A stretch of 64,000 bases of DNA from an endosymbiont 'TC1' of Trimyema compressum. Its GTDB lineage: Bacteria; Bacillota; TC1. The notes beneath the pieces were generated by a model, which ran no database searches, was not told the origin of the DNA, and saw only the letters and a list, made by a program, of their open reading frames with translations. Below are positions 1-64,000 of the stretch, one piece after another; positions within the stretch are counted from its first letter, which is position 1; every line of letters starts with the position of its first letter. The stretch covers positions 1,116,001 through 1,180,000 of the forward strand of contig NZ_CP014606.1 of the NCBI RefSeq assembly GCF_001584725.1, in the 5' to 3' direction. The translations under genes and the position numbers were made by a program.

Positions 1-1082
1 ATGCGATGTAGTAAGTTATAGGCCTCAAGAACGCCTTTTTCTTCTGCTAATTCTAAAGCTTTTTCTTTAAATAAAATAGCTCTTGGATCAGATAAAGAAT
101 AGACAGCGTGTCCCATGCCATAAATAAGTCCTCTCTTATCAAAACCTTCTTTTTTCAAGATGGAAACTAAACAATCTCTAATGGCTCCATCAGTTGGATT
201 TTCTCCAATGGCTTCAACAATATAAGCAATCATCTCTAATACTTTTTTATTAGCACCACCATGCAGGGGGCCCTTTAATGAACCTACTGAAGAAGCCATA
301 GCTGAATAGGTATCTGTTCCACTAGACGAAATAACATAATTTGTAAATGATGAATTATTACCACCACCATGCTCGGCATGAAGGACTAAAGCTAAATCTA
401 AAATTTCAGCTTCCTTATGTGTAAATTGACCATCAGAACGCATCATATACAATAAATTTTCAGCTGCACTGTATTCCACTTTTGGTGGATACAAATGAAA
501 ACTTCTTTTCTCATAATGATGCTTTTTAGCTTGGTAAGCATAAGCCATTAAAATAGGCATTTTAGCGATTAAATCCAGGGACTGAAATAAAACGTTATCA
601 AGAGTTGTTACATCAGCTTCTGAATCAAATACATATAAATTTAAAATAGCTCTTTGAAGAGCATTCATAATATTATGACTGGCATTTTTAAGAATATAAT
701 CTTCAGTAAAACCTTTTCTTAAAAAACGTTTTTCTGCTTGATAACGTTGAAACCACTCTAGTTCTTCTCTTTTTGGCAAATTACCAAATAAAATTAAATA
801 AGCAACTTCTTCAAAGCCAAAACGACCGTCCTTTTGAAAGCCTCTTACAATATCAAAAATATCAATTCCTCTATACAATAGTCTACCCTCGTCAGAAACT
901 CGTTCTACCTCATCTACTAAATATCCATGTACCTCTGAGATTCGAGTCAATCCAACTAAAACACCTTTCCCGTGAACGTCTCTGAGACCTCTCTTTACAT
1001 TATATTTTTTATATGTTTCTGCGGGGATAAAATTTTCCTCTTTTAATGTGCTTACTAATTTCTCTAACTTTGTCTGCAACAT
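1..1082 (-). CDS. gltA: Citrate synthase (C-terminus beyond window)
   Basis: Condenses oxaloacetate and acetyl-CoA to citrate in the cytosol. The reading frame is open for 360 codons from the ATG at 1082 to the window edge. It holds the two citrate synthase active-site regions: HAEHGGGNNSSFTNY at about residues 240-255, and SLKGPLHGGANKK shortly after, with the catalytic His in LHGG. The third catalytic residue (Asp) lies near the missing C-terminus. A GGGTGGTGA ribosome site precedes the ATG. The N-terminal extension (MLQTKLEKLVSTL...) fits the longer type seen in clostridia. No lesion is visible. Confidence 0.95.
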   Translation of the reverse strand, partial: MLQTKLEKLVSTLKEENFIPAETYKKYNVKRGLRDVHGKGVLVGLTRISEVHGYLVDEVERVSDEGRLLYRGIDIFDIVRGFQKDGRFGFEEVAYLILFGNLPKREELEWFQRYQAEKRFLRKGFTEDYILKNASHNIMNALQRAILNLYVFDSEADVTTLDNVLFQSLDLIAKMPILMAYAYQAKKHHYEKRSFHLYPPKVEYSAAENLLYMMRSDGQFTHKEAEILDLALVLHAEHGGGNNSSFTNYVISSSGTDTYSAMASSVGSLKGPLHGGANKKVLEMIAYIVEAIGENPTDGAIRDCLVSILKKEGFDKRGLIYGMGHAVYSLSDPRAILFKEKALELAEEKGVLEAYNLLHR

Positions 1083-1151
1083 ACACTCACCACCCTTTTT
1101 AATCTAGTCTTAATTATAACCTATTTTTATTATTTTAACCAGCCACAAAAG

Positions 1152-1194
1152 ATGTTGCCCCTATACACATATGAATCATGTATAAGAGCAACAT
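1152..1194. terminator. Bidirectional hairpin terminator between hpf and gltA
   Basis: ATGTTGC (1152-1158) pairs with GCAACAT (1188-1194), extended by TATACA/TGTATA inside the loop. A-run lies upstream and T-run downstream on the plus strand. It lies just past the hpf stop, in the gap before gltA on the same strand. Confidence 0.7.
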
Positions 1195-1220
1195 TTTTTA
1201 CTGAATATAGATTCAGATTT

Positions 1221-1772
1221 TTATCTTTCAGTTTCTATGATACCATAATGACCTTCTTTTCTTTTATACACTACATGAATATTACTAGTTTTATCGTCAA
1301 GATATACATAGAAATTATGTCCTAAAAGATCCATCTGTAAAATAGCTTCTTCTTCAAGCATTGGTTTTAGCATAAATGTTTTACGTCTTAAAACCTCCAA
1401 TGGCATTTCATTTTCATTTTCATTTTCAATAAAGCTACTTTCCATTGTCAGTTCTTTTAGTCCAGATTTTCTTGCGTTCTTTTTACTTAAACGAGTTTTA
1501 TGTCTTCTGTATTGATTATCTATTTTGTGAAAAGCCTCATCAATAGAACTATACATATCATCTGAGCTTGATTCTCCTCTTAAAATATAGCTATGAAAAG
1601 AAATACTAACTTCTGCTACATGCATGCCATTTTCTAATTTGAGTCTACCTTGAACCTCAATATTATCATTATTAGGAAAATACTTGTTTACAAATGATTC
1701 TGCCTTACTTTCTAGATAATTTTCAAGAGCCTGTGTCATATCCATTCCTTTAGTTCTAGTCAACACTTTCAT
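1221..1772 (-). CDS. hpf: Ribosome hibernation promoting factor, long form
   Basis: Binds and dimerises idle 70S ribosomes in stationary phase. The N-terminal half (MKVLTRTKGMDMTQALENYLESK...) is the S30AE/YfiA fold with a beta-alpha-beta-beta-beta-alpha pattern. The C-terminal about 60 residues (KTFMLKPMLEEEAILQMDLLGH...FYVYLDD) are the dimerisation domain of long HPF. At 183 residues it has the usual length for long HPF. I chose the ATG at 1772 because AGGAG lies nine bases upstream; the longer frame would start with TTG at 1781. Intact. Confidence 0.93.
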   Translation of the reverse strand: MKVLTRTKGMDMTQALENYLESKAESFVNKYFPNNDNIEVQGRLKLENGMHVAEVSISFHSYILRGESSSDDMYSSIDEAFHKIDNQYRRHKTRLSKKNARKSGLKELTMESSFIENENENEMPLEVLRRKTFMLKPMLEEEAILQMDLLGHNFYVYLDDKTSNIHVVYKRKEGHYGIIETER

Positions 1773-1887
1773 TACTCTCAACTCCTATTCCACATTATTA
1801 TTATATTTTCAAGATTTTTCCACAGTATCCACAGCAAATATAGTATTTTCTTGTGGATTCTGCGGAAAAGCCCTCTTTTTCCTTTGT

Positions 1888-2572
1888 TTATAGGCTTTTA
1901 TTTAATAAATCTTCTTCAAACCACTTTTTCATATTTTCCTGACTTTCATATTTTGCAAATATTAGCCCATTCATTGTTTTAGGTTCAGCCTTTTCCAATA
2001 TTCTAAACATTTCTCTAATGGTTGCACCTGTTGTATACACATCATCAACAATTAAAATGTTTTTCCTCTGATACTATTATTCTTTCGAAGTTTCAACGTG
2101 CCCTTAATACTGACTTCTCTAAAATGAGCCTTTTTTGTACTAATGAAACACCGGAACTTCTAGCTAAAGGATTTACTACAGGTATTTTTAAAATAGAACC
2201 AATAGCTTTGCCTAAATAATCACAACGGTTATAGCCTCTTTTAATTTCCTTAGTTCCATTCATGGGTACTGCTACAATACGCTGAGGAATTGATACTATT
2301 TTCTGTAAATAAAAAGAAAGCATTATATAAGCCATTTTTTGTGCTAAATAAGTCTTTCCCCTATACTTTAATCGGTGTACTAAATCTTTACATCCACCTG
2401 TATATGGCGATGGAAAGTATAAATGGTAGTGACAATAACCACTAACTCCCCTAAGACTCTGGTACCTTTTTAAGTTTCTATTACACAATTGACAAATAAA
2501 ATCAGTTGTTTTTCTCTGACAAATAAAACATTTTTTATTCTTGGAAAACAATTCAAAAGAAAAGTCAATCAT
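1888..2572 (-). pseudogene. comF: ComF family amidophosphoribosyltransferase, frameshifted
   Basis: ComF is a cytosolic protein linked to DNA uptake. The first 158 residues show the N-terminal zinc knuckle (CFICQRK...CQLC) and the start of the phosphoribosyltransferase fold (YRGKTYLAQKMA). The frame then stops at a TGA at 2093-2095. The conserved PRPP-binding motif ILIVDDVYTTGAT and the C-terminal helix (MFRILEKAEPK) lie downstream in another frame, ending at TAA 1888. At least one frameshift, probably more, sits around 2060-2100, so no full protein can be made. Confidence 0.85.
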
Positions 2573-2633
2573 TTAATCCCTCTTTTCGTTTATACTATTA
2601 TCTCATATTTCTATTGAAGATGACAGTCATTTT

Positions 2634-3215
2634 CTAAAATTTCTTTCCAGCCATAGATTGTATATGGTATTTAAACTCCTGATAATCATAGCCATTTTCC
2701 TTACAGAGTAATGCCCAATAATCATGTGCTGGATAAATACTTAGAACCTCATTTTTAGGCGGTTTTAAAGCCCATGCCAGCTAAATATCCTCTAATGGGA
2801 TTCGTCAGCCGAAATTTTTCTTTTTAAAACAGTTTCTAGACATGACTTATGCCCTAACATTAATCCAATAGCCTCTCCAAAAAGCTCCCTTTTAAGAATT
2901 CTGCCTTCATTAGAAGCAGCAAAATCCAAAATCATTTCTAAGGCTACATCACTCCCTATATTAGCAAGGACCATTAGGATTCCTCTATTTATATAAGGAT
3001 TTTTATCATAAAATAAAGGTTCTAAAATCCTTACATCTAAGGACTTTAGATTTGCAAAAAATATCTAAAATTCGCAAGCGATCTGCCTCTGCCGTATCAC
3101 CTGACAAAAAAGCAGGTAAAAGAAAAACTTTTATGTTTTAAAAAAAATCATCATTCCGAGTAACCAGTAATAGAGCATTTAAATCACCATTTAAATAATA
3201 AGCCTAAAGTTGTTT
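2634..3215 (-). pseudogene. Degraded helical-repeat-like protein, function unknown
   Basis: Pieces of one protein can be followed in several frames: LLPAFLSGDTAEADRLRILD, then LDVRILEPLFYDKNPYINRG, then GILMVLANIGSDVALEMILDFAASN, and finally PKNEVLSIYPAHDYWALLC near the C-terminus. The pattern of paired amphipathic helices suggests a HEAT-like repeat, but I do not recognise a family. Breaks sit next to homopolymers (an eight-T run near 3143 and a six-T run near 3057). It lies directly downstream of pgm on the same strand and may have been co-transcribed with it. Confidence 0.5.
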
Positions 3216-3236
3216 GCTCTCTAATAACGGTATTTT

Positions 3237-4895
3237 TTAAACTAGCCATTTACTAATTCTCTCCTTAAACCATTTTTCAAGAATAGAACATTTAGCATCT
3301 GCTTGTCCTGGTTTGTCTGCCATAATATTGATGTAAAGCTTCAATTTAGGTTCTGTTCCTGAAGGTCTAACACCTATCCAAGAACCATCTTCAAATGTAT
3401 AATACAATAAGTTAGTATAATCAGAATCAATAGTTGTTTCTAAATAGTCTACTGTCTCTTTTAATTTAAAACCCTTTGGACCCTGACCTAGTCCACTCTC
3501 TCTTAAATCTGCCATAATGCTTCTAATTGCCTCAAGTCCTTCAATGCCTTTTAAGGTGTATGAAACTTGTTTTTCCTTAAAATAACCATGTTTCTCATAA
3601 AGACTTTTTAGCTGATCTACTAATGTTTTACCTTCTTTTTTCAAAGCGCCAGCCATTTCGGCAACTAAAAAGCTTGTACTGATGCCATCTTTATCTCTAA
3701 TAAAGGTCTCAGGCAAATAGCCTATGCTCTCTTCATAAGTAAATAAAACATCTTTACCTTCATTTAAAAACTCTTCCATTTTTTTACCTAGATTTTTAAA
3801 ACCAGTAAAAGTAATTACAGTGTCAACACCATAACTCTTAGCAATGGTAGCACCGAATTTAGAGGTCACAATTGATGTTAACAAATAACTATTTTTAGCA
3901 TCATATTCTCTATGCTTTAAAATATACTCTGTTAACAAACCGCCAATTTGATTGCCTGTTAAATAAATATAATCCCCTTGATGTAAAACCATTACACCAA
4001 GCCGGTCAGCATCTGGATCTGTTGCTAATAATAATTCGGACTTGTGCTTTTTACCTTCTTCAACAATTAAATTTAAGGCTTCTGGCTCTTCCGGATTGGG
4101 TTTTTGGGCTGTTGGAAAGTCACCATCTGGAATACACTGTTCATCTACAAGATTGAAAGTAGCTCCAACTTGCTCTAAAAGCTTTTTCATAGGACTTAAG
4201 CCTACGCCATGTAAAGGACTATACATTATGCTTAAATCCTTATTGAAAGGATTTAAAGCCAATTTTTCAATTTGATTTAAATAAGCTGTTTCTAATTCAT
4301 TTGTCAGTAAACGAATACGTCTACCCTCTTCATCAATTAAAACTTTATCAAAAGTTTTAATTCTATTAATTTTTTCTACTAGTTGTTCTGTTTCCCCTGT
4401 AGATAACTGACAACCTGTTTCATTGTATACTTTATAGCCATTATATTCTCGGGGATTATGGCTAGCAGTTAACACTAACCCACCTGCAGCTTTTAAATAG
4501 CGTATTGCAAAAGAAAGCTCAGGGGTTGAACGAATTGTTGAAAATAAATAAACTAAAATGCCATTACCACTGAATACATTTGCTGCTTCTTCAGCAAATG
4601 CTCTAGACATATGCCTAGTATCATAAGCGATAGCAACGCCTTTTGCCCTGGCATCAGGAATAGTATCTATTAAAAAATCACAGTATCCTTGAGTAACTTT
4701 ACGAATGGCATATTTATTGATTCTATTAGTTCCCAAACCCCTTATACCACGTATTCCAGCCGTTCCAAATGCTAAATCCTCATAAAAATTCTCTTTAATT
4801 TCCTCTTCACTCATGGCTTTTAATGTTTCAACATCCTCTGAAGAAATCCCTGGGTCCTGCAGCCATTTTGCATAACTTGATTGCCAATCACTCAT
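3237..4895 (-). CDS. pgcA: Phospho-sugar mutase (phosphoglucomutase/phosphomannomutase, PgcA type)
   Basis: Interconverts glucose-1-phosphate and glucose-6-phosphate for glycogen, cell-wall and glycolipid precursors. The 552-residue alpha-D-phosphohexomutase shows all four signature loops: phosphoserine loop TASHNPREYNGYK (about 140), metal loop ATDPDADRLGV (about 290), sugar loop TYEESIGYL (about 390) and phosphate-binding loop RPSGTEPKLKLY near the C-terminus. GGAGG lies upstream of the ATG. It is the last intact gene of the folate-pgm run. GlmM at 31-32 kb is a separate paralogue. Confidence 0.93.
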   Translation of the reverse strand: MSDWQSSYAKWLQDPGISSEDVETLKAMSEEEIKENFYEDLAFGTAGIRGIRGLGTNRINKYAIRKVTQGYCDFLIDTIPDARAKGVAIAYDTRHMSRAFAEEAANVFSGNGILVYLFSTIRSTPELSFAIRYLKAAGGLVLTASHNPREYNGYKVYNETGCQLSTGETEQLVEKINRIKTFDKVLIDEEGRRIRLLTNELETAYLNQIEKLALNPFNKDLSIMYSPLHGVGLSPMKKLLEQVGATFNLVDEQCIPDGDFPTAQKPNPEEPEALNLIVEEGKKHKSELLLATDPDADRLGVMVLHQGDYIYLTGNQIGGLLTEYILKHREYDAKNSYLLTSIVTSKFGATIAKSYGVDTVITFTGFKNLGKKMEEFLNEGKDVLFTYEESIGYLPETFIRDKDGISTSFLVAEMAGALKKEGKTLVDQLKSLYEKHGYFKEKQVSYTLKGIEGLEAIRSIMADLRESGLGQGPKGFKLKETVDYLETTIDSDYTNLLYYTFEDGSWIGVRPSGTEPKLKLYINIMADKPGQADAKCSILEKWFKERISKWLV

Positions 4896-4905
4896 GATAT
4901 ACCTC

Positions 4906-5463
4906 CTATCGAATTAAAACAAACATCAATGCTAAAATCACTACTATAATAATCCATATTAATAAAAGGAACACCTTAAAACCAGTGCTACGCTCTTTCT
5001 TTGCTGTTTTTTGTTTCTTCTCTTTTTTCTTTTTCTTACCCTTTTTATCATAAAAGGCTTCTTCTAAAGGCTTATCTTGATTTTCTTTTTCTTCCTCTTT
5101 CCTAAATTGAAAAGGGCTCTCCTCTTCTTGCTTCGCCTCTAAATCTTCTATGCCTGCTAACAATAACTCCTCTTTAACTAAGCGCAAAGCAGTATCATCA
5201 CCCATGGGTCTTTTTTCTGTCACAGGCTTGTCTTCAATAACCCCTGAATTAGCTTTTAAATCTTTAAAAATGCAATAAAGCACTTTAAATTCTTCTATCT
5301 TATCATTTTCAATTAGAAGAAATTGATCTTTTACTTCTGCTAGTTTTTCTACATCAAATGTTTTTTCTTCACCTAACTTAAACGGAAACTGATGAAATGT
5401 TAAAAAAGTATTTAATTCTTCAAATTCTTTTCCGACTTTGACATCGACTCTTGTTTCATTCAT
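4906..5463 (-). CDS. Hypothetical charged protein with C-terminal membrane anchor
   Basis: I do not recognise a family. The 185-residue product has a mixed N-terminal region (MNETRVDVKVGKEFEELNTF), an acidic stretch, then a very lysine-rich segment (KKGKKKKKEKKQK), and ends in one hydrophobic helix (FKVFLLLIWIIIVVILALMF). That suggests a tail-anchored protein with its bulk in the cytosol. I chose the ATG at 5463, which follows a GGGGG-type site; an ORF from 5526 would overlap folK. It lies between folBK and pgm and is intact despite decay nearby, so it is probably used. Confidence 0.7.
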   Translation of the reverse strand: MNETRVDVKVGKEFEELNTFLTFHQFPFKLGEEKTFDVEKLAEVKDQFLLIENDKIEEFKVLYCIFKDLKANSGVIEDKPVTEKRPMGDDTALRLVKEELLLAGIEDLEAKQEEESPFQFRKEEEKENQDKPLEEAFYDKKGKKKKKEKKQKTAKKERSTGFKVFLLLIWIIIVVILALMFVLIR

Positions 5464-5476
5464 AAAATAGGCCCCC

Positions 5477-6316
5477 TTATTCTTCTTCATATTTTTTAAT
5501 ACCAGATTGATCCATTTTTTGGACATAGCTATTAACAGTTTTACCTTTAATCAAAATATCAGGCGCAATCTCATTTAAAGGCATCATTACAAAAGATCGT
5601 TCTAACATTCTAGGATGGGGAATCGTTAAAATTGGATCTTCTGATTTATATTCATTATAAAGCAAAACATCTAAATCAATTGTTCTAGGACCAAAACGAA
5701 TCATTCTTTCCCTAAATAAATTAGTTTCAATATGCTGGCAATATTCAAGTAACTTATTAGGTGTTAAACTAGTCTTAATTTCAATAACTCTATTTAAAAA
5801 TTCATCTTGATCCAAATAACCAACTGGATCAGTTACATAATATGAACTCATTTTTTCAACATCGATTTGAGGATGAAATTGTAATTGTCTTACCGCTGAA
5901 TCAAGGTAACCTTTTTTATCACCTTTATTACTCCCTAAAGCAATATAAGCAGTGACTTCTCTTTTAGTAGTAACTATTACACTAAAATAATCACATACAG
6001 CTGGAATAGGTATTTCTGGTTTCTTGACCTCTACAACTACTTTTTGAACAAGTGGCTGAGTTTTAATTATAGATTGTCCTATGTGACTCGTCAATGCCTC
6101 TAATAAATTAAATGGTTTACCCTCCATAATCTCTTTAATTAAATCATATACTTCAACATAGTTTACAGTGTATTCTAAGTTATTACTATCCTTTGCCTCA
6201 TGTAAATCACCATACATCTCAACATTTACTAAAAAACGTTGTCCATAAGTTTGTTCAAATTCAAAAGCACCATGATAGCCATAAAACTTTAGGTCCTTTA
6301 AAACAATTTTTTTCAC
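5477..6316 (-). CDS. folBK: Bifunctional dihydroneopterin aldolase / HPPK
   Basis: Two consecutive steps of tetrahydrofolate synthesis in one chain. Residues 1-118 are dihydroneopterin aldolase (MKKIVLKDLKFYGYHGAFEFE, with the conserved YGYHGA). From about 125 follows hydroxymethyldihydropterin pyrophosphokinase (TAYIALGSNKGDKKGYLD, then RFGPRTIDLDVLLYN and IPHPRMLERSFVM). The fusion is common in clostridia. It lies 10 bases after folP, so the two are probably co-transcribed. All key motifs are present. Confidence 0.94.
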   Translation of the reverse strand: MKKIVLKDLKFYGYHGAFEFEQTYGQRFLVNVEMYGDLHEAKDSNNLEYTVNYVEVYDLIKEIMEGKPFNLLEALTSHIGQSIIKTQPLVQKVVVEVKKPEIPIPAVCDYFSVIVTTKREVTAYIALGSNKGDKKGYLDSAVRQLQFHPQIDVEKMSSYYVTDPVGYLDQDEFLNRVIEIKTSLTPNKLLEYCQHIETNLFRERMIRFGPRTIDLDVLLYNEYKSEDPILTIPHPRMLERSFVMMPLNEIAPDILIKGKTVNSYVQKMDQSGIKKYEEE

Positions 6317-6326
6317 GGGTGTCTCC

Positions 6327-7142
6327 TTACTGTAATTTTCTTATACAATCGGCAATGATACCGCATTCTCTATTTTCTCTGATATCATGAACTCTGATAA
6401 TATTGGCACCTTTCAGAATACCAATAGCAGTTGTTGCTAAGGTACCATTAACACTGTCCTTGGGTTTTATATTAAGGGTCTTCCAAATCATACCTTTTCG
6501 CGAAGTACCTAGTAATATTGGATAAGGATATCTTTCTTTCATTTTTTCAAGAGCTCCTAATATTTTAAAATTTTCATCTATAGAATAACCAAATCCAATA
6601 CCAGGATCAATTATTATTTGTTCTTCTTTAATGCCAGCTTTTTTGATAATGGAAAATGATTTTTTAAGAAAAATAGCTATATCCTTAAATACATCTCCGC
6701 TAGATTTAATTAAACGTCTATTAACCATAATACAAATTGGCACCCCATAATAAGCAACCACTTTGCTTAAATAAGGATCATGCCACAAACCTGTAATATC
6801 ATTAATCATATGGGCTCCGAGTTCTAAGGCTTTTTCGGCTACTTTTCCCTTGTAAGTATCAATAGAAATAGGAATACTGACTGACTTTAAAATCTTCTTC
6901 AAAGAACCTGTCAAACGCTTGATTTCTTCAGCCTCTTCAACAACTGTAAAACCAGGGCGTGTTGATTCACAACCAATATCTAAAATATCAGCACCCTCTT
7001 TTTCTAAAAGCATACTATGAGCAACAGCCTTTTCCTCCTCATTATATAGTCCACCATCAGAAAAAGAATCTGGTGTCATATTTAAAATCCCCATGTAATA
7101 CGTTCTCTTTTGAAAGTTAAAATCACTATTACCAATTTTCAC
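6327..7142 (-). CDS. folP: Dihydropteroate synthase
   Basis: Joins pABA to hydroxymethyldihydropterin pyrophosphate and is the target of sulfonamides. The TIM barrel carries YYMGILNMTPDSFSDGG at the start, DIGCESTRPG, IPISIDTYKG, DPGIGFG and LLGTSRKGMI. At 271 residues it has normal length. It overlaps the end of the pabC remnant by 14 bases, which shows its old place in a pabA-pabB/C-folP-folBK operon. It is intact although the upstream pABA genes are dead, so its pABA presumably comes from outside or from another locus. Confidence 0.94.
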   Translation of the reverse strand: MKIGNSDFNFQKRTYYMGILNMTPDSFSDGGLYNEEEKAVAHSMLLEKEGADILDIGCESTRPGFTVVEEAEEIKRLTGSLKKILKSVSIPISIDTYKGKVAEKALELGAHMINDITGLWHDPYLSKVVAYYGVPICIMVNRRLIKSSGDVFKDIAIFLKKSFSIIKKAGIKEEQIIIDPGIGFGYSIDENFKILGALEKMKERYPYPILLGTSRKGMIWKTLNIKPKDSVNGTLATTAIGILKGANIIRVHDIRENRECGIIADCIRKLQ

Positions 7143-7566
7143 TTAACGACTCCATTACTAAATTATTATACTGTTCCATTATAGCACTATACATCCTTTT
7201 TTTCATCTCTACTTTTTCACTTTTTAACCCCTTAACTGGCAAGATACCCAATAGAGAATTAGATATTAGGATAGCTTCACTTTCTTCTAACAATTTCAAA
7301 TTAATTGTGCTTTCTTGCCAATTTAAGATAGGGCGAAGTGCTTGCCGCACTATCCCACCTAAAACCCCAGCAGAAATTTTAGGTGTAAACCATTGTCCAT
7401 TAATCAAACAAAATATATTGGAAATAGCACCACTTGTTATTTGACTCAGATTATTTAAAATAAGGGTCTCAAAAAACCTTCTTTTCTAGCCTCACTAAGG
7501 GCAGCTAATTGCTCCTTATAAGCTACTGTTTTATATTGATATTTTAAATCTAAATGATTTTTTCTA
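7129..7566 (-). pseudogene. pabC: Aminodeoxychorismate lyase remnant (PabC part of a PabB-PabC unit)
   Basis: PabC removes pyruvate from aminodeoxychorismate to give pABA. The C-terminal 92 residues (LINGQWFTPKISAGVLGGIVR...) match the class IV PLP-enzyme fold. Just upstream, ETLILNNLSQITSGAISNIF lies in another frame, and FRKNHLDLKYQYKTVAYKEQ before it. The N-terminal third, with the PLP lysine region, is missing. The remaining sequence runs straight out of pabB, so the deletion joins the two. Confidence 0.85.
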
Positions 7567-8678
7567 AATTTAGCAATATATGGAACCCCCTGGAAAAGTA
7601 TGTTCCAAAACATGAATTACATCATAACCATCTTTTAGTTGACCTTCAACTGTTGCCACTAAATGATGGACTGTTTCATAAGTCTCAATGATAAAAAGTT
7701 CTGGCACAGATACACTGTCAGTTTCACAAATAATACCCAAATCATTTCTTTCTAAATCAACAATCATCAGTAATTCCGCTCTATCTTTTTCACTATTTAA
7801 TAAAGTGCTTTTTAAGATTTCATCTTCTAAAACAGTTTTCCCTCTAGGCATTGTACCCTTAATTGGGCGAGTTCTTAAAAGTCCTTTTCGCCCCTCCATA
7901 AACCGCTCTTGGAGATGAACTTAAAATAAAACCATTCCTCACTGGAATATAGGCACAAAAAGGAGCTTTATTTGTTTCTCTCAGTCTCAAATATAATTCT
8001 CCAGTTGTTAATGAAGTCCTTCCTGAAAGCTGCCTGCTCATATTCACCTGATAAACATCACCCTTATAAATATAATCTCTGATTCTTTCTATTTGCTTTT
8101 TATAGTCCCTCTTATTAAAATCGCTTTTAATGTCAAAATCAATAATTTAGTCTAAAATAGGCGTCCTCATTTCCTGTCCTTCCTCCAACACCCTTTTTAA
8201 TGCCAATACTTTCTCTTTGCTATTCTCAAATAAATCATCCCAAGAAATTAACCATTCTTCTTTTTGATGATTATAAGATAAAATAACATCATAAAACTGA
8301 AAATATAAATGAGGCAAATCCACACAATCTTTTGTACTCTTGTACTGAACGTCCTTTGCTTTCCCCATATTATAAGAAACATAGCCGATACATCCCGTTT
8401 CAAAAGGCAACACCCCAATAGAAGTCCGTTTATATTTTTCAATAGTTTTCTCAAAATCAAATAAGGTTTTTCATCGATATAACCTTCCTCAACTCCTTTT
8501 AAAATGGTTCCTTCTCCATCAGAAGCAACTGTTAAAAAAGGTTCAACACCCATAAAAGAATACTCCCTAAATTACTATTGGCTAAACTACTATCTAAAAA
8601 TGTAAATCCTTTATGATTTTGAAGCAATAAAAAAACTGCTTCAGTTGTCAGAAATGAATTAACCTTTATGCTATTCAT
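7567..8678 (-). pseudogene. pabB: Aminodeoxychorismate synthase component I, broken
   Basis: PabB aminates chorismate. Recognisable blocks in order are MNSIKVNSFLTTEAVF (start, 8678), GVEPFLTVASDG, FETGCIGYVSYNMGKAKD, DYIYKGDVYQVNMSRQLSG, FILSSSPERF (rebuilt across a frameshift), KGTMPRGKTVLEDE and LERNDLGIICETDSV. The chain ends at FPGGSI, where the family continues with TGAPK. Here it runs at once into mid-pabC sequence. At least three frameshifts plus this deletion separate the blocks. Confidence 0.88.
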
Positions 8679-8696
8679 GACCCTCATTACCACCTT

Positions 8697-9251
8697 TTAT
8701 AAAAATTCTGAAAATAAAGAAAGACCGCCCTCTGTTAAAATAGCTTCAGGATGAAACTGCACCCCATACAAAGGTAATGTTTTATGAGAAATAGCCATGA
8801 TGGTACCATCCTCAAGAGTTCCTGTTATTTCTAAATCCTATGGAAAAGTCTCTCTACTGACAGAAAGAGAATGATATCGCGTTAATTCTAAAGGATTCTT
8901 TAAGTTTTTAAATAAACTTTCACCATTATGATGAACTAATCCAACCTTACCATGAACTGGATTCCCTTCTTTCAAAGAACCACCAAAATATTGACAGATT
9001 GCCTGATGCCCTAAACAGACCCCTAATATAGGCACCTTTGTTTTAAAACACCCTATTGCCTCAAGTGTAACACCTGCTTCCTTTGGGGTTTTAGGTCCAG
9101 GTGATATTATTAGATGAGTCATTGGTAACGATTTTAACACTTTAAGTGTAATCTCATTATTTCTATATACAGATACTTCTGCCCCCAATATTTTTAAATA
9201 CTGCACAATGTTATAGGTAAAAGAATCATAATTATCAATTACAACTACCAC
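8697..9251 (-). pseudogene. pabA: Aminodeoxychorismate synthase glutaminase, in-frame TAG
   Basis: A class I glutamine amidotransferase feeding ammonia to PabB. IDNYDSFTYNIVQYL opens the protein and GVCLGHQAICQYFGG holds the catalytic Cys. A TAG at 8838-8840 follows SRETFP. The same frame then continues with [19 protein letters not shown] and GVQFHPEAI, which carries the catalytic His and Glu, to a stop at 8697. Removing this one codon gives a normal length of about 184 residues. The start is probably GTG at 9251, after GTGAGGT. Confidence 0.88.
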
Positions 9252-9267
9252 TTTAAACCTCACTTTA

Positions 9268-9301
9268 AAACATCCTTACTTTATATAAAGTAAGGATGTT
9301 T
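9268..9301. terminator. Near-perfect palindrome between the SPFH remnant and pabA
   Basis: AAACATCCTTACTTTA is followed at once by its complement TAAAGTAAGGATGTTT. It lies just past the SPFH stop on the minus strand and just upstream of pabA, so it could end the nfeD-SPFH transcript or act as an operator. The T-run after it is weak. Confidence 0.55.
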
Positions 9302-9322
9302 ACTCAATTATCATTTGAAAAA

Positions 9323-10115
9323 TTAATTACTCGATTCTGTAACTTCCTCTTTTATTAGCAAATCTATTTCTTTTTTTATCATCTTTTAAAAGTTCACCAA
9401 TAGTCGTTACTAAACCAGCCATATTTTGGAGTTCACTAGGAATAATAATTTTTGTAGATCTACCGTCAGCTACCTTTGTTAAAGCTTCCATAGATTTAAT
9501 AGCAAGGAGAGGTCCATCAGCATTAACACCCTTTAATCATACGCATTCCTTTTGCAGTAGCTTCATTAATAGTTAAAATTGCTTGAGCCTCACCTTCAGC
9601 CTCTCTTATAGCAGCTTCCCTTTGAGCTTCTGCCTTAAGAATTGTACTTTCTTTTTCAACTTCAGCTCTCATCTGCTTTTCCATTGCATTCCGGATATCC
9701 GACAGGTGGCAAAATATTTTTTAGCTCCACACGATTTACTTTAACACCCCAAACATCAGTAGCCTCATCTAAAATAATTCTCATTTTAGAGTTAATAACA
9801 TCACGGCTTGTTAGAGATTGGTCTAATTCTAAATCACCAATAATATTACGCAATGTTGTTGTCGTTGTCAATTTGAATGGTTACATTATCCTTTGTAATA
9901 ACAGGTTGGGGTGGAAAATCAACAACTTGTTCCTTTAATGAAACTTTTTTTGAAATTCGATCTAAAATAGGAATTTTAATATGAAGACCAGTCTCCCAAG
10001 TAGCATTATAACGACCTAATCTCTCAATAACATAGGATCTGGATTGCGGTACAATTTTCACATTAAGAATTAAAATTAGCAACAGTAAAACAGCTAGAAC
10101 AATAAATAAAATCAT
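9323..10115 (-). pseudogene. SPFH/stomatin-like membrane protein, broken
   Basis: SPFH proteins form membrane microdomain scaffolds and are often paired with NfeD. The N-terminus has a membrane helix (MILFIVLAVLLLLILILNV) and the SPFH start (IVPQSRSYVIERLGRYN). After KDNVTIQID the reading jumps to [18 protein letters not shown], so roughly 30 residues of the SPFH core are missing. Frames then shift again through [36 protein letters not shown] and ALTKVADGRSTKIIIP. Deletion plus frameshifts make it non-functional. Confidence 0.85.
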
Positions 10116-10127
10116 TTTTTTCTCCCT

Positions 10128-10551
10128 TCAATCTTGAACCAATAATTTAACACCTTCAATAGCAATAACTTTAACCTCTGACCCTATTTTAAAAGTAATA
10201 TTTTCACCTTTAGTAATAGCGGACCACTCTTTACCTTGGACTTTTACAGTCCCTTGTTCATTGCTTTTAATAGTTTCAGTTACAACAGCTATTTCCCCAA
10301 TTACTGAATCTGCATTGGTTTTCACACGTTTTCTAGTTAATGCTTTTTTAGCCATAGATCTTAACAGAACAAAGCAAAGACCACTGACAATAATAAAAGC
10401 CATAAGCTGTATAGTAAGATAAAACCTAAAGCATAAAAATTATGGCTGTTACACCACCAAATGTAAAACAAATAGTCCCTAAGTTAAGGGTAATAACCTC
10501 AATTAATAGTGTTGATATTATAACAACTAACCAAACTACCATTAAATCCAT
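10128..10551 (-). pseudogene. nfeD: NfeD family protein, frameshifted
   Basis: NfeD partners SPFH proteins in the membrane. MDLMVVWLVVIISTLLIEVITL, preceded by AGGAGAG, supplies the first membrane helices. The frame ends with TAG after AIIFML at 10426. MAFIIVSGLCFVLLR and the OB-fold domain (VIGEIAVVTETIKSNEQGTVKVQG) follow in another frame to 10128. The two halves make one short NfeD split by a frameshift at about 10400-10430. It lies 12 bases upstream of the SPFH remnant, as in typical nfeD-SPFH pairs. Confidence 0.8.
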
Positions 10552-10561
10552 TTTTTCTCTC

Positions 10562-10707
10562 CTAAAATATTTCTTCATATTTTTTTGCATTAAAACCAAA
10601 AGCAACATGACCTGTATTACTAACTGCAATAGGTCTATATAAATACTTATAGCTTTTTGTTATTGCTTATATAGCTTCTTCATCAGTCATAGTTTCAATA
10701 TTCAAAC
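10562..10707 (-). pseudogene. ArsC/Spx-family protein, 3' fragment cut by the IS
   Basis: Only the last 48 codons remain: an acidic helix ETMTDEEAI, an in-frame TAA, then YKYLYRPIAVSNTGHVAFGF and the C-terminal KKYEEIF. This resembles the RPI-x(n)-GF-x(n)-EY tail of ArsC-like thioredoxin-fold proteins. The rest is absent beyond the IS end at 10708. The assignment rests on a short tail only. Confidence 0.55.
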
Positions 10708-10785
10708 TGGACATATACTAAAAAAGTAGACAGGAAAAAGTGAAACATGTTTTAAATAAGTAGACACATAAGAAAGGATAAAATT

Positions 10786-11067
10786 ATGAATAATTACAAG
10801 AAATACGATGAAGAATTTAAAAAAAGTATTGTTAATTTACACCAAAACGGTAAAACTCAATCCCAACTTTCTAAAGAATATGGTGTCTCCATGTCTGCTT
10901 TACACAAGTGGATTAAACTTTATTCTCAGGTTAGAATTGATGATGATACTATTCTAACCGCTAAGCAGATTAAGGATCTTCAAAAGCGTAATGCTCGACT
11001 CTAGGAGGAAAATATCATTTTAAAAAAAGCAATTGCCATATTCACGCCTCACTCAGACAAAGATTAA
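10786..11067 (+). pseudogene. IS3 transposase OrfA with internal TAG (copy 1)
   Basis: OrfA binds the IS ends. MNNYKKYDEEFKKSIVNLHQ and the helix-turn-helix (TQSQLSKEYGVSMSALHKWI) are intact. The leucine-zipper region DLQKRNARL is cut by TAG at 11002, and the same frame continues EENIILKKAIAIFTPH to TAA at 11065. The family has Glu, Arg or Gln at the stop position, so one substitution explains it. GAAAGGA precedes the ATG at a normal distance. Confidence 0.9.
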
Positions 11068-11935
11068 TGGCTGTTCATACCCTTCGTTTTCAGCACGCTA
11101 TCTCTTTTCTTTGTCATGTCCTTAAAGTGAACCGCAGCTCCTATTACAAATACTTTTCGGAAAAACTTTCTCCTAGAACTATTGAGAATTAAAAACTCCG
11201 TCAGCTTATTCTCGGAGATTTGTCATCTTACTAAGAGACGTATTGGCCCATCTAAGATTAAGGCTCTTCTTTCCTATGACTATGGCATCAACATCAGTAT
11301 TGGTAGAGCGAGCCGCCTGATGACTGACATGAATCTTCCTAAAATGCCTACTATCAAACTTCGGTTTATTCATCCGAGGTCTATTCCCAATTTTGATTGC
11401 CCTAACTACCTAAATCAAAATTTTAATGTTCCTCAGCCCAATCAAGTCTGGGCTAGTGACATTACCTATATTAATTTAAATGCCTCTTTTGCTTATCTCT
11501 GTGTTATTATGGATTTATTTTCTCGTAAAATTATTGCTTGGAAGCTCTCTCTTAAAATTGATACTTCTCTTGTTAAGGATACTTTTATCAAAGCCTTTTA
11601 TTCTCAAAAACCTTCTACTTCTCTTATTTTTCATTCTGACAGAGGTTCCTAATATACTTCTTTTATCTTTAGAAAGCTCCTTGATTCTTTTGGTATCATT
11701 CAATCTTTTTCTAAGCTTTCTCATCCTTGGGACAATGCTGTCGTTGAGTCCTTTTTAAATATATGAAAAAAGAAGAAATTCTTCGTAGGTCTTTTTCTTC
11801 CTTTGCTCAAATTAAGCTTTCCTGCTTTGAACACATTGAGGGCTTCTACAACCCCCTATACGTCCCCACTCTGCTAATAACATTCTTTCTCCTAATTCCA
11901 AAGAAGACTATTTTTTCACTTCTATTAAAACTTAA
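11067..11935 (+). pseudogene. IS3 transposase OrfB (DDE integrase), several lesions (copy 1)
   Basis: The IS150-like catalytic subunit starts at ATG 11067, overlapping the orfA TAA. Landmarks are HAISFLCHVLKVNRSSYYKY, RRIGPSKIKALLSYDYGI, QVWASDITYI (first Asp), IFHSDRGS (second Asp) and HPWDNAVVESFL (Glu). Lesions are TAA at 11190, a frameshift near 11211, TAA at 11650 where the family has Gln in HSDRGSQYTS, a frameshift at about 11760 and another in the C-run near 11850. It cannot make an active protein as read. Confidence 0.92.
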
Positions 11936-11972
11936 TTTCACTTTTTCTATCTACTCTATTGACATTCTTCCA

Positions 11973-12108
11973 GTCAATTGTTTCTACAATGCTCCTTGGT
12001 TCCATTAAAGTTGCTTTGACTTAAATAGGCGTCTCAGCAACTGGACTGACAACTATTTCTTTTAATTCGTCAGGTGACTTAATTTCATCTTTATTTTTTC
12101 TTCAATTA
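11973..12108 (-). pseudogene. Unidentified 5' gene fragment abutting the IS
   Basis: DEIKSPDELKEIVVSPVAETPI can be read on the minus strand, then an in-frame TAA, then VKATLMEPRSIVETID up to the IS boundary. A good promoter lies just upstream. I do not recognise the protein. It is a gene beginning whose remainder was lost beyond the IS. Confidence 0.35.
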
Positions 12109-12132
12109 TAACATTATTGAATTTATATTCAA
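12105..12132 (-). promoter_or_regulatory. Sigma-A-type promoter
   Basis: On the minus strand TTGAAT is followed after 16 bases by TATAAT. It points toward the fragment at 11973-12108, away from the ABC transporter gene. Confidence 0.45.
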
Positions 12133-12160
12133 TATGCTTATGGAATTTATATTAATTTAT

Positions 12161-13879
12161 TTAGCTTTCAAAAGCAGCTTGATAGAGCCCATAATAAGCA
12201 CCTTGTTTTTTCATTAATTCATTGTGATTACCAACTTCTTCAATACCTTTTTCTGTCAGTACTACAATTCTATTGGCTTTTCTAATTGTACTTAATCGAT
12301 GAGCAATAATAAAAGTTGTGCGCCCCTTACTGAGTATTTCCATTGAAGCTTGAACAACTTTTTCACTTCTGTTATCAAGAGCTGATGTAGCCTCATCAAA
12401 AATAAGGATTGCTGGATTTTTCAAAAACATTCTCGCAATAGCGAGTCTTTGTTTTTGGCCTCCAGATAATTTAATCCCTCTTTCACCAATATAGGTATCA
12501 TAACCGTCATCTAAAGAAAGAATAAAGTCATGGATATATGCAAGCTTAGCAGCTTTTACAATTGCACTATCCTCAGCTTCAAGATTCCCATATTTAATAT
12601 TTTCTTTAATTGTACCAGAAAATAAAAATACATCTTGAGCAACTACGCCAATATGCTGCCTTAAGGAATCCATCTTAATATCTTGAATGGAAAGATCATC
12701 TACTAATATTGCTCCTTCGTTAATTTCATAAAAACGAGGGATTAACTGACATAAAGTAGTTTTACCAACGCCACTAGGCCCCACTAAGGCAATGGTTTCA
12801 CCTGCTTTAACCTCAAGATTAATATGATTTAAAACATAATCTCCTTCATCAGAATATCTAAATGATACATATTTAAAGGATACTTTACCTTGAGGATTTT
12901 CCCATAAAATAGCATCAGGTTTATCTTCGATTTCAGGTTCAATTTCCATCATTTCAACATAACGATGATATCCCGCCATTCCTTTTTGATAGATTTCAGC
13001 AAAAAAAGTAATTCTTTTAATAGGCTGAATCATAATACTCATATACATAATATAAGCAACTAAATCCCCTATAGTAATAGCACCATTAATAACAAAAAGA
13101 CCGCCTAAAACTGTACTTGTCAATGTTAAAATACCTGCAAAAAATGTTATGCTTCCAGATAACAAACCTAGTAATCTAAAGCCTTCCGTTCTTAAATCTC
13201 TAAAAAATTGATTGCCTTTATCAAACTTTTCTTTTTCGTATTCTTCATTTGTAAAGGATTGAACTACTCGGATTCCAAGTAAACTTTCTTCAATCTGACT
13301 ATTAACATTGCCAATGATTTTCCTAATACTTCTAAAGTTCTTTTTTATTTTTGTATTAATTTTTATAGTAAACCAAATCATAATAGGAATTATTGCAAAA
13401 ATAATCAATGTTAATGGTACATTTACAAATAATAAAAGAATAAATGAACCTACTAAAGTTATTATAGATATAAATACGTCTTCTGGTCCATGATGAGCCA
13501 ATTCCGTTATTTCATTTAAGTCATTGACAATTCGAGACATGATTTGACCAATTTTAGTCTCATCAAAAAATCTAAATGAAAAACGCTGCATATGTGAAAA
13601 TAACTTTTTTCGCATATCATACTCAATGCGAACACCTAATACATGACCAAAATAAGTCACAATATACTCAAGGAGAAAACGTAATCCATAAAGCACTAAA
13701 AATATCACAGCAAATATAATCAATAAATTAATATTTCTGTCAGAAATAATTGTATCAATTACGTAACGGCTTCCCTGAGGAAAAATCAAATCAGTAACTG
13801 CAATTAACAATGCACAAACCATATCCAAAAAAAATAAACCTAAATGGGGTTTATAGTATTGAGCAAAACTCTTAAGCAT
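12161..13879 (-). CDS. ABC exporter, fused membrane and ATPase domains
   Basis: A half-transporter of the MsbA/LmrA class working as a dimer for drug, lipid or peptide export. The first about 310 residues hold six membrane helices (for example LFFLDMVCALLIAVTDLIF and NLLIIFAVIFLVLYGLRFLL). The ATPase domain shows Walker A GPSGVGKTTL, the Q-loop VAQDVFLFSG, signature LSGGQKQRLAIAR, Walker B ILIFDEATSALD and the H-loop IAHRLSTI. At 572 residues it is full length and intact. It overlaps rimI by eight bases. The substrate cannot be told from sequence. Confidence 0.92.
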   Translation of the reverse strand: MLKSFAQYYKPHLGLFFLDMVCALLIAVTDLIFPQGSRYVIDTIISDRNINLLIIFAVIFLVLYGLRFLLEYIVTYFGHVLGVRIEYDMRKKLFSHMQRFSFRFFDETKIGQIMSRIVNDLNEITELAHHGPEDVFISIITLVGSFILLLFVNVPLTLIIFAIIPIMIWFTIKINTKIKKNFRSIRKIIGNVNSQIEESLLGIRVVQSFTNEEYEKEKFDKGNQFFRDLRTEGFRLLGLLSGSITFFAGILTLTSTVLGGLFVINGAITIGDLVAYIMYMSIMIQPIKRITFFAEIYQKGMAGYHRYVEMMEIEPEIEDKPDAILWENPQGKVSFKYVSFRYSDEGDYVLNHINLEVKAGETIALVGPSGVGKTTLCQLIPRFYEINEGAILVDDLSIQDIKMDSLRQHIGVVAQDVFLFSGTIKENIKYGNLEAEDSAIVKAAKLAYIHDFILSLDDGYDTYIGERGIKLSGGQKQRLAIARMFLKNPAILIFDEATSALDNRSEKVVQASMEILSKGRTTFIIAHRLSTIRKANRIVVLTEKGIEEVGNHNELMKKQGAYYGLYQAAFES

Positions 13880-14336
13880 CCCTTTCCTTTGCCTCCCTTA
13901 ATTTTAACCAAAAAACAAAGCCATCTTCAACTGGATTTGTATAATAATCTTTTCGTTTACCAGCAGCTTTGAAACCAAACTGTGTATAAAGCCCAATGGC
14001 CGCTTCATTACTGGTTCTCACTTCTAATGTAACAGCATCAATACCATTTTCAGTGGTTTGTCTCAAGCCATACTCTAAAAGTTTTTTGCCTATTCCTTGA
14101 CCTCTATAGTCACTGTGGACAGCAACATTGGTAATATGTCCCTCATTGAGAATATACCAGATACCAAAATACCCAACAGCCTTTGAATCTATTTCTGCTA
14201 CCAAATAGTGAGCTAAATCATTAGCCAATTCATCTCTAAATGCCTCTTTAGACCAAGGCGTTGAAAAAGCATTATTCTCAACAACCAGAATATTATTTAA
14301 ATGTTCTTCTTCTAAGGGCTTAATGATTACATCCAT
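13872..14336 (-). CDS. rimI: Ribosomal protein S18-alanine N-acetyltransferase
   Basis: A GNAT acetyltransferase. The 154 residues show IKPLEEEHLNNILVVENNAF at the start, the acetyl-CoA loop HSDYRGQGIGKKLLEYGL and the following VTLEVRTSNEAAIGLYTQFGF. Placement between tsaB and an ABC exporter, overlapping tsaB by 17 bases, is the standard tsaE-tsaB-rimI order and supports RimI over a generic GNAT. Intact. Confidence 0.88.
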   Translation of the reverse strand: MDVIIKPLEEEHLNNILVVENNAFSTPWSKEAFRDELANDLAHYLVAEIDSKAVGYFGIWYILNEGHITNVAVHSDYRGQGIGKKLLEYGLRQTTENGIDAVTLEVRTSNEAAIGLYTQFGFKAAGKRKDYYTNPVEDGFVFWLKLREAKERDA

Positions 14337-15015
14337 GTTTTTGCTCCCATTGAATCTCAGCTTCTGAGGGCCTAAAGTACTCGGGTTTTAAAGTAAAAGG
14401 ATTATCCGCTTCACCATTTTCAAAGGATTCCAGAGCTAGGAAAGCTACAGAAGATCCTTTTGGAATTCCAATTTCAGAATTGCAATTAATTAAAGGCACC
14501 TTTTTTTCCTGAAAAAATGAAGCATACTTTGTAAAACCATCACCTAAAAGCAAAATAGGTTCTTTAGGTAAATTATTAATAAAACTTTCAATAGAAATAA
14601 CTTGCTCATGCATTAGCAGTTCTAATTTACTATTGAATAAAGCACCATAAACCTCTTCTTTTCTACTGTATATTAAAGGACAAACATAATCAGCTAATCC
14701 TTTTCCATTGTAGGCAATTGCTTTTAAAGAAGAAATCCCAACTATGGGTAAGTTATTGGCATATGCAAGCATATTTGCTAAAGTTATGCCAATTCTCATA
14801 CCAGTAAAGGACCCTGGTCCCACTGAAACCCCAATACCATTAATAGTTTTTAACGAATAACCACTTACTTCCAGCAGCTGAATTACCATAGGCATTAATT
14901 GTGTAGAATGACCTTTTTTTATAGTATAGGTTATTTCGCCAATAACACCATATTCATTCACTAAAGCAACACTAGCAACATCTGTGCTACTTTCAATCCC
15001 AAGAAAAACCATCAA
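14320..15015 (-). CDS. tsaB: tRNA t6A synthesis protein TsaB
   Basis: Partner of TsaD and TsaE in making threonylcarbamoyladenosine at position 37 of ANN-decoding tRNAs. The ASKHA fold begins FLGIESSTDVASVALVNEYG and has the family-typical GHSTQLMPMV and VSVGPGSFTGMRIG. The 231 residues match the usual length. It overlaps tsaE by 23 bases and rimI by 17, suggesting translational coupling. Intact, as expected for an essential gene. Confidence 0.92.
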   Translation of the reverse strand: MMVFLGIESSTDVASVALVNEYGVIGEITYTIKKGHSTQLMPMVIQLLEVSGYSLKTINGIGVSVGPGSFTGMRIGITLANMLAYANNLPIVGISSLKAIAYNGKGLADYVCPLIYSRKEEVYGALFNSKLELLMHEQVISIESFINNLPKEPILLLGDGFTKYASFFQEKKVPLINCNSEIGIPKGSSVAFLALESFENGEADNPFTLKPEYFRPSEAEIQWEQKHGCNH

Positions 15016-15439
15016 TATCCCCTCTTATTTCTATTTCTCTTTCTGTTTCATTAAGTTTTTTAATCTCAACTTCAATAATATTACCATCATATAGTGTACG
15101 TACAACATCGCCCCATTCCACTATAGCAATGCCGTCTCCCATAAAAGCATCTTCTAAACCACTCATATAGGCTGCTTCCTCATTTTCTAAACGATAACCA
15201 TCAATATGATAAATTGGCATTGAATCACCACTATATATTTGCATCAGAGAAAAAGTTGGACTTGTTACCATATCCTTGGAACCTAAGCCAAGAGCCAGTC
15301 CTTTTGATAAATTGGTTTTACCAGCTCCTAAATCTCCTATTAATTCAAGAACAGTACCTTTTTTTAATTGTCTACCTATTTGTTCTCCTAATAAAATAGT
15401 TTCCTCAGAAGAATGGCTTAATAGTAGTTTTCTGTCCAC
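14993..15439 (-). CDS. tsaE: tRNA t6A synthesis ATPase TsaE
   Basis: A small P-loop ATPase that stimulates the TsaB-TsaD complex. Walker A is IGDLGAGKTNLSKGLALGLG, followed by VTSPTFSLMQIY and the IVEWGD motif typical of TsaE. At 148 residues the length is normal. It overlaps the amidohydrolase upstream by 22 bases and tsaB downstream by 23. Intact. Confidence 0.92.
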   Translation of the reverse strand: MDRKLLLSHSSEETILLGEQIGRQLKKGTVLELIGDLGAGKTNLSKGLALGLGSKDMVTSPTFSLMQIYSGDSMPIYHIDGYRLENEEAAYMSGLEDAFMGDGIAIVEWGDVVRTLYDGNIIEVEIKKLNETEREIEIRGDIDGFSWD

Positions 15440-16521
15440 TCTATTTTTTCTCCTTTAATAAATACATCTTTAACAAAGCTATTGTACTCAAATGGTGACT
15501 GACTATGTATAACCACATCCCCATCTTTACCAACATCTAATGAGCCAACTTGTTCCTCAACACCTAAAATTTGTGCAGCAGAGCATGTAATCATCTCGAA
15601 AGCATCCATTGGTGAAATACCATGCTTAATAACTTCCAATAAAGCAATTTTCAACATTTCTGGTGGATTGGATGGGTAGTCAGTCATAAAAGATACTTCA
15701 ACTGAATGGTCTTTCAATTTTGTCAGTAACTGTCTATTTAAATTAGCCATTTCCACTTTTGGACGCCCGATAAAAAAGGGACCTCCAACAAAAGAAACAT
15801 TACTATTCTTAATTTCATCAATTAAATAATGACCTTCCGTACCATGTTCAATGACCATATCTAAGTTAAATTCTTCTTTCAAATCTAAAGCAATTCTAAT
15901 ATCTTCTTCTCTATGGCAATGAACCCGTACCTTTAATTCACCTTTTAAAGCTTTCGCAATAAAGGCGTCCCCTTCTTTCATGACACCACTTGCAACTTGG
16001 CTAAAAGTATTATTTAAAATACTTCCAATTGCCATTTTTGTTTGAATCCTCTGAGAATGACAAGTTAATATATTATCACCTAAACTAATTTTTAAACCCT
16101 CATGCTTTTTCATTAAAGGGTTTTTGCCACCTGTCTTAACAACACAGCCTACCCCTGAAATAATATTTGAACTACCAGGTAAAACACCTACAGTGGTAAC
16201 ACCGCCGGTATGAAGCGCTTCTTTAAACCCCATATCAAAATATCGAATACCATAATGGGCTTCAATCCAAGGAGTCACTAAGTTAGTCCCTTCATTTAAA
16301 AGCTCTCTACTATAGACCTCTTCATATAAACCCAAATGAGTATGGGGATCAACAAAGCCTGGTAAAATTTGCTCTCCATTTTCATACAGATAACGCCTGC
16401 AATGACTTGGAATTACCAAGCTTTCTCCCACTGCAATAATTTTTCCATTTTCAATTAATAGAACTCCATTTTCAAGAATTTTTTGGGGATTTACCCAAAT
16501 TTCACCTTCAATACTAATCAT
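15418..16521 (-). CDS. Metal-dependent amidohydrolase (imidazolonepropionase-like)
   Basis: A hydrolase of the urease/imidazolonepropionase superfamily. Visible metal and catalytic sites are LPGFVDPHTHLGLYEE (about 60), KVRVHCHREEDI (about 200), MVIEHGTEGH (about 225) and FMTDYP (about 285). The typical N- and C-terminal beta-sandwich strands (GKIIAVGE; GSLDVGKDGDVVIH) flank the barrel. The 367 residues are intact. The substrate is unknown; imidazolonepropionate or a cyclic dipeptide-like compound are guesses. It lies between alr and tsaE in one operon. Confidence 0.82.
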   Translation of the reverse strand: MISIEGEIWVNPQKILENGVLLIENGKIIAVGESLVIPSHCRRYLYENGEQILPGFVDPHTHLGLYEEVYSRELLNEGTNLVTPWIEAHYGIRYFDMGFKEALHTGGVTTVGVLPGSSNIISGVGCVVKTGGKNPLMKKHEGLKISLGDNILTCHSQRIQTKMAIGSILNNTFSQVASGVMKEGDAFIAKALKGELKVRVHCHREEDIRIALDLKEEFNLDMVIEHGTEGHYLIDEIKNSNVSFVGGPFFIGRPKVEMANLNRQLLTKLKDHSVEVSFMTDYPSNPPEMLKIALLEVIKHGISPMDAFEMITCSAAQILGVEEQVGSLDVGKDGDVVIHSQSPFEYNSFVKDVFIKGEKIEWTENYY

Positions 16522-16529
16522 TTTAACCT

Positions 16530-17636
16530 CTATTTTCTCATATAAACTCTAGGAATTCTCTCACTAATTGAACAATAAACTTCATAAGGTATAGTTCCTA
16601 AAATATCGGCAAAAGTTTCAACAGGATTATCCTCTCCATAAAGAATAACCTCATCTTTTACTTTTACATTAGGAATATCTGTAACATCTAGCATTAATTG
16701 ATCCATACAAACATTACCAATAATTTTAGCTTTCTGTCCATGAACTAAAAAACAGCCTTTGTTCGATAGTTGCCTTGAAATACCATCAGCATAACCAATA
16801 GGTAAAACAGCAACTTTAGTTTTTCTTTCTGTTACAAAAGTGCCTTCATAACTTATAGGCTCTCCTTTTTCCATAGTTTTAATTTGAACAATCTTGCCCT
16901 TTAAAGTTAAAGGTTTTTTTAATTTCAGCTTATTCGCATAGGAATGATTCGTTGAAAAGGAGCCATACAGTAAAATCCCAGCTCTAACCATTTGAAAATG
17001 AGTTTCTGGCATTTCTATTAAAGTAGCACTATTAGCTAAATGCTTTGTAAGGGGTTTTTCTAAAATTGCTTCTAGTTGTTCAGCAAAAATCTTAAAACGT
17101 TCTAGCTGTTTTTGGCTATAGCTTAAATCCTCGCAACCACCATTAGCCATATGGGAAAAAATTCCTTCCACTTCTAAGTATTCTAAACTTTTCATTTCTT
17201 CAATAGCCTTAATAGTCTCTTTATTATCAGAAAAACCTAGACGATTCATACCTGTTTCAATTTTCAAATGAACCTTCCCTTTTTTATTCATTTTTTTACC
17301 AATATTATTAAGGGCTATAGCTTGTTCTAAAGTAAAAATTGTTTGGGTAATATTGTTTTCAATTAGCCAAGGATACTCCATTTCATCTGTATAGCCTAAA
17401 ACTAAAATGGGTTTGCCAATACCACCTTCTCTTAAGGCAATACCTTCCCCCATTAATGCTACACCAAACCCATCCACATCATTTTCTATAGCGAAACTCA
17501 ATGGGCTGGCGCCATGACCATATCCATTGGCTTTAATAATAGCCATAATCCCTACAGAAGGAGCTAATATTTTCTTTATTTCCCTCACATTATGTTCTAC
17601 ACTATTTAAATCTATTTCTGCCCAAACAGCACGCAT
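16530..17636 (-). CDS. alr: Alanine racemase
   Basis: Makes D-alanine for peptidoglycan using PLP. The PLP lysine is in AIIKANGYGHGASPL near the N-terminus. The second catalytic Tyr follows in the C-terminal beta domain, with GNVCMDQLMLDVT nearby. The 368 residues are normal length. It follows nnr after seven bases, an arrangement common in Bacillota. It ends with TAG, eight bases before the next start codon. Intact. Confidence 0.95.
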   Translation of the reverse strand: MRAVWAEIDLNSVEHNVREIKKILAPSVGIMAIIKANGYGHGASPLSFAIENDVDGFGVALMGEGIALREGGIGKPILVLGYTDEMEYPWLIENNITQTIFTLEQAIALNNIGKKMNKKGKVHLKIETGMNRLGFSDNKETIKAIEEMKSLEYLEVEGIFSHMANGGCEDLSYSQKQLERFKIFAEQLEAILEKPLTKHLANSATLIEMPETHFQMVRAGILLYGSFSTNHSYANKLKLKKPLTLKGKIVQIKTMEKGEPISYEGTFVTERKTKVAVLPIGYADGISRQLSNKGCFLVHGQKAKIIGNVCMDQLMLDVTDIPNVKVKDEVILYGEDNPVETFADILGTIPYEVYCSISERIPRVYMRK

Positions 17637-17643
17637 TCTACAT

Positions 17644-19158
17644 TTACTCCTTTATTTTCTCTAATAATTTATTATCATCTTTTATCTCACAAATAGCCTT
17701 AATTGCATTAGGTAAATAATCAATAATATCTAAGGCTGATAGAGAAAACTCACCTAAATCTTGAGCACCATAATCACCACTTAGTCCATGAAGAAAAGCC
17801 CCTACCCGTGCCCCTTCATAGGCTTCCAGTCCTTGAGCAATTAAACTGCCAATAATTCCTGATAAAACATCACCGCTACCTGCCGTTGCCATTCCAGGAT
17901 TACCAGTTAAATTAACAGTCACTGAATTACCATCTGTAATAATTGTTTTGTTGCCTTTTAAAACTGTTACACAATCCCAAACTCTACTACATTCTTTAGT
18001 AACGGCTATTCGACTGGCATTAACTGATTCAACATCGAAATCCATTAAAAATGCCATTTCTTTTGGATGAGGCGTAACCACTAAAGGTCCCCTTATCCAC
18101 TGTCTTTTAATAATACCTTGTTTTAATAAATGAAGACCATCTGCATCAATTAAAACAGGTCCATCATATAATAATAAAGGCGCTCTTAAATCAAAATCTA
18201 GACAATCGCCTAAACCAGGACCAATAACAACAACATCTGTTTTTTTATTTAAAAAATTTTGCCAAGAAGATAACATAAGCTCAGGTTCTCTACCAAGAGC
18301 ACTTGTTAACGCCTCTTCTTCCACCCAAAGGGTAACTAAACCACCGCCAGTTTTTAAAGCACTTTTACCTGCCATTAATGAGGCTCCAACCATTGTTTTA
18401 GCCCCTCCTAAAATACCAATATGACCATAGGTACCTTTATGAGTGTTTAATTTTCTCTTTAGAAAATATTTTTTAACTTCTCTTTTCTTTAAATAAGAAA
18501 GAACATGAGTCTCCGGTGGTTTTAAATTTGGGTCAAAAGAAATCTTACCCACTAAAACCTCTCCTAAATTATCACTTAAGATATGAGCCCATTTAGGATA
18601 TGCAAAAGTAACTGTCAAATCACTTTCAAAAAATAAATCACCTTTTCCAGTATTTCCATTGATTCCTGAAGGGATATCAACTGCAACTTTAAACCCTTCC
18701 CTATTATTAATTTGTTCAATTAAAACAGCTTCACTTTCACTTAAACTGCCCTTAAAACCAGTCCCAAACAAACCATCAATAAAAACAGTCCCTTGATTGA
18801 AATGCTTTTCTCCAAAACCTTCTAACTGATTATAGCTGTAAAAAGGAATATTCATTTTCATTGCTATGGCCTTTTGTAGCTGACACTCTTCACTTACAAT
18901 TTTAGCATTGCCAGATACATAACAGGAAACCTCTATTCCTAACGTATGTAATAAACGGGCAATAGCAATACCATCTCCCCCATTATTTCCTGAACCAGCT
19001 AAAATGATAACTTTTTGGTTTTTAAGGTTGATTCTCTCGCAAATAGCCTCAACAACTCTCAATGCTGCTTCTTCCATTAATACCATTGAAGGTATACCAT
19101 AGGATTCAATCATCTCATTATCTAACTGTCCCATGGCTTTGTTACTGATGGCTTCCAT
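17644..19158 (-). CDS. nnr: Bifunctional NAD(P)H-hydrate epimerase / dehydratase
   Basis: Repairs hydrated NADH and NADPH. The N-terminal YjeF_N epimerase covers about residues 1-215, with ILAGSGNNGGDGIAIARLL. The C-terminal ribokinase-like dehydratase follows, with GHIGILGGAKTMVGA, VIGPGLGD, VVTPHPKEMAFL and the catalytic GNPGMATAGSGDVLSGIIGS. The 504 residues are full length. Its stop overlaps nothing downstream, and its ATG overlaps the acpS stop (TAATGG). Confidence 0.94.
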   Translation of the reverse strand: MEAISNKAMGQLDNEMIESYGIPSMVLMEEAALRVVEAICERINLKNQKVIILAGSGNNGGDGIAIARLLHTLGIEVSCYVSGNAKIVSEECQLQKAIAMKMNIPFYSYNQLEGFGEKHFNQGTVFIDGLFGTGFKGSLSESEAVLIEQINNREGFKVAVDIPSGINGNTGKGDLFFESDLTVTFAYPKWAHILSDNLGEVLVGKISFDPNLKPPETHVLSYLKKREVKKYFLKRKLNTHKGTYGHIGILGGAKTMVGASLMAGKSALKTGGGLVTLWVEEEALTSALGREPELMLSSWQNFLNKKTDVVVIGPGLGDCLDFDLRAPLLLYDGPVLIDADGLHLLKQGIIKRQWIRGPLVVTPHPKEMAFLMDFDVESVNASRIAVTKECSRVWDCVTVLKGNKTIITDGNSVTVNLTGNPGMATAGSGDVLSGIIGSLIAQGLEAYEGARVGAFLHGLSGDYGAQDLGEFSLSALDIIDYLPNAIKAICEIKDDNKLLEKIKE

Positions 19159-19526
19159 TAGGCACCTCCTATTACAAAGGCAATAGCGTAGCCTCTTTCG
19201 TGACTAATAGAAACCTGCCATTCCTTAATATTTTTTTCTTCCATTATTTCTTTACAAAGACCACGAAGCAAAATAAAAGGACTTTCATCTTCATCCTTTA
19301 AGACTTCAATTTCATTAAGCAATTTTATAGAGCCCTTTTTCAGCACCTTTAAAACACTTTCTTTAACTGCAAATCTTGCAGCTAAAAAAGGAAGAGGATC
19401 CTGATGTTTCAAAGCATACCTCAGTTCCTTTTCCGTAAATGTTTTATTTCTTAAAGATTGGCGTTCTAAATAGGGTTTCATTCTACTAACTTTGACAATA
19501 TCTGCCCCTATGGCAATAACATTCAT
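19158..19526 (-). CDS. acpS: Holo-[acyl-carrier-protein] synthase
   Basis: Transfers phosphopantetheine to acyl carrier protein. AIGADIVKVSRMKPYLE holds the metal-binding Asp and ARFAVKESVLKVL the Glu. C-terminal VSISHERGYAIAFV is typical. I take the ATG at 19526 because GGTGGAGAG lies directly upstream; an ATG nine bases earlier is less well placed. First gene of the acpS-nnr-alr operon. Intact. Confidence 0.93.
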   Translation of the reverse strand: MNVIAIGADIVKVSRMKPYLERQSLRNKTFTEKELRYALKHQDPLPFLAARFAVKESVLKVLKKGSIKLLNEIEVLKDEDESPFILLRGLCKEIMEEKNIKEWQVSISHERGYAIAFVIGGA

Positions 19527-19572
19527 TCTCTCCACCTAACTTACTTCTATTTTACCATAAACATTCTCTTCT

Positions 19573-20248
19573 TTAAAGAAAAAGGAGATGTCCGTTAGTT
19601 TTTAACCATTCTCTTTTCAGCTTATAATCAGGCATAAATCCTTCCACAGCCTTCCAAAAAACCAGTCTATGATTGGCTTCAATTAAATGACACATTTCGT
19701 GAACAAAAACATATTCAAAAACTTCAATGGGTCCTTTCATCAACTGAATATTTAAATGAATTAACCCTGTAGGTGTACAGGTCCCCCAAACAGATTTTTG
19801 TCTTCTCATTTTAATAGAAATCGGCTTTTTTCAAATAGAGGATACCATTTTTCTTTCATTTTCTCAATCCATTCAACACCCTTTGCTCTATAAAATTTTT
19901 CCAAAGCCAATTTTTCATTGGATCTATCTTTTAGATAAATAGTCACTCTTGTAGCTCCAACTTCAATACCCTCTTTTTTAACGCTTTGATATATGCTTTT
20001 TCATAGCCATCTCCAAGATAATAAAAAGCATTTTCCTTTATAAATTCTGCTTCTTCTTTTTTCCGCTTTTCAATAATAGTTAATTGGCTTTCAATCCAAT
20101 CCTCTTGTTCCAGCAAATAGGCATTAATTTCTTTTTGGTTTAAAAAAGAAGGAGCTGAAACCAAAACACTGCCATCATTTGAAACCTGTACACCGAGGTT
20201 ACGTCGACGTCTACTTTTTGTAATTGTATATGTAATATTTTTAATCAT
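19573..20248 (-). pseudogene. YgjP-like zinc metallopeptidase, frameshifted
   Basis: The N-terminus (MIKNITYTITKSRRRRNLGVQV) begins at 20248 and breaks after KALKKR near 19970. IEVGATRVTIYLKDRSNEKL and MKEKWYPLFEKSRFLL lie in other frames. The C-terminal frame 19809-19573 carries MRRQKSVWGTCTPTGLIHLN and the zinc site VFVHEMCHLIEANH. Together this is the about 230-residue YgjP/DUF45 family. At least two frameshifts are needed to read it through. Confidence 0.82.
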
Positions 20249-20363
20249 TTTGATTCCTTATACTATCTCGGATTTCTCTCAATCTTGGACATATACTAAA
20301 AAAGTAGACAGGAAAAAGTGAAACATGTTTTAAATAAGTAGACACATAAGAAAGGATAAAATT

Positions 20364-20645
20364 ATGAATAATTACAAGAAATACGATGAAGAATTTAAAA
20401 AAAGTATTGTTAATTTACACCAAAACGGTAAAACTCAATCCCAACTTTCTAAAGAATATGGTGTCTCCATGTCTGCTTTACACAAGTGGATTAAACTTTA
20501 TTCTCAGGTTAGAATTGATGATGATACTATTCTAACCGCTAAGCAGATTAAGGATCTTCAAAAGCGTAATGCTCGACTCTAGGAGGAAAATATCATTTTA
20601 AAAAAAGCAATTGCCATATTCACGCCTCACTCAGACAAAGATTAA
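20364..20645 (+). pseudogene. IS3 transposase OrfA with internal TAG (copy 2)
   Basis: Identical to the copy 1 orfA, including TAG after NARL at 20580. Confidence 0.9.
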
Positions 20646-21513
20646 TGGCTGTTCATACCCTTCGTTTTCAGCACGCTATCTCTTTTCTTTGTCATGTCCT
20701 TAAAGTGAACCGCAGCTCCTATTACAAATACTTTTCGGAAAAACTTTCTCCTAGAACTATTGAGAATTAAAAACTCCGTCAGCTTATTCTCGGAGATTTG
20801 TCATCTTACTAAGAGACGTATTGGCCCATCTAAGATTAAGGCTCTTCTTTCCTATGACTATGGCATCAACATCAGTATTGGTAGAGCGAGCCGCCTGATG
20901 ACTGACATGAATCTTCCTAAAATGCCTACTATCAAACTTCGGTTTATTCATCCGAGGTCTATTCCCAATTTTGATTGCCCTAACTACCTAAATCAAAATT
21001 TTAATGTTCCTCAGCCCAATCAAGTCTGGGCTAGTGACATTACCTATATTAATTTAAATGCCTCTTTTGCTTATCTCTGTGTTATTATGGATTTATTTTC
21101 TCGTAAAATTATTGCTTGGAAGCTCTCTCTTAAAATTGATACTTCTCTTGTTAAGGATACTTTTATCAAAGCCTTTTATTCTCAAAAACCTTCTACTTCT
21201 CTTATTTTTCATTCTGACAGAGGTTCCTAATATACTTCTTTTATCTTTAGAAAGCTCCTTGATTCTTTTGGTATCATTCAATCTTTTTCTAAGCTTTCTC
21301 ATCCTTGGGACAATGCTGTCGTTGAGTCCTTTTTAAATATATGAAAAAAGAAGAAATTCTTCGTAGGTCTTTTTCTTCCTTTGCTCAAATTAAGCTTTCC
21401 TGCTTTGAACACATTGAGGGCTTCTACAACCCCCTATACGTCCCCACTCTGCTAATAACATTCTTTCTCCTAATTCCAAAGAAGACTATTTTTTCACTTC
21501 TATTAAAACTTAA
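20645..21513 (+). pseudogene. IS3 transposase OrfB, several lesions (copy 2)
   Basis: Identical to the copy 1 orfB: stops at 20768 and 21228 (the latter in the HSDRGSQ motif) and the same three frameshifts. Confidence 0.9.
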
Positions 21514-21550
21514 TTTCACTTTTTCTATCTACTCTATTGACATTCTTCCA

Positions 21551-21925
21551 AGCTAATGTATATGTTATGTCAATTTTTTCCCATACCGCATACAAAGTAA
21601 CATCACTTGTTCCCATTGTAAATAGTGCTTCATCAGTATACTCTATATTTCCATCTTCTTGTGTTGACCAACCTATAAAAGTATTTTCATCACTTAAAAA
21701 TTCATTTTTTGGTAAATTTTGACTTTCTCTTTCAATAAGGGTAATAAGGTTCATTATTCCTTGTCCTGATGTTCCATTAAAGCTTACTGTATGCTTATTT
21801 TGTTGCCATTGGGCATATAAGGTTGTATCATAACCTAGCATTGTTGTTTTATTAAAATCCCACTGTAATCCACACTGCCATCTGCTTCTGTATTCCATCC
21901 ACAAGATTCTGTAAACCATATGCCA
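21551..21925 (-). pseudogene. InlB B-repeat (Flg_new) surface protein fragment
   Basis: Two incomplete copies of the Listeria-Bacteroides repeat are readable: GYDTTLYAQWQQNKHTVSFN, and NTFIGWSTQEDGNIEYTDEA followed by DVTLYAVWEKIDITYTLAW. An upstream piece (SCGWNTEADGSVDY) is in another frame. These repeats occur in long secreted or wall-anchored adhesins. Everything after ITYTLAW is replaced by the IS, and the signal peptide and wall anchor are missing. Confidence 0.75.
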
Positions 21926-21981
21926 CCAAGAAGAATTTAAAAGGCATCTGAAACTTCTATACTTGAATTAACCTCAAAAAC

Positions 21982-22433
21982 TCATTTTATAGCTATATAT
22001 AAATAGCAACGTGCTAATCCATCTTTAGTATATTCAGCAGGTACAGTACTTTCATAATCCACTGAAAACGCTCTTTTAATAGTACCTTCTTTCTGTTCAT
22101 TCCAAACTATGCTCCATGCTTTTTTAGCAGCTGCAACCATGTCATTATCAGAGACATCATATTTCTTATACTCCCCTGTACTTACCGCCTGTTCTAACCC
22201 ATGAAAAAAATCTGATTTTACAGCCATAATACTAAAGTCATAAGAGCCTTTTTCATTGCTTTCATAATTACTATATTTTGAAACAGGAGATATGCCTTGC
22301 AAAAATTGCTGTGCACCGTCGAATAGTATGGGTAATTTTCCGCTTGAAATATCTCTCCAGATTTCGTCTATTTGTTTTATTCCAATCGTAGTATTATTTG
22401 TGCGAATTGTAATTGATTTAGTTTATATGCCAT
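21982..22433 (-). pseudogene. GyrI-like small-molecule-binding domain protein, frameshifted
   Basis: The start MAYKL at 22433 follows AGGAGAAG. The frame then shifts to KSITIRTNNTTIGIKQIDEI, IWRDISSGKLPILFDG and GISPVSKYSNYESNEKGSYD through FSVDYESTVPAEYTKDGLAR to the stop at 21982. This is the stand-alone effector-binding (GyrI/AraC C-terminal) domain, about 150 residues. A single indel near 22415 is the only clear lesion. Confidence 0.72.
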
Positions 22434-22447
22434 TTTTTCTTCTCCTA

Positions 22448-22492
22448 TTATTTCCCTAAATTTACTATTATCTTTTCCCTTGCTTTTCCCAT
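22448..22492 (-). other. Possible 14-codon leader ORF upstream of the GyrI-like gene
   Basis: GGAGG is followed at good spacing by ATG and the peptide MGKAREKIIVNLGK, ending at TAA. It lies 14 bases upstream of the GyrI-like start. It may be a real leader peptide or the start of a truncated gene. Confidence 0.35.
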
Positions 22493-22496
22493 AACA

Positions 22497-22540
22497 AAAC
22501 CTCCATTATCTTTTTATATTTTAATCAACTTTGGAGGTTT
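22497..22540 (-). promoter_or_regulatory. Inverted repeat covering the ribosome site of the leader ORF
   Basis: On the minus strand AAACCTCCA is mirrored 26 bases later by TGGAGGTTT, which contains the GGAGG of the 14-codon ORF. The stem would hide that ribosome site. Confidence 0.5.
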
Positions 22541-22727
22541 ACGCAGTCTTTTCTGCGCTGCTGATTATAATAGGCTTTATAAAAAATGGACTACCGGTGT
22601 GGCGTACCCGGCTTCTCTTATTGCAGACATACTGACACGTGGATGCGAGCCACTCGTGTATCAACTTTGCCCCTTTTATTACTTGCATTATACCATTATT
22701 CATGGGCTTTATACAGTATTTTCCTAT

Positions 22728-23338
22728 TCAATCGATTAAAAAGCCAAAAAAGCTACAACATCTGTAGAAATAATTTCTTTAGAAGATTTCAAGAAGATAA
22801 TTGATTGTGAAAAAGAATTAAAATACAAATTGATTTATAGAACAATGCTAGCTTCTAGAATAAGACCCCAGGAAGTTTGTGCTTTGATGAAAAAATCAAT
22901 CGACTTAAAGAAGTCGACTCTCAAAATACATCAGGCAATTAAAAGGCCTAAATCTGGTACAAAAATTGAATGCACAAAGAGTTTCAATAGTAAAAGAGAT
23001 ATAAACTACCTATTGAACTTTTGCATAAGCTGAGTGCATTTAGCAAGACCTCAAACAGCGTCTACATATTTTCTAATGATAAAGGTTCTTTTCTTGATTT
23101 AGAGGAAGTTTCACGCAGGTTTGCAAGGACGTGTAAAATATTAAACATAAAAGTTACTCTTAAATCACTAAGACACACCCATGCCACTTTGCTATCGACT
23201 TCGAATGAGGTGCCTTTAAAAGCAATTCAATTGAGATTAGGACATGGAAGTGCTACTTTCACTACAGATACATATATTCAAAAAGAGGATACCCTTGAGA
23301 GCAAAGTCGCCAATATCAACTTTATCAAATCAATTTAA
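22728..23338 (+). pseudogene. Tyrosine recombinase (integrase) C-terminal remnant
   Basis: Reading starts at SIKKPKKATTSVEIISLEDF, continues IYRTMLASRIRPQEVCALMK, shifts frame near 23010 after SFNSKRDIN, then runs VTLKSLRHTHATLLSTSNEV and LRLGHGSATFTTDTYIQKED to the stop. The R, H-x-x-R region (LRHTHAT), LGH and final Tyr (TDTY) of the phage-type integrase family are visible. The SAM-like N-terminus is lost. Its end faces the 3' end of tRNA-Leu, a classical integration arrangement. The sequence at 22541-22727 upstream holds nothing I can identify. Confidence 0.85.
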
Positions 23339-23405
23339 TTACCGTCAGTTTTACCGTCAGACAAATAAAAAGATTCCCAGCAAATCGCTAGAAACCTTAT
23401 TTAAA

Positions 23406-23495
23406 TGGTGCCTAAGGCCGGAATCGAACCGGCACGGAGTTTTGACCTCCGCAGGATTTTAAGTCCTGTGTGTCTACCTATTCCACCACTCAGGC
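23406..23495 (-). tRNA. tRNA-Leu (anticodon UAA)
   Basis: Acceptor GCCTGAG/CTTAGGC with encoded CCA, class II long variable arm (CGGAGGTCAAAACTCCG), anticodon loop CTTAAAA and T-loop GGTTCGATTCC. Its 3' end lies next to the integrase remnant. Confidence 0.95.
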
Positions 23496-23503
23496 AGGAA
23501 TAA

Positions 23504-23578
23504 TGGAGCGAAAGACGGGATTCGAACCCGCGACCCTCTCCTTGGCAAGGAGATGCTCTACCACTGAGCCACTTCCGC
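23504..23578 (-). tRNA. tRNA-Gly (anticodon GCC)
   Basis: GCGGAAG/CTTTCGC acceptor, D-arm GGCTCAGTGGTAGAGC, anticodon stem-loop CTCCTTGCCAAGGAG, T-arm GCGGGTTCGAATCCCGT, CCA encoded. Confidence 0.96.
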
Positions 23579-23601
23579 AGACTTATATAAATATACACAT
23601 A

Positions 23602-23677
23602 TGGTGGGCGATGACGGGATCGAACCGCCGACATCTTGCTTGTAAGGCAAGCGCTCTCCCGGCTGAGCTAATCGCCC
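23602..23677 (-). tRNA. tRNA-Val (anticodon UAC)
   Basis: GGGCGAT/ATCGCCC acceptor, D-arm AGCTCAGCCGGGAGAGC, anticodon loop CCTTACAAG, T-arm GGCGGTTCGATCCCGTC, CCA encoded. Confidence 0.96.
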
Positions 23678-23887
23678 CTCCCCTATCGTGCAATAGTAAT
23701 TGTATAAAAAATAGAGGCACTTGTCAACCATAATTTGATAACTTTTTTGAATAAAAAGCTTTATTATTGAAATAAGTGAATACTTATTTTAATAGTTAAC
23801 TGGAAAAAAGTTTGCATGATTAATATATTGTTCTCCCATCCCTATATATGATATTATATATACTAGAAAGGATGTGAGACTATAAAA

Positions 23888-24371
23888 ATGCTTAAAGATA
23901 AAACATTTTGGTTTTCCACATTAGGAATACTCATTTTAGGAATGCTATCTGGAATTTTCGCTGTCAATGCTAGAGCATATTATGAGGAAGGGAACAACCA
24001 ACACCCCCCAATCTTCCTAGCTTTTAGCGCCTCCTGGATGGCTTTTTGGCCCTGTATGGGTTGTCCTATACATACTCATGGGTGTTGGCTCTTTATAAAA
24101 TCTTGAAACATACAGTAAAAAGCAGAAGAAAATTATGTTCACACTATTTATTGTTCAATTTATTTTAAACTTCTTCTGGTCTACATTTTTCTTTTCAGGA
24201 AAAATGATGCTATTATCTGTAATTGATATTACAGTATTATGAATTTTACTCTTAATTCTTCAACTCTATTTTATGAAAAATTTAAGAGTTGCCATGTGGC
24301 TAACGGGACCCTATTTTCTATGGGTGGCATTTGCTAGCATTTTAAACTATTCAGTTTTCTTTCTCAATTAA
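23888..24371 (+). pseudogene. tspO: TspO/MBR family membrane protein, frameshifted
   Basis: TspO proteins bind tetrapyrroles in the membrane. MLKDKTFWFSTLGILILGML gives the first helix. The hallmark PPGWLFGPVW-type motif can be rebuilt across two frames (SWMAFWPCMG versus WLFGPVWVVLYILMGV). Later pieces are YKILKHTVKSRRKL, LFIVQFILNFFWSTFFFSGK, LLLILQLYFMKNLRVAMWLTGPY and FLWVAFASILNYSVFFLN. The total fits about 160 residues with five helices, broken by at least three indels and one stop. Its 3' end overlaps that of cbiC convergently. Confidence 0.82.
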
Positions 24372-24721
24372 TTACGAGGATAGGCAGTGTATAAAAGGGC
24401 ATTAACAATGGCAGCAGCAACGTTTCCGCCTCCCTTTCTGCCTCTTGCAACAATAACAGGTACATCAGCTTCAATAATCAATTCTTTAGATTCCACAACA
24501 TTGACAAAGCCAACAGAAGCCCCCCACAATTAAAGCAGGGTTAATTTTTTTGCCCTAATAAGTTCATAAAGAGACAAAAGGGCAGCAGGCGCATTGCCCA
24601 CAACAATAATGGGAGCTTTGTCCTTCTCTAAAATAATCCCTGCATCTTCTAATTCTTTATCAATAATTCTAAAGCTCTCTTCTTCTATGGCCATAGGCTT
24701 AACAATTTCAATTTTATCCAT
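24368..24721 (-). pseudogene. cbiC: Cobalt-precorrin-8 methylmutase with internal deletion
   Basis: CbiC moves a methyl group in anaerobic cobalamin synthesis. The N-terminus MDKIEIVKPMAIEEESFRII is normal. After DKELEDAGIILEK the chain jumps to APIIVVGNAPAALLSLYELI, so about 100 residues of the central domain, with the catalytic His region, are missing. After a further frameshift come ALIVGASVGFVNVVESKELI and VIVARGRKGGGNVAAAIVNA to the stop. Confidence 0.88.
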
Positions 24722-24723
24722 TT

Positions 24724-25909
24724 TCAGACCTTCTTTCCTGTTATTATATAAACTGGATTCTCGCTCATCATTAAATGATAACGCCCTTTTTTGTTTCCCT
24801 TGTTGACCAAAACTTGAACAACTTCCACTTCCAAGCCCAATGTCTCCAGAGTAGTGGCACCTTCATTTAAAGTTTCTAATGTTATAGCATTAATGCAAAT
24901 ACTTACTCGAGGATTTTTCTCAATAGCAATTTTTACAATATTATTTAAAGTATTACCGCTTCCCCCAATAAAAACTTTATCAGGAACAGGAAAACCCTTA
25001 GTTACTTCCGTAGCCTCCCCTTCAAAAACTTCTAAATTATAAATCCCTAAATTCTTTTTGTTCTCAAAACTTAAATCATAGGCCAGCTTATTTTTCTACA
25101 CCGTAAACCATACCATCATAAGCTTTTTGCCATTTCAATAGCCATTGACCCAGTACCTGTACCAATATCCCAAATAATATCCTTTGGCTTAATTTGTAAT
25201 TTTCCTAACGTAATTAGACGAATATTTTCTTTAGTTATAGCCACAGAATCTCTTTTAAAATCTTCATCATTAAAATTAATATCCTTATTAACATATTGGG
25301 GATTTTCAATTAAAAGAACCGTTAAATCTGAAAAAATAAATTTTGACAAATCTTCTGCTGTTCCTGCAATAATTCTTTCATCTTCTAAAGATAAATTCTC
25401 ACCAATTGTAACCATAACCTGTCCCAATCCAGCTTCAACTAATGATTGACAAATAGTATGTCCTTTGTGCTGTCCCCTTTTTAGAATAAAAGTACATGGT
25501 GAATAACTTACAGCGCCTAAAATACTCTTATCTCTTCCATGTAAGCTCACTATTTTAATTGTTTCATAACTTAAGTTAGTCTTACTCATTAAATACTGAA
25601 GGCAATTAATACCCACAACCTTCTCTACAATCATTACTTTAGAAAATTCTTTTTCAAGTCTTTTAGCTAAACTAAAAAACCTGTATCGCCTGAAAGTAAA
25701 ACCCCAATATTTTCTTCAGGGGTCGCTTTTATTAAATCTACTAAATCACCTACTGAAACTATTTGGATATTGTTATTTAACTCACTTAAATTTTCTTTTA
25801 AACGGGGAGTTCCATAAAGACAATTACATTCTTTAATTAAATGTTTTGCTTTAACTGTCAAATAATCTGGATTCCCCATGCCACAGCCAATTAAATATAG
25901 TTTTTTCAT
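24724..25909 (-). pseudogene. cbiET: Cobalamin methyltransferase CbiE-CbiT fusion, broken
   Basis: A precorrin-6Y/7 methylase and decarboxylase unit. CbiE part: MKKLYLIGCGMGNPDYLTVK and GVLLSGDTGFLV, ending in a frameshift near 25667, then VEKVVGINCLQYLMSKTNLS, RGQHKGHTICQSLVEAGLGQ and MVTIGENLSLEDERI. CbiT part: IIWDIGTGTGSMAIEMAKSL (SAM-binding loop), then a further shift and KVFIGGSGNTLNNIVKIAIE to the stop at 24724. The two enzymes are joined as in CobL-type proteins. At least three frameshifts. Confidence 0.85.
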
Positions 25910-25917
25910 TTCATAAC

Positions 25918-26278
25918 CTACATTACTTCCTTGACTCTATCTGTTAAAATATCTGCTAATCGTGAATCTTCACCAAGTGTATTACTCATAAAAACCTGCA
26001 CACCTTCATGGTTTTTTAGATATTCCCCAATAGCTTGGGGAATATCTTCTCTAATGTGAATCCCCTTAAATAAGAAATAGGGAACAACAGCTATTTCTGT
26101 AGCCCCTTTAGTAACTAAAGCATCTAATCCAGCTTCTAAATTCGAATCTGAAAACTCCATAAATGCAGTTTCAATCATAGCCTCTGGCAAATTTTTTTAC
26201 ACCTTCCGCTATAGTCAGTAAAGTATTATCTGTATCTTTGGCTCTACTGCCATGAGCAATAATTAAAATGCCCTTCAT
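25918..26278 (-). pseudogene. cbiX: Sirohydrochlorin cobaltochelatase-like, homopolymer frameshift
   Basis: Inserts cobalt into sirohydrochlorin. MKGILIIAHGSRAKDTDNTL carries the metal-binding His of the short CbiX/SirB class. The frame breaks in a run of seven A at about 26188-26194 and continues LPEAMIETAFMEFSDSNLEA, VVPYFLFKGIHIREDIP. One base in the A-run separates this from an intact protein of about 120 residues, so it is one of the lesions most easily explained by sequencing error. Confidence 0.82.
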
Positions 26279-26280
26279 AA

Positions 26281-27600
26281 TTAAATTTCCTCCTTAATCT
26301 TTTCAAGAAACATTTCAATAACACCTATTGTATGTTCAATATCTTTTTCGCTATGACTATTATTAATAAAAATAGCTTCAAATGGCGACGGCGCAATATT
26401 AATTTTATAATCTAATAAAAATTTAAATAAATTTTTAAAAAGTACACTGTCACTTTTTCTACATAACTGTAATCACTTACTTCATTAAGTGGTTCTTTCA
26501 ATAAAAATAAACCTACTAAAGAACCCACCTGATTAACACAGATATTCATCTGATATCTTTCCCCTAGGCTTTTCAGCCCATTGCCTAACAATGTTCCTGA
26601 CAGATTTAAATTATCATAAATATGGGGATTTTCATTTAAAATATGCAGTTGCGCTAAGCCTGCAGTCATAGCAATAGGATTCCCCGAAAGAGTCCCTGCT
26701 TGATAAACGGAACCCAATGGCGCAATCCCCTTCATAATTTTCCTTTGAAGCACCGTAGGCACCAACAGGCATCCCGCCACCAATAATTTTTCCTAAAACC
26801 ACTATATCTGCAACTACATTGTAATAGGATTGAGCCCCTCCTTTTCCTAAACGAAAGCCAGTAATAACTTCATCAAAAATAAGCAATGCACCTTACTTAT
26901 TGCAAATAGACCTAAGATTTTCTAAAGAACCTACTTTAGGCAATACGACTCCCATGTTAGCGGCAACAGGCTCCACTATAATAGCTGCAATATCGTTTCT
27001 ATACTCTTCAAATAGGGCTCTTGCACTGTCAAAATCATTGTAGGTGCAATCCCCCCTCAAATGTATCCTTTGTAACAGCTTCTGGTACCCCAGAACTACT
27101 TGGTATACCTCCTGTTAAAAGACCTGAGCCTGCTTTTACAAGCATACTATCACAATGGCCATGATAACACAGCCTTTAAATTTAATTATTTTCTTTTTAC
27201 CAGTATACCCTCTAGCTAGTCTTAAACTTGACATAACCGCTTCAGTACCACTATTTACCATGCGAACCATTTCTATATTGGGCACCATTTCAATAATTAA
27301 TTAATTCAGACATTTCAACTTCAAGAGCTGTAGGAGCTCCAAAAGATAGTCCTTTTTTTAGTTGCAGACTAACAGCTTCCTAAACAATTTTATTACGATG
27401 ACCTAAAATCATGGGACCCCAACTTAAAACATAATCTAGATACTTTTCTCCATTAGCATCATAAATATAAGCCCCTTAGGCTTTTTCAATAAAAGTGGTT
27501 CTCTATCCATATTGGTAAAAGCTCTGACAGGACTATTAAAGCCACCTGGCATGACTTTCTGGCTTTCTATAAACAGTGCTTTATTTCTATTGTTAAGCAT
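26281..27600 (-). pseudogene. hemL: Glutamate-1-semialdehyde aminomutase, multiply broken
   Basis: Forms 5-aminolevulinate for tetrapyrroles. Blocks in order are [84 protein letters not shown], the PLP-lysine region [34 protein letters not shown] and FEAIFINNSHSEKDIEHTIG. The PLP lysine neighbourhood is split between two frames near 26740. More than five stops or indels occur. It overlaps the hemB stop (TAATG). Confidence 0.9.
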
Positions 27601-28462
27601 TATCCAATATCTCCTTTTCTCACGGCTTCAGTCAACTCCTTACTATAATAAGAAATTAAAATATCAGCACCACTACGAAAAATATTCGTTGCTGTTTCAC
27701 GCATTAAGCTATATTCATCTACTAACCCTGCTGCAGCCCCAGCTTTTATTAAAGCATATTCTCCACTTACACTATAAGCAGCCACTGGAACATTTGTATT
27801 ATTTTTTACTTCTCGTATAACATCTAAATAGGAAAGAGCAGGCTTAACCATAACCATATCTGCACCTTCCTCTATATCCATTTGAACCTCCTTTAAAGCT
27901 TCCCGACTGTTGTGGTAATCCATTTGATAAGTTTTTCTATTACCAAAGGAAGGCATAGACTTAGCAGCCTCTCTAAAAGGACAATAAAAACCTGAATTGT
28001 ATTTTGCAGTATAAGCTAAAATTGGCAACTCTTTAAAACCATGTTTATCTAAGTCAGCTCGGAGTACTTTAATACGACCATCCATCATATCCGAATGGCG
28101 CAACTATATCCGCTCCCGCTTGAGCATGAGAAAGAGCTACTCTAGATAACACCTCTAAAGTAGCATCATTATCAACATTTTGATTTTTGGATAATACCAC
28201 AATGACCATGATCTGTATATTCACACAAGCAAACATCTGAAATTAAATTAACTGAATCTCCATAAAACCCTTTTATTGTTCTTAAAGTATTTTGAATTAT
28301 GCCATCTTCTTTATATGCCTCTGTTCCTATGCTGTCTTTTTTTAGGGGAATTCCAAATAACATAAATGATGAAACCCCAACCTTTAGGCTTTCATCTATA
28401 ATTTTTCCAACAGTATCATAGCTGTAGTAAAATTGATTCTCCAATGAAGGTATCGGGCCATT
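27600..28462 (-). pseudogene. hemB: Porphobilinogen synthase, 5'-truncated and frameshifted
   Basis: Condenses two 5-aminolevulinates. Reading starts at PSLENQFYYSYDTVGKIIDE without the first about 50 residues. It continues [19 protein letters not shown], shifts to [21 protein letters not shown] and then to [37 protein letters not shown] and GADMVMVKPALSYLDVIREV. The Schiff-base lysine motif region is present (MVKPALSYLD). Its upstream end is joined directly to cbiO, so a deletion removed both the hemB start and the cbiO end. Confidence 0.9.
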
Positions 28463-28809
28463 TTTACTTCCTCTTCATCTAGTCCTAAATTCATAGCTCC
28501 AAAAGAAATATCTTTCCTCACACTGGCTGAAAAAAGTTGATCATCGGGATCCTGAAAAACAATACCTATGTTTCTTCTCAAATCTTTAATGGCTTTTTTA
28601 CTGTAGTTCATAGGCAGTCCATTTAGAAAAACCTCTCCAGAGTCAGGTCTTAAAATACCATTAAGATTAAGAAATAAAGTTGATTTCCCAGCCCCATTAC
28701 TACCTAATAAGCAAGTAATCTCTCCTTCATTTACTTTAATATTTACATTATCTAAGGCTTTTTCTTCACCATATGTATAATTTAAGTCATGCGCTTCTAA
28801 AACCACCAT
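28463..28809 (-). pseudogene. cbiO: Cobalt ECF transporter ATPase, 3'-truncated
   Basis: MVVLEAHDLNYTYGEEKALD starts a normal CbiO with Walker A LLGSNGAGKSTLFLNLNG and Q-loop IGIVFQDPDDQLFSASV. After GLDEEEVKMA the sequence becomes hemB. The ABC signature, Walker B and H-loop are all missing, so it cannot hydrolyse ATP. This lesion is a deletion of several hundred bases. Confidence 0.9.
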
Positions 28810-28811
28810 AA

Positions 28812-29606
28812 TAATATTCCTTCTCTACTAAGCCAACGCTAATGATTATAATAACCCAGAAAATATAATAAATATAAGACTGACCACTACTTTCATATTC
28901 ACCTACTAATAAAACCATATTACCTGTATAGCCTCTAGACTCTAGAGCATTAAAATCCTATCTGAGCGCTTAAATCCTCTTAGAAATAACATACTCCCTA
29001 AAGTACCTAAAGATTTTATACTATTTCTAAAAGTGTTATAGCCCATTCTTGAAGCTTGAGCCACATAAATTTTTTGGGATTCACTATAAACAATAAAAAT
29101 AAAACGATATATTAATTCCATTAAAATTCCATTAACTCAATAACAATAGAAGAAATTCTCCATTTTTTTAATACGAATAAGATATCTTTTAACGGAGTCG
29201 TCAATGCTAAAAAATATATAGCACTTAAAGCAGCTAAAGATTTTAAGATTAAATTTAAACCAGATAACAAAGAATCTACTGTGAAACCATATACATTACC
29301 ACCAATAACACCACCTACTAAATAAGGTGAACCAAAAGGAATTTGAGTAAACATAATGGTTAATGTACCAATCAGCAAAAAAGTCATTGGAATGAGGAAA
29401 AGAGGGAAATAAATTTTCCCCTTCATCCCACCTTTAAATAAGGTTATGTAAATCATAGTCGCCAAGGTTAGAAGGCTAACTATGAAAGAAGAAAACCCAA
29501 TAGCTAATACTAAGAATACAAGACAAATACAAACCTTCAACTGAGGGTTAACTCTTAACATTTTAGATTCATAGGCGTATTTATCTATTCCTAACATTTT
29601 AATCAC
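28812..29606 (-). pseudogene. cbiQ: Cobalt ECF transporter membrane protein, frameshifted
   Basis: MLGIDKYAYESKMLRVNPQL and several helices (CICLVFLVLAIGFSSFIVSL, LKSLAALSAIYFLALTTPL) run to WRISSIVIELMEF. The conserved coupling motif then continues in another frame (YRFIFIVYSESQKIYVAQAS, RMGYNTFRNSIKSLGTLGSM), followed by further shifts around RGFKRSD. The ATPase-coupling segment is therefore split. The ATG overlaps the cbiN stop. Confidence 0.87.
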
Positions 29607-29896
29607 TCAACATCCTTTTCTTTTTTATGTCGACCCACCATATTGCCAATTATATAGCCAATTACACCAGCGCCAATTGCTGCCTGTAAGGCAAATAATA
29701 GAGATTCTATTTCTCCACTAGCAGGTTCAATAATTGGCTCAAACCAAACTTCATAATCTGGATTGACTTCAATTATAGCTTCTTCAGCTAAACCATCAGC
29801 TCCTTCAAAAGCACTATTATTTAAAACTAATAAAGGCACTAAACATATTAAAATTGTTGTCAAAATTAGCAAAGTATTTTTTAACCATAATTTCAT
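29603..29896 (-). CDS. cbiN: Cobalt transport protein CbiN
   Basis: A small auxiliary subunit of the CbiMNQO cobalt transporter. It has two membrane helices (TLLILTTILICLVPLLVLNN and ALQAAIGAGVIGYIIGNMVG) around a short external region with NPDYEVWFEPI. The 97 residues are intact and overlap cbiQ by four bases. It is the only unbroken gene of this transporter, so it probably has no role left. Confidence 0.88.
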   Translation of the reverse strand: MKLWLKNTLLILTTILICLVPLLVLNNSAFEGADGLAEEAIIEVNPDYEVWFEPIIEPASGEIESLLFALQAAIGAGVIGYIIGNMVGRHKKEKDVE

Positions 29897-29900
29897 TTTT

Positions 29901-30653
29901 CTACTCCTGCACTAAGCCTAATGCTTTTAATTCTTTATTGCTATATTTTGCCAATAAATTAAAAATCACTACTGTTAAAAGGCCTTCACAAACTGCAATA
30001 GGTATTTGCGTTAAAGCAAAAATCCCCATAAATTTTCCTAATGAAAATAAAAAACCAGCTGTTGGATCTGGAAAAGCTAGCGCCAATTGCAATGACGTTA
30101 CTACATAAGTAGCCAAATCACCAGCAAAAGCAGCGAAGAATACACCTATACCTATAAACCCGCCACCGAGCTTCCTCACAAGCTTATAGACACCGTAAGC
30201 AACAAATGGTCCTACTATAGCCATGGAAAAAACATTAGCACCTAAAGTTGTCAAACCACCATGAACTAATAAAAAGGCTTGAAATAAAAGGACAATAGTG
30301 CCTAAAATAGACATAGCTGATGGTCCAAATATGACAGATCCTACACCTACTCCTGTTGGATGAGAGCAACTACCTGTAACTGAAGGAAGCTTTAATGCTG
30401 ATAAAACAAACATAAATGCTCCTGATATTGCCAATAATGTAATATTCTTCCTGTTTTCTTGCAAAGAACGCTTAATAGAAAAATCCTGCTACAATAAATG
30501 GAATACATAAGGCAAACCAACTAATACACCATACAGGTGAAAGATAGCCTTCCATAATATGCATTGCTGACACATTACTCCCTGGTAAAAATAAAAATAA
30601 TGCTAGGGTAATTGATAAAAATATACAAATTCTTTCTGATAGTGTTTTTTCAT
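29901..30653 (-). pseudogene. cbiM: Cobalt transporter substrate-binding subunit, frameshifted
   Basis: The mature N-terminus AMHIMEGYLSPVWCISWF, where Met/His bind cobalt, lies in a different frame from both the start (MKKTLSERI, 30653, one A in the A-run) and the long 187-residue part ([60 protein letters not shown]). Two small indels, at about 30640 and 30480, separate it from an intact CbiM. Confidence 0.87.
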
Positions 30654-30678
30654 TTTATCCTCCTTAAATTAGCTAAAT

Positions 30679-30711
30679 AAAAAACCTCTTTTCAAATGAA
30701 AAGAGGTTTTT
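30679..30711 (-). terminator. Riboswitch expression-platform terminator
   Basis: On the minus strand AAAAACCTCTTTTC...GAAAAGAGGTTTTTT forms a strong stem with a U-tail, between the cobalamin aptamer and the cbiM start. It fits transcription termination when cobalamin is bound. Confidence 0.8.
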
Positions 30712-30810
30712 GCTTAAGTGACATTGTGTAAATTGTATACTTTATACCCTTAAAAAATTACACTTCACTGCAACAATACCTCCTTCCTAAATATTATTTT
30801 ATTGCATAAT

Positions 30811-30950
30811 CTTCAGTATGTCTTCTGGCTTACATATCATCTTTCATCTACCTTCCCATTCCAAATAGAACAGTGGTTTTATTAGACTTCATCAATGCTT
30901 ACAGCAGCGGAGGCTGAAACGGGTTCACACCGTTTTCCCTTAAACTGAAA
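30811..30950 (-). ncRNA. Cobalamin riboswitch
   Basis: Minus-strand RNA shows the conserved order GGGAA, GGTGTGAACCC, the B12 box neighbourhood CAGCCTCCGCTGCTGTAAGC, GATGAAG, CCACTG, GGGAAGG, GATGA and AAGCCAGAAGAC. TTTCAGT and ACTGAAG close P1. It controls the downstream cbiM-N-Q-O/hem/cbi operon. The aptamer looks complete although most genes under it are broken. Confidence 0.93.
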
Positions 30951-31040
30951 ATTTTACTATTCAATTTTTATTTAATCTCATTATAGTTTATCTAACTATC
31001 TATTACAATAGATGTAAAAATATTTGTAATATGTTCTAAA

Positions 31041-32375
31041 CTATTGAATTATTTTTGCTAAATCTTTTACAATACTCTCTATTTCTTCTAAGTTTTCACC
31101 TTCGGCCATAATGCGAATGAGAGATTCTGTACCAGATGGTCTTACTAAAATACGACTCCTATTCTCAAGTGTTTTACCAGCTTCCTCTATTGCTTTTTTA
31201 AAGGCTACATTATTTAAGGCTTCCTCTTTATTAGCTACTTTAACATTTCTCAGTGTTTGAGGATAGATTTTCATTTGGTCCGCCAATGTTGATAGTTTTT
31301 GCTTTTTCTCTTTCATGACTTTCATTAACATTAAAGCAGTTAATAAGCCATCACCAGTTGTATTGTATTCTTTAAAAATAATATGGCCGGATTGTTCGCC
31401 GCCAAGGATTGCATCTCTTTTAACCATTTCCTCTAGTACATAGCGATCCCCAACGCCTGTGGCTGAGTAATCAATATCTCTTTCTTCACAAAACTTACGC
31501 AATCCTAAATTACTCATAACTGTACCAACAAGGAGATTATTTTTAAGTTCGCCTTTTTCCTTTAAGTAGCCAGCGCAAATTGCCATAATTTGATCTCCGT
31601 CTACTACTCTACCTAGCTCATCAACAGCAAGCATTCGATCAGCATCACCATCATGGGCAATTCCAATATCCGCTTTACATTGAATAACACGATCTCTTAA
31701 GTTTTCCATATGGGTAGAGCCACAGTCCTCATTAATATTTATGCCATTAGGTTCATCAGAAATAGAAATGAGAGAAGCAGGTTCTAATGATCTTAAAATA
31801 TTAGGCATTACATTTGATGCAGCTCCATTAGCATTGTCTACAACTATATTCAGTCCCTCTAAAGTATCATTGAATATTTTTTTTAAATAAGCTTCGTAAA
31901 TACCTTTGCCTTTATGTAAATAAATAAGATGACCTACATCTTTACCAGTTGGTCTTGGCATAATATCTTCTTCATCATTTAATAAATAAGATTCAATTTC
32001 TGCTTCAATTTCATCTGATAACTTAAATCCATATTGATTAAAAAATTTAATTCCATTATCCTGCATCGGATTATGACTGGCAGAAATCACAGCACCTGCT
32101 TGAGCTTTCAAATGTCGTGTTAAATAAGCAATTCCTGGTGTTGGTAATACACCTAGATGATAAACACTTACACCACGAGAACAAATTCCTGCTGCCAAAG
32201 CTGACTCTAACATGTCACCAGAAATACGAGTGTCTTTTCCAATTGTAATTACAGGATCTTCATAATCACTTGCTAATACGTGTGCAACTGCACGACCAAG
32301 TTTAAAAGCCATTTCAGGTGTTAAATCTTTATTGGCAATCCCTCTAATTCCATCTGTTCCAAAAAATTTTCCCAT
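31041..32375 (-). CDS. glmM: Phosphoglucosamine mutase
   Basis: Makes glucosamine-1-phosphate for UDP-GlcNAc. MGKFFGTDGIRGIANKDLTP opens the protein, the phosphoserine loop is ISASHNPMQDNGIKF, the metal loop IAHDGDADRMLAVD, the sugar loop GGEQSGHIIFK, and the phosphate loop RPSGTESLIRIMAEG. The 444 residues are full length and it ends with TAG at the expected place. Essential and intact. Confidence 0.95.
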   Translation of the reverse strand: MGKFFGTDGIRGIANKDLTPEMAFKLGRAVAHVLASDYEDPVITIGKDTRISGDMLESALAAGICSRGVSVYHLGVLPTPGIAYLTRHLKAQAGAVISASHNPMQDNGIKFFNQYGFKLSDEIEAEIESYLLNDEEDIMPRPTGKDVGHLIYLHKGKGIYEAYLKKIFNDTLEGLNIVVDNANGAASNVMPNILRSLEPASLISISDEPNGININEDCGSTHMENLRDRVIQCKADIGIAHDGDADRMLAVDELGRVVDGDQIMAICAGYLKEKGELKNNLLVGTVMSNLGLRKFCEERDIDYSATGVGDRYVLEEMVKRDAILGGEQSGHIIFKEYNTTGDGLLTALMLMKVMKEKKQKLSTLADQMKIYPQTLRNVKVANKEEALNNVAFKKAIEEAGKTLENRSRILVRPSGTESLIRIMAEGENLEEIESIVKDLAKIIQ

Positions 32376-32481
32376 TCATATCACTCCTTTATTTTTAAAA
32401 GTTACTATGCGTAATTCTTCATACTTTATCTAAATATATATAAACTATTATACATGAATTCAGCTTCTTTTTCATCTGAAA

Positions 32482-32511
32482 AATATGGAAAGAATTAATT
32501 CTTTCCATATT
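32482..32511. terminator. Perfect palindrome after the 32566 gene
   Basis: AATATGGAAAGAATT followed at once by AATTCTTTCCATATT. It lies downstream of the small membrane gene on the minus strand and upstream of glmM, and could terminate or insulate. Confidence 0.6.
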
Positions 32512-32565
32512 ATATCTTATTCTATTTACATAAATAAGCCCATCATTTTCAAGTGATTATATTTA

Positions 32566-32970
32566 TCAACCCTTGTTAAAAACATTTCCCACTGATTCTA
32601 ATAGAGAAACAAAAAATTCTGTGCCTACCAGTGTAAAGAAAAATGTAAATGCTTGTATAAAAAAGAACTTTCGCAAATACCTGAATGACTTATCTTGATT
32701 ATCAACAGACTCCTTAACTCCATTGCCATTTTCCATAGCAACAACAGCTATTTTACAATCAATTAATGCTGAATAGGATAAATACCAACTAATCACAAAA
32801 ATTATTAACAGCACAATAATTAATAAATAGGGAGAAACAGCATAAGGAGAATTAATTGGCAGTTGTCGCTCTAAAAAGAAAGCTTCTTGGCTTCTCATAT
32901 AAGTAAAAGCTACATTAGAAAATATAACAAGAACCATAATCAATGGTGTTTTCTTAATAATCTTTAGCAT
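32566..32970 (-). CDS. Small membrane protein, unknown function
   Basis: I do not recognise a family. The 134 residues show about three hydrophobic helices: TPLIMVLVIFSNVAFTYM, YLLIIVLLIIFVISWYLSYS and FFFIQAFTFFFTLVGTEFF. AGGAGG lies 14 bases upstream, closer to another ATG out of frame (ATGAATGC), so the exact start is uncertain. It follows a broken membrane gene on the same strand, and the two probably formed a pair. Confidence 0.55.
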   Translation of the reverse strand: MLKIIKKTPLIMVLVIFSNVAFTYMRSQEAFFLERQLPINSPYAVSPYLLIIVLLIIFVISWYLSYSALIDCKIAVVAMENGNGVKESVDNQDKSFRYLRKFFFIQAFTFFFTLVGTEFFVSLLESVGNVFNKG

Positions 32971-32975
32971 TCATT

Positions 32976-33402
32976 CTATAGACCTCCTAACTGTATGGCT
33001 ATTCCACGTAGTAAATAAACCACACTAGAAAGGAAAGCAAATAATAAGAAAATATTCATTACGCGATTACTCCATATATTTTGTTCTACTGAAAAAATCC
33101 CAGAATATAATTTAGTTGCCTTATTTAATTGATAGCCCATAAATAGTATTAATATGCCTGCAACAATTGCTATTAATCCAATTAGAAAAAATACGGAGCT
33201 AAATACGGCATTGAAAAAAATTTCAATAGTGGATTATTTAAAAAATCCTTCCATACAGCTGGCAATGATTCAACTGGTAAAATATCTGGATTAGTCAAAA
33301 TATAAAATCCTAATGTTCCAAAACCATAAAGAAGGCTCCCGCCTCCGAATAAAAGCTGAAAAAGCCTAAAAAGCCTATACCTCTGTCCATACTCTGCACC
33401 AT
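32976..33402 (-). pseudogene. Small membrane protein, frameshifted, unknown function
   Basis: Fragments are RLFRLFQLLFGGGSLLYGFG, TLGFYILTNPDILPVESLPA, VWKDFLNNPLLKFFS and, in another frame, NAVFSSVFFLIGLIAIVAGI, LILFMGYQLNKATKLYSG and FLLFAFLSSVVYLLRGIA. Three membrane helices and two or more frameshifts. No family recognised. It begins just downstream of lacI. Confidence 0.6.
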
Positions 33403-33414
33403 TCTCCTACAACT

Positions 33415-34467
33415 TTATTTTCGTTTTCCTTTATTTGTTCCTGTAGTCTCTCTCACAACTAATTCTGCTTTGAGGGTCATTCTCTTAGGTGGTATTTTAC
33501 TACCTCTCTCAAATTTATCCATAATAGCTTCAGCTGCCAACGCACCTATTTGGTATCCTGGATAATTAATTGTTGTGACCGCTGGATAAATATGCTCTGT
33601 TTCTGGGAACCCATCATAGCCTACTATTGACATATTTTCACCAATTGTATAACCTGCTCTAATAGCACTGGATACAGCACCTAACGCAATTAAGTCAGAG
33701 CTACAGACTACAGCCGTAAAATCATCGCCTCTTTCCAAAAGCTGATTAAATCCTTCCGCACCACCAGTAATAGTAAAGCTTGTGTTAATAAAATAATTAT
33801 CCATAACTGGTAATTTTTTCTTTTCCAATGCAAAGCGAAAAGCATCTGTTCTTAACTGAGAATTATAGCTATAGGGAAGTCCTGAAATATGAGCAATTTT
33901 ACGATGATCTAAAGCATATAAATGATCAACTATTTGATCCATAGCATCATAATCATCAATTTCAAACTTATCAACTGTATTGGTTTTTTCTGCACGTTCA
34001 ACTATAGCAACAGGCATTCGTCTTGCTAATTGTGAAAAATCTAATAAAGAACCACACTGAGCAACAAAAATTGCCCCTTCTACTAATTTATCCGATAAAC
34101 TTAAAAAAGTCTTCTTTTCCACTTCTGGATTTTCATTAGAATTAAATAAAATCATATCTATTTTATTTGCATATAATGTTTCAAAAATCCCTCTAATTAC
34201 TTCCGCCAGTGCAGAGTTAACAATATTAGGTACCACAACCGCAACTTTATATAGCTGCTTTTTCCCTAGGGAACGAGCAGCTGGATTAGGCACATAATTT
34301 AATTCTGCAATCACCTCTAATATTCTTTGTTTTTTGTCTTCTTTAACTACTTCCTGGTTGTTTAATACTCTAGAGACTGTCGCAACAGAAACTCCTGCTC
34401 GTTTTGCAACTTCTTTAATCGTAGCTTTTCTTCTTTGGCTGTCTTTAATATTCATTTTGCAACCCAT
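33415..34467 (-). CDS. LacI-family transcriptional regulator (CcpA-like)
   Basis: DNA-binding repressor or activator. The helix-turn-helix is KATIKEVAKRAGVSVATVSR, and the hinge VPNPAARSLGKKQ matches the family. The periplasmic-binding-protein-like core (VAVVVPNIVNSALAEVIRGI, FTAVVCSSDLIALGAVSSA, MSIVGYDGFPETEHIYPAVT) follows. The 350 residues are intact. Its targets are not evident from the neighbours, which are membrane genes and a dead exporter. Confidence 0.9.
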   Translation of the reverse strand: MGCKMNIKDSQRRKATIKEVAKRAGVSVATVSRVLNNQEVVKEDKKQRILEVIAELNYVPNPAARSLGKKQLYKVAVVVPNIVNSALAEVIRGIFETLYANKIDMILFNSNENPEVEKKTFLSLSDKLVEGAIFVAQCGSLLDFSQLARRMPVAIVERAEKTNTVDKFEIDDYDAMDQIVDHLYALDHRKIAHISGLPYSYNSQLRTDAFRFALEKKKLPVMDNYFINTSFTITGGAEGFNQLLERGDDFTAVVCSSDLIALGAVSSAIRAGYTIGENMSIVGYDGFPETEHIYPAVTTINYPGYQIGALAAEAIMDKFERGSKIPPKRMTLKAELVVRETTGTNKGKRK

Positions 34468-34529
34468 CCAATCTTATATTATTCTCTATATTGCAATTTT
34501 CAGCAATGTCATTTCCATTTGCAGAATTC

Positions 34530-36960
34530 CTATTCCTGCTTCAATGCTTCAGATAAAGATATTCTTCTTAAGTTTCTTCTAGAAATGAATAGACAAGCGA
34601 AATAAACAATTAGCAGTATAACTAAACCAATAACTACTTGAATCCAAGTAATAGACACAGGAAAAGCAATACTCATTACTTTTGCTAAATAGCTCATCAA
34701 ACCTTTTAGTAGAAATATACCAGCTACAACTGAAAGGAAGTAGACAACTACTACTATAGGTGTATATATATTTAATAGAATAGATGAAATTTCTTTTTCT
34801 TCATATCCTAGAACTTTCATTAAGGAAATAATCCTTTTATTCTATTCAATAACCAAATTAGAAATAATAATCAGTATGGCTACAGCAATCACAGAGCCCA
34901 CAATTACAAAGACCAACACAACTTGCTGTGTAATATTTATAAAAATAATCATATTCTCTTTTAAATCATCAATGTTAAAAACTGATTTAATTAAGGAGTC
35001 TTCATCAGAACTAGGATAATCCAATGTATATTTTCCATTGAAAATATCAGCATCAAATCCGAGGATATCATTAACTCTATCTTTATCATAGTAGATAATA
35101 GGACCATTAAATTAAGCATTTATGCCCACAACAGGTATTTCAATAATTTCCGTATTATCATTAACCTCTACTACAAATGATAATGCATCCCCAATTTTAA
35201 TATCATAGAGCATTTGATACATTTCATTAATGACTAGCCCTTCTTTAAGATAACCATTTAAGGGCTCACCCTTACTATTTTTAAGGACCAACAATTCTCC
35301 TTCAGGTAAAATGCCTGTAATAAACTGTTTTTTAGTTTGGGTCTCAATATCAGGAACTTCAATTATTCTTTCTTCACTCCCTCGAGTAAGTAAAACAGGT
35401 TTTAAATTGCTTTTAGTAATAGGTTCTTCCCCAGCTTTTAGGATTACCTTATCTTTATTGACCTTTTGGTTATAAGTCACTTCATAATTGAAATTAGAAC
35501 CTTGAAATGTATCATCTACAGCCTTGGTAAACATTGTAGCAACAATAAAACTAAATGTAATTAAAATACCTACACTGAAAATAGCAACGGCTACAGCAAA
35601 TAGCTTTCCTATAGAGCGAAATGCTAATGAGTATTTAAATCTACTTTTAAATGGTAAGGGTTTAAGTATTTTATTAATCAATCTGCTAAACCTGTTAACC
35701 TTAAGATGATTGCCCTCTGTTAATAGCTCTAAAGGTTTTTATTAATTAATTGTATACAGGATAAATAAGTGAGTAAAACTAGAGCAATTAATGGAATACT
35801 TACTACCATAATTACATAGTAAATATTAAGAGGTTCCTTAACAAAAGGTATATTAAAATAACCCCTGTAAAAATTAAGTAAATACGGGTAGAGTAAGTAA
35901 CCAAAAATTATACCTATAACTGATCCTGTAATTGAAATAATAATTGGATAAACTAAATAACTATTGGCAATTTTAAATGGGCTATATCCTAAAGCTTTTA
36001 AAACACCAATTTGTTTTCGTTCGCCATTAATTCGTTTCCGCACTATTAACACAATTATTATAGCTGTAATCAGTAATAGAAAAGTAACAAAAACATTAGA
36101 AATAACTTTATCCGCTTTAATCTCTAAATCAACTGAACTTATAGTAATAATTTCACTTCCTAGTGCAATAAATTTAAATGCTTCATCATTTTTCATTTCT
36201 TTTAAAACATCTGTTGACGGAATGCCATCAATAAAATGACCTATAAAGAAACTAACTTTATCCCCTTTGAAAGTATTAATGCCCTCTTCTGTTAAGTAGG
36301 CTGCCGATTTAGTTTTATAATCATAGAGGGGGCTTTTCATAGAAATAATAGGATATATATAGTTGGGTGCATAAGCTAATCCAACAACAGTATAATTAAC
36401 ACCATTAATCTCAATCTTTGACCCTACTGTTAGATTATTGGCTTCAGCAAATAAATCAGTTAGAGTAATTTCAGTTCCAGTTTCTGGTAAACGGCCATCC
36501 ATTAAATAGGGAATATTAATATTCTTATTAATTTCAATGCCCTTAATATTAAATGTTTCACCTTCTTTTTTAAAAGCGGTTTCAACTTCTTTTCTTAACT
36601 CAAAATTAAAACCATATTCTTTTCCCAATTCAGCTGCTCTTTTCTCACTATATGGCTTTAAATCTATATTATATTTTAAAATCAATTCGCTAAAAGGCAT
36701 TGAAGTTAATTCAATTGGATTAATCTGATACTGGGTAGCAATCTCCTTAATTTCATCTTCAGTTAAAATTAAATTAGGGTAGAATATTAAATCAGCCACC
36801 TGTTGATTTTCTCTATAGGATTCACTTGTATTTCTAATACTATCAGAGTTCATATTGAAACCAACAAAAATAGCAATAGAAAGGCTGAGTAGCAAAACTA
36901 CGCCTAGTAAAATTGCACTTTCTTTTTGAAAGCATCCCTTAAAACATTTTTAATTAACAT
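34530..36960 (-). pseudogene. Large FtsX-type ABC permease, broken (set 1)
   Basis: Part of an ABC efflux pump with two FtsX domains. MLIKNVLRDAFKKK starts at 36960 and breaks at once. A long frame (35729-36895) carries the extracellular region and the first FtsX core (RKRINGERKQIGVLKALGYS). Frame 35112-35681 continues (PLPFKSRFKYSLAFRSIGKL). Short frames at 34842 and 34530 hold the last FtsX core, ending LRRISLSEALKQE. At least four frameshifts. It overlaps the ATPase gene upstream. Confidence 0.85.
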
Positions 36961-36980
36961 TTAACATTCTGTACTCCTAA

Positions 36981-37536
36981 TTATGCCCACTTTATATCTT
37001 CTGTATTTAATATTACTTGATTGTTTTCCTCTTTTGCAATCCTACCACTATTCATATGAATAACTTGATTACCTAACGCACTAATTGCTGGATTATGAGT
37101 AATAATTAAAATAGTAGTACCGAATTCTTTATTTACATTTTGAAGAATAGAAAGGACTTTTTTACCCATTTCTTCATCTAGAGCTCCTGTAGGCTCATCA
37201 CAAAAAAGCACTTTAGGTTTTTCGCTAAGGCTCTGGCAATAGAAACTCTCTGTTGTTGTCCGCCACTTAACTGATAAGGAAATTTATTGCGTTCTTCATA
37301 CATTTCAACTGATTTTAAAATAGCATCAATATCAACTTTTTCTTTTGATAAATTTGAGCCTACTTCAATATTTTCATATACACTAAGATTAAGTAAAAGA
37401 TGGTAGGATTGAAAAATAAAACCAATAGTATCTCTTCTAAAATGTGTCAACTGATTATCGGAATAATTGGAAAATAGGTTTCTATTTCGCCTACTTTATA
37501 TACTTTAGTAACATTATGCAATTCAATTAAACTCAT
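36981..37536 (-). pseudogene. ABC efflux ATPase lacking Walker A (set 1)
   Basis: LolD/MacB-type ATPase partner of the flanking permeases. It begins MSLIELHNVTKVYKVGEIET and then jumps to YSDNQLTHFRRDTIGFIFQS, losing the roughly 45 residues that contain the Walker A loop. Further on are YQLSGGQQQRVSIARALAKN (signature), a frameshift near 37200, FCDEPTGALDEEMGKK (Walker B) and ILIITHNPAISALG (H-loop). It is dead by deletion as well as frameshift. Confidence 0.88.
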
Positions 37537-37549
37537 AAATTCTATCCTC

Positions 37550-39870
37550 CTATTCATACTCTTTTAAGGATTAAGATAATGATATCCTATTTAAATGTCT
37601 CTTGGGAAAAAATAAGGCTAAACGATAAATCACCAACACCAGTATTAATCCTCCCAGTATTTGCCAAATATTTACTGAAACTGGAAAAGCCATACCTAAA
37701 GTCTGTGTTGTATATACAATAAGCCATTGAAATGAATAGTAGCCTAACCAAATAGACAATAAATAAGCAACGATTACAATAGGAGTATACGCATTCATAA
37801 GCATAGAAGACATTTCTTTATTTTTGTAGCCTAAAACCTTTAAAAGTGAAATAACTTTTTTATTTTCATCTACAATTAAATTCGAAACAACAAATATTAC
37901 AATGAAAGCAATTAGAGCTGCAATGAAAATAACGACACCCATCATCTGATTGGCTAACGATAAATAGTTAGCCAAATTAGCGTTTGTAGTTTTTCCAGCA
38001 GAGATAAGTACATATGAAGCCTCGCTATCACTAGTAGGTTCCATACTATATTTCCCATTATAAGTGCCTGTACTATACTCCATTATACTATTAATTTTAT
38101 CTTTATCATAGTATATATTCTGAGACAAATAATTATCGTATACGTTTTCAATAGGTAAAGTTACTTCTTTTTTACAGTTTAATCTAAACTTGTAAGTGAA
38201 AATGTCAATAAATCTCCAATTTCCAAACCATATGTAATAGCAAAGTTCTTGGTTATTACAACCCCATTTGTCAGTAGATAATTTAAGGAATTTCCATCAA
38301 AATCTTCTAAAACAAGGCGTTGGCTATTAGCTTGCAATCCAAATACTTGACGTTCTGTTGTAGAAGAATTCCCTACCAATGAAGGAATAGGCACATCTTT
38401 TCCCTGTCTAGTTATTTTAATAGGATCAGCATTTAAAACAAGAAAAGGTTCATATCCTTGTTGCAAAGGCAATTGATTTTCAGCAATATTGGTTCTATAA
38501 ATAGTCTCGTAATTATAGTTAGCGCCTTTAATACCCTCATTAATTAAACTATTAACCATAGTAGTACCTACAAAAAATAACATAATTAATAAACCTGCAC
38601 TGAATACCCCAAAGAAAACCCCTGCTATTCTGCTAATTGAGCGACTTGCTGTATTATACTTAAAACGGCCTTTAAAAGAAAGCTTGTTGGTTATTTTATG
38701 AACCCCTTTACTAATCCAACTTATCTCCATACTTTCCACATCATAAAGAAGTCGCAAAGGAGCTTTTTACTCATAGATAAAGCAAAGAAATATGTTACTA
38801 AGGCTAATATTAAGGTAATTGCTATAATTAGTCCAAATAAAATTACCATATTTGGCGATTGATTTTTAAAAAGAATATTATAGAACTGAGCATAAATGCT
38901 CATCATTGATGGATAGGCTAAGTAACCAATAAGAACACCTAATGATGACCCAATAAATCCAACACTAGCTCCATAGATAATATAACTTTTAGCAATTTTA
39001 TTGCTAGAATAACCCATAGCTTTTAAAACACCAATCTGCTTTCTTTCTAAATTAATTCTTTTTTTAGTAACTAAAACTAATAAAAAATCCTGTTAGAATT
39101 AACACAAAAGTAATAAAAATATAAGCCATGTCACCTGTTGATTGAATTTTTAATGTAGCACCACTGATTCTTAATAGATTATCTCTAAAACTAATATTTG
39201 CAAAGAAAAGATCCTCTTCCATTGTTTTTTGAATTTCAGCAGTATTTACATTATTATTAAACAGTCCTAAGTAGTATTTTGATTCTATACCATTGACACG
39301 CATTAGCCCATCTGCAGTCATATACGCAACAGTTTGAGTCTTATAGCCATACACTAACTCTGATGGGTTAAAAACAGGATAAAGGTAGTCAGAAATATAA
39401 GCAAATCCTACCACATTATACTTCCACACCATCAATACTGTAATGCTCTCCAATTACAATATTATTAAAATTTGCGAATGTTTCTTCAACAGAAATTTCT
39501 TGTTCATTTTCTGGTAAACGTCCTTTTTTGTAAGTAAGGCTTACTAATGTGCTCATTAGGAGTTGCTGCTAGCACAACAAAATCTTGGCCATTAACTTTA
39601 AAGTCAATTCTTTTTCCTGTCTGGCCTCATAGATAAAACCATATTTTTCACTAATTTTATCAAGGCTAAATCCTTGAGAATTAAGAACAGGCGAAAAAAT
39701 AAAATCTTCAACTTTTTCTTCATTCAAGTAATTATTTGTAGCATTACCTAAAACAAAAGATGTTGTATTAAATACAACAAATAAAACTACAGATAAAAAA
39801 ATAAAACAATCAAACTTATAAACTGTGCTTTTCTTTTTAAAATACTCCTCAAAACATTTTTAAACAACAT
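37550..39870 (-). pseudogene. Large FtsX-type ABC permease, broken (paralogue, set 1)
   Basis: A second permease with the same plan as the one at 34530. MLFKNVLRSILKRKAQFISL begins at 39870. Pieces run through the extracellular region (39064-39453), KAMGYSSNKIAKSYIIYGAS (first FtsX core), LSFKGRFKYNTASRSISRIA and SLLKVLGYKNKEMSSMLMNA (second core). An in-frame TAA after NRISLS is followed by SLKEYE and the true stop at 37550. At least five frames are needed. The shared layout suggests an old duplication. Confidence 0.85.
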
Positions 39871-39892
39871 TTAAACACCACCCACTTCAAAT

Positions 39893-39924
39893 AAAAGCAG
39901 ATTGAAACTAATCAATCTGCTTTT
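39893..39924 (-). terminator. Terminator after the MacA-like gene
   Basis: AAAGCAGATTGA and TCAATCTGCTTTT pair, with a T-rich tail in the minus direction. It separates the MacAB-like set from the permease gene downstream. Confidence 0.75.
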
Positions 39925-39951
39925 GCTACTCGTTTATCTATTAATGGATTA

Positions 39952-40954
39952 TTAAAAAACCATCACCATTTCATTTGCGTTTTTTCAGCTTTTTCTACAA
40001 AAACTTCTTGTCCTCCAACTAATCCCTCAGTAATCTCTACAAAGTCGTTACCAACGGTACCTACAGATACTTCTTTTGTTACTAGTGCGCCAGCTTCATC
40101 AACTATATTAACTCACCTTTGCCATTACCCGTTAAGACAATGGAATTCAATGGTAAGCGGAGCACATTCTCTACATTAGCAGCAAAAAGATCAGCTTCGC
40201 CCGTCATACCCGTTTTAAAATCAGAGTCTACTTCATCCAAGACAATTTGTACATCATAAGAAGTTTTACCATTTGTACCAACTGTTCCAGTTCCATCTAC
40301 TTGCTTTACTTTGCCGGTAAAAACTCTATCCGGAAATGCTTTTAGTCTTATATTAGCTGTTTGATTAGAAAATACACTAACAATATCTGTTTCATTAATA
40401 GTTGTTCGTAATGTATAAGGTGAATCATCTATTATAAGTATAGCTGGTTTTGTAACATCTGTCACTACTTGTTTGCTTATTACATTAACTTCTTCTACTT
40501 TACCATTAATATGAGTTCTTAATGTTACAGATTCCTTCTCTGAGCTATTTTGTTGGATAGGATTACTTGCATTGGTAACATTGCTTTTTGTTCCATCAGT
40601 TGTCATATCAATCACTTTCCAACCTTTTTCAATTCTATCTCCCACCCCATAATATACCTTGTCAATTGTAGCGCCATTTTCTGCGGAAATAGATTCCTGT
40701 TGAGCAGGTAATAAATTACCTGTCACATTAATTGTTTTTGATACACTTCCAATTTCTACTGGAATCCCATTTTGAGGTTTAACAGGGGCAACAACTTCTG
40801 CTTGTTGATTATTTTTTAATAGAACATTTGCTGCTAAGTAACCTACTCCACTAAAAACACCAATAACCACAACGGCAATTAGAATTCTAAACCAAATTTT
40901 ATTTTTTACTGAACCTTTATCTCTACTCACTGTTTTTCTCCCCTTATTACTCAT
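39952..40954 (-). pseudogene. Efflux periplasmic-adaptor-type subunit (MacA/YknX-like), frameshifted
   Basis: A membrane-fusion protein with an N-terminal anchor (IWFRILIAVVVIGVFSGVGY). It shows the lipoyl-like start ISAENGATIDKVYYGVGDRI, HINGKVEEVNVISKQVVTDV and a beta-barrel region (NIRLKAFPDRVFTGKVKQVD). The frame stops at 40103 after GNGKGELI. The membrane-proximal end (VDEAGALVTKEVSVGTVGND, FVEITEGLVGGQEVFVEKAE) follows in another frame. One or two indels. It overlaps the permease upstream by eight bases. Confidence 0.85.
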
Positions 40955-42272
40955 TTCGAATTGCCTCTAAAGGACTGATTCTAGCAGCTTTATTAGCTGG
41001 TAAAAATCCTGCAATCATACCAATAACTGTTGATATAACTAATAAACCAATAATTAATGTTGGATCAAATTTAAATGGAAATGCAATTGGATCTCCTGTA
41101 CCAGAAATGTTACTCTCTAAAAGACCTCCAAGTACATAAGTGAAAATCTCACCTAGTATTATTCCAATTAAACCACCAGTAAAAACAATAAATCCAGCTT
41201 CACATAAGAACATTTGTCTTATTGCAGAAATAGGCGCTCCTAATACCTTCATAACACCAATCTCCTTATTTCTTTCTAAAACCGACATATACACTGTATT
41301 CATAATATTAATCGTTGCAACTAATAAAGCAATGGCAGCAATACCACCAAGAATAACCTTGACAGCAGAAAACATCATGTTAAATTGCTCAATAATGCTA
41401 TTTAAAGAAAAAACCTGATAACCCATAGTTTTAATTTCATTCGAAACCCTATCAACATCTTGTTCATTAGCAACTTTTACATTAACTGAAGCATAAGTTT
41501 TTTCACCATCTTTTTCTTGTGTAACCAGTTGGCTATACCAATTGTTTAGTTCTTCAACCCTATCGCTCATCATATAAACTTTAGGTCCTGAGCCAGAACC
41601 CATATTCATTACACTATCATTTTTTTAAAACACCAACAACTGTAAAGGTTTGAGCATTTTCTCTTTGTTGATTTTCCCCTTCTTTTGACTTAACACTTTC
41701 TTCTTGTGTTAATGTCACCTTTCTTCCAATAAAATCAAAAGAAGAAGGTAACGTTGTTGTATCTTTTCCCGAATCCTCTAGTCGCTCTCCACTTTGAGTA
41801 AATTCAAAGGATTTATTAGCTTCTTCACCAATTAAGATTTCATTGTTTCTTTCTGGTAAATGTCCTCTTAACAAATCAAATTCATATTTAGCTTCTTTGT
41901 CTCTAAAATAGCCAAGAATACTACTACTAGATTCATAGTAACTAAATCCAAGACGAGCACTGCCAGCTAATTGAATATTTAGCAAAACAGCAACAACTCC
42001 AGACAGCTGAGACAAATCTAAATCTTTTTCTTTAACACCATTTTTTGTTAAATCAACCTTATTAATTGCCATAGAAGGCATTACTGTAATACTCTTAATA
42101 TCTCCCATTTTAGAGAAAGCTTCTTTATTAATATCTTGAAGACCTGTACTCAATGAAATAATTGTTAAAACAGCACCAATACCAATTATTACCCCAAGCG
42201 CTGTTAAAAAGGTTCTACCTTTTCTTTTTTTAAATTTCTTCTAGCAATTTTAACATTTTCTATTACTTTCAA
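40947..42272 (-). pseudogene. MacB/YknZ-like ABC permease, frameshifted
   Basis: KVIENVKIARRNLKKRKGRT with the first membrane helix (TALGVIIGIGAVLTIISLST) is split by an A-run near 42233. The extracellular domain (41617-42153) stops in another A-run at GVLKK. The FtsX core follows from NMGSGSGPKVYMMSDR through NKEIGVMKVLGAPISAIRQM to ANKAARISPLEAIRNE. Two single-base events in poly-A separate it from an intact permease of about 440 residues. The start may be TTG at 42272. Confidence 0.85.
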
Positions 42273-42275
42273 CGC

Positions 42276-42962
42276 TCAACACCCCCCTAACAAATAACCG
42301 TCTCTCATATTAAAAATACGGTCACATTCAGATGCTAAATCATTATCGTGGGTAACACAATTAAAAATGTTGTATTTTGCTCTTTATTAATTTTTTCAAA
42401 AGACTTAAAACATCCTTACCAATCTTACTATCTAAATTTCCTGTAGGCTCATCTGCTAAAATTACAGGTGGATCAGCTGCTAATGCTCTAGCTATGGAAA
42501 CTCTTTGTTGTTGATCACCACTTAGCTCTGTTGGCTTATGATTCATACGGTCTTTCAAGCCAACAATCTCCAATGTTGCTTCAGCTTTTTCCATTCTTTC
42601 TTTTTTCCCCATCCCTAAAAAAATAAGAGGTAACTCAACATTCTCTTTTGCTGTTAAATAACTCATTAAATTATAGGATTGAAAAATAAAGCCAATATTT
42701 TCTGCCTAAAATAACATAATTCTTTTTCAGACATCGAGCTTATTTTACTACTATTAATAAAAATATCGCCTTTTGTAGGCTTCATGAGACCTGCAATCAA
42801 ATTTAATAAAGTAGATTTGCCCGACCCAGAAGATCCACAAAGAGAAACAAATTCCCCTGGTTCGATTTTGAAATTAATATCATGTAAAATAGGCACCTTC
42901 AATTTACCCATAATAAATTCATGATATAGATAATGGACTTCAACCATTCTCCAATTCCCCAT
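42276..42962 (-). pseudogene. MacB/YknY-like ABC ATPase, frameshifted
   Basis: Walker [20 protein letters not shown] is present. The Q-loop region is broken (ALFFNPII in place of a GFIFQSYNL-type motif). The signature reads LSGDQQQRVSIARAL, with Asp replacing the second Gly of LSGGQ, an unusual change even without the frameshifts. Walker B PPVILADEPTGNLD follows, and the H-loop (LIVTHDNDL) needs another shift. It starts divergently from padR. Confidence 0.85.
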
Positions 42963-43115
42963 TTCTTTTATACTAAATAAAATACTACGTTATTTATGTA
43001 AATAATAACAACCTATCATACATTGTAACATTCCTAAAGCAGTGCTACAAGACAACTTTTTACCATATTTCTTTCAATAATGTAAGAAACTTTTAGAAAA
43101 TCATCAACAATACTA

Positions 43116-43146
43116 TTGACTTTATAATACTATGCATTATATACTA
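43116..43146 (+). promoter_or_regulatory. padR promoter with overlapping inverted repeat
   Basis: TTGACT and TATACT are 18 bases apart. Between them TATAAT and ATTATA arms face each other across seven bases (ACTATGC). PadR proteins often bind such repeats at their own promoters. Confidence 0.6.
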
Positions 43147-43168
43147 TTGTCTAGGAAGGAGAATCAAT

Positions 43169-43489
43169 ATGGATAATCAACTTAAAAAAGGGTTTCTCGA
43201 AACATGTGTGTTGGCTAATTTAAAAAAAGCAGATTCATATGGCTATAAGATTATTCAGGAGATAACCCCTTTAATAAAAACATCTGAATCAACCCTTTAT
43301 CCAGTTTTACGGCGCTTAGAAGACAAAAAACTAGTTTCTACTTATTCGAAAGAATACAATGGCCGACTGAGAAAATATTATCAACTAACAGCAACTGGAA
43401 ATAAAAAACTAAATGAATTTAAAAAAGAAGCAGAGCATATAACGCATATTATGGACTATATTTTAGAGAAGGGAGGCCCTTATGAATAA
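43169..43489 (+). CDS. PadR-family transcriptional regulator
   Basis: The 106-residue winged-helix repressor has MDNQLKKGFLETCVLANLKK, SYGYKIIQEI, STLYPVLRRLEDKKLVSTY and the wing GRLRKYYQLTATG, then a C-terminal dimer helix. GGAAGGAG precedes the ATG. It overlaps the DUF1700 gene by eight bases, the standard arrangement, and is divergent from the MacAB-like operon it may once have controlled. Intact. Confidence 0.92.
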   Translation: MDNQLKKGFLETCVLANLKKADSYGYKIIQEITPLIKTSESTLYPVLRRLEDKKLVSTYSKEYNGRLRKYYQLTATGNKKLNEFKKEAEHITHIMDYILEKGGPYE

Positions 43490-44108
43490 AGAAGTATTTT
43501 TAGAAAATTTAAAACAAAAGATTACATCAATTCCTAAAAAAGAACAATACAAAATGATCTTCTACTATGATGAATATATTTCTGATGCTGTTGAAGCTGG
43601 ACAGATAGAAGCGGAAGTTATCAATGCAATTGGATCAATTGACTCTCTTGCTGAACAACTACTTGAAAACTATGATAAAGAAAAGGTTTTTACTGAAGCA
43701 AAAGAAAAGCCTACATTATCAAACGGTTTTAAAGTGCTGATTGCATTACTAGCCTTATTTAGCGTACCATTAACTATTCCATTAGTAATTTTCGTATTTG
43801 TTTTAGCACTTGCATTTATTTTGCTAATTGTCGCAATACTTGTTGCTTTCTTAGCTTCATCCATTGCTTTACTGATTACATCAATTGGCCTAATCGTCAC
43901 AGCCGTTCAAGCATTAGTCATTGCACCTGGCTATGGCCTAGCCTTATTTGCACCGGCATTAATTAACTTTGGTCTTGGCATATTGCTATTACCAGCTTTA
44001 GTAAAATTAGTTCACTTGGCTATTAAGCTCTTTGCATTTTTAGGTAATAAATTAAGCAGTGCAATAAAAAGAAAAGATAAAAAACAAAACAAATTAATTG
44101 TAAACTAG
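43482..44108 (+). CDS. DUF1700 (HAAS) membrane protein
   Basis: A partner of PadR-type regulators. The N-terminal HAAS domain (MNKEVFLENLKQKITSIPKK, YYDEYISDAVEAGQ) is followed by four hydrophobic helices from about residue 80 and a basic tail. It probably senses an envelope signal for the regulator. The 208 residues are intact. Confidence 0.88.
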   Translation: MNKEVFLENLKQKITSIPKKEQYKMIFYYDEYISDAVEAGQIEAEVINAIGSIDSLAEQLLENYDKEKVFTEAKEKPTLSNGFKVLIALLALFSVPLTIPLVIFVFVLALAFILLIVAILVAFLASSIALLITSIGLIVTAVQALVIAPGYGLALFAPALINFGLGILLLPALVKLVHLAIKLFAFLGNKLSSAIKRKDKKQNKLIVN

Positions 44109-44178
44109 TTTTCTTATGCAAATTACTATTAATACTCTAAATAATACTCTAAAAATAAAAAATGAAAGGAACTTAATT

Positions 44179-45121
44179 ATGGAAAAAACCAATTAGAAAA
44201 GCTGCTTTTATTGCCCTTATTATAACAATTACTGGTTTTCTACTACTTTTAACCAGCTTAGTTTTTTTGGAAATAATGTTCTGTCTCCCTATAGAGCTGG
44301 TAATTATAAAGAAGAAAGTTTGTCATTTACAAAAAAACAAGTTCAAGATATTGATATTGCCTTAGCTTCTAAAAACTTAATAATCAAGGAAGGAACTAAT
44401 GAAAATGGTAGCTTAAAGTACAGCTATTTTAAAGATGATAAAATCACTTCAAAAATTGATGGCAATACTCTAACTATGAAAGAACAAGAAAAGTGGCGCT
44501 TATTTCTTGTTGATATTTCAGGTTTCATGAATTTTCCAACACAAAACGGAACAGAAAAGATTTACGTTGAATTAACATTGTCAAAAGATTCTAATCTAAA
44601 CAATATTAAAATCAGAACAGCAAGTGGTGATATTTCTATTGAAAATGTTAAAGCCAATGACCTTGCTCTAGATGTAGCAAGCGGTAATATAAAACTGACA
44701 AATATCGGAACAACAAACTTAACATTATCATCAGTCAATGGAGACAAAGTATTGAGTAATATTGAAGCAGATTCCCTAAATATAAATTCTGTTAGTGGTA
44801 ATGTTACAAAAACAATATAAAAGCTAAAGCAATTAAATTTAGTTCTGCCTCTGGTGATTTAATAGGTGATAAATTATTATTTAATACTTTGGATATTGAC
44901 ATGGTGAGTGGCAACACAAAGCTTTTTAATATTGAAGGTAGCGAAAAAGATTACCATATTAACAGTGATATAGTCAGTGGTAAATTATCCATTGATAATA
45001 AAAAAATCAGCGGTTTTAGTAGTGAATTAAATAATTCAAATGCAACAAAAAATCAATTAAAATTAGAGGAGCCAGTGGTGATACTTCCTTATTTTTTTTG
45101 CAAATGATACATTGTAAATGA
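44179..45121 (+). pseudogene. DUF4097 beta-helix envelope protein, broken
   Basis: Third member of the PadR-DUF1700-DUF4097 set. MEKTN is followed by an early in-frame stop. The membrane anchor can be seen in other frames. The main body (44320-44820) shows the repeating right-handed beta-helix pattern: IKIRTASGDISIENVKANDL, ALDVASGNIKLTNIGTTNLT and LNINSVSGNV. A frameshift near 44815 leads to KFSSASGDLIGDKLLFNTLD and DIDMVSGNTKLFNIEGSEKD, and another near the end (GASGDTSLFFL). Confidence 0.85.
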
Positions 45122-45161
45122 AATAGAAGACTTTGGATTAATTCCAAAGTCTTCTATTTCA
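45119..45161. terminator. Bidirectional terminator between DUF4097 and GNAT genes
   Basis: GAAATAGAAGACTTTGGA pairs with TCCAAAGTCTTCTATTTC. It serves convergent transcripts ending at 45121 (+) and 45159 (-). Confidence 0.85.
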
Positions 45162-45638
45162 TTTATCAGTTAAATCTAAAATAAAAATACTACCATCCTT
45201 ATAGGGATGATTAAGGGTTATGGAAACATCTTCAAACCCTACAGCTCTAAAACCATTTCTAATATAAAAATTATAGGATTCTTTTGCTTCATCAGGGGCA
45301 CTAATGATAATTTAATCCAACTTATTGCGACTAGCGAATTCTAATATTTTACCGTAAAGAATTCCACCAATGCCAACTTTTCGGTAGGACTTCATAATAA
45401 AAAAGCGTCTAAAAACACCTCTATTATCCTTAATTTGTAATCCCACAGTCCCAATCACATGATCTTCACTATCCACTGCTATATAAAAACAGCCATTTGC
45501 CAAGTAATTATTATAAATATCTAACAAATCTTTTTGTTCTTCTAAGGTCAAACCCATTTGGTATTCTGAATTTTGAATTTTTAAAATCAAACGAATAACT
45601 TCATCTTTATACTTCTTTTCAAACATTTTAATTTCCAT
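45159..45638 (-). pseudogene. GNAT acetyltransferase with one in-frame TAA
   Basis: The acetyl-CoA region is FFIMKSYRKVGIGGILYGKI, with LEFASRNKLD before TAA at 45312. The same frame continues IIISAPDEAKESYNFYIRNG, FRAVGFEDVSITLNHPYKD to the stop at 45159. The family usually has a charged or polar residue at the stop position. A single substitution restores 159 residues. The specificity is unknown. Confidence 0.82.
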
Positions 45639-45653
45639 TGTGAAACCTCCCTG

Positions 45654-45929
45654 TTATCCCTTATCAGAAGCACATGATAAACATAAATTTGAAATATTAA
45701 TATGGAAACTAAAACCACATTGCTCATCCATGCTTTCATAAATAGTGTCAATCAATCCAATTATTTTATTTTTTGAACCAAATACTGTTGTAGACATAAC
45801 ACCGATTGAATATTCTAATTCACTGTCCTTAATTAACTCTAAAACAGACTCTATATCTTTCAAATAATCTTTAGAATCAATAGATGAAAAGTTTAATTCC
45901 GCTGAAATCACTTTCTCCATAATCCGCAT
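45654..45929 (-). CDS. YkoF/MTH1187-family thiamine-binding-like protein
   Basis: KVISAELNFSSIDSKDYLKD, SIGVMSTTVFGSKNKI and FSFHINISNLCLSCAS match the ferredoxin-like fold of the YkoF/MTH1187 families, which bind thiamine or its pyrimidine. The 91 residues are intact. A downstream ATG (45920) is a possible alternative start. It overlaps the end of the methyltransferase remnant. Confidence 0.65.
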   Translation of the reverse strand: MRIMEKVISAELNFSSIDSKDYLKDIESVLELIKDSELEYSIGVMSTTVFGSKNKIIGLIDTIYESMDEQCGFSFHINISNLCLSCASDKG

Positions 45930-46583
45930 ATATAACCGCCTCTTTCTCCATTAATTTTTTCTTCTAAATTGTTTATATCAAGCAAAGATTCATCAATATT
46001 TGGGGGAATAAATAGTCCCTTCCTTATTGTTTCAAGATTATCCTTACAAATTCTTTCCATTTCTTTCTCAGAGATAAAAGTGGCATATTTAAAAATTGCA
46101 AAAAAACTACTTTCTTTTTTTCAATTCTTCTTCATAAAAATCAAACCACGAGCTATCTTTGTTAATGGTTCCAAAAACAACTGGCCCTTTTTTTTACACT
46201 TTCTAACATTAAAGAAATTGCCGTTTCTTTATCCTGCATAAACTCAAGAACTGTATTTGAGCAAACACTATCAAAAGCATCTTTAAATGAAAGCTCTAAA
46301 ATATCCTTGTTAATAAATGTAATTTTTACATGCTCTTTAGCTGCATTATCTTTAGCTTTTTTAACATTTCCTCCGACACATCAATACCTGTAACCTCACA
46401 ACCTAATTTAGCTAATTTTATTGAAAAGTTTCCAGTACCACATCCCACATCCAGTATCCGCATCCCTTTTTGAGGTTTAAGTAAATCAAAAGCAATTGCT
46501 GTTTCTACAACATCAGCATATTTTCCAAGCTTCATATCAAACCATGCATCATAAATGGAAGCATCCTTATCAAATATTGCCAT
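45908..46583 (-). pseudogene. SAM-dependent class I methyltransferase, frameshifted
   Basis: MAIFDKDASIYDAWFDMKLG follows GGAG and starts at 46583. Motif I GMRILDVGCGTGNFSIKLAK and motif II CEVTGIDVSEEML are clear. A frameshift near 46350 leads to HVKITFINKDILELSFKDAF, DSVCSNTVLEFMQDKETAIS, and another to VVFGTINKDSSWFDFYEEEL. The C-terminal part is spread over several frames, ending GGYICGLWRK at 45908. Substrate unknown. Confidence 0.82.
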
Positions 46584-46765
46584 TTTCACGTCTCCTTCAA
46601 TTATACAACTATTCATAATATGCCTCTTATTTTACCATGTTTTAATAAATATTCATAATTTTAAGATAAAAACAGTATTGTGAATTAACCCTTAAAATAT
46701 TTATTATTATAAGAATATGTTATAATAAGTTAGACTCATTTAAATAGACTAAAGGAGACAGTGTT

Positions 46766-47080
46766 ATGGAAAACAAACACACAAATCATAATGAGAATAA
46801 ACATAATAAAAATAATAATTCAAGATTTGGTTTTTCTACAGCCAGCTTAATTTTAGGCATTCTCGGCTTTTTTCTTGGCTATCTTACACTTGGAATCCCT
46901 TTATCATTGTTAGGTCTAATATTCGGCATAGTAGGGATTGTTAAAAAACAAGGTGGATTGGCTATAGGAGGTACAGTAATCAGCTGTATTGGTATTTTAC
47001 TATCCCTATTTTTTATTATTTTCTTTAATGGTGACCCCTATTACTTTATTAACCAACTAATTACAAAAAAGATTTTTTAA
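46766..47080 (+). CDS. DUF4190-type small membrane protein
   Basis: An Asn/His-rich N-terminus (MENKHTNHNENKHNKNNNSR) precedes two membrane segments (ASLILGILGFFLGYLTLGI and LGLIFGIVGIVKKQGGLAIG), with VISCIGILLSLFFIIFF following. This is the DUF4190 pattern with its G-x-x-x-G-rich turn. AAAGGAG lies upstream. Intact. A decayed relative lies at 53296. Confidence 0.75.
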   Translation: MENKHTNHNENKHNKNNNSRFGFSTASLILGILGFFLGYLTLGIPLSLLGLIFGIVGIVKKQGGLAIGGTVISCIGILLSLFFIIFFNGDPYYFINQLITKKIF

Positions 47081-47204
47081 CAATATGCCATCAAGCAATA
47101 ATAACTTCCAAAATAATATGCAACTGATATTGTCTTTAGTGAAATATTTTCAATTCATTAGCTAAATTGCATACAAAATATAAGTAATTAGATTGGAGAA
47201 AATA

Positions 47205-47474
47205 ATGATTAAAGTAAAACTTTATAGTGACTTAATATGACCATTCTGTTATCTAATGTCTCTCGTGTTGGAGAAACTCGTTGTGTTGGAGAAACTCGTT
47301 AATGAAGAAGATTTTATTAATGCCTATGAAAAACTAGACTTCAAAAGTAATAGAAACCCACACATTACAGACATACCAACAGTGGAAATAAACGGACAAT
47401 ATTACAATGGTCTTTTATCAGAAAATGAACTATTAGCCATCTTAGAGAAACACAAATATTTCAACTTAGAATAA
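47205..47474 (+). pseudogene. DsbA/FrnE-family oxidoreductase, internal deletion
   Basis: MIKVKLYSDLI, an in-frame TGA, then PFCYLM: the TGA replaces the first Cys of the CPFC redox motif. The chain then runs through a doubled VLEKLV (an 18-base tandem repeat) straight to the C-terminus NPHITDIPTVEINGQYYNGL, SENELLAILEKHKY. The whole helical insert of about 120 residues is missing. Confidence 0.75.
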
Positions 47475-47476
47475 CA

Positions 47477-47507
47477 AAGAACACTTCAATTTTGAAGTGT
47501 TCTTTTA
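47477..47507. terminator. Hairpin terminator
   Basis: AAGAACACTTCAA and TTGAAGTGTTCTT pair and are followed by T on the plus strand. It lies after the DsbA-like remnant and before the convergent oxidoreductase remnant. Confidence 0.85.
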
Positions 47508-47513
47508 ACTTAC

Positions 47514-48025
47514 TTATTCTACAAAGTCTCTTAATAATTCCTCCGCTGCTAGTCGTACTTGATATAATAGCTATAGAAACAACTGCTCCGGAATAAACAG
47601 AACTACCAGAGAAATATAAATTATCTAAATAGGAATAATTATTTTTAGGTCTATAACAATTGCTTTGAAGTAATGTTGGCTTTAAACCAAAACAATCGCC
47701 ATTATACGCATTGCATGGTTATCTCTAAACTTTTTTGATATCATCACAATTCTTCGAAAATTATATAGCTTTCAAGATTATCAATTTTAAGAATAGAAGC
47801 AATTCGCTTTAGAATTTTTTTCTAATTTTCCGAGTCACTTCCTGAGCCTACGATAAACCCATTGAAAGTTCTGGCACAGGAAATAATGCATAAATACCAT
47901 CTTTACCTTCAGTAGCCACAGAGTCATCAATTTGAGAAGGACTATATAAATACAAAGGAAAAAATTTCTGTAAATACTCCTTTAAAAATATCCTCAATAT
48001 TCTGATTAAAATCCTCTATAAAGTA
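47514..48025 (-). pseudogene. Phytoene-desaturase-like FAD oxidoreductase, C-terminal remnant
   Basis: Pieces are RYFIEDFNQNIEDIFKGVFT, LYLYSPSQIDDSVATEGKDG, IYALFPVPELSMGL, NAYNGDCFGLKPTLLQSNCY, RPKNNYSYLDNLYFSGSSVY and EELLRDFVE. The order matches the C-terminal half of CrtI-type amine oxidoreductases. The FAD-binding N-terminal half is gone, and many stops and shifts break the rest. Confidence 0.6.
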
Positions 48026-48027
48026 TC

Positions 48028-48385
48028 TTACATGCCCATTCCCATAGAAACCACCTATACTATAAGGGATTAACCAAACTAGCCATACAATTATACTAAG
48101 CTTATGAAATTTTGATTGTTTTTCTTAATAACATAGGTTGCCCATACAGCATGAATAATCATTAAAACAATAGCTAAAACGCCTGTTGTACCGTGAATGC
48201 CACTAAATCCTTCATTTTCATTTGCAATAAAAGACATAAGAAGGTCCCTGTAGTATCACAAGACAAACCTAGCCAAAAACGACCACATACCAAGGTTTTA
48301 GAACTTTTTGAATACGTTCACTCCATACACCAACTGTGTAAAATAATAATGCTGCAGTAATAAAAATAATAGCGAATAATAACAT
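48028..48385 (-). pseudogene. HsmA-type (TIGR03987) membrane protein, frameshifted
   Basis: MLLFAIIFITAALLFYTVGV, WSERIQKVLKPWYVVVF, FWLGLSCDTTGTFLMSF, IHGTTGVLAIVLMIIHAVWA, LSIIVWLVWLIPYSIGGFYG. The order and spacing match the small four-helix HsmA family. At least three indels break the frame. GGAGG precedes the ATG at 48385. Confidence 0.65.
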
Positions 48386-48462
48386 AGCAAACCTCCATCA
48401 TAAATTTTATTAATTTTAACATATCCAATTAATAAAGTCTATCTCACAGACTTATTCCCAAC

Positions 48463-48493
48463 AAATAAAGAGAGCTTTCGCTCTCTTTATTTT
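48463..48493 (-). terminator. Hairpin terminator after the zinc-ribbon gene
   Basis: AAATAAAGAGAGC-TTTC-GCTCTCTTTATTT is a near-perfect stem with a T/A-rich end, lying just past the zinc-ribbon stop. Confidence 0.85.
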
Positions 48494-48499
48494 CAATTA

Positions 48500-48661
48500 T
48501 TAACCGTTGTAATTGTTACGTCTTTGTTTGTTCAGTCTTCTGCAATCTGGGCAACGCTTAGGTTCGTTTGTAAAACCTTTTTCAGCGTAAAACTCTTGTT
48601 CGCCTTGAGTAAAAACAAAATCAGCGCCACAATCAGAACATTTTAAATTTTTATCTTCCAT
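48500..48661 (-). CDS. Small zinc-ribbon protein
   Basis: A 53-residue cytosolic protein with two CxxC knuckles: KCSDCGADF and RCPDCRRLNKQRRNN. QGEQEFYAEKGFTNEPKRCP lies between them, the pattern of the probable zinc-ribbon (zf-trcl) family. Start chosen at 48661, where GGAGGT lies six bases upstream, rather than the longer frame from 48691. Function unknown; a nucleic acid or protein-binding role is likely. Confidence 0.82.
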   Translation of the reverse strand: MEDKNLKCSDCGADFVFTQGEQEFYAEKGFTNEPKRCPDCRRLNKQRRNNYNG

Positions 48662-48829
48662 ATTAACTACCTCCACTATTATTTGGATCACTCTTCTAAC
48701 CCGTCTTTCTAATAGTAGAAATATTGATATAAAATGGATACCTTTATACTATTGTAGCATATAAATATATGTAACACAACACTATTCTCACATTAAATTG
48801 CTCTACAACTCAAGTCTCCTAGATTTATT

Positions 48830-48857
48830 TTGTATCTTCACTACTACATGCTATAAT
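48830..48857 (+). promoter_or_regulatory. Probable rsgA promoter
   Basis: TTGTAT and TATAAT with a 16-base spacer. The expected transcript has a leader of about 130 bases before rsgA. The stretch 48692-48829 upstream holds nothing I can identify. Confidence 0.5.
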
Positions 48858-48890
48858 TAATCTATTATATCTAAGAAAGAATTTGATTTG

Positions 48891-48993
48891 ATGATGAATA
48901 AAACAGAACTGCCAATTGTAAAGCTCCTGGAGGGCATTGAAAATTAAATAAATCAATCTCCCTCCAATATGGACTTACTATTAACATTGGAGG
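48891..48993 (+). promoter_or_regulatory. rsgA leader with short ORF and competing hairpins
   Basis: A 19-codon frame (MMNKTELPIVKLLEGIEN, 48891-48947) contains GGAGGG at 48929-48934. CCCTCC at 48960-48965 can pair with it. The overlapping CCTCCAAT (48961-48968) can instead pair with ATTGGAGG (48986-48993), which includes the rsgA ribosome site. The two stems exclude each other. The short ORF has only a weak ribosome site (AGAAAG). Confidence 0.5.
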
Positions 48994-48997
48994 AAAA

Positions 48998-50092
48998 ATG
49001 AACTATTTAAAATTAAAAGAATATGGTCTTACTGACTGCTTGAAACAAGAAAGCACACTTTATAACAATATGTATCTCGCTCGAGTGACAGAACAACATT
49101 GTAGCCTTTACAAGGTAATGAGCGAAAAAAATGAGATAATTGCACAAGTATCTGGGAAGCTTATCCATAATGCACAGAATTCTGAGTCTTTTCCAGCAGT
49201 CGGAGACTGGGTAATGATTGATAGAAACCACAATCAGGGAGGAAATGGTATTATCAACCATATACTTAGTCGAAAAAGTATTTTAGCTAGAAAAGAACCT
49301 GGCTCAACTAATAGAAAACAAGTGATTGCAACGAATATTGATTTAGTATTCCTTTGTATGTCACTAAATGCCAACTTCAATTTAAGACGCATGGAAAGAT
49401 ACCTCTCATTAGTGTGGGATAGCGGAGCAATGCCTGTAATAATATTGACAAAGTCAGATTTATGTAAGGATTTAGAAAATAAAATTGCAGAAGTTAAAAG
49501 TGTTGCTATAGGCGTAGATATTGTTGCTTTTTCAGCACTAGATAATGACGGCTACTGCTACTTAAAAGATTATTTTAAAAATGAAAAGACAGGTGCTTTT
49601 ATTGGTTCCTCTGGCGTAGGAAAATCCACATTAATTAATACCTTGCTAGGTAAAAGCTTGTTGGCGACAAAAAATATTCGGGAATCTGATGATAAAGGGC
49701 GCCATACTACCACTCATCGCCAACTACTTCTACTCCCCAATGGTGGTATTGTTATTGACACACCAGGAATGCGGGAATTGCAACTTTATAACAGTAATCT
49801 TCCCAAAGCTTTTGAAGATATTGAATCCTTGAGTGGTCAATGTAAATTTAATGACTGCACCCATACAAATGAACCACAATGCAAAGTAAAGGAAGCCATT
49901 GCCAATGGCACTCTATCGAAAGAACGGCTTGCAAACTATCAAAAGTTGCAAAGAGAAACCCTTTATGCCCATTTGAATTCGCGACAGTTAGAACAAGAAA
50001 AAATTAACAACATGTTTGGTAGCAAAAAAGAAATTAAACAATTCAAAAAACACTTGAAGATTAAGTCAAAAAACAATCATAACCACACGTAA
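48998..50092 (+). CDS. rsgA: Ribosome small subunit-dependent GTPase A
   Basis: A circularly permuted GTPase acting in late 30S maturation. The N-terminal OB fold (LYLARVTEQHCSLYKVMSEK) is followed by G4 VIILTKSDLC, G1 GAFIGSSGVGKSTLINTLLG, G2 KGRHTTTHR and G3 IDTPGMREL. The C-terminal zinc domain is QCKFNDCTHTNEPQCKVKEA. Its 364 residues put it in the longer class of RsgA-like proteins. GGAGG precedes the ATG but can be paired in the leader. Intact. Confidence 0.92.
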   Translation: MNYLKLKEYGLTDCLKQESTLYNNMYLARVTEQHCSLYKVMSEKNEIIAQVSGKLIHNAQNSESFPAVGDWVMIDRNHNQGGNGIINHILSRKSILARKEPGSTNRKQVIATNIDLVFLCMSLNANFNLRRMERYLSLVWDSGAMPVIILTKSDLCKDLENKIAEVKSVAIGVDIVAFSALDNDGYCYLKDYFKNEKTGAFIGSSGVGKSTLINTLLGKSLLATKNIRESDDKGRHTTTHRQLLLLPNGGIVIDTPGMRELQLYNSNLPKAFEDIESLSGQCKFNDCTHTNEPQCKVKEAIANGTLSKERLANYQKLQRETLYAHLNSRQLEQEKINNMFGSKKEIKQFKKHLKIKSKNNHNHT

Positions 50093-50635
50093 AACGCGTG
50101 GTATGCACTAGCCCTATAAGGGCATTTTGCCCGCAAAATGTCTAAAAAGATACTCTGAATAAGTCCGTCAACTGCTTTGCCATTTCAGATTGCCCCTGAA
50201 GGGAGGGGCTCTAGCTTTTTTCTAGGCCAAACAGATCTATAAATTCTTTGATACTTAACTAATCGCTCACTATATCTTCTTGAATTTGATTCCGGATATA
50301 TTCCTCAATCCGTTCCACTGTGTCTATGTAATACCCCTATTTTCGACTGCCATACTTATATTTTAAATTGGCATAACGATCGAATATCATCAAGGATGTT
50401 TTTCCCTTTAGATAACCCATGAATTGAGATACACTCAGCTTCGGCGGGATACTCACCAGCAATATAGATATGATCTGGACAGGCATTTGCTTCTAGTATC
50501 TCTACACCTTTTTGTGCACACAACTTTCTTATAATTTTTCCTATGTCCTGCTTTATCTTTCCATAAATTGCTCTCCTTCTATACTTTGCTACAAATACAA
50601 TCCATGATATAATCTAAATAAAAATTATTTGCGAT
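50093..50635 (-). mobile_element. Decayed IS200/IS605-type element
   Basis: Minus-strand pieces VSIPPKLSVSQFMGYLKGKT, SLMIFDRYANLKYKYGSRK and GYYIDTVERIEEYIRNQIQE match the C-terminal half of the IS200 TnpA Y1 transposase, with upstream bits (RRAIYGKIKQDIGKIIRKLC) in other frames. At its 3' side are short palindromes typical of IS200 ends: GCCCTATAAGGGC, CATTTTGCCCGCAAAATG and GCCCCTGAAGGGAGGGGC. The His-hydrophobic-His motif lies in a damaged part. Exact ends are uncertain. Confidence 0.7.
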
Positions 50636-50648
50636 TGGACCGATAATT

Positions 50649-51308
50649 ATGAATACTCTACATAGTGAATTAATAAAAATTTGTAATAGTTACCCAGATG
50701 TTTTATTTGGATTTTCCCACACATCATTTAGCGATTATAAAGATCAATACAAAAGTTATATTGTATTAGCTGTACCACATTCAATATCTTTAACTTTAAA
50801 TTCCTACTCTGAAAAGCACTTCGAAAAACTAATTAATGAAACACGCAAAACCATTGACAATATAAACAACAATTTAAAGACTCTTTTTGACTCGTTCAAA
50901 GTACAATATGAATTCCCGCCTATTGCTCAATCAAGTGAAGAAACACTTCTTGCACCTTTTTCCTTTAAATATGCAGCTGTAAATGCCAGTTTAGGTTGGA
51001 TTGGTAAAAATGATATCCTCATTATAAATAAATATGGTCCACGTGTTAGGCTGTCTGCCGTTTTGGTCAATTGTGATTTACCTATCAGTACACCAATCTT
51101 AGAAAGTCAATGCCCAAAGGACTGCTTTAAATGCATTAATGCTTGTCCTTGTCATGCCCTCACAGGTAATATGTGGAATATTAATTCTCTTCGTCATGAT
51201 CTAATCGATTATTTCCTTTGTAATAAAATGAGAAGTGCATACATTAAAACTCATAATCGTAAAAATTCATGTGGACTGTGCTTTGTTGCCTGCCCAATCG
51301 GTTTATAA
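50649..51308 (+). CDS. QueG-like 4Fe-4S protein
   Basis: SFKYAAVNASLGWIGKNDIL and INKYGPRVRLSAVLVNCDLP resemble epoxyqueuosine reductase. The two cluster motifs are CPKDCFKCINACPCHAL and CGLCFVACPIG, each a ferredoxin-like CxxC...C set. At 219 residues it is shorter than QueG, lacking much of the cobalamin-binding N-terminus and the C-terminal repeat, so a queuosine role is uncertain. It matches the short QueG-like proteins of clostridia. The frame is intact. Confidence 0.75.
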   Translation: MNTLHSELIKICNSYPDVLFGFSHTSFSDYKDQYKSYIVLAVPHSISLTLNSYSEKHFEKLINETRKTIDNINNNLKTLFDSFKVQYEFPPIAQSSEETLLAPFSFKYAAVNASLGWIGKNDILIINKYGPRVRLSAVLVNCDLPISTPILESQCPKDCFKCINACPCHALTGNMWNINSLRHDLIDYFLCNKMRSAYIKTHNRKNSCGLCFVACPIGL

Positions 51309-51327
51309 AATTCTTGCATAATAAAAA

Positions 51328-51361
51328 GGACTCCTATATCAAGAATATGGACATAGGAGCC
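51328..51361. terminator. Hairpin downstream of the QueG-like gene
   Basis: GGACTCCTAT pairs with ATAGGAGCC across a 15-base loop. T-run is weak. Confidence 0.5.
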
Positions 51362-51469
51362 GTCTGTCATTCCTCTATACTTATGTACAAACTTGTTGTC
51401 TAGGGTTATCATGTTCCTCTTTCCAAAATATGAATTGTGTTCCCTCTCTAAAAGACGGTTCTGGCAAGC

Positions 51470-52250
51470 CTAATACTTTCTCTTACCATCATTTGTTGTA
51501 GTCCAGTGTTCAGTAACATTAGCCCAGTTCAATATCTGTCTTCCACTCTCATTTTCTTCCCATCCATGCACTACATTCCTAGACTTTGAACAGTCCATAA
51601 CCGTTCCTGAAGTTAGATTTTTCAAGATATATGAGCCATCTGGAAGTATATACAATTCTTCTACCTGCGCTGACAAAGGAATAGCTATGGTGTCGGTTTA
51701 GGCGGTTCATGTTTAGGTGCCACAGGCTCCTTAATTAATTGACCAGCCTTCTTTCACGCATCAAAGCGCTTGCCAACTACTCACAAGCCTCGGCTCTATA
51801 AGAAGCATTCGACATTAAATCTGCATCCTTTTTTATTATCTACAAATCCAAGCTCCAACAATACTGTTCTATTATTCGTTTCTCTCAACACATATAAGTC
51901 TCCTGCTTTTAATCCCCTATTAGCTAATCCATTCTTGCTTGCTACTGATGAACAGGCATTGTATACTGCATGACCTAAGCTTGCTGTAGGACTATTACTC
52001 CAGTATTTTGTATAAATATCCAGTGCCCCCTCCTTCATTTGCATGTATACTAACAAGCAACCAAGGTTTGCCATACCTATTAGCCTCATTGACAGGTACT
52101 GATAAATCAGTATTTTCATCATTACCATCTTTTAAAACAAATAATCTCCACCCCTAGTCTTGCTATGGCATTTGCTAACTTGGCATAAGTTATATCCACT
52201 TCTCTAGCATGACCAACAGTACCTGGATTTATGTTGAGTTTCATGAGTGC
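51470..52250 (-). pseudogene. N-acetylmuramoyl-L-alanine amidase (endolysin-like), broken
   Basis: A zinc cell-wall hydrolase. Amidase_3 pieces are INPGTVGHAREVDITYAKLA, RLGVEIICFKDGNDENTDLS, VPVNEANRYGKPWLLVSIHA, then GHAVYNACSSVASKNGLANR and GLKAGDLYVLRETNNRTVLL with the catalytic Glu in LELGFVDN. A C-terminal module (SYILKNLTSGTVMDCSKSR) follows in another frame to 51470 and may be a wall-binding domain. At least four frames. The adjacent repressor remnant suggests prophage origin. Confidence 0.75.
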
Positions 52251-52314
52251 AAAATCTACCACTGCAATTAATGTTAATTCTCCACATTTTTTTAGAATGC
52301 TTTTAAAGGTGATA

Positions 52315-52761
52315 AAAAATAAGAGCATTGCTGATTGACGAGGATTTATCACAAATAAAACTATCTGAAATTGCAGGATGCAGCAAAATTCCAGCTTTAG
52401 GAAGAATAGCCACAGGAATATCCATTGAAGCCCATGAAAAATTATTGGCTGGGAAGCAATGAGTAAAAACAGAGAATACTTCGCATTAAAAGCATTTAGT
52501 AATAGCATGTACCCTAAGATTGAAGATGGTGATATGTTAATTGTAAGAAAACAACCTTCTTTTGAAAACGGAGAAACAGGAATTGCAATTGTCAATGGCA
52601 ATGATAAAACAATTAAGAAAATCAAAATAGATGAAACTGGCATTATACTCATCCCATTAAATATGATTGATTTTGAACCAATCTTTTACAGTTGTGAAAA
52701 GGCTAAAAGTCTGCCAGTTCAAATTGTAGGTAGAGTTGAGGAAGTTAGAAAAACTTTGTAA
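52315..52761 (+). pseudogene. LexA-like (S24) repressor remnant
   Basis: IDEDLSQIKLSEIAGCSKIP and LGRIATGISIEAHEKLLAGK lie in one frame up to the stop at 52461. MSKNREYFALKAFSNSMYPK, the Ser of SNSMYPKI, and IEDGDMLIVRKQPSFENGET through PVQIVGRVEEVRKTL follow to 52761. The Lys of the Ser/Lys protease dyad is in the DKTIKKIKIDE part. The helix-turn-helix is missing. A partial second copy lies at 53580. Confidence 0.8.
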
Positions 52762-52788
52762 ATATAATTATATTAGGAGGAATATAAA

Positions 52789-53243
52789 ATGAAAAAGATT
52801 GTTATATTATTAGGTGTTTTAATAGCTTTATCACTTGTTGGCTGTGAAAAAAACTGACTACAAATCTGGGTTAGATAATTATATTGCAGGTACAAATGAG
52901 TCTTACGAAGAATAGGAAAATCTCTGTAAAAAGTCAGAAAAAGTCTCCATTGCGTACGATGATCTTGAAGAATACTCTATGTTAAATACTAATAACCTAA
53001 AAAATGAAACTCCAGTTCAAAATTCTAAAAATCCATTCTTCTAATTATGATTCCGTAGACATTCTCGCAATGCAAAAAAATAAGGGGAACGGAGGATTTG
53101 AAACAACATTGTACAAAAATATCATAAACTGGAAAGATATAGAAGTCGGTGATGAATTTACTGGATATGCAGTGGGTTATGCTGGTATTGGTCTTTCAAA
53201 CCATCCAGTCAGTTTGACCGTTCCTATTTTTGTTAAAGAATAG
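52789..53243 (+). pseudogene. Small lipoprotein, frameshifted
   Basis: MKKIVILLGVLIALSLVGC is a lipoprotein signal with the lipobox LVGC, preceded by AGGAGG. The frame then shifts through KTDYKSGLDNYIAGTNESYE, an in-frame stop, VSIAYDDLEEYSMLNTNN and finally NYDSVDILAMQKNKGNGGFE, VGDEFTGYAVGYAGIGL to 53243. The function is unknown; the C-terminal part resembles a small extracellular beta domain. Confidence 0.6.
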
Positions 53244-53295
53244 TTATTGATGAGGTAAGAGGATTGAAAGTAAAGTTTTAAGGAGAAGATATAAA

Positions 53296-53563
53296 ATGCA
53301 AAAAACAAAAAATTAAGATTTGATCGATCTTGGAAGTTTCTGTTTTGGAATGACTAGTATACAGCCAACCTATTTTTTAGTATTTGGGTAGTACCATAAC
53401 TATTTCAGCATTTGTTCTAGGTATTATTGTAGCTATACTGGCTATAATATTAGGTGTTACTTCAATTGCTAAAAAGAAAGATAGTAAAGCTTTAGCTATT
53501 GTTGGAATTTTTTTAGGGATAATTAGCATTATTACTGTCTTAATAGTCGGGCGGCTTAGCTAA
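53296..53563 (+). pseudogene. DUF4190-like membrane protein remnant
   Basis: MQKTKN, an early in-frame stop, then in another frame FVLGIIVAILAIILGVTSIA, KKKDSKALAIVGIFLGIISI and ITVLIVGRLS. Two membrane segments resemble the gene at 46766. AAGGAGA precedes the ATG. Confidence 0.55.
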
Positions 53564-53579
53564 ATATAAAAAGATTCAC

Positions 53580-53767
53580 CTCACAACATTGCAATAATTA
53601 ATGGTAATGAAAGGACTGTTAAGAAAATTAAAATAGATAAAACTGGTATTACACCCATTCCATTGAACATAGTTGATTTTGAACCAATCTTTTATAGTTA
53701 TGAAAAGGTTGAGAGCTTGCCTGTAAAAATTGTAGGCAGAGTTGTAGAAGTTAGAAAAACTTTGTAA
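53580..53767 (+). pseudogene. Duplicated S24 repressor C-terminal fragment
   Basis: NIAIINGNERTVKKIKIDKT, GITPIPLNIVDFEPIFYSYE, KVESLPVKIVGRVVEVRKTL correspond residue by residue to the last about 60 residues of the repressor at 52315-52761, with around one fifth differing. There is no start codon or upstream domain. Confidence 0.8.
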
Positions 53768-53779
53768 ATTAGTTAAAAT

Positions 53780-54073
53780 ATCTATACCTGTAATATCTGT
53801 TAAGCCTTGAGAATTAAAATCACAAAATGTAGTATTTAACACATTACTATCCATCAAATCATTAACAGTTTTCCCAAATTGATTTGCAACAACCTCTGCA
53901 GTATGAGAATTAGGGAATTGTTGTGCAAAAGTAACTTGACCATTAGTAATAGTTACATCTTCTGCTTTTAAGAAGCTATTTTGGATTAAACTTAAGCTAG
54001 TTAATAAAATAGTTATTAATAATATTCTTATAATAATAGCTTTCTTTGACACAGAAATAGTCTTACTTTTCAT
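53780..54073 (-). pseudogene. Internalin-like LRR protein, N-terminal fragment
   Basis: MKSKTISVSKKAIIIRILLI and the rest of a signal peptide precede EDVTITNGQVTFAQQFPNSH and NQGLTDITGIDILTNL-like sequence, the N-cap and first leucine-rich repeat of internalin-type surface proteins (here SQGLTDITGIDILTNLQSF). After the first repeat the sequence joins the opposite-strand S24 duplicate, so nearly the whole protein is missing. Confidence 0.6.
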
Positions 54074-54308
54074 GATTTCACCTTCTTCCTAAAATCAATA
54101 CTGTCATTTTTGTTAATATATTGTACCAATGCGTCATATCATAATTTATGTTTGTCTGTCAATAATGATAAGCGATATGCGTTTAAATAGGTGTAAAAAT
54201 ATTTAGTTAATAAGCCTAAAATAAGAGCTAGAAATTAATTTAACTCTTTTGCTTGTCGCTTATCTGTATAGTCAAACTCCTCAAGCTCATTACCTAGGGA
54301 GTATTACC

Positions 54309-54582
54309 ATGAAAAATTTATTAAAATTTAAAAGTTGGATAGCGTAGTATCATTTTAATTACTACTTAATAGCAATATTAAATATTACTTTTATAAATAG
54401 TTTTTTATCAATTACCACCATCTTGTCCATTGGCCATATAGTTTCACATCATATCATGGCATATAACATTTGTTCTTTTTGTTTATATAGTATACATTGC
54501 AATGAAAAAAGAAATAATTACAACTAAAAAGACAAGTGCTGCACAAACACAAAAGCTCACTTCTACTAATTCTTTTAATTAG
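54309..54582 (+). pseudogene. Small membrane protein remnant, unknown
   Basis: MKNLLKFKSWIA, a TAG, then YHFNYYLIAILNITFINSFL and in other frames VYIVYIAMKKEIITTKKTSA. A GGGAG site precedes the ATG. One or two membrane segments. No family recognised. The surrounding gap 54074-54308 holds no other gene I can see. Confidence 0.35.
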
Positions 54583-54605
54583 TTTACTTATTAAAATCAT
54601 TAACC

Positions 54606-55616
54606 TTACTTAAAATTCCTTTTCTTCCTTATTATTATGATATATACTAAAAATAAACTTATAATTATAAGTAAACCAATAATTACATATCCAACAGATG
54701 AATTCTCTTTCACTCCTTCTGTATTTTTAATATTCTCTGAAGTAATAGAATTAACAGTAAATGCAAGTTCCTTTTCCCATTTTTTAGATCCACATTCAGC
54801 TATAACATAAAGTGTATACATACCCGGCTCTATAGTTTCTTCGTTCCAATATATAGGCAAATCAACATTACTATTAGGTGCCATTTCTAAATCATCTTTT
54901 TGATATTCTTGAATAATCTGAGAAAAATTTTCCTTGCGAAATTCAGCCTTAATACTCATGTTACTAATTAATGTAGCTCTTGTATTCTGAACGTTAATCG
55001 TAACAACAGGTTTTCTCAAAAACTGATTTGCTACTGCATTACTTATTTCCAATTCTGGTTCAGGAATATTTCCATTTACAAGTTTAACACCTTTAATAAA
55101 AGCATAAGAATTGAAAACTTGATTTGTATTAAAATCTTCTAATGCACTTTCCTTCTCACCAATTTGCATTCCCCCAAGTATTACACCTTCAGCTACATTA
55201 TTTGGCACTGTCAGCTTAGCTTTTAATATATAATCTTCATTTGCAGGTATTTCTATTTCATTTGATTCAAATACTAAAATATCTGATAGCGAGCATTTTG
55301 TGTACTATCTTTTTTACAATCTGACATAGAATAATCAACAACACCATTCATTGTAGTCCATGCATCAGTAACATGACACTCCAAATAAATAGTTTTATTC
55401 GTTTTATTGTGAATTTTTAATTCTAGCGTTTGCTCGAAATTAGGTGAAATATTTAAATCAAAATATGAAACCTTAGAATTTCTTTGATTGCTTGGTAATA
55501 CTGCTTCCACAAAAATGCAGTTTCGTCACCTTTAACATCACTAGAAATAGTTATTGTCATTATTCCAAATATACACAAAATCAAACTTAAATAGATTATT
55601 ATCTTCTTCGTCAAAC
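54606..55616 (-). pseudogene. DUF916/DUF3324 WxL-cluster membrane protein, broken
   Basis: Found beside WxL surface proteins and thought to help present them on the wall. The start (TKKIIIYLSLILCIFGIMTI) is a signal segment, probably from a TTG or GTG near 55616. The DUF916 domain is split (VLPSNQRNSKVSYFDLNISP; EIEIPANEDYILKAKLTVPN). DUF3324 continues GGMQIGEKESALEDFNTNQV, NVDLPIYWNEETIEPGMYTL to a C-terminal helix SSVGYVIIGLLIIISLFLVY and a basic tail (RKKRN). At least three frames. Confidence 0.78.
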
Positions 55617-55650
55617 TCTCCACAATAACCTTTCACTAAAAATAAAGAAA

Positions 55651-56273
55651 TTATTCATTAATCGGAATATCATTTAAAGTCCAAATGATTTTAGTTTGAT
55701 AAGCTCCCATAACAGCTTCACCTGGATTCACGTTTAAACTAATATTACTACCATTCCAAATTGTTGACCAACCAAGTAATCCCTCCTTAGTTTTTGCTGC
55801 AGCTTTTTGCACAACTGTTGGAAATGACTTTCCATTTAAATCAACAGCATCTACATAAAGAGAGTCGCTAACACCTGGTTTTTTGCATTAGGAACATTAT
55901 TTTTTACTGGATTTGCATTAGGATTAGCTATTTTAATATTATTACCACTTAAAGCAATACCTTCTTTTGTTCTCATTTTTTCAGCTTGAACTGTTACATT
56001 GTACCCACTATCCGTTCCCCTATTATCAGTAACAATCATTTGATATGTATCATTTTCGCCTAAGGGAATTATATCAGGATATAATGTCAATGGTATCGGT
56101 TTAAAAGAAAAAATTTTAGGAACTGAATCCAACGTTAACTTATCAGGTTGAAATTCAGCATTTACAGTCGTTTCCCCAATACCAGCTATTCCTGCTCTCA
56201 ACGGTGTCCCTAGCATTCCCAATTCAAATACAAAACCTAACAATAAAATAATAATTATCTTTTTCTTCATCAT
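55651..56273 (-). pseudogene. WxL-domain surface protein, frameshifted
   Basis: The signal peptide (MKKKIIIILLLGFVFELGML) precedes TTVNAEFQPDKLTLDSVPKI, IPLGENDTYQMIVTDNRGTD and VTVQAEKMRTKEGIALSGNN. After a frameshift near 55860 come VQKAAAKTKEGLLGWSTIWN and the C-terminal WxL block VMGAYQTKIIWTLNDIPINE. WxL domains bind peptidoglycan non-covalently. About 200 residues with one indel. Confidence 0.75.
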
Positions 56274-56483
56274 AATTCATCTCCTTACTAATATTTCTTA
56301 CAAAATATTTATGGGTCGCCTTTATATTCTATTATTTTATATTACATTTGTTGTTGTAATATGTCAATGCTTTTTTAGTAAAATTTATTTATACTTTTCG
56401 CTTGCCCCTATAAAATAAGCTTATAATAAAATATATCTTGATTTGAAAAATAATTCAATAATATATCAACCAATTATACAACA

Positions 56484-56523
56484 AAAAAGAGCCTAGAGAA
56501 ATCACTCCCCTAGGCTTTTTACT
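56484..56523 (-). terminator. Terminator after the SHOCT gene
   Basis: AAAAAGAGCCTAG pairs with CTAGGCTTTTT. Located just past the stop of the SHOCT remnant. The gap 56274-56483 holds no gene I can see. Confidence 0.75.
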
Positions 56524-56536
56524 ATTCTTGCTCTGA

Positions 56537-56885
56537 CTAACCTAACAACTGTTTCTTTTTAGCATCAAACTCATCTTCAGTGATAATTCCTTCGTCGCAT
56601 AAAAGTTTGTATTTTCTAATTTCATCAGCAACACTGACTGTTCCAGATGTAACATTACTTTTTTTACAAGTCATCAGCTCTTCCAATTTCTGCTTTATTT
56701 TTCCCACTAAATCATTATGTTTTTTTGTATACATAATTGTGTTCTCATCTCTAGCTGCATTCATAATACCTTTGTTGCTTCAATTCCTCCAGTTATAGTG
56801 AACTGTATATAACCGCTCGTAACTAAAGTCCCTTTAACAACTTGGATACTGATTATATCTTCAAGAGGTAGCTAAAAAATGTTGT
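56537..56885 (-). pseudogene. PH-like/SHOCT-domain protein, frameshifted
   Basis: LPLEDIISIQVVKGTLVTSG, YIQFTITGGIEATK (membrane-associated PH-like/DUF4429 end) is shifted relative to MNAARDENTIMYTKKHNDLV and the SHOCT motif ADEIRKYKLLCDEGIITEDE, FDAKKKQLLG at the C-terminus. The upstream part of the PH-like domain is missing, and the bases up to 57065 hold nothing clear. Confidence 0.72.
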
Positions 56886-57065
56886 TAGGCGAATAAGTCA
56901 ATGTGCTTAGAAATTTTACAAATAGCTTTGCAAAAGATTTGAAATATATGCAATAACATCTATTGGATTTGGTACTTTTTAATGAGAAGATTCTATAAAA
57001 CTCAATAATAAAGCAACACTTAAATCAAAGTGCTGAGATTTAGCTGCTTTGATAAAACACATAAA

Positions 57066-57115
57066 AAGAGGGTGTCTCAAATTTTTACTATTTTGAGACA
57101 TTCCCTTTTATTCTA
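57066..57115 (-). terminator. Hairpin terminator after the aldo/keto reductase
   Basis: AAGAGGGTGTCTCAAA pairs with TTTTGAGACATTCCCTTTT, allowing one mismatch. It lies downstream of the reductase gene on the minus strand. Confidence 0.75.
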
Positions 57116-57143
57116 ATTCATAATGCTCTTAGGTTTACTCCAG

Positions 57144-57948
57144 TTAAAAATCGAAATTATCTGGATCAGGCCCAAAACGATGATTGTCGTTTAAAGTAGC
57201 AATTCTCTTCATATCAGCTTCTTCAATCTGGAAATCAAAGATCTCTAAATTCTCAATTAAGCGACTTTCATGAACCGTTTTCGGAACGGGGATAACGCCC
57301 ATTTGATGAGCCCAACGCAAAAGAATTTGAGAAATGCAACGCTTATACTTTTCACCTATTTCCTGAAATAAAGGAATTTCAAATCCATGACCCTGCATGA
57401 GTGGCGCCCAACCAGTTAAAATAATATCTTCATTATTACAAAAATTTAGTAATTCTTTTTGAACTAGTCGAGGATGAAATTCTATTTGATTAACCATTGG
57501 CATAATTTTAGCTGTTTTCATTAACTCATGCAAATGATGAACCTAAAAATTAGCTACGCCAATAGCCTTAACAAGACCTTCGCTGTAGAGCTTTTCTAAG
57601 GCTTTCCATGTGTCACTACTATGAGGTTTTGGCCAATGTACTAAATATAAATCTACATAATTAAAATTTAACTTTTTTAACGATGTTTCGAAAGCTTTAA
57701 GTGTCTTATCATAACCCTGATCATCATTCCACACTTTTGTAGTTAAAAATATCTCTTCTCTAGCTATACTACATTCATTAATACCCGCTCCAACTTCAGC
57801 TTCATTAAAATAAAATGCTGCTGTGTCAATATAACGATAACCTAATTCTATAGCATCTCTAACTATCCGAGTAGTATCATCACAGTTTTTCCATATTCCT
57901 AAGCCAATTGAGGGCATTTTTGCCATTTTTTAATGTCATGAATTCCAT
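57144..57948 (-). pseudogene. Aldo/keto reductase with in-frame TAG and start frameshift
   Basis: An NADPH-dependent carbonyl reductase. MEFMTLKNG (57948) is shifted relative to MPSIGLGIWKNCDDTTRIVR. Catalytic residues are Asp and Tyr in YRYIDTAAFYFNEAEVGAG, Lys in EEIFLTTKVWN and His in YVDLYLVHWPK. A TAG at 57543 follows GLVKAIGVANF, and the same frame continues VHHLHELMKTAKIMPMVNQI to PVPKTVHESRLIENL and 57144. The family often has Gln or Asn there. Two small lesions separate it from a normal protein of about 270 residues. Confidence 0.88.
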
Positions 57949-58073
57949 TTGTTCTTCCTCCTTAATAAATATTTATATGTTAATCTAGTATACCTTTTAA
58001 TAAAAGAATATTCAATGCGGCACAAGCGATTTGCATTAGAAAAAAGCCTAGAGAAACTCAATCTGAAGTGATA

Positions 58074-58113
58074 TAAAGATGGTAGACACAAAAAGATTGC
58101 GTCTACCATCTTT
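58074..58113. terminator. Hairpin terminator
   Basis: AAAGATGGTAGAC pairs with GTCTACCATCTTT, with T following on the plus strand. The stretch 57949-58073 holds no gene. Confidence 0.7.
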
Positions 58114-58169
58114 TAATATATACTAAAAAAGAGTGAGAACGTGGAAGGGTTATACTTAAATGGACATGA

Positions 58170-58450
58170 ACTTTTGAAAACTAACCTTTCACACAGAATT
58201 TAAAACAGCTAGAGACAGTCTTGGTTTAAATCCTAGGGCCACCTTCCACTCTCTTAGAAAAACTAATGCAACAATCATGGCCGAGAACAATATTAGCAGT
58301 AGGGAAATAAAACAGAGACTGGGTCATGGAGACATTGCTGTCTCAGATTGCTACTATATAAAGGAAACTGTTAAAAATCAAAAAAAGGCTGCATCAATAA
58401 AATATTTATTGCTCTCTTATTTTTTTAATATTTTTTGGTCGTCAAACTAG
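58170..58450 (+). pseudogene. Tyrosine recombinase C-terminal remnant (second)
   Basis: TEFKTARDSLGLNPRATFHS, LRKTNATIMAENNISSREIK, QRLGHGDIAVSDCYYIKETV. The H-x-L-R, LGH and final Tyr of integrases are visible (Tyr in DCYYI). It differs from the remnant at 22728, so it came from another element. It lies 50 bases from a tRNA 3' fragment. Confidence 0.8.
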
Positions 58451-58498
58451 TCATCAAAGCACTAAAAAAGGATTCCAATAAAATTACCGAAACCCTCT

Positions 58499-58553
58499 TG
58501 GTGCGAGAGATGGGACTTGAACCCACATAATGTTACTCACACGCCCCTCAAAG
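58499..58553 (-). other. tRNA 3' fragment (Leu-like), probable attachment-site relic
   Basis: On the minus strand a T-arm GTGGGTTCAAGTCCCAT, acceptor half CTCTCGC and ACCA are preceded by a long variable arm and TTTGAGG, which could be a GAG anticodon loop. The 5' half is not recognisable beyond 58553. An integrase relic on the other side fits an att site. Confidence 0.6.
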
Positions 58554-58653
58554 CCATAAAGCTAGCTATTTACAAGCTAAACACATAATTAAATGGCTAA
58601 TTTGCATATTTTATTTTCTTTCTTTTTCTTTTATTTTGTTTTCTAAAGTGTCA

Positions 58654-58687
58654 TTCAGAGTGTCATTAAACATCTTGACACTCTGAA
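58654..58687. repeat. Perfect 12-base inverted repeat
   Basis: TTCAGAGTGTCA and TGACACTCTGAA separated by 10 bases, preceded by a further AGTGTCATT. No T-run, so it may be an operator or recombinase site. The rest of 58554-58845 holds no gene I can see. Confidence 0.55.
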
Positions 58688-58845
58688 AGGGATTTCTATT
58701 ATTCTAATAAATGATTTGTAAAAACATTTAGCATTTTGGATAAACTTTTTGATATGCAGTCATCTGTTTTTATGGATATGACAAGAATACATATCACAAT
58801 AAATAAAATCAATTTCAACGACAATATAATAATATACTCCTTTAC

Positions 58846-59240
58846 TTATCTTGCTGTATGTATAACAAGGTAACATTCTGCTAAAATAAATCCATCAGTT
58901 AACAAATTGTCATTAAACTCTTTAAATGATTTTTTCGTAACAAAATATCTATCATATTCTATATTGTTTTTAGAAATTCTTTCTTTTTTGCTACGTATTT
59001 TTCTATATCTATATTGCTTTTGGTAAATGCTTTTACCTCAACTAGGCATTTGCCTAGTCTCATTATTGATAAAAATCAAATTGGCTTTTTTCCTGAATGA
59101 CTTTTTCATTAAAATAATAATATCATCTGGAATCACTCCAAAACTTCGAGCAGTATTAGACATTCCATTCATTTCAAGATAACCTATTGCTAATTTATGA
59201 AATATCGGAATACTAATTAAATTAAACTAAAATAAAAATT
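58846..59240 (-). pseudogene. Unknown small protein remnant between RHS gene and att relic
   Basis: FNLISIPIFHKLAIGYLEMN, GMSNTARSFGVIPDDIIILM, then in another frame LSIMRLGKCLVEVKAFTKSN, IDIEKYVAKKKEFLK, then YDRYFVTKKSFKEFNDNLLT, DGFILAECYLVIHTAR. About 120 residues, alpha/beta, with two or more shifts. No family recognised. Its place after an RHS gene fits a former immunity gene, which is a guess. Confidence 0.4.
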
Positions 59241-59313
59241 AATATTTAAATTCCTGCAATTGCCTTCACGGGAAAACTCCTCTTATGATTAGCCTTTACC
59301 AATCCTTTCTTAC

Positions 59314-59560
59314 TTATATATTATAAACTTCAATTTTTAAACTATCCTTTTTATCGTAAAAAAAATCAATTACAGTACCATTGCCATAGGTTGAAGATAG
59401 CATATTATGATAAACAGAATCATAAATGTTTCTTGAAATACTTTTACCATTTATATTTGAAGCAATTTTTCTTCCCCAGTTATTTTATTCAAAAGTATAG
59501 CTGATCCAAAGCCGTCAACTACAGCTTTTAGTAAATATATATATTGATTGAGAATTGTAC
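59314..59560 (-). pseudogene. Unknown small protein remnant
   Basis: LLKAVVDGFGSAILLNKITG and, in another frame, GRKIASNINGKSISRNIYDS, VYHNMLSSTYGNGTVIDFFY, DKKDSLKIEVYNI. About 80 residues, with no family I recognise. Confidence 0.35.
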
Positions 59561-59606
59561 TTTTAATCTTTTAAGTAGAATTCTATTCACTTCTAATAAA
59601 TTTGTT

Positions 59607-60041
59607 TCATTCTAGATACTCCCAAGCACTCAAGATAACATAATATGGAAAAATAATTAAAATACTAGCAATGAAACCTAATACTATTTTAAATACAAAT
59701 GTTAGCACTGAACCTAAAATAATAGATAAACATGTTGGAAGGATAATTAACAAGATAAAAAGAAGCATGTCTACTATTATGATAGCATAGACTTTTTGTA
59801 ATGTTATTTTTAGAGATTTTCTATAGTTGGCCTTATTGAAAACAAACATAAATCCAAGTGAAAATACAATTGGGAAAATTAATAATACGAATAATAGTAA
59901 AAACAACATTACAGCGTAATAATAAAATAATGGATAACCTGATCTGACTGTCAAAGGGATAATCATAGTTATATTTACAAAAAGCGATGCGAAAATAATA
60001 CATATTGTAATGCAAAATATATATATGATACTTTTTATCAA
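59607..60041 (-). CDS. Polytopic membrane protein, unknown
   Basis: The 144 residues have four hydrophobic helices (IIYIFCITICIIFASLFVNI, YYYAVMLFLLLFVLLIFPIV, YAIIIVDMLLFILLIILPTC, FKIVLGFIASILIIFPYYVI). The first codon would be TTG and I see no ribosome site, so it may be the frame-shifted second part of the gene at 60051-60266. It lies two genes downstream of an RHS C-terminus, a usual place for immunity genes. Confidence 0.5.
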   Translation of the reverse strand: MIKSIIYIFCITICIIFASLFVNITMIIPLTVRSGYPLFYYYAVMLFLLLFVLLIFPIVFSLGFMFVFNKANYRKSLKITLQKVYAIIIVDMLLFILLIILPTCLSIILGSVLTFVFKIVLGFIASILIIFPYYVILSAWEYLE

Positions 60042-60050
60042 AACAAATTT

Positions 60051-60266
60051 TCAATTGAGATGGTATTTTTTATTCAAATACCTTTTTAATATGAAAGAAA
60101 AAACAGTTATTGCAAAAATTAAAAGAACAGCTATTAACCAGTTATTTACTTCATTATAGTATAAAAACGAATATAAACGGCTAATTAGAATAACTAGCAT
60201 ATTGAAAATAAATGAAATTAAAATTATTTTTCTATTATCATTTAAAAATCCAAAATATTTTTTCAT
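60051..60266 (-). CDS. Small membrane protein, unknown
   Basis: AAGGAGG lies seven bases upstream of the ATG. The 71 residues have two helices (IILISFIFNMLVILISRLY and WLIAVLLIFAITVFSFILKR) and a basic tail (NKKYHLN). It may continue into the 59607 frame. First gene downstream of the RHS C-terminus. The gap 60267-60645 between them holds only a weak inverted repeat (AATCAATCCTAT/ATAGGATTGG at about 60345-60392). Confidence 0.5.
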   Translation of the reverse strand: MKKYFGFLNDNRKIILISFIFNMLVILISRLYSFLYYNEVNNWLIAVLLIFAITVFSFILKRYLNKKYHLN

Positions 60267-60645
60267 TTTTTCTCCTCCTTAATAATCAGAATTTTTATAA
60301 CAATGTATCTTTGTTTAGCCAATTTGAATATAGAATAGAAAGGAATCAATCCTATTAAATAAAACATACTAAAACAAGAACTTATAGGATTGGTTTTCAA
60401 CTCACTAAAGAGTCAACGATAATATAATTACTAGAAATTAGTACGCCTTAAAATCTTACAGATAACTGTAATTACAATTGTTAAAGAGTTTGATAGAATT
60501 CTCTTTTCACTTCTTAAAATTAAAACAATTGTCTATACAATTCCATAAGTAATTATCAATCATTAAGCTAACTACCAATACGTTTAAAAACTAGCATTAT
60601 TTCTCTTGTTAGTAAATTATTCTTATGATTCCAACATAAGAAATT

Positions 60646-61914
60646 TTACCAATCTTTTTTTATTCCAAAATAATAAGTATCTTTTGTGCCATATCCATCG
60701 TCCCCAAAAAAGCCAAAAGCAAATGGATCATCTGAAGGTCCAGTAAGATTACCTTTTCCATCAATCGTCCAATATTTTGCTTCTGCAACACTAGATTCTA
60801 AATTTACTGTTAAATTCCCAGCACCACTTTTACTATACCAAATACCGTCAATTTGGACAATAAAATGATATCTATGCTCATTTCTTTTTGCAATAACTTT
60901 ATTATATAAACTAGAATCAAGTTTTTCAACTTTGCCAAATCATCTTGAAGCGAAATATTCGAACTACCAATATCATCTTCTATAGAATTAATGAAACTCT
61001 TACCAGTTTTATTAAGATCATATCTAGTTTGTCTACCAGTAGCTGTACCATAGCAGTCAAAACTAATAGGGTCATAAGTTGTTCCACTTGTTCTTACATC
61101 AATTTTATTTGATACACTAGCAGGTTTTTGATATTCATTTGGTGGTAACTTCCATATGCTCAACCACCACTTCTCAATCATTTGGCCTAACCAATTAAAA
61201 AACTTACCCTCACGATCAATATTATTAATAGGATTATTACCACAATAGGCAAACATATTAGAATCGAATGCACCTTCGCCAGTATTTACATAAACATCTC
61301 CATTAATAAATCTACCTATTTCAGGATTATAATACCTTTGTTGTAAATAATAATATCCGGATTCCTCATCATAAAAATAAGAGCGATATCTAAGTGGGTT
61401 CTCAATCCCAATAGTATCTTTTAATTCCCCGCTAATTTCCTTTATATTCCCCCAACTATCATAGACATAAGATACTACTTCTTTTCCATTATTGTCAAGA
61501 ATACCTTCTACATCATTCTGAGCATTTAACTTGTAATGATAGGTATCACCATCTTTCACCATAGAAATTAGATCTCCTGTATAGCCTCTATTAAAGATTA
61601 TTATTGAATTATTAGTTTTTTGTCCAACAACTTCTCCATTTGAAGTTGCATATTCCGTAACTTCAGAATCAACTTTTTTGCTTGTTCTAATTCCATCTGC
61701 ATCATAATTGTATACTGTCGATTGATTATCCTGCTTAAAAGAAGCTAGGCGTCTTCCTTGTTTCCGAATATGTTCTTTGTTACCAAAAACTAAAACATTG
61801 CCAATTTCATCATAAGTTAATGTTTCTCCATCATACTTAACTAACAAATCCTTCCATTTATCATCATACACATATTCTTTTTCCGTTAATGATTCCCTAT
61901 CTTTAATTGATTTT
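60646..61914 (-). pseudogene. RHS/YD-repeat protein, C-terminal part with possible toxin domain
   Basis: YD-repeat core pieces are DGETLTYDEIGNVLVFGN, STVYNYDADGIRTSKKVDSE and NDVEGILDNNGKEVVSYVYD. The RHS core end follows: YYLQQRYYNPEIGRFINGDV, FAYCGNNPINNIDREGKF. Beyond lies a unique C-terminal region (GRQTRYDLNKTGKSFINSIE), a one-base shift near 60945, and LYNKVIAKRNEHRYHFIVQI, DGIWYSKSGAGNLTVNLESS to FGIKKDW at 60646. The 5' end is cut exactly at the IS. Confidence 0.82.
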
Positions 61915-61951
61915 TGGAAGAATGTCAATAGAGTAGATAGAAAAAGTGAAA

Positions 61952-62820
61952 TTAAGTTTTAATAGAAGTGAAAAAATAGTCTTCTTTGGAATTAGGAGAA
62001 AGAATGTTATTAGCAGAGTGGGGACGTATAGGGGGTTGTAGAAGCCCTCAATGTGTTCAAAGCAGGAAAGCTTAATTTGAGCAAAGGAAGAAAAAGACCT
62101 ACGAAGAATTTCTTCTTTTTTCATATATTTAAAAAGGACTCAACGACAGCATTGTCCCAAGGATGAGAAAGCTTAGAAAAAGATTGAATGATACCAAAAG
62201 AATCAAGGAGCTTTCTAAAGATAAAAGAAGTATATTAGGAACCTCTGTCAGAATGAAAAATAAGAGAAGTAGAAGGTTTTTGAGAATAAAAGGCTTTGAT
62301 AAAAGTATCCTTAACAAGAGAAGTATCAATTTTAAGAGAGAGCTTCCAAGCAATAATTTTACGAGAAAATAAATCCATAATAACACAGAGATAAGCAAAA
62401 GAGGCATTTAAATTAATATAGGTAATGTCACTAGCCCAGACTTGATTGGGCTGAGGAACATTAAAATTTTGATTTAGGTAGTTAGGGCAATCAAAATTGG
62501 GAATAGACCTCGGATGAATAAACCGAAGTTTGATAGTAGGCATTTTAGGAAGATTCATGTCAGTCATCAGGCGGCTCGCTCTACCAATACTGATGTTGAT
62601 GCCATAGTCATAGGAAAGAAGAGCCTTAATCTTAGATGGGCCAATACGTCTCTTAGTAAGATGACAAATCTCCGAGAATAAGCTGACGGAGTTTTTAATT
62701 CTCAATAGTTCTAGGAGAAAGTTTTTCCGAAAAGTATTTGTAATAGGAGCTGCGGTTCACTTTAAGGACATGACAAAGAAAAGAGATAGCGTGCTGAAAA
62801 CGAAGGGTATGAACAGCCAT
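61952..62820 (-). pseudogene. IS3 transposase OrfB, several lesions (copy 3)
   Basis: Same translated segments and same stops and frameshifts as copies 1 and 2, including the stop in HSDRGSQ at 62235. Confidence 0.9.
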
Positions 62821-63101
62821 TAATCTTTGTCTGAGTGAGGCGTGAATATGGCAATTGCTTTTTTTAAAATGATATTTTCCTCCTAGAGTCGAGCATTACG
62901 CTTTTGAAGATCCTTAATCTGCTTAGCGGTTAGAATAGTATCATCATCAATTCTAACCTGAGAATAAAGTTTAATCCACTTGTGTAAAGCAGACATGGAG
63001 ACACCATATTCTTTAGAAAGTTGGGATTGAGTTTTACCGTTTTGGTGTAAATTAACAATACTTTTTTTAAATTCTTCATCGTATTTCTTGTAATTATTCA
63101 T
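62820..63101 (-). pseudogene. IS3 transposase OrfA with internal TAG (copy 3)
   Basis: Same as copies 1 and 2, with TAG after NARL at 62883. Confidence 0.9.
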
Positions 63102-63179
63102 AATTTTATCCTTTCTTATGTGTCTACTTATTTAAAACATGTTTCACTTTTTCCTGTCTACTTTTTTAGTATATGTCCA

Positions 63180-64000
63180 GTTAGTAATGCTTAGTAATGC
63201 TGGTACTTCGGCTTCTATTTTTTGATCAGACTCCGTTTCATGATTCTCTAAAATATCTGAACTGGTAAAACCAGGCTCAAACAATCTAAAACTAAAACCA
63301 AATTTTCCATCCTTAACTTTAAGTAACTTTTCATCACTGGCATTTTTGGCAAAGGAAACATTTAAGGCATTTTCTGTGTTCTTTAATACACCTTCCTTAA
63401 TTTCCCCGTCTGTACCATCTATTAAGTTGTTGTTAATCTCCTTCATTACAGGCTTATTTTCAGTAGATTCATAATCTTTTGCTACATAATCATCGGGTAA
63501 TGGCACAGACTCTGGATGGATTTCAAGAGCTGGTTTATCATCTGGAATAGCATCTTTTGCTTCCTCAGGTATATTGAATTCAGCTAATTTTTTTATTTCA
63601 TTTTCAGTTTCGAGAGCGGTAGCCCTAGCTAAAGGATCTTTAGCTCCTTCTTCCTCATTTTTATTCGCATCATAATGGACAGCATAAGGATAGATTTCAG
63701 CCACAAGGGTACCATCATCTTTCCTAAAATGCTTAACAGAGGTTTCTCTTAAATCTTCTACTTCTTCAATAATTGGAGATTCTTTCTCCATGGAATCAGC
63801 AACAATTTCCTCTCCCTCTAAACTATTCATATCTGTCATTTCAGAAGTTGGTGGTGCTTCTTCTGTCATCTCTAAAGGTGCTGTTTCTGGTACATCATTT
63901 AAACCAACAGCTTCTGTTGCTTTAATATAGCGATCGATAGGCAAAGGAATTATACTTGAATTAAATATTAAACTAAACATAATAACAAAGGACAGACATA
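63180..64000 (-). pseudogene. RHS/wall-associated protein, N-terminal part
   Basis: A signal-like stretch (SFVIMFSLIFNSSIIPLP) starts near the window edge; the true start may lie beyond it. An acidic spacer follows, then EDLRETSVKHFRKDDGTLVA, EIYPYAVHYDANKNEEEGAK, and NALNVSFAKNASDEKLLKVK, FGFSFRLFEPGFTSSDILEN, the N-terminal pattern of secreted RHS/WapA-like proteins. A tandem TTAGTAATGC sits at the junction. The frame ends inside the IS. The repeat-rich middle of the gene is gone. Confidence 0.72.

Follow-up and report, generated by a model that had tools for sequence, protein, structure and literature searches.

The window analysed here (a stretch of 64,000 nucleotides, C1:1116001-1180000, with a G+C content of 32%, from a genome of 1,622,248 bases in two contigs) contains three identical copies of an IS3-family insertion sequence disabled by the same stop codons and frameshifts, and most of these lesions are present in every full-length copy of the genome. 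We consider that, with a probability of roughly 55%, an earlier burst of insertion was followed by the homogenisation of the dead copies by recombination (concerted evolution). It appears that here, in a bacterium unrelated to Wolbachia, uniformity has again been maintained among the copies of an entirely dead insertion sequence in a decaying genome. Near-identity among insertion sequence copies is no proof of recent transposition.

The element and its shared lesions

The three copies are situated at 10708-11972 (+ strand, locus L006), 20286-21550 (+ strand, L005) and 61915-63179 (- strand, L004) of the window. As the preliminary description had indicated, all of them measure 1265 bp, and they are identical (between copies 1 and 3 the match runs over 1268 bp, the extra bases agreeing by coincidence). 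In copy 1, the left end (10708-10767) and the right end (11913-11972) form an imperfect ~50-bp inverted repeat, with tips TGGA and TCCA, respectively. The interior comprises a remnant of orfA (10786-11067, + strand), with a match to HTH_Tnp_1 (43 bits), and a remnant of orfB (11070-11935, + strand), whose open part (11182-11649) matches rve (68 bits), both scores being above the Pfam cut-offs. In IS3 elements, orfA and orfB overlap at an A-rich slippery run, where one programmed shift takes place; the same trait is found here, as the frame of orfB is -1 relative to that of orfA and a T4A7G run (11017-11030, + strand), probably the programmed -1 shift site, is situated at the end of orfA. The NCBIfam IS3 model gives 216-219 bits against a cut-off of 160, but only when the stops are read through, and the orfA and orfB pieces taken singly fall below it. 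With a HTH-containing orfA, a rve/DDE orfB, terminal inverted repeats and a slippery run, the element is an IS3 family insertion sequence. Around copy 3, ORFs resembling parts of an RHS-type surface protein (recognised by eye) are found at 60810-61928 and 63144-63980 (-).

Translation of copy 1 reveals a TAG in the orfA remnant (11002-11004), two TAA in the orfB remnant (11190-11192 and 11650-11652) and three changes of the orfB frame (within 11211-11222, 11746-11765 and 11847-11862), all of them on the + strand. This is the set of lesions previously ascribed to the three window copies, and it is confirmed by translation and by the identity of their sequences; a chance origin of the pattern is excluded. 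Two IS3 relatives from other genomes resemble the element in their HTH and rve parts, and differ from it in having an open orfB (L060, a 249-aa piece with 49% identity to the core) or a fused reading frame (L062, a 413-aa ORF with 41% identity), which run in one frame across the lesion regions.

Readthrough of the stops and shifts had also been suggested; it would allow a working transposase to be made. The A-rich run is indeed like the programmed-shift run of IS3 elements, but recoding would be required at two or three stops and, in addition, at three further shifts, one of the stops is still polymorphic, and the long intact genes of the window follow translation table 11; this option found no support and we regard it as highly improbable. 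A different genetic code was likewise discarded, since the frameshifts would persist under it and long standard-code genes exist. Many reading frames in the window look broken.

Variation among copies across the genome

When the genome itself was searched at the DNA level, 41 matches were obtained, corresponding to 29 full-length copies, seven partial copies (L030-L036, with double matches for two of them) and three short matches resembling the ends; the element was absent from the 60 relatives searched, two of which gave just 30- and 45-base matches. Eighteen of the full copies equal the window copy, five carry one substitution, two have one missing base and four show both; thus, 11/29 vary, solely at element positions 5, 311 and 943, with one state dominant at each, and no private differences were seen in the alignment of the 29. 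With the seven partial copies included, the position 5 variant occurs in 4/35, and 6/35 have lost one base at position 311, within the T4A7G run. All three backgrounds set by positions 5 and 943 include copies with this deletion, a distribution compatible with recombination or with repeated slippage. Among the partial copies, L033 and L034 have a 93-bp internal deletion in common, and L034 additionally presents a 23-bp insertion. The restriction of variation to three positions with one dominant state favours homogenisation; on the other hand, zero-to-few private differences would be equally expected after a very recent burst. The boundary between donor and recipient tracts cannot be drawn inside the element, as there is almost no variation there. 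In the preliminary description, the copies had spread recently enough to look identical: the identity holds, but the recency does not follow, because the identity of copies would not date their insertions if they were homogenised.

Regarding the lesions, the TAG, the first TAA and the three frameshifts are present in 29/29 full-length copies, and the second TAA in 26/32 copies covering the site (6/32 are without it). Both the TAG and a one-base insertion near element position 507 are carried by 34/35 copies, the sole exception in each case being the truncated stub L031; the alignment of 29 full and 7 partial copies was invariant at the first TAA and at the two remaining frame changes. L031 has the first TAA and was hence dead by the time of its truncation; since it has neither the TAG nor the insertion at 507, these later lesions spread through an already dead element. 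The lesions are nested, and the varying ones are real differences between copies. Miscalls driven by sequence context were evaluated as their source, and are ruled out by L031 for the TAG and the insertion at 507, being possible for the two run-length shifts.

According to the homogenisation account, an IS3-family element would have multiplied in a now decaying genome, and its transposase would have been lost stepwise, presumably through the first TAA, then the TAG and the one-base insertion, and then the second TAA (leaving the two run-length shifts unplaced). Crossover and non-reciprocal copying between dead copies would keep spreading one version, and the same recombination would lead to deletions and inversions, stranding copies between unrelated genes.

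The uniformity might also have been introduced by assembly or polishing, with the reads of other copies outvoting private differences and bleeding past the ends of each copy. The lack of private differences among 29 full copies is what such an effect would produce, and the T4A7 run, in which 6/35 copies differ, also speaks for it. Nonetheless, variation is seen in the stub L031, at the second TAA and at position 5, and the effect would not itself create lesions in most copies; we consider it unlikely, also in view of the flanks described below.

Flanking sequences and insertion junctions

The right flank of copy 2 (L005, window positions 21551-21902) recurs at L034 (352 bp), L016 (306-307 bp) and L033 (183 bp) with 99-100% identity, so these four loci have the 3' part of the element and 183-352 bp of right flank in common, together with four different left flanks. 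As reciprocal exchange cannot add copies of a flank, the arrangement is read as non-reciprocal copying, repeated duplication by another route being another possible explanation; the shared stretch is too long for the read overhang that an assembly effect would involve. L005 and L016 show three differences over 307 bp of right flank; a reading of these as divergence was rejected, since the alignment places them where the shared stretch ends. Furthermore, one neighbouring element, uninterrupted at two other loci, seems to be divided between L023 and L018, its two parts fitting the left flank of the former and the right flank of the latter. These two copies are inverted, with starts ~3.5 kb apart, and such a division is expected from an inversion between them. 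Recombination scars are still visible around dead copies, and recA is complete. The flank copied to four loci, the inversion that splits the neighbouring element and the intact recA favour homogenisation, and make copying of the defect by gene conversion the best supported of the three options previously put forward. We infer that recombination, and not a helper transposase, is the main homogeniser, with RecA presumably carrying it out. The mutL gene is split by copy L007 (C1:1006848-1008821), with model positions 1-83 and 427-553 on its two sides, and no mutL match passes the model cut-off in the genome; mismatch repair has probably been lost, and its loss may have aided homogenisation.

Family scans covered 20/58 flanks, with no match in 1/10 NCBIfam and 5/10 Pfam queries. 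Different genes were found on the two sides of L003 (purC and a RHS/YD-repeat protein), L019 (LRR and xanthine dehydrogenase), L013 (guaA-like and ABC ATPase) and L027 (amidohydrolase and a Listeria-Bacteroides repeat, the repeat match being just below the Pfam cut-off). Only a truncated piece of purC was found in the genome. The guaA-like pseudogene (C1:322531-323161) ends at L013, and a complete guaA is located ~10 kb away (C1:311448-312377).

A target duplication of 3-5 bp is usual, not defining, for the IS3 family. No duplication of 3-10 bp was found at any of the 29 full copies; 2-bp flank agreement occurs in 1/29 (3/29 in a control 40 bp out) and 1-bp agreement in 0/29 (control, 8/29). 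The one clean empty site shows a gain of the element plus 4 bp, with no duplication visible. Target duplications may have been lost after insertion, and a precedent for their absence is provided by Amoebophilus asiaticus, a host-dependent bacterium with many insertion sequence copies: there, 101/122 full-length copies are without direct repeats (PMC3196728).

On the right, the first base outside the element is always A or G (L016 left out, as its flank duplicates that of L005); among the 29 left flanks, 23 end in T, four in C and two in A. Besides, the first 5-12 bases outside the copies (e.g., from window positions 11973 and 21551) are shared between otherwise unrelated loci. Among right flanks (28, without L016), the pairs sharing at least 5, 6 and 8 bases amount to 41, 22 and 9, against control means of 0.96, 0.32 and 0.03; among the 29 left flanks, the corresponding figures are 24, 16 and 4, against 0.95, 0.22 and 0.01. 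The words shared on the right include AGCCT (8 of 29) and GTAGC (5), and those on the left TTTTT (6) and CCTTT (4). Overshooting recombination, bleeding of the assembly consensus or duplication-free insertion could each cause this junction pattern. The excess of shared words over the controls is in keeping with the assembly effect, as is the empty site, where the gain is 4 bp and only element-side bases are altered, which is how an overwritten 4-bp duplication would look. A simple reshuffling of copies whose duplications were initially normal was rejected, because the left and right flank pools mismatch; that these pools differ, unlike what such shuffling of normal insertions would give, also counts against homogenisation.

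It is also conceivable, albeit improbable in our opinion, that dead copies are still being written to new places by recombination which starts in the element, runs past its ends for anything from a few to several hundred bases and joins via short homology. If this were true, target duplications would be erased, donor words (such as AGCCT) would be left beside the recipients and unrelated genes would be welded together, i.e., an insertion sequence would spread without transposase. Should the flank words prove real in raw reads, the donor copy would be traceable at each site. At L017, an ATP-NAD-kinase-like gene is present on both sides, and its frame needs ~5 extra bases compared with its homologues; a Tn916-like 5-bp coupling was discarded there, since this gene has itself decayed into a pseudogene, and the gain at the cleaner empty site is +4.

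Possible helper transposase, known parallels and orientation

The preliminary description had also proposed a functional relative acting in trans. In such a scenario, the dead version would have been mobilised by an active sibling or a same-ended relative in a recent burst, and the helper would later have been lost or broken. A short burst would yield both near-identity and nested variants, and fragments of a related element do exist at C1:1310166-1310777, sharing the last 45 positions with the element at 98% (match at C1:1310732). However, an IS3 model search of the genome gave 92 matches, 30 of them above the cut-off, and 30/30 contain stops; the assembly (completeness given as 96.88%) yielded no full-length IS3 transposase free of stops, the longest stop-free IS3-matched stretch being 153 aa, from a second IS3-type element. 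The absence of target duplications of at least 3 bp at 29/29 copies and of any duplication at the known empty site also argues against a helper. An intact copy with matching ends was sought genome-wide and none was found, the end-sharing relative being fragmentary. On balance, we hold mobilisation in trans, by a helper since lost, to be doubtful. The second IS3-type element is represented by an identical 882-bp stretch at C1:77044-77925 and 1216197-1217078, and has no full-length open transposase.

In Wolbachia wBm, gene conversion is described as maintaining insertion sequences that are non-functional (PMC3196728). The original paper on this strain is said to be that of Cordaux in 2009. The element studied here is similar in that near-identical copies share multiple stops and frameshifts. 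It differs in belonging to a different bacterium (low-GC, with Bacillota-type genes) and in its 29 full copies, and conversion is here deduced, not measured.

In 24/29 copies, it is the strand opposite to the element that is rich in purines in the flanks (p = 0.0005); with purine richness as a sign of the coding strand, the element would mostly be antisense relative to neighbouring genes. Its orientation also depends on the contig half, with 4 plus and 13 minus copies in one against 9 plus and 3 minus in the other (Fisher p = 0.0095). Apart from the element, the window contains a cobalamin riboswitch at 30798-30964 (- strand).

What the first reader, a model, noticed from the sequence alone, without database searches (positions are those of the whole stretch)
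59607..60945. Unfamiliar RHS C-terminal domain with downstream small membrane genes
After the RHS core end the sequence turns unique: an alpha/beta domain of about 100 residues with HRYHFIVQIDGIWYSKSGAG and DPFAFGFFGDDGYG. I do not know this toxin fold. Next in line are one or two small membrane proteins with no known family and a good ribosome site, in the usual position of immunity genes.
Basis: inference. Interest (0 to 1): 0.6.

Follow-up and report, generated by a model that had tools for sequence, protein, structure and literature searches.

The report
Decayed RHS papain-like toxin gene
The odd end of this RHS gene is a diverged, now broken copy of a papain-like (cysteine protease-like) domain that, in many gut and soil bacteria, ends secreted toxin-type proteins and often has a predicted enzyme-inhibitor lipoprotein encoded right next to it; the small membrane genes here are orphans whose immunity role is unproven.

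Summary
It lies on the minus strand. An IS element (61915-63182, present three times in the window) cuts the RHS gene, and a frame break near 60930-60945 splits the unique C-terminal domain into a Cys half (FDCYGTATG) and a His half (HRYHFIVQIDGIWYSKSG).

The domain has no close relative in the collections searched. A motif search led to a large, mostly unnamed family (82 domains used in the profile): NCYxYA, then 60-100 residues, then DYH[FW]xxQxx[DS]GxWSxKxG. It recurs at RHS C-termini (L092, L035, L048 and others), in secreted proteins and in tandem genes. The only Pfam name touching it is DUF7689. AlphaFold of an RHS-linked member scores pLDDT 95.8, and its best PDB neighbours are mostly papain-like cysteine enzymes. 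Members nearest to ours usually precede one homologous lipoprotein family with a predicted BLIP/BamE-like fold, suggesting enzyme-inhibitor pairs acting outside the membrane.

Membership of the window domain is well supported but not overwhelming (least biased profile E=8e-4; Cys site in about 0.1% of shuffles). Its downstream membrane ORFs (71 and 144 aa) have no convincing relatives and are not lipoproteins. The window copy is probably dead; the family and its partners are the interesting part.

The parts
63183..64000 (-). N-terminal fragment of the RHS gene (starts beyond the window with a signal peptide), ends where the IS begins
   Evidence: 295-aa ORF, last residues read into the IS end; IS boundary
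61915..63182 (-). IS element (IS3-like transposase ORFs, frame-split) that interrupts the RHS gene; the RHS repeat middle is absent around it
   Evidence: 100% identical to 10705-11972 and 20286-21551; transposase ORFs. IS3 assignment is by inspection
61206..61463 (-). RHS repeat-associated core domain
   Evidence: TIGR03696 E=1.3e-19, residues 156-241 of ORF 61928-60810
60942..61112 (-). First half of the C-terminal domain in the RHS frame, with the putative catalytic Cys (SFDCYGTATG)
   Evidence: Cys-site score reached by 26 of 20000 shuffles
60927..60945 (-). Frame break between the Cys half and the His half (around GTTGAAAAACTTG)
60649..60927 (-). Second half of the C-terminal domain in another frame, with the putative catalytic His (HRYHFIVQIDGIWYSKSG), to the stop
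   Evidence: family HMM E=1.6e-5; less biased HMM E=8.4e-4; hhalign probability 89.5
60051..60266 (-). 71-aa ORF, about 2 predicted TM helices, AAGGAGG ribosome site; unproven immunity candidate
   Evidence: no family (8, 9, 85); no convincing relative in 349 genomes (84, 88)
59607..60041 (-). 144-aa ORF with several hydrophobic segments, TTG start, no visible ribosome site; unproven
   Evidence: no family (8, 9, 85); no relative in 349 genomes (83)

Best explanation
The unique tail is the toxin-type C-terminal domain of a secreted RHS (polymorphic toxin) protein. It is a diverged member of an unnamed papain-like cysteine-enzyme family with an N-terminal Cys at the start of a helix ([N/D]CYxYA) and a His at the start of a strand (YH[FW]xxQ...GxWxxKxG). 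In the intact relatives the domain would be carried outside the cell by the RHS or other secreted carrier and would hydrolyse or modify a protein or wall peptide on the outer face of neighbouring cells; the producer would be protected by a BLIP-like lipoprotein inhibitor encoded directly downstream. In the window the gene no longer works: an IS removed or separated the middle of RHS, and the domain is split by a frame break between Cys and His. Shown: sequence family, recurrence at RHS ends, predicted fold, neighbouring lipoprotein family, broken state. Inferred: catalysis, extracytoplasmic target, inhibition by the lipoprotein, and that the window copy once worked the same way.
For: RHS core directly before the domain. 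Family found in L006/L007 and then 102 genome stretches; RHS core by phmmer in L092 (2e-48), L035 (2.5e-29), L048 and others. In the copies not selected by the DNA pattern the His, Trp and Lys are kept. Window His half: top hit of 851 window ORFs with the family HMM (54) and with an HMM of copies not selected by the pattern (E=8.4e-4, next 0.97; 91); hhalign probability 89.5. Cys site in the expected place in the preceding frame. AlphaFold of the L092 domain pLDDT 95.8, pTM 0.89; PDB neighbours mostly papain-like enzymes: Josephin clippase, staphopain C and the staphopain-staphostatin complex, NTAQ1, USPs, C39 peptidase of PCAT1. Downstream lipoprotein family (58, 76, 80, 101) with BLIP and BamE among its best fold matches. 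Lipobox in the next gene in 9 of 14 cases in the nearest subfamily against 18 of 232 controls.
Against: An HMM from three relatives found only by tblastn does not find the window domain (E=2.8), and no close relative exists in 399 phylum genomes or in the viral, plasmid, phage and genome collections. Family members were collected with a pattern shaped on the window motif, which inflates some scores. The window has one residue fewer between Q and G than the relatives. All PDB fold matches have E above 0.001. The window has no lipoprotein gene. The third catalytic residue is not identified and the geometry of the Cys-His pair was not measured.
Confidence: 0.72

Rival explanations
1. The window domain is an unrelated RHS C-terminal toxin whose HFxxQxxGxWxxKxG stretch resembles the papain-like family by convergence or chance.
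For: No significant match with the three-sequence HMM, long insertion after the motif, no relatives found.
Against: Six spaced residues plus a Cys site at the expected distance, top score among all window ORFs with a less biased HMM (91), and the same position after an RHS core as in L092 and L035 (52).
Confidence: 0.18
2. The gene is intact in the living cell: the frame break is a sequencing error or a programmed -1 frameshift, and RHS is expressed from a start after the IS.
For: The break lies by a run of five A, and several other ORFs in this part of the window look split.
Against: GAAAAAC is not a canonical slippery heptamer; many housekeeping-type ORFs in the window are open; the IS separates signal peptide from core, so export would be lost anyway.
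Confidence: 0.12
3. The 71-aa and 144-aa membrane ORFs are the immunity proteins of this toxin, a different solution from the lipoproteins of relatives.
For: Position downstream on the same strand; good ribosome site for the 71-aa ORF (97); the other RHS gene of this genome is also followed by ORFs with hydrophobic segments (61).
Against: 380-bp gap to the domain (in relatives the next gene usually starts within 70 bp); no convincing relatives; none beside the family loci inspected.
Confidence: 0.25
4. The domain is an auto-processing peptidase of the RHS protein rather than the toxin.
For: Some papain-like domains in polymorphic toxins are thought to be releasing peptidases (PMC3482391).
Against: It is the last domain after the core, nothing follows it in L092 or L035 but a partner gene, and the same domain occurs without RHS in secreted proteins.
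Confidence: 0.1

Closest known systems
DUF7689 (Pfam PF24738)
   Same: 19 of 52 family members match at E<=0.1 (best 3.6e-6; L036 over the cut-off at 24.0 bits), over the Cys and His parts
   Different: Function unknown in Pfam; most RHS-linked members are below the cut-off and the window domain does not match; no paper found under this name
Papain-like toxin families of polymorphic toxins (Tox-PL1, PL2, PL3, C39, NlpC/P60; PMC3482391)
   Same: C-terminal position in RHS proteins, papain-like fold, Cys then His; Tox-PL1 also has an N-C Cys motif
   Different: None of their Pfam models is reported for these members. The paper gives Tox-PL1 as NC-H-DxQ, with Imm35 as partner; here YH[FW]xxQ...GxWxxKxG with BLIP-like lipoproteins
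Staphopain-staphostatin
   Same: Secreted papain-like protease with a small inhibitor encoded next door; staphopain C and the staphopain-staphostatin complex are among the PDB fold matches
   Different: No sequence relation found; staphostatin is a cytoplasmic inhibitor (from general knowledge), here lipoproteins
BLIP / BamE lipoprotein fold
   Same: Fold match of the partner lipoprotein: BLIP prob 0.99, BamE 0.99
   Different: Foldseek E-values above 1e-3 and TM-scores about 0.3; only weak below-cut-off sequence matches (DUF3862, BamE) for a few partners

Membership tests
RHS polymorphic toxin | RHS repeat-associated core followed by a variable C-terminal domain | tested here: met
   TIGR03696 E=1.3e-19, unique tail after it
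RHS polymorphic toxin | Secretion signal and full RHS repeats in one open gene | tested here: not met
   Signal peptide fragment separated by an IS, repeat middle absent
RHS polymorphic toxin | Cognate immunity gene directly downstream | tested here: inconclusive
   Orphan membrane ORFs 380 bp downstream
Unnamed NCYxYA ... YHxxxQxxxGxWxxKxG family | Conserved Cys motif near the start of the domain | tested here: met
   SFDCYGTATG, 26 of 20000 shuffles as good, though scoring below every collected member
Unnamed NCYxYA ... YHxxxQxxxGxWxxKxG family | His-Gln-Gly-Trp-Lys-Gly motif | tested here: met
   Present with one residue fewer between Q and G
Unnamed NCYxYA ... YHxxxQxxxGxWxxKxG family | Cys and His in one open frame | tested here: not met
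   Frame break between them
Papain-like cysteine peptidase fold | Helix-start Cys followed by strand-start His in an alpha+beta fold | tested here: met
   For the intact relative L092 only: AlphaFold pLDDT 95.8; H9-14 starts at C9, E93-98 contains H94; PDB matches papain-like (82). Not folded for the window domain
Papain-like cysteine peptidase fold | Catalytic activity | not testable with these tools
   Needs an enzyme assay
DUF7689 (PF24738) | Score over the Pfam cut-off | tested here: not met
   Window pieces do not match; of the members shown one by one only L036 exceeds the cut-off

The most novel reading that the evidence does not exclude
A widespread, largely unnamed papain-like toxin family (RHS ends, secreted proteins, tandem genes, a phage-encoded trypsin-like fusion) is countered by BLIP-fold surface lipoproteins, so that interbacterial cysteine enzymes would act outside the membrane against a diversifying inhibitor family; the window is a decayed, strongly diverged branch that may have used a membrane-embedded immunity protein instead.
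Probability: 0.4. Interest if true: 0.62.

Novelty: new variant of a known kind. Interest (0 to 1): 0.42.

Why it matters
It gives a testable enzyme-inhibitor hypothesis for a recurrent RHS C-terminal domain that Pfam covers only marginally as DUF7689, in gut Clostridia, Bacilli and Bacteroidales where RHS toxin targets are poorly known. The partner lipoproteins suggest that these toxins act on the outer face of the cell. For this genome it shows an RHS weapon being lost through IS expansion.

Tried and rejected
Pfam, NCBIfam and PHROGs scans of the domain halves and membrane ORFs, and PADLOC scans of the membrane ORFs and two intact relatives: nothing above cut-offs. Direct searches with the His half in viral, plasmid, phage and genome collections and 399 phylum genomes: no relative. 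PDB sequence searches: no credible hit. Weak hits L004, L005 and L021 (41, 43, 44) were treated as chance. The only hit for the 71-aa ORF (L131, E=8.5e-4) reads as an unrelated membrane protein. Post-motif tail alone gives no significant similarity. Lipoprotein relic in the 380-bp gap: none seen in three frames. Literature searches for the family or a lipoprotein-immunity papain toxin found none in the open library. The three-sequence tblastn-only HMM fails on the window and is reported as counter-evidence.

Full report
What is there. The finding lies on the minus strand. An RHS ORF (61928-60810) carries the RHS repeat-associated core (TIGR03696, E=1.3e-19, residues 156-241). After the core it continues through SNKIDVRTSGTTYDPISFDCYGTATGRQTRYDLNKTGKSFINSIEDDIGSSNISLQDDLAKL and then goes out of frame. 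DPFAFGFFGDDGYGTKDTYYFGIKKDW) is in another frame, open from 60939 to the stop at 60649. So the domain is split between its two halves, near the run of A in GTTGAAAAACTTG. I did not read the two halves as one protein; all searches used them apart.

The RHS gene is also broken upstream. A 1.27-kb IS at 61915-63182 is 100% identical to two other copies in the window. Beyond it lies the RHS N-terminus with a signal peptide (295-aa ORF in L127); the repeat middle is absent. A second RHS gene exists elsewhere in this 1.62-Mb genome with a different C-terminus. Many housekeeping-type ORFs in the window are open, which argues for real decay rather than a generally poor sequence, but a sequencing error at the A run is not excluded.

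Searching for relatives. The His half has no Pfam, NCBIfam or PHROGs match and no credible PDB-sequence match, and no relative by direct search in viral, plasmid, phage and species-genome collections or in 399 genomes of the phylum. A motif search (H[aromatic]..Q..G.W..K.G at DNA level) found two secreted proteins, L006 and L007, with NCYAYM / NCYGYA some 75-95 residues before DYHWYRQDADGGWSHKRG / DYHFMLQNSSGLWSEKHG. tblastn from L006 found further members in Rhizobium, Streptomyces and an Anaeroplasmataceae phage, without using any pattern. A pattern scan of genome contigs returned 102 stretches, nearly all encoding this family, in Clostridia, Bacilli, Bacteroidales, Rhizobiales and others.

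RHS linkage. phmmer with the window's RHS core finds an RHS core in ORFs of L092 (2e-48), L035 (2.5e-29), L048, L084, L068, L065, L123, L072 and L038, each carrying the domain motif in the same ORF. The pattern did not ask for RHS, so this is independent evidence that the domain is a recurrent RHS C-terminal domain. L056 also carries both RHS-core similarity and the motif, but mostly in separate ORFs.

Is the window domain a member? With a profile of 82 family domains the window His half is the only ORF of 851 below E=1 (1.6e-5). This is inflated, because the members were collected with a pattern shaped on the window motif. With an HMM of copies not selected by that pattern it is still the best (E=8.4e-4, next 0.97), and in those copies the His, Trp and Lys are kept. 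hhalign against the nearest subfamily gives probability 89.5. The Cys motif, in the other frame and at the expected place, scores as high in only 26 of 20000 shuffles, but lower than in any collected member. Against: a three-sequence HMM made only from tblastn-found relatives does not find it, and the tail after the motif is not significantly similar. I hold membership at about 0.8.

Fold. AlphaFold of the intact RHS-linked L092 domain with 52 aligned sequences gives pLDDT 95.8 and pTM 0.89, with the conserved Cys9 at the start of a helix and His94 at the start of a strand. Foldseek against the PDB gives weak E-values (best 6.5e-3), but many of the top matches are papain-like cysteine enzymes: Josephin clippase, staphopain C and the staphopain-staphostatin complex, NTAQ1, USPs and the C39 peptidase of PCAT1, with YopQ ranked first. 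Among predicted viral proteins two unnamed entries (F2Y2U4, M1HB16) match with probability 1.00. Pfam DUF7689 matches 19 of 52 members at E<=0.1 (best 3.6e-6), with L036 over its cut-off.

Partners. In the subfamily nearest the window the next gene, usually 8-60 bp downstream, is a lipoprotein by a simple lipobox rule in 9 of 14 cases, against 18 of 232 control gene pairs (Fisher p=8e-7). Loci from one pattern scan are not fully independent (L122 holds two similar copies, L106 and L121 are related), so the p-value is a guide only. These lipoproteins align as one family ([CR]RKxxN..Y.V....G....FF ... DF..I..G.S...V..IDP). The AlphaFold model (pLDDT 84.8, pTM 0.66) shows two helix-plus-four-strand units, and BLIP and BamE are among its best PDB matches (probability 0.99, E 2e-3 to 3e-2, TM about 0.3). 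Other members have shorter partners with a similar G.S..EV...G.P signature. This suggests enzyme plus surface inhibitor pairs; that is inference.

The window's own downstream genes differ. The 71-aa ORF has a good ribosome site and about two predicted TM helices; the 144-aa ORF has only a TTG start. Neither has a convincing relative in 349 phylum genomes, and neither type occurs beside the family loci inspected. They start 380 bp after the toxin stop, with no lipoprotein relic in between. Their role as immunity genes is possible but unsupported.

Mechanism. Most likely, intact family members are extracytoplasmic cysteine hydrolases (protease, deamidase or wall amidase) delivered by RHS or other secreted carriers and blocked in the producer by the lipoprotein. 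Shown: family, positions, predicted folds, neighbours. Inferred: catalysis, target, inhibition. In the window organism the gene is most likely a pseudogene.

Literature. The 2012 survey of polymorphic toxins lists several papain-like toxin families with other signatures and partners (PMC3482391). No open-library paper was found that names DUF7689 or describes a papain-like RHS toxin with a lipoprotein partner; subscription literature was not searched. Novelty is therefore rated as a new variant of a known kind, not a new kind.

Noticed in passing
window 10705-11972, 20286-21551, 61915-63182: Three copies of a 1.27-kb IS3-like element, 100% identical, with a frame-split transposase: recent IS expansion.
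   Followed up: partly
L126/L128 (own genome C1 about 1414600-1418000): Second RHS gene with core E=2.5e-19, a different C-terminal domain ending in FSPIIDLITGVGLGAAMKN, and ORFs with hydrophobic segments downstream.
   Followed up: no
window 57144-57926 and 54606-56273: Split ORFs resembling an aldo-keto reductase and a surface protein operon (by inspection only): further likely pseudogenes next to the RHS remnant.
   Followed up: no
window 59200-59600, minus strand: Broken coding remains (SAILLNKITGEEK ... NINGKSISRNIYDSVYHNMLSSTYGNGTVIDFFYDKKDSLKIEVYN) in shifted frames after the membrane ORFs.
   Followed up: no
L017 1219-3417 (Anaeroplasmataceae phage NatCom_34063): Phage protein with what looks like a trypsin-like N-terminal part (by inspection) and the papain-like family domain at its end, one short ORF after the holin and followed by a lipoprotein gene.
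   Followed up: partly
L036, L028, L054, L062, L109: Tandem genes (two to four copies) of the same papain-like domain as stand-alone proteins without an obvious signal peptide in gut Bacilli and Clostridia.
   Followed up: no
L015, L016, L059, L061, L087: Proteobacterial, actinobacterial and acidobacterial members carry a [DI]FSGRPNPTW[EK]L-type domain either fused at the N-terminus or as the next gene; it may be another partner type.
   Followed up: no
BFVD entries F2Y2U4 and M1HB16: Two viral proteins share the predicted fold with probability 1.00 and about 21% identity; their origin was not looked up.
   Followed up: no
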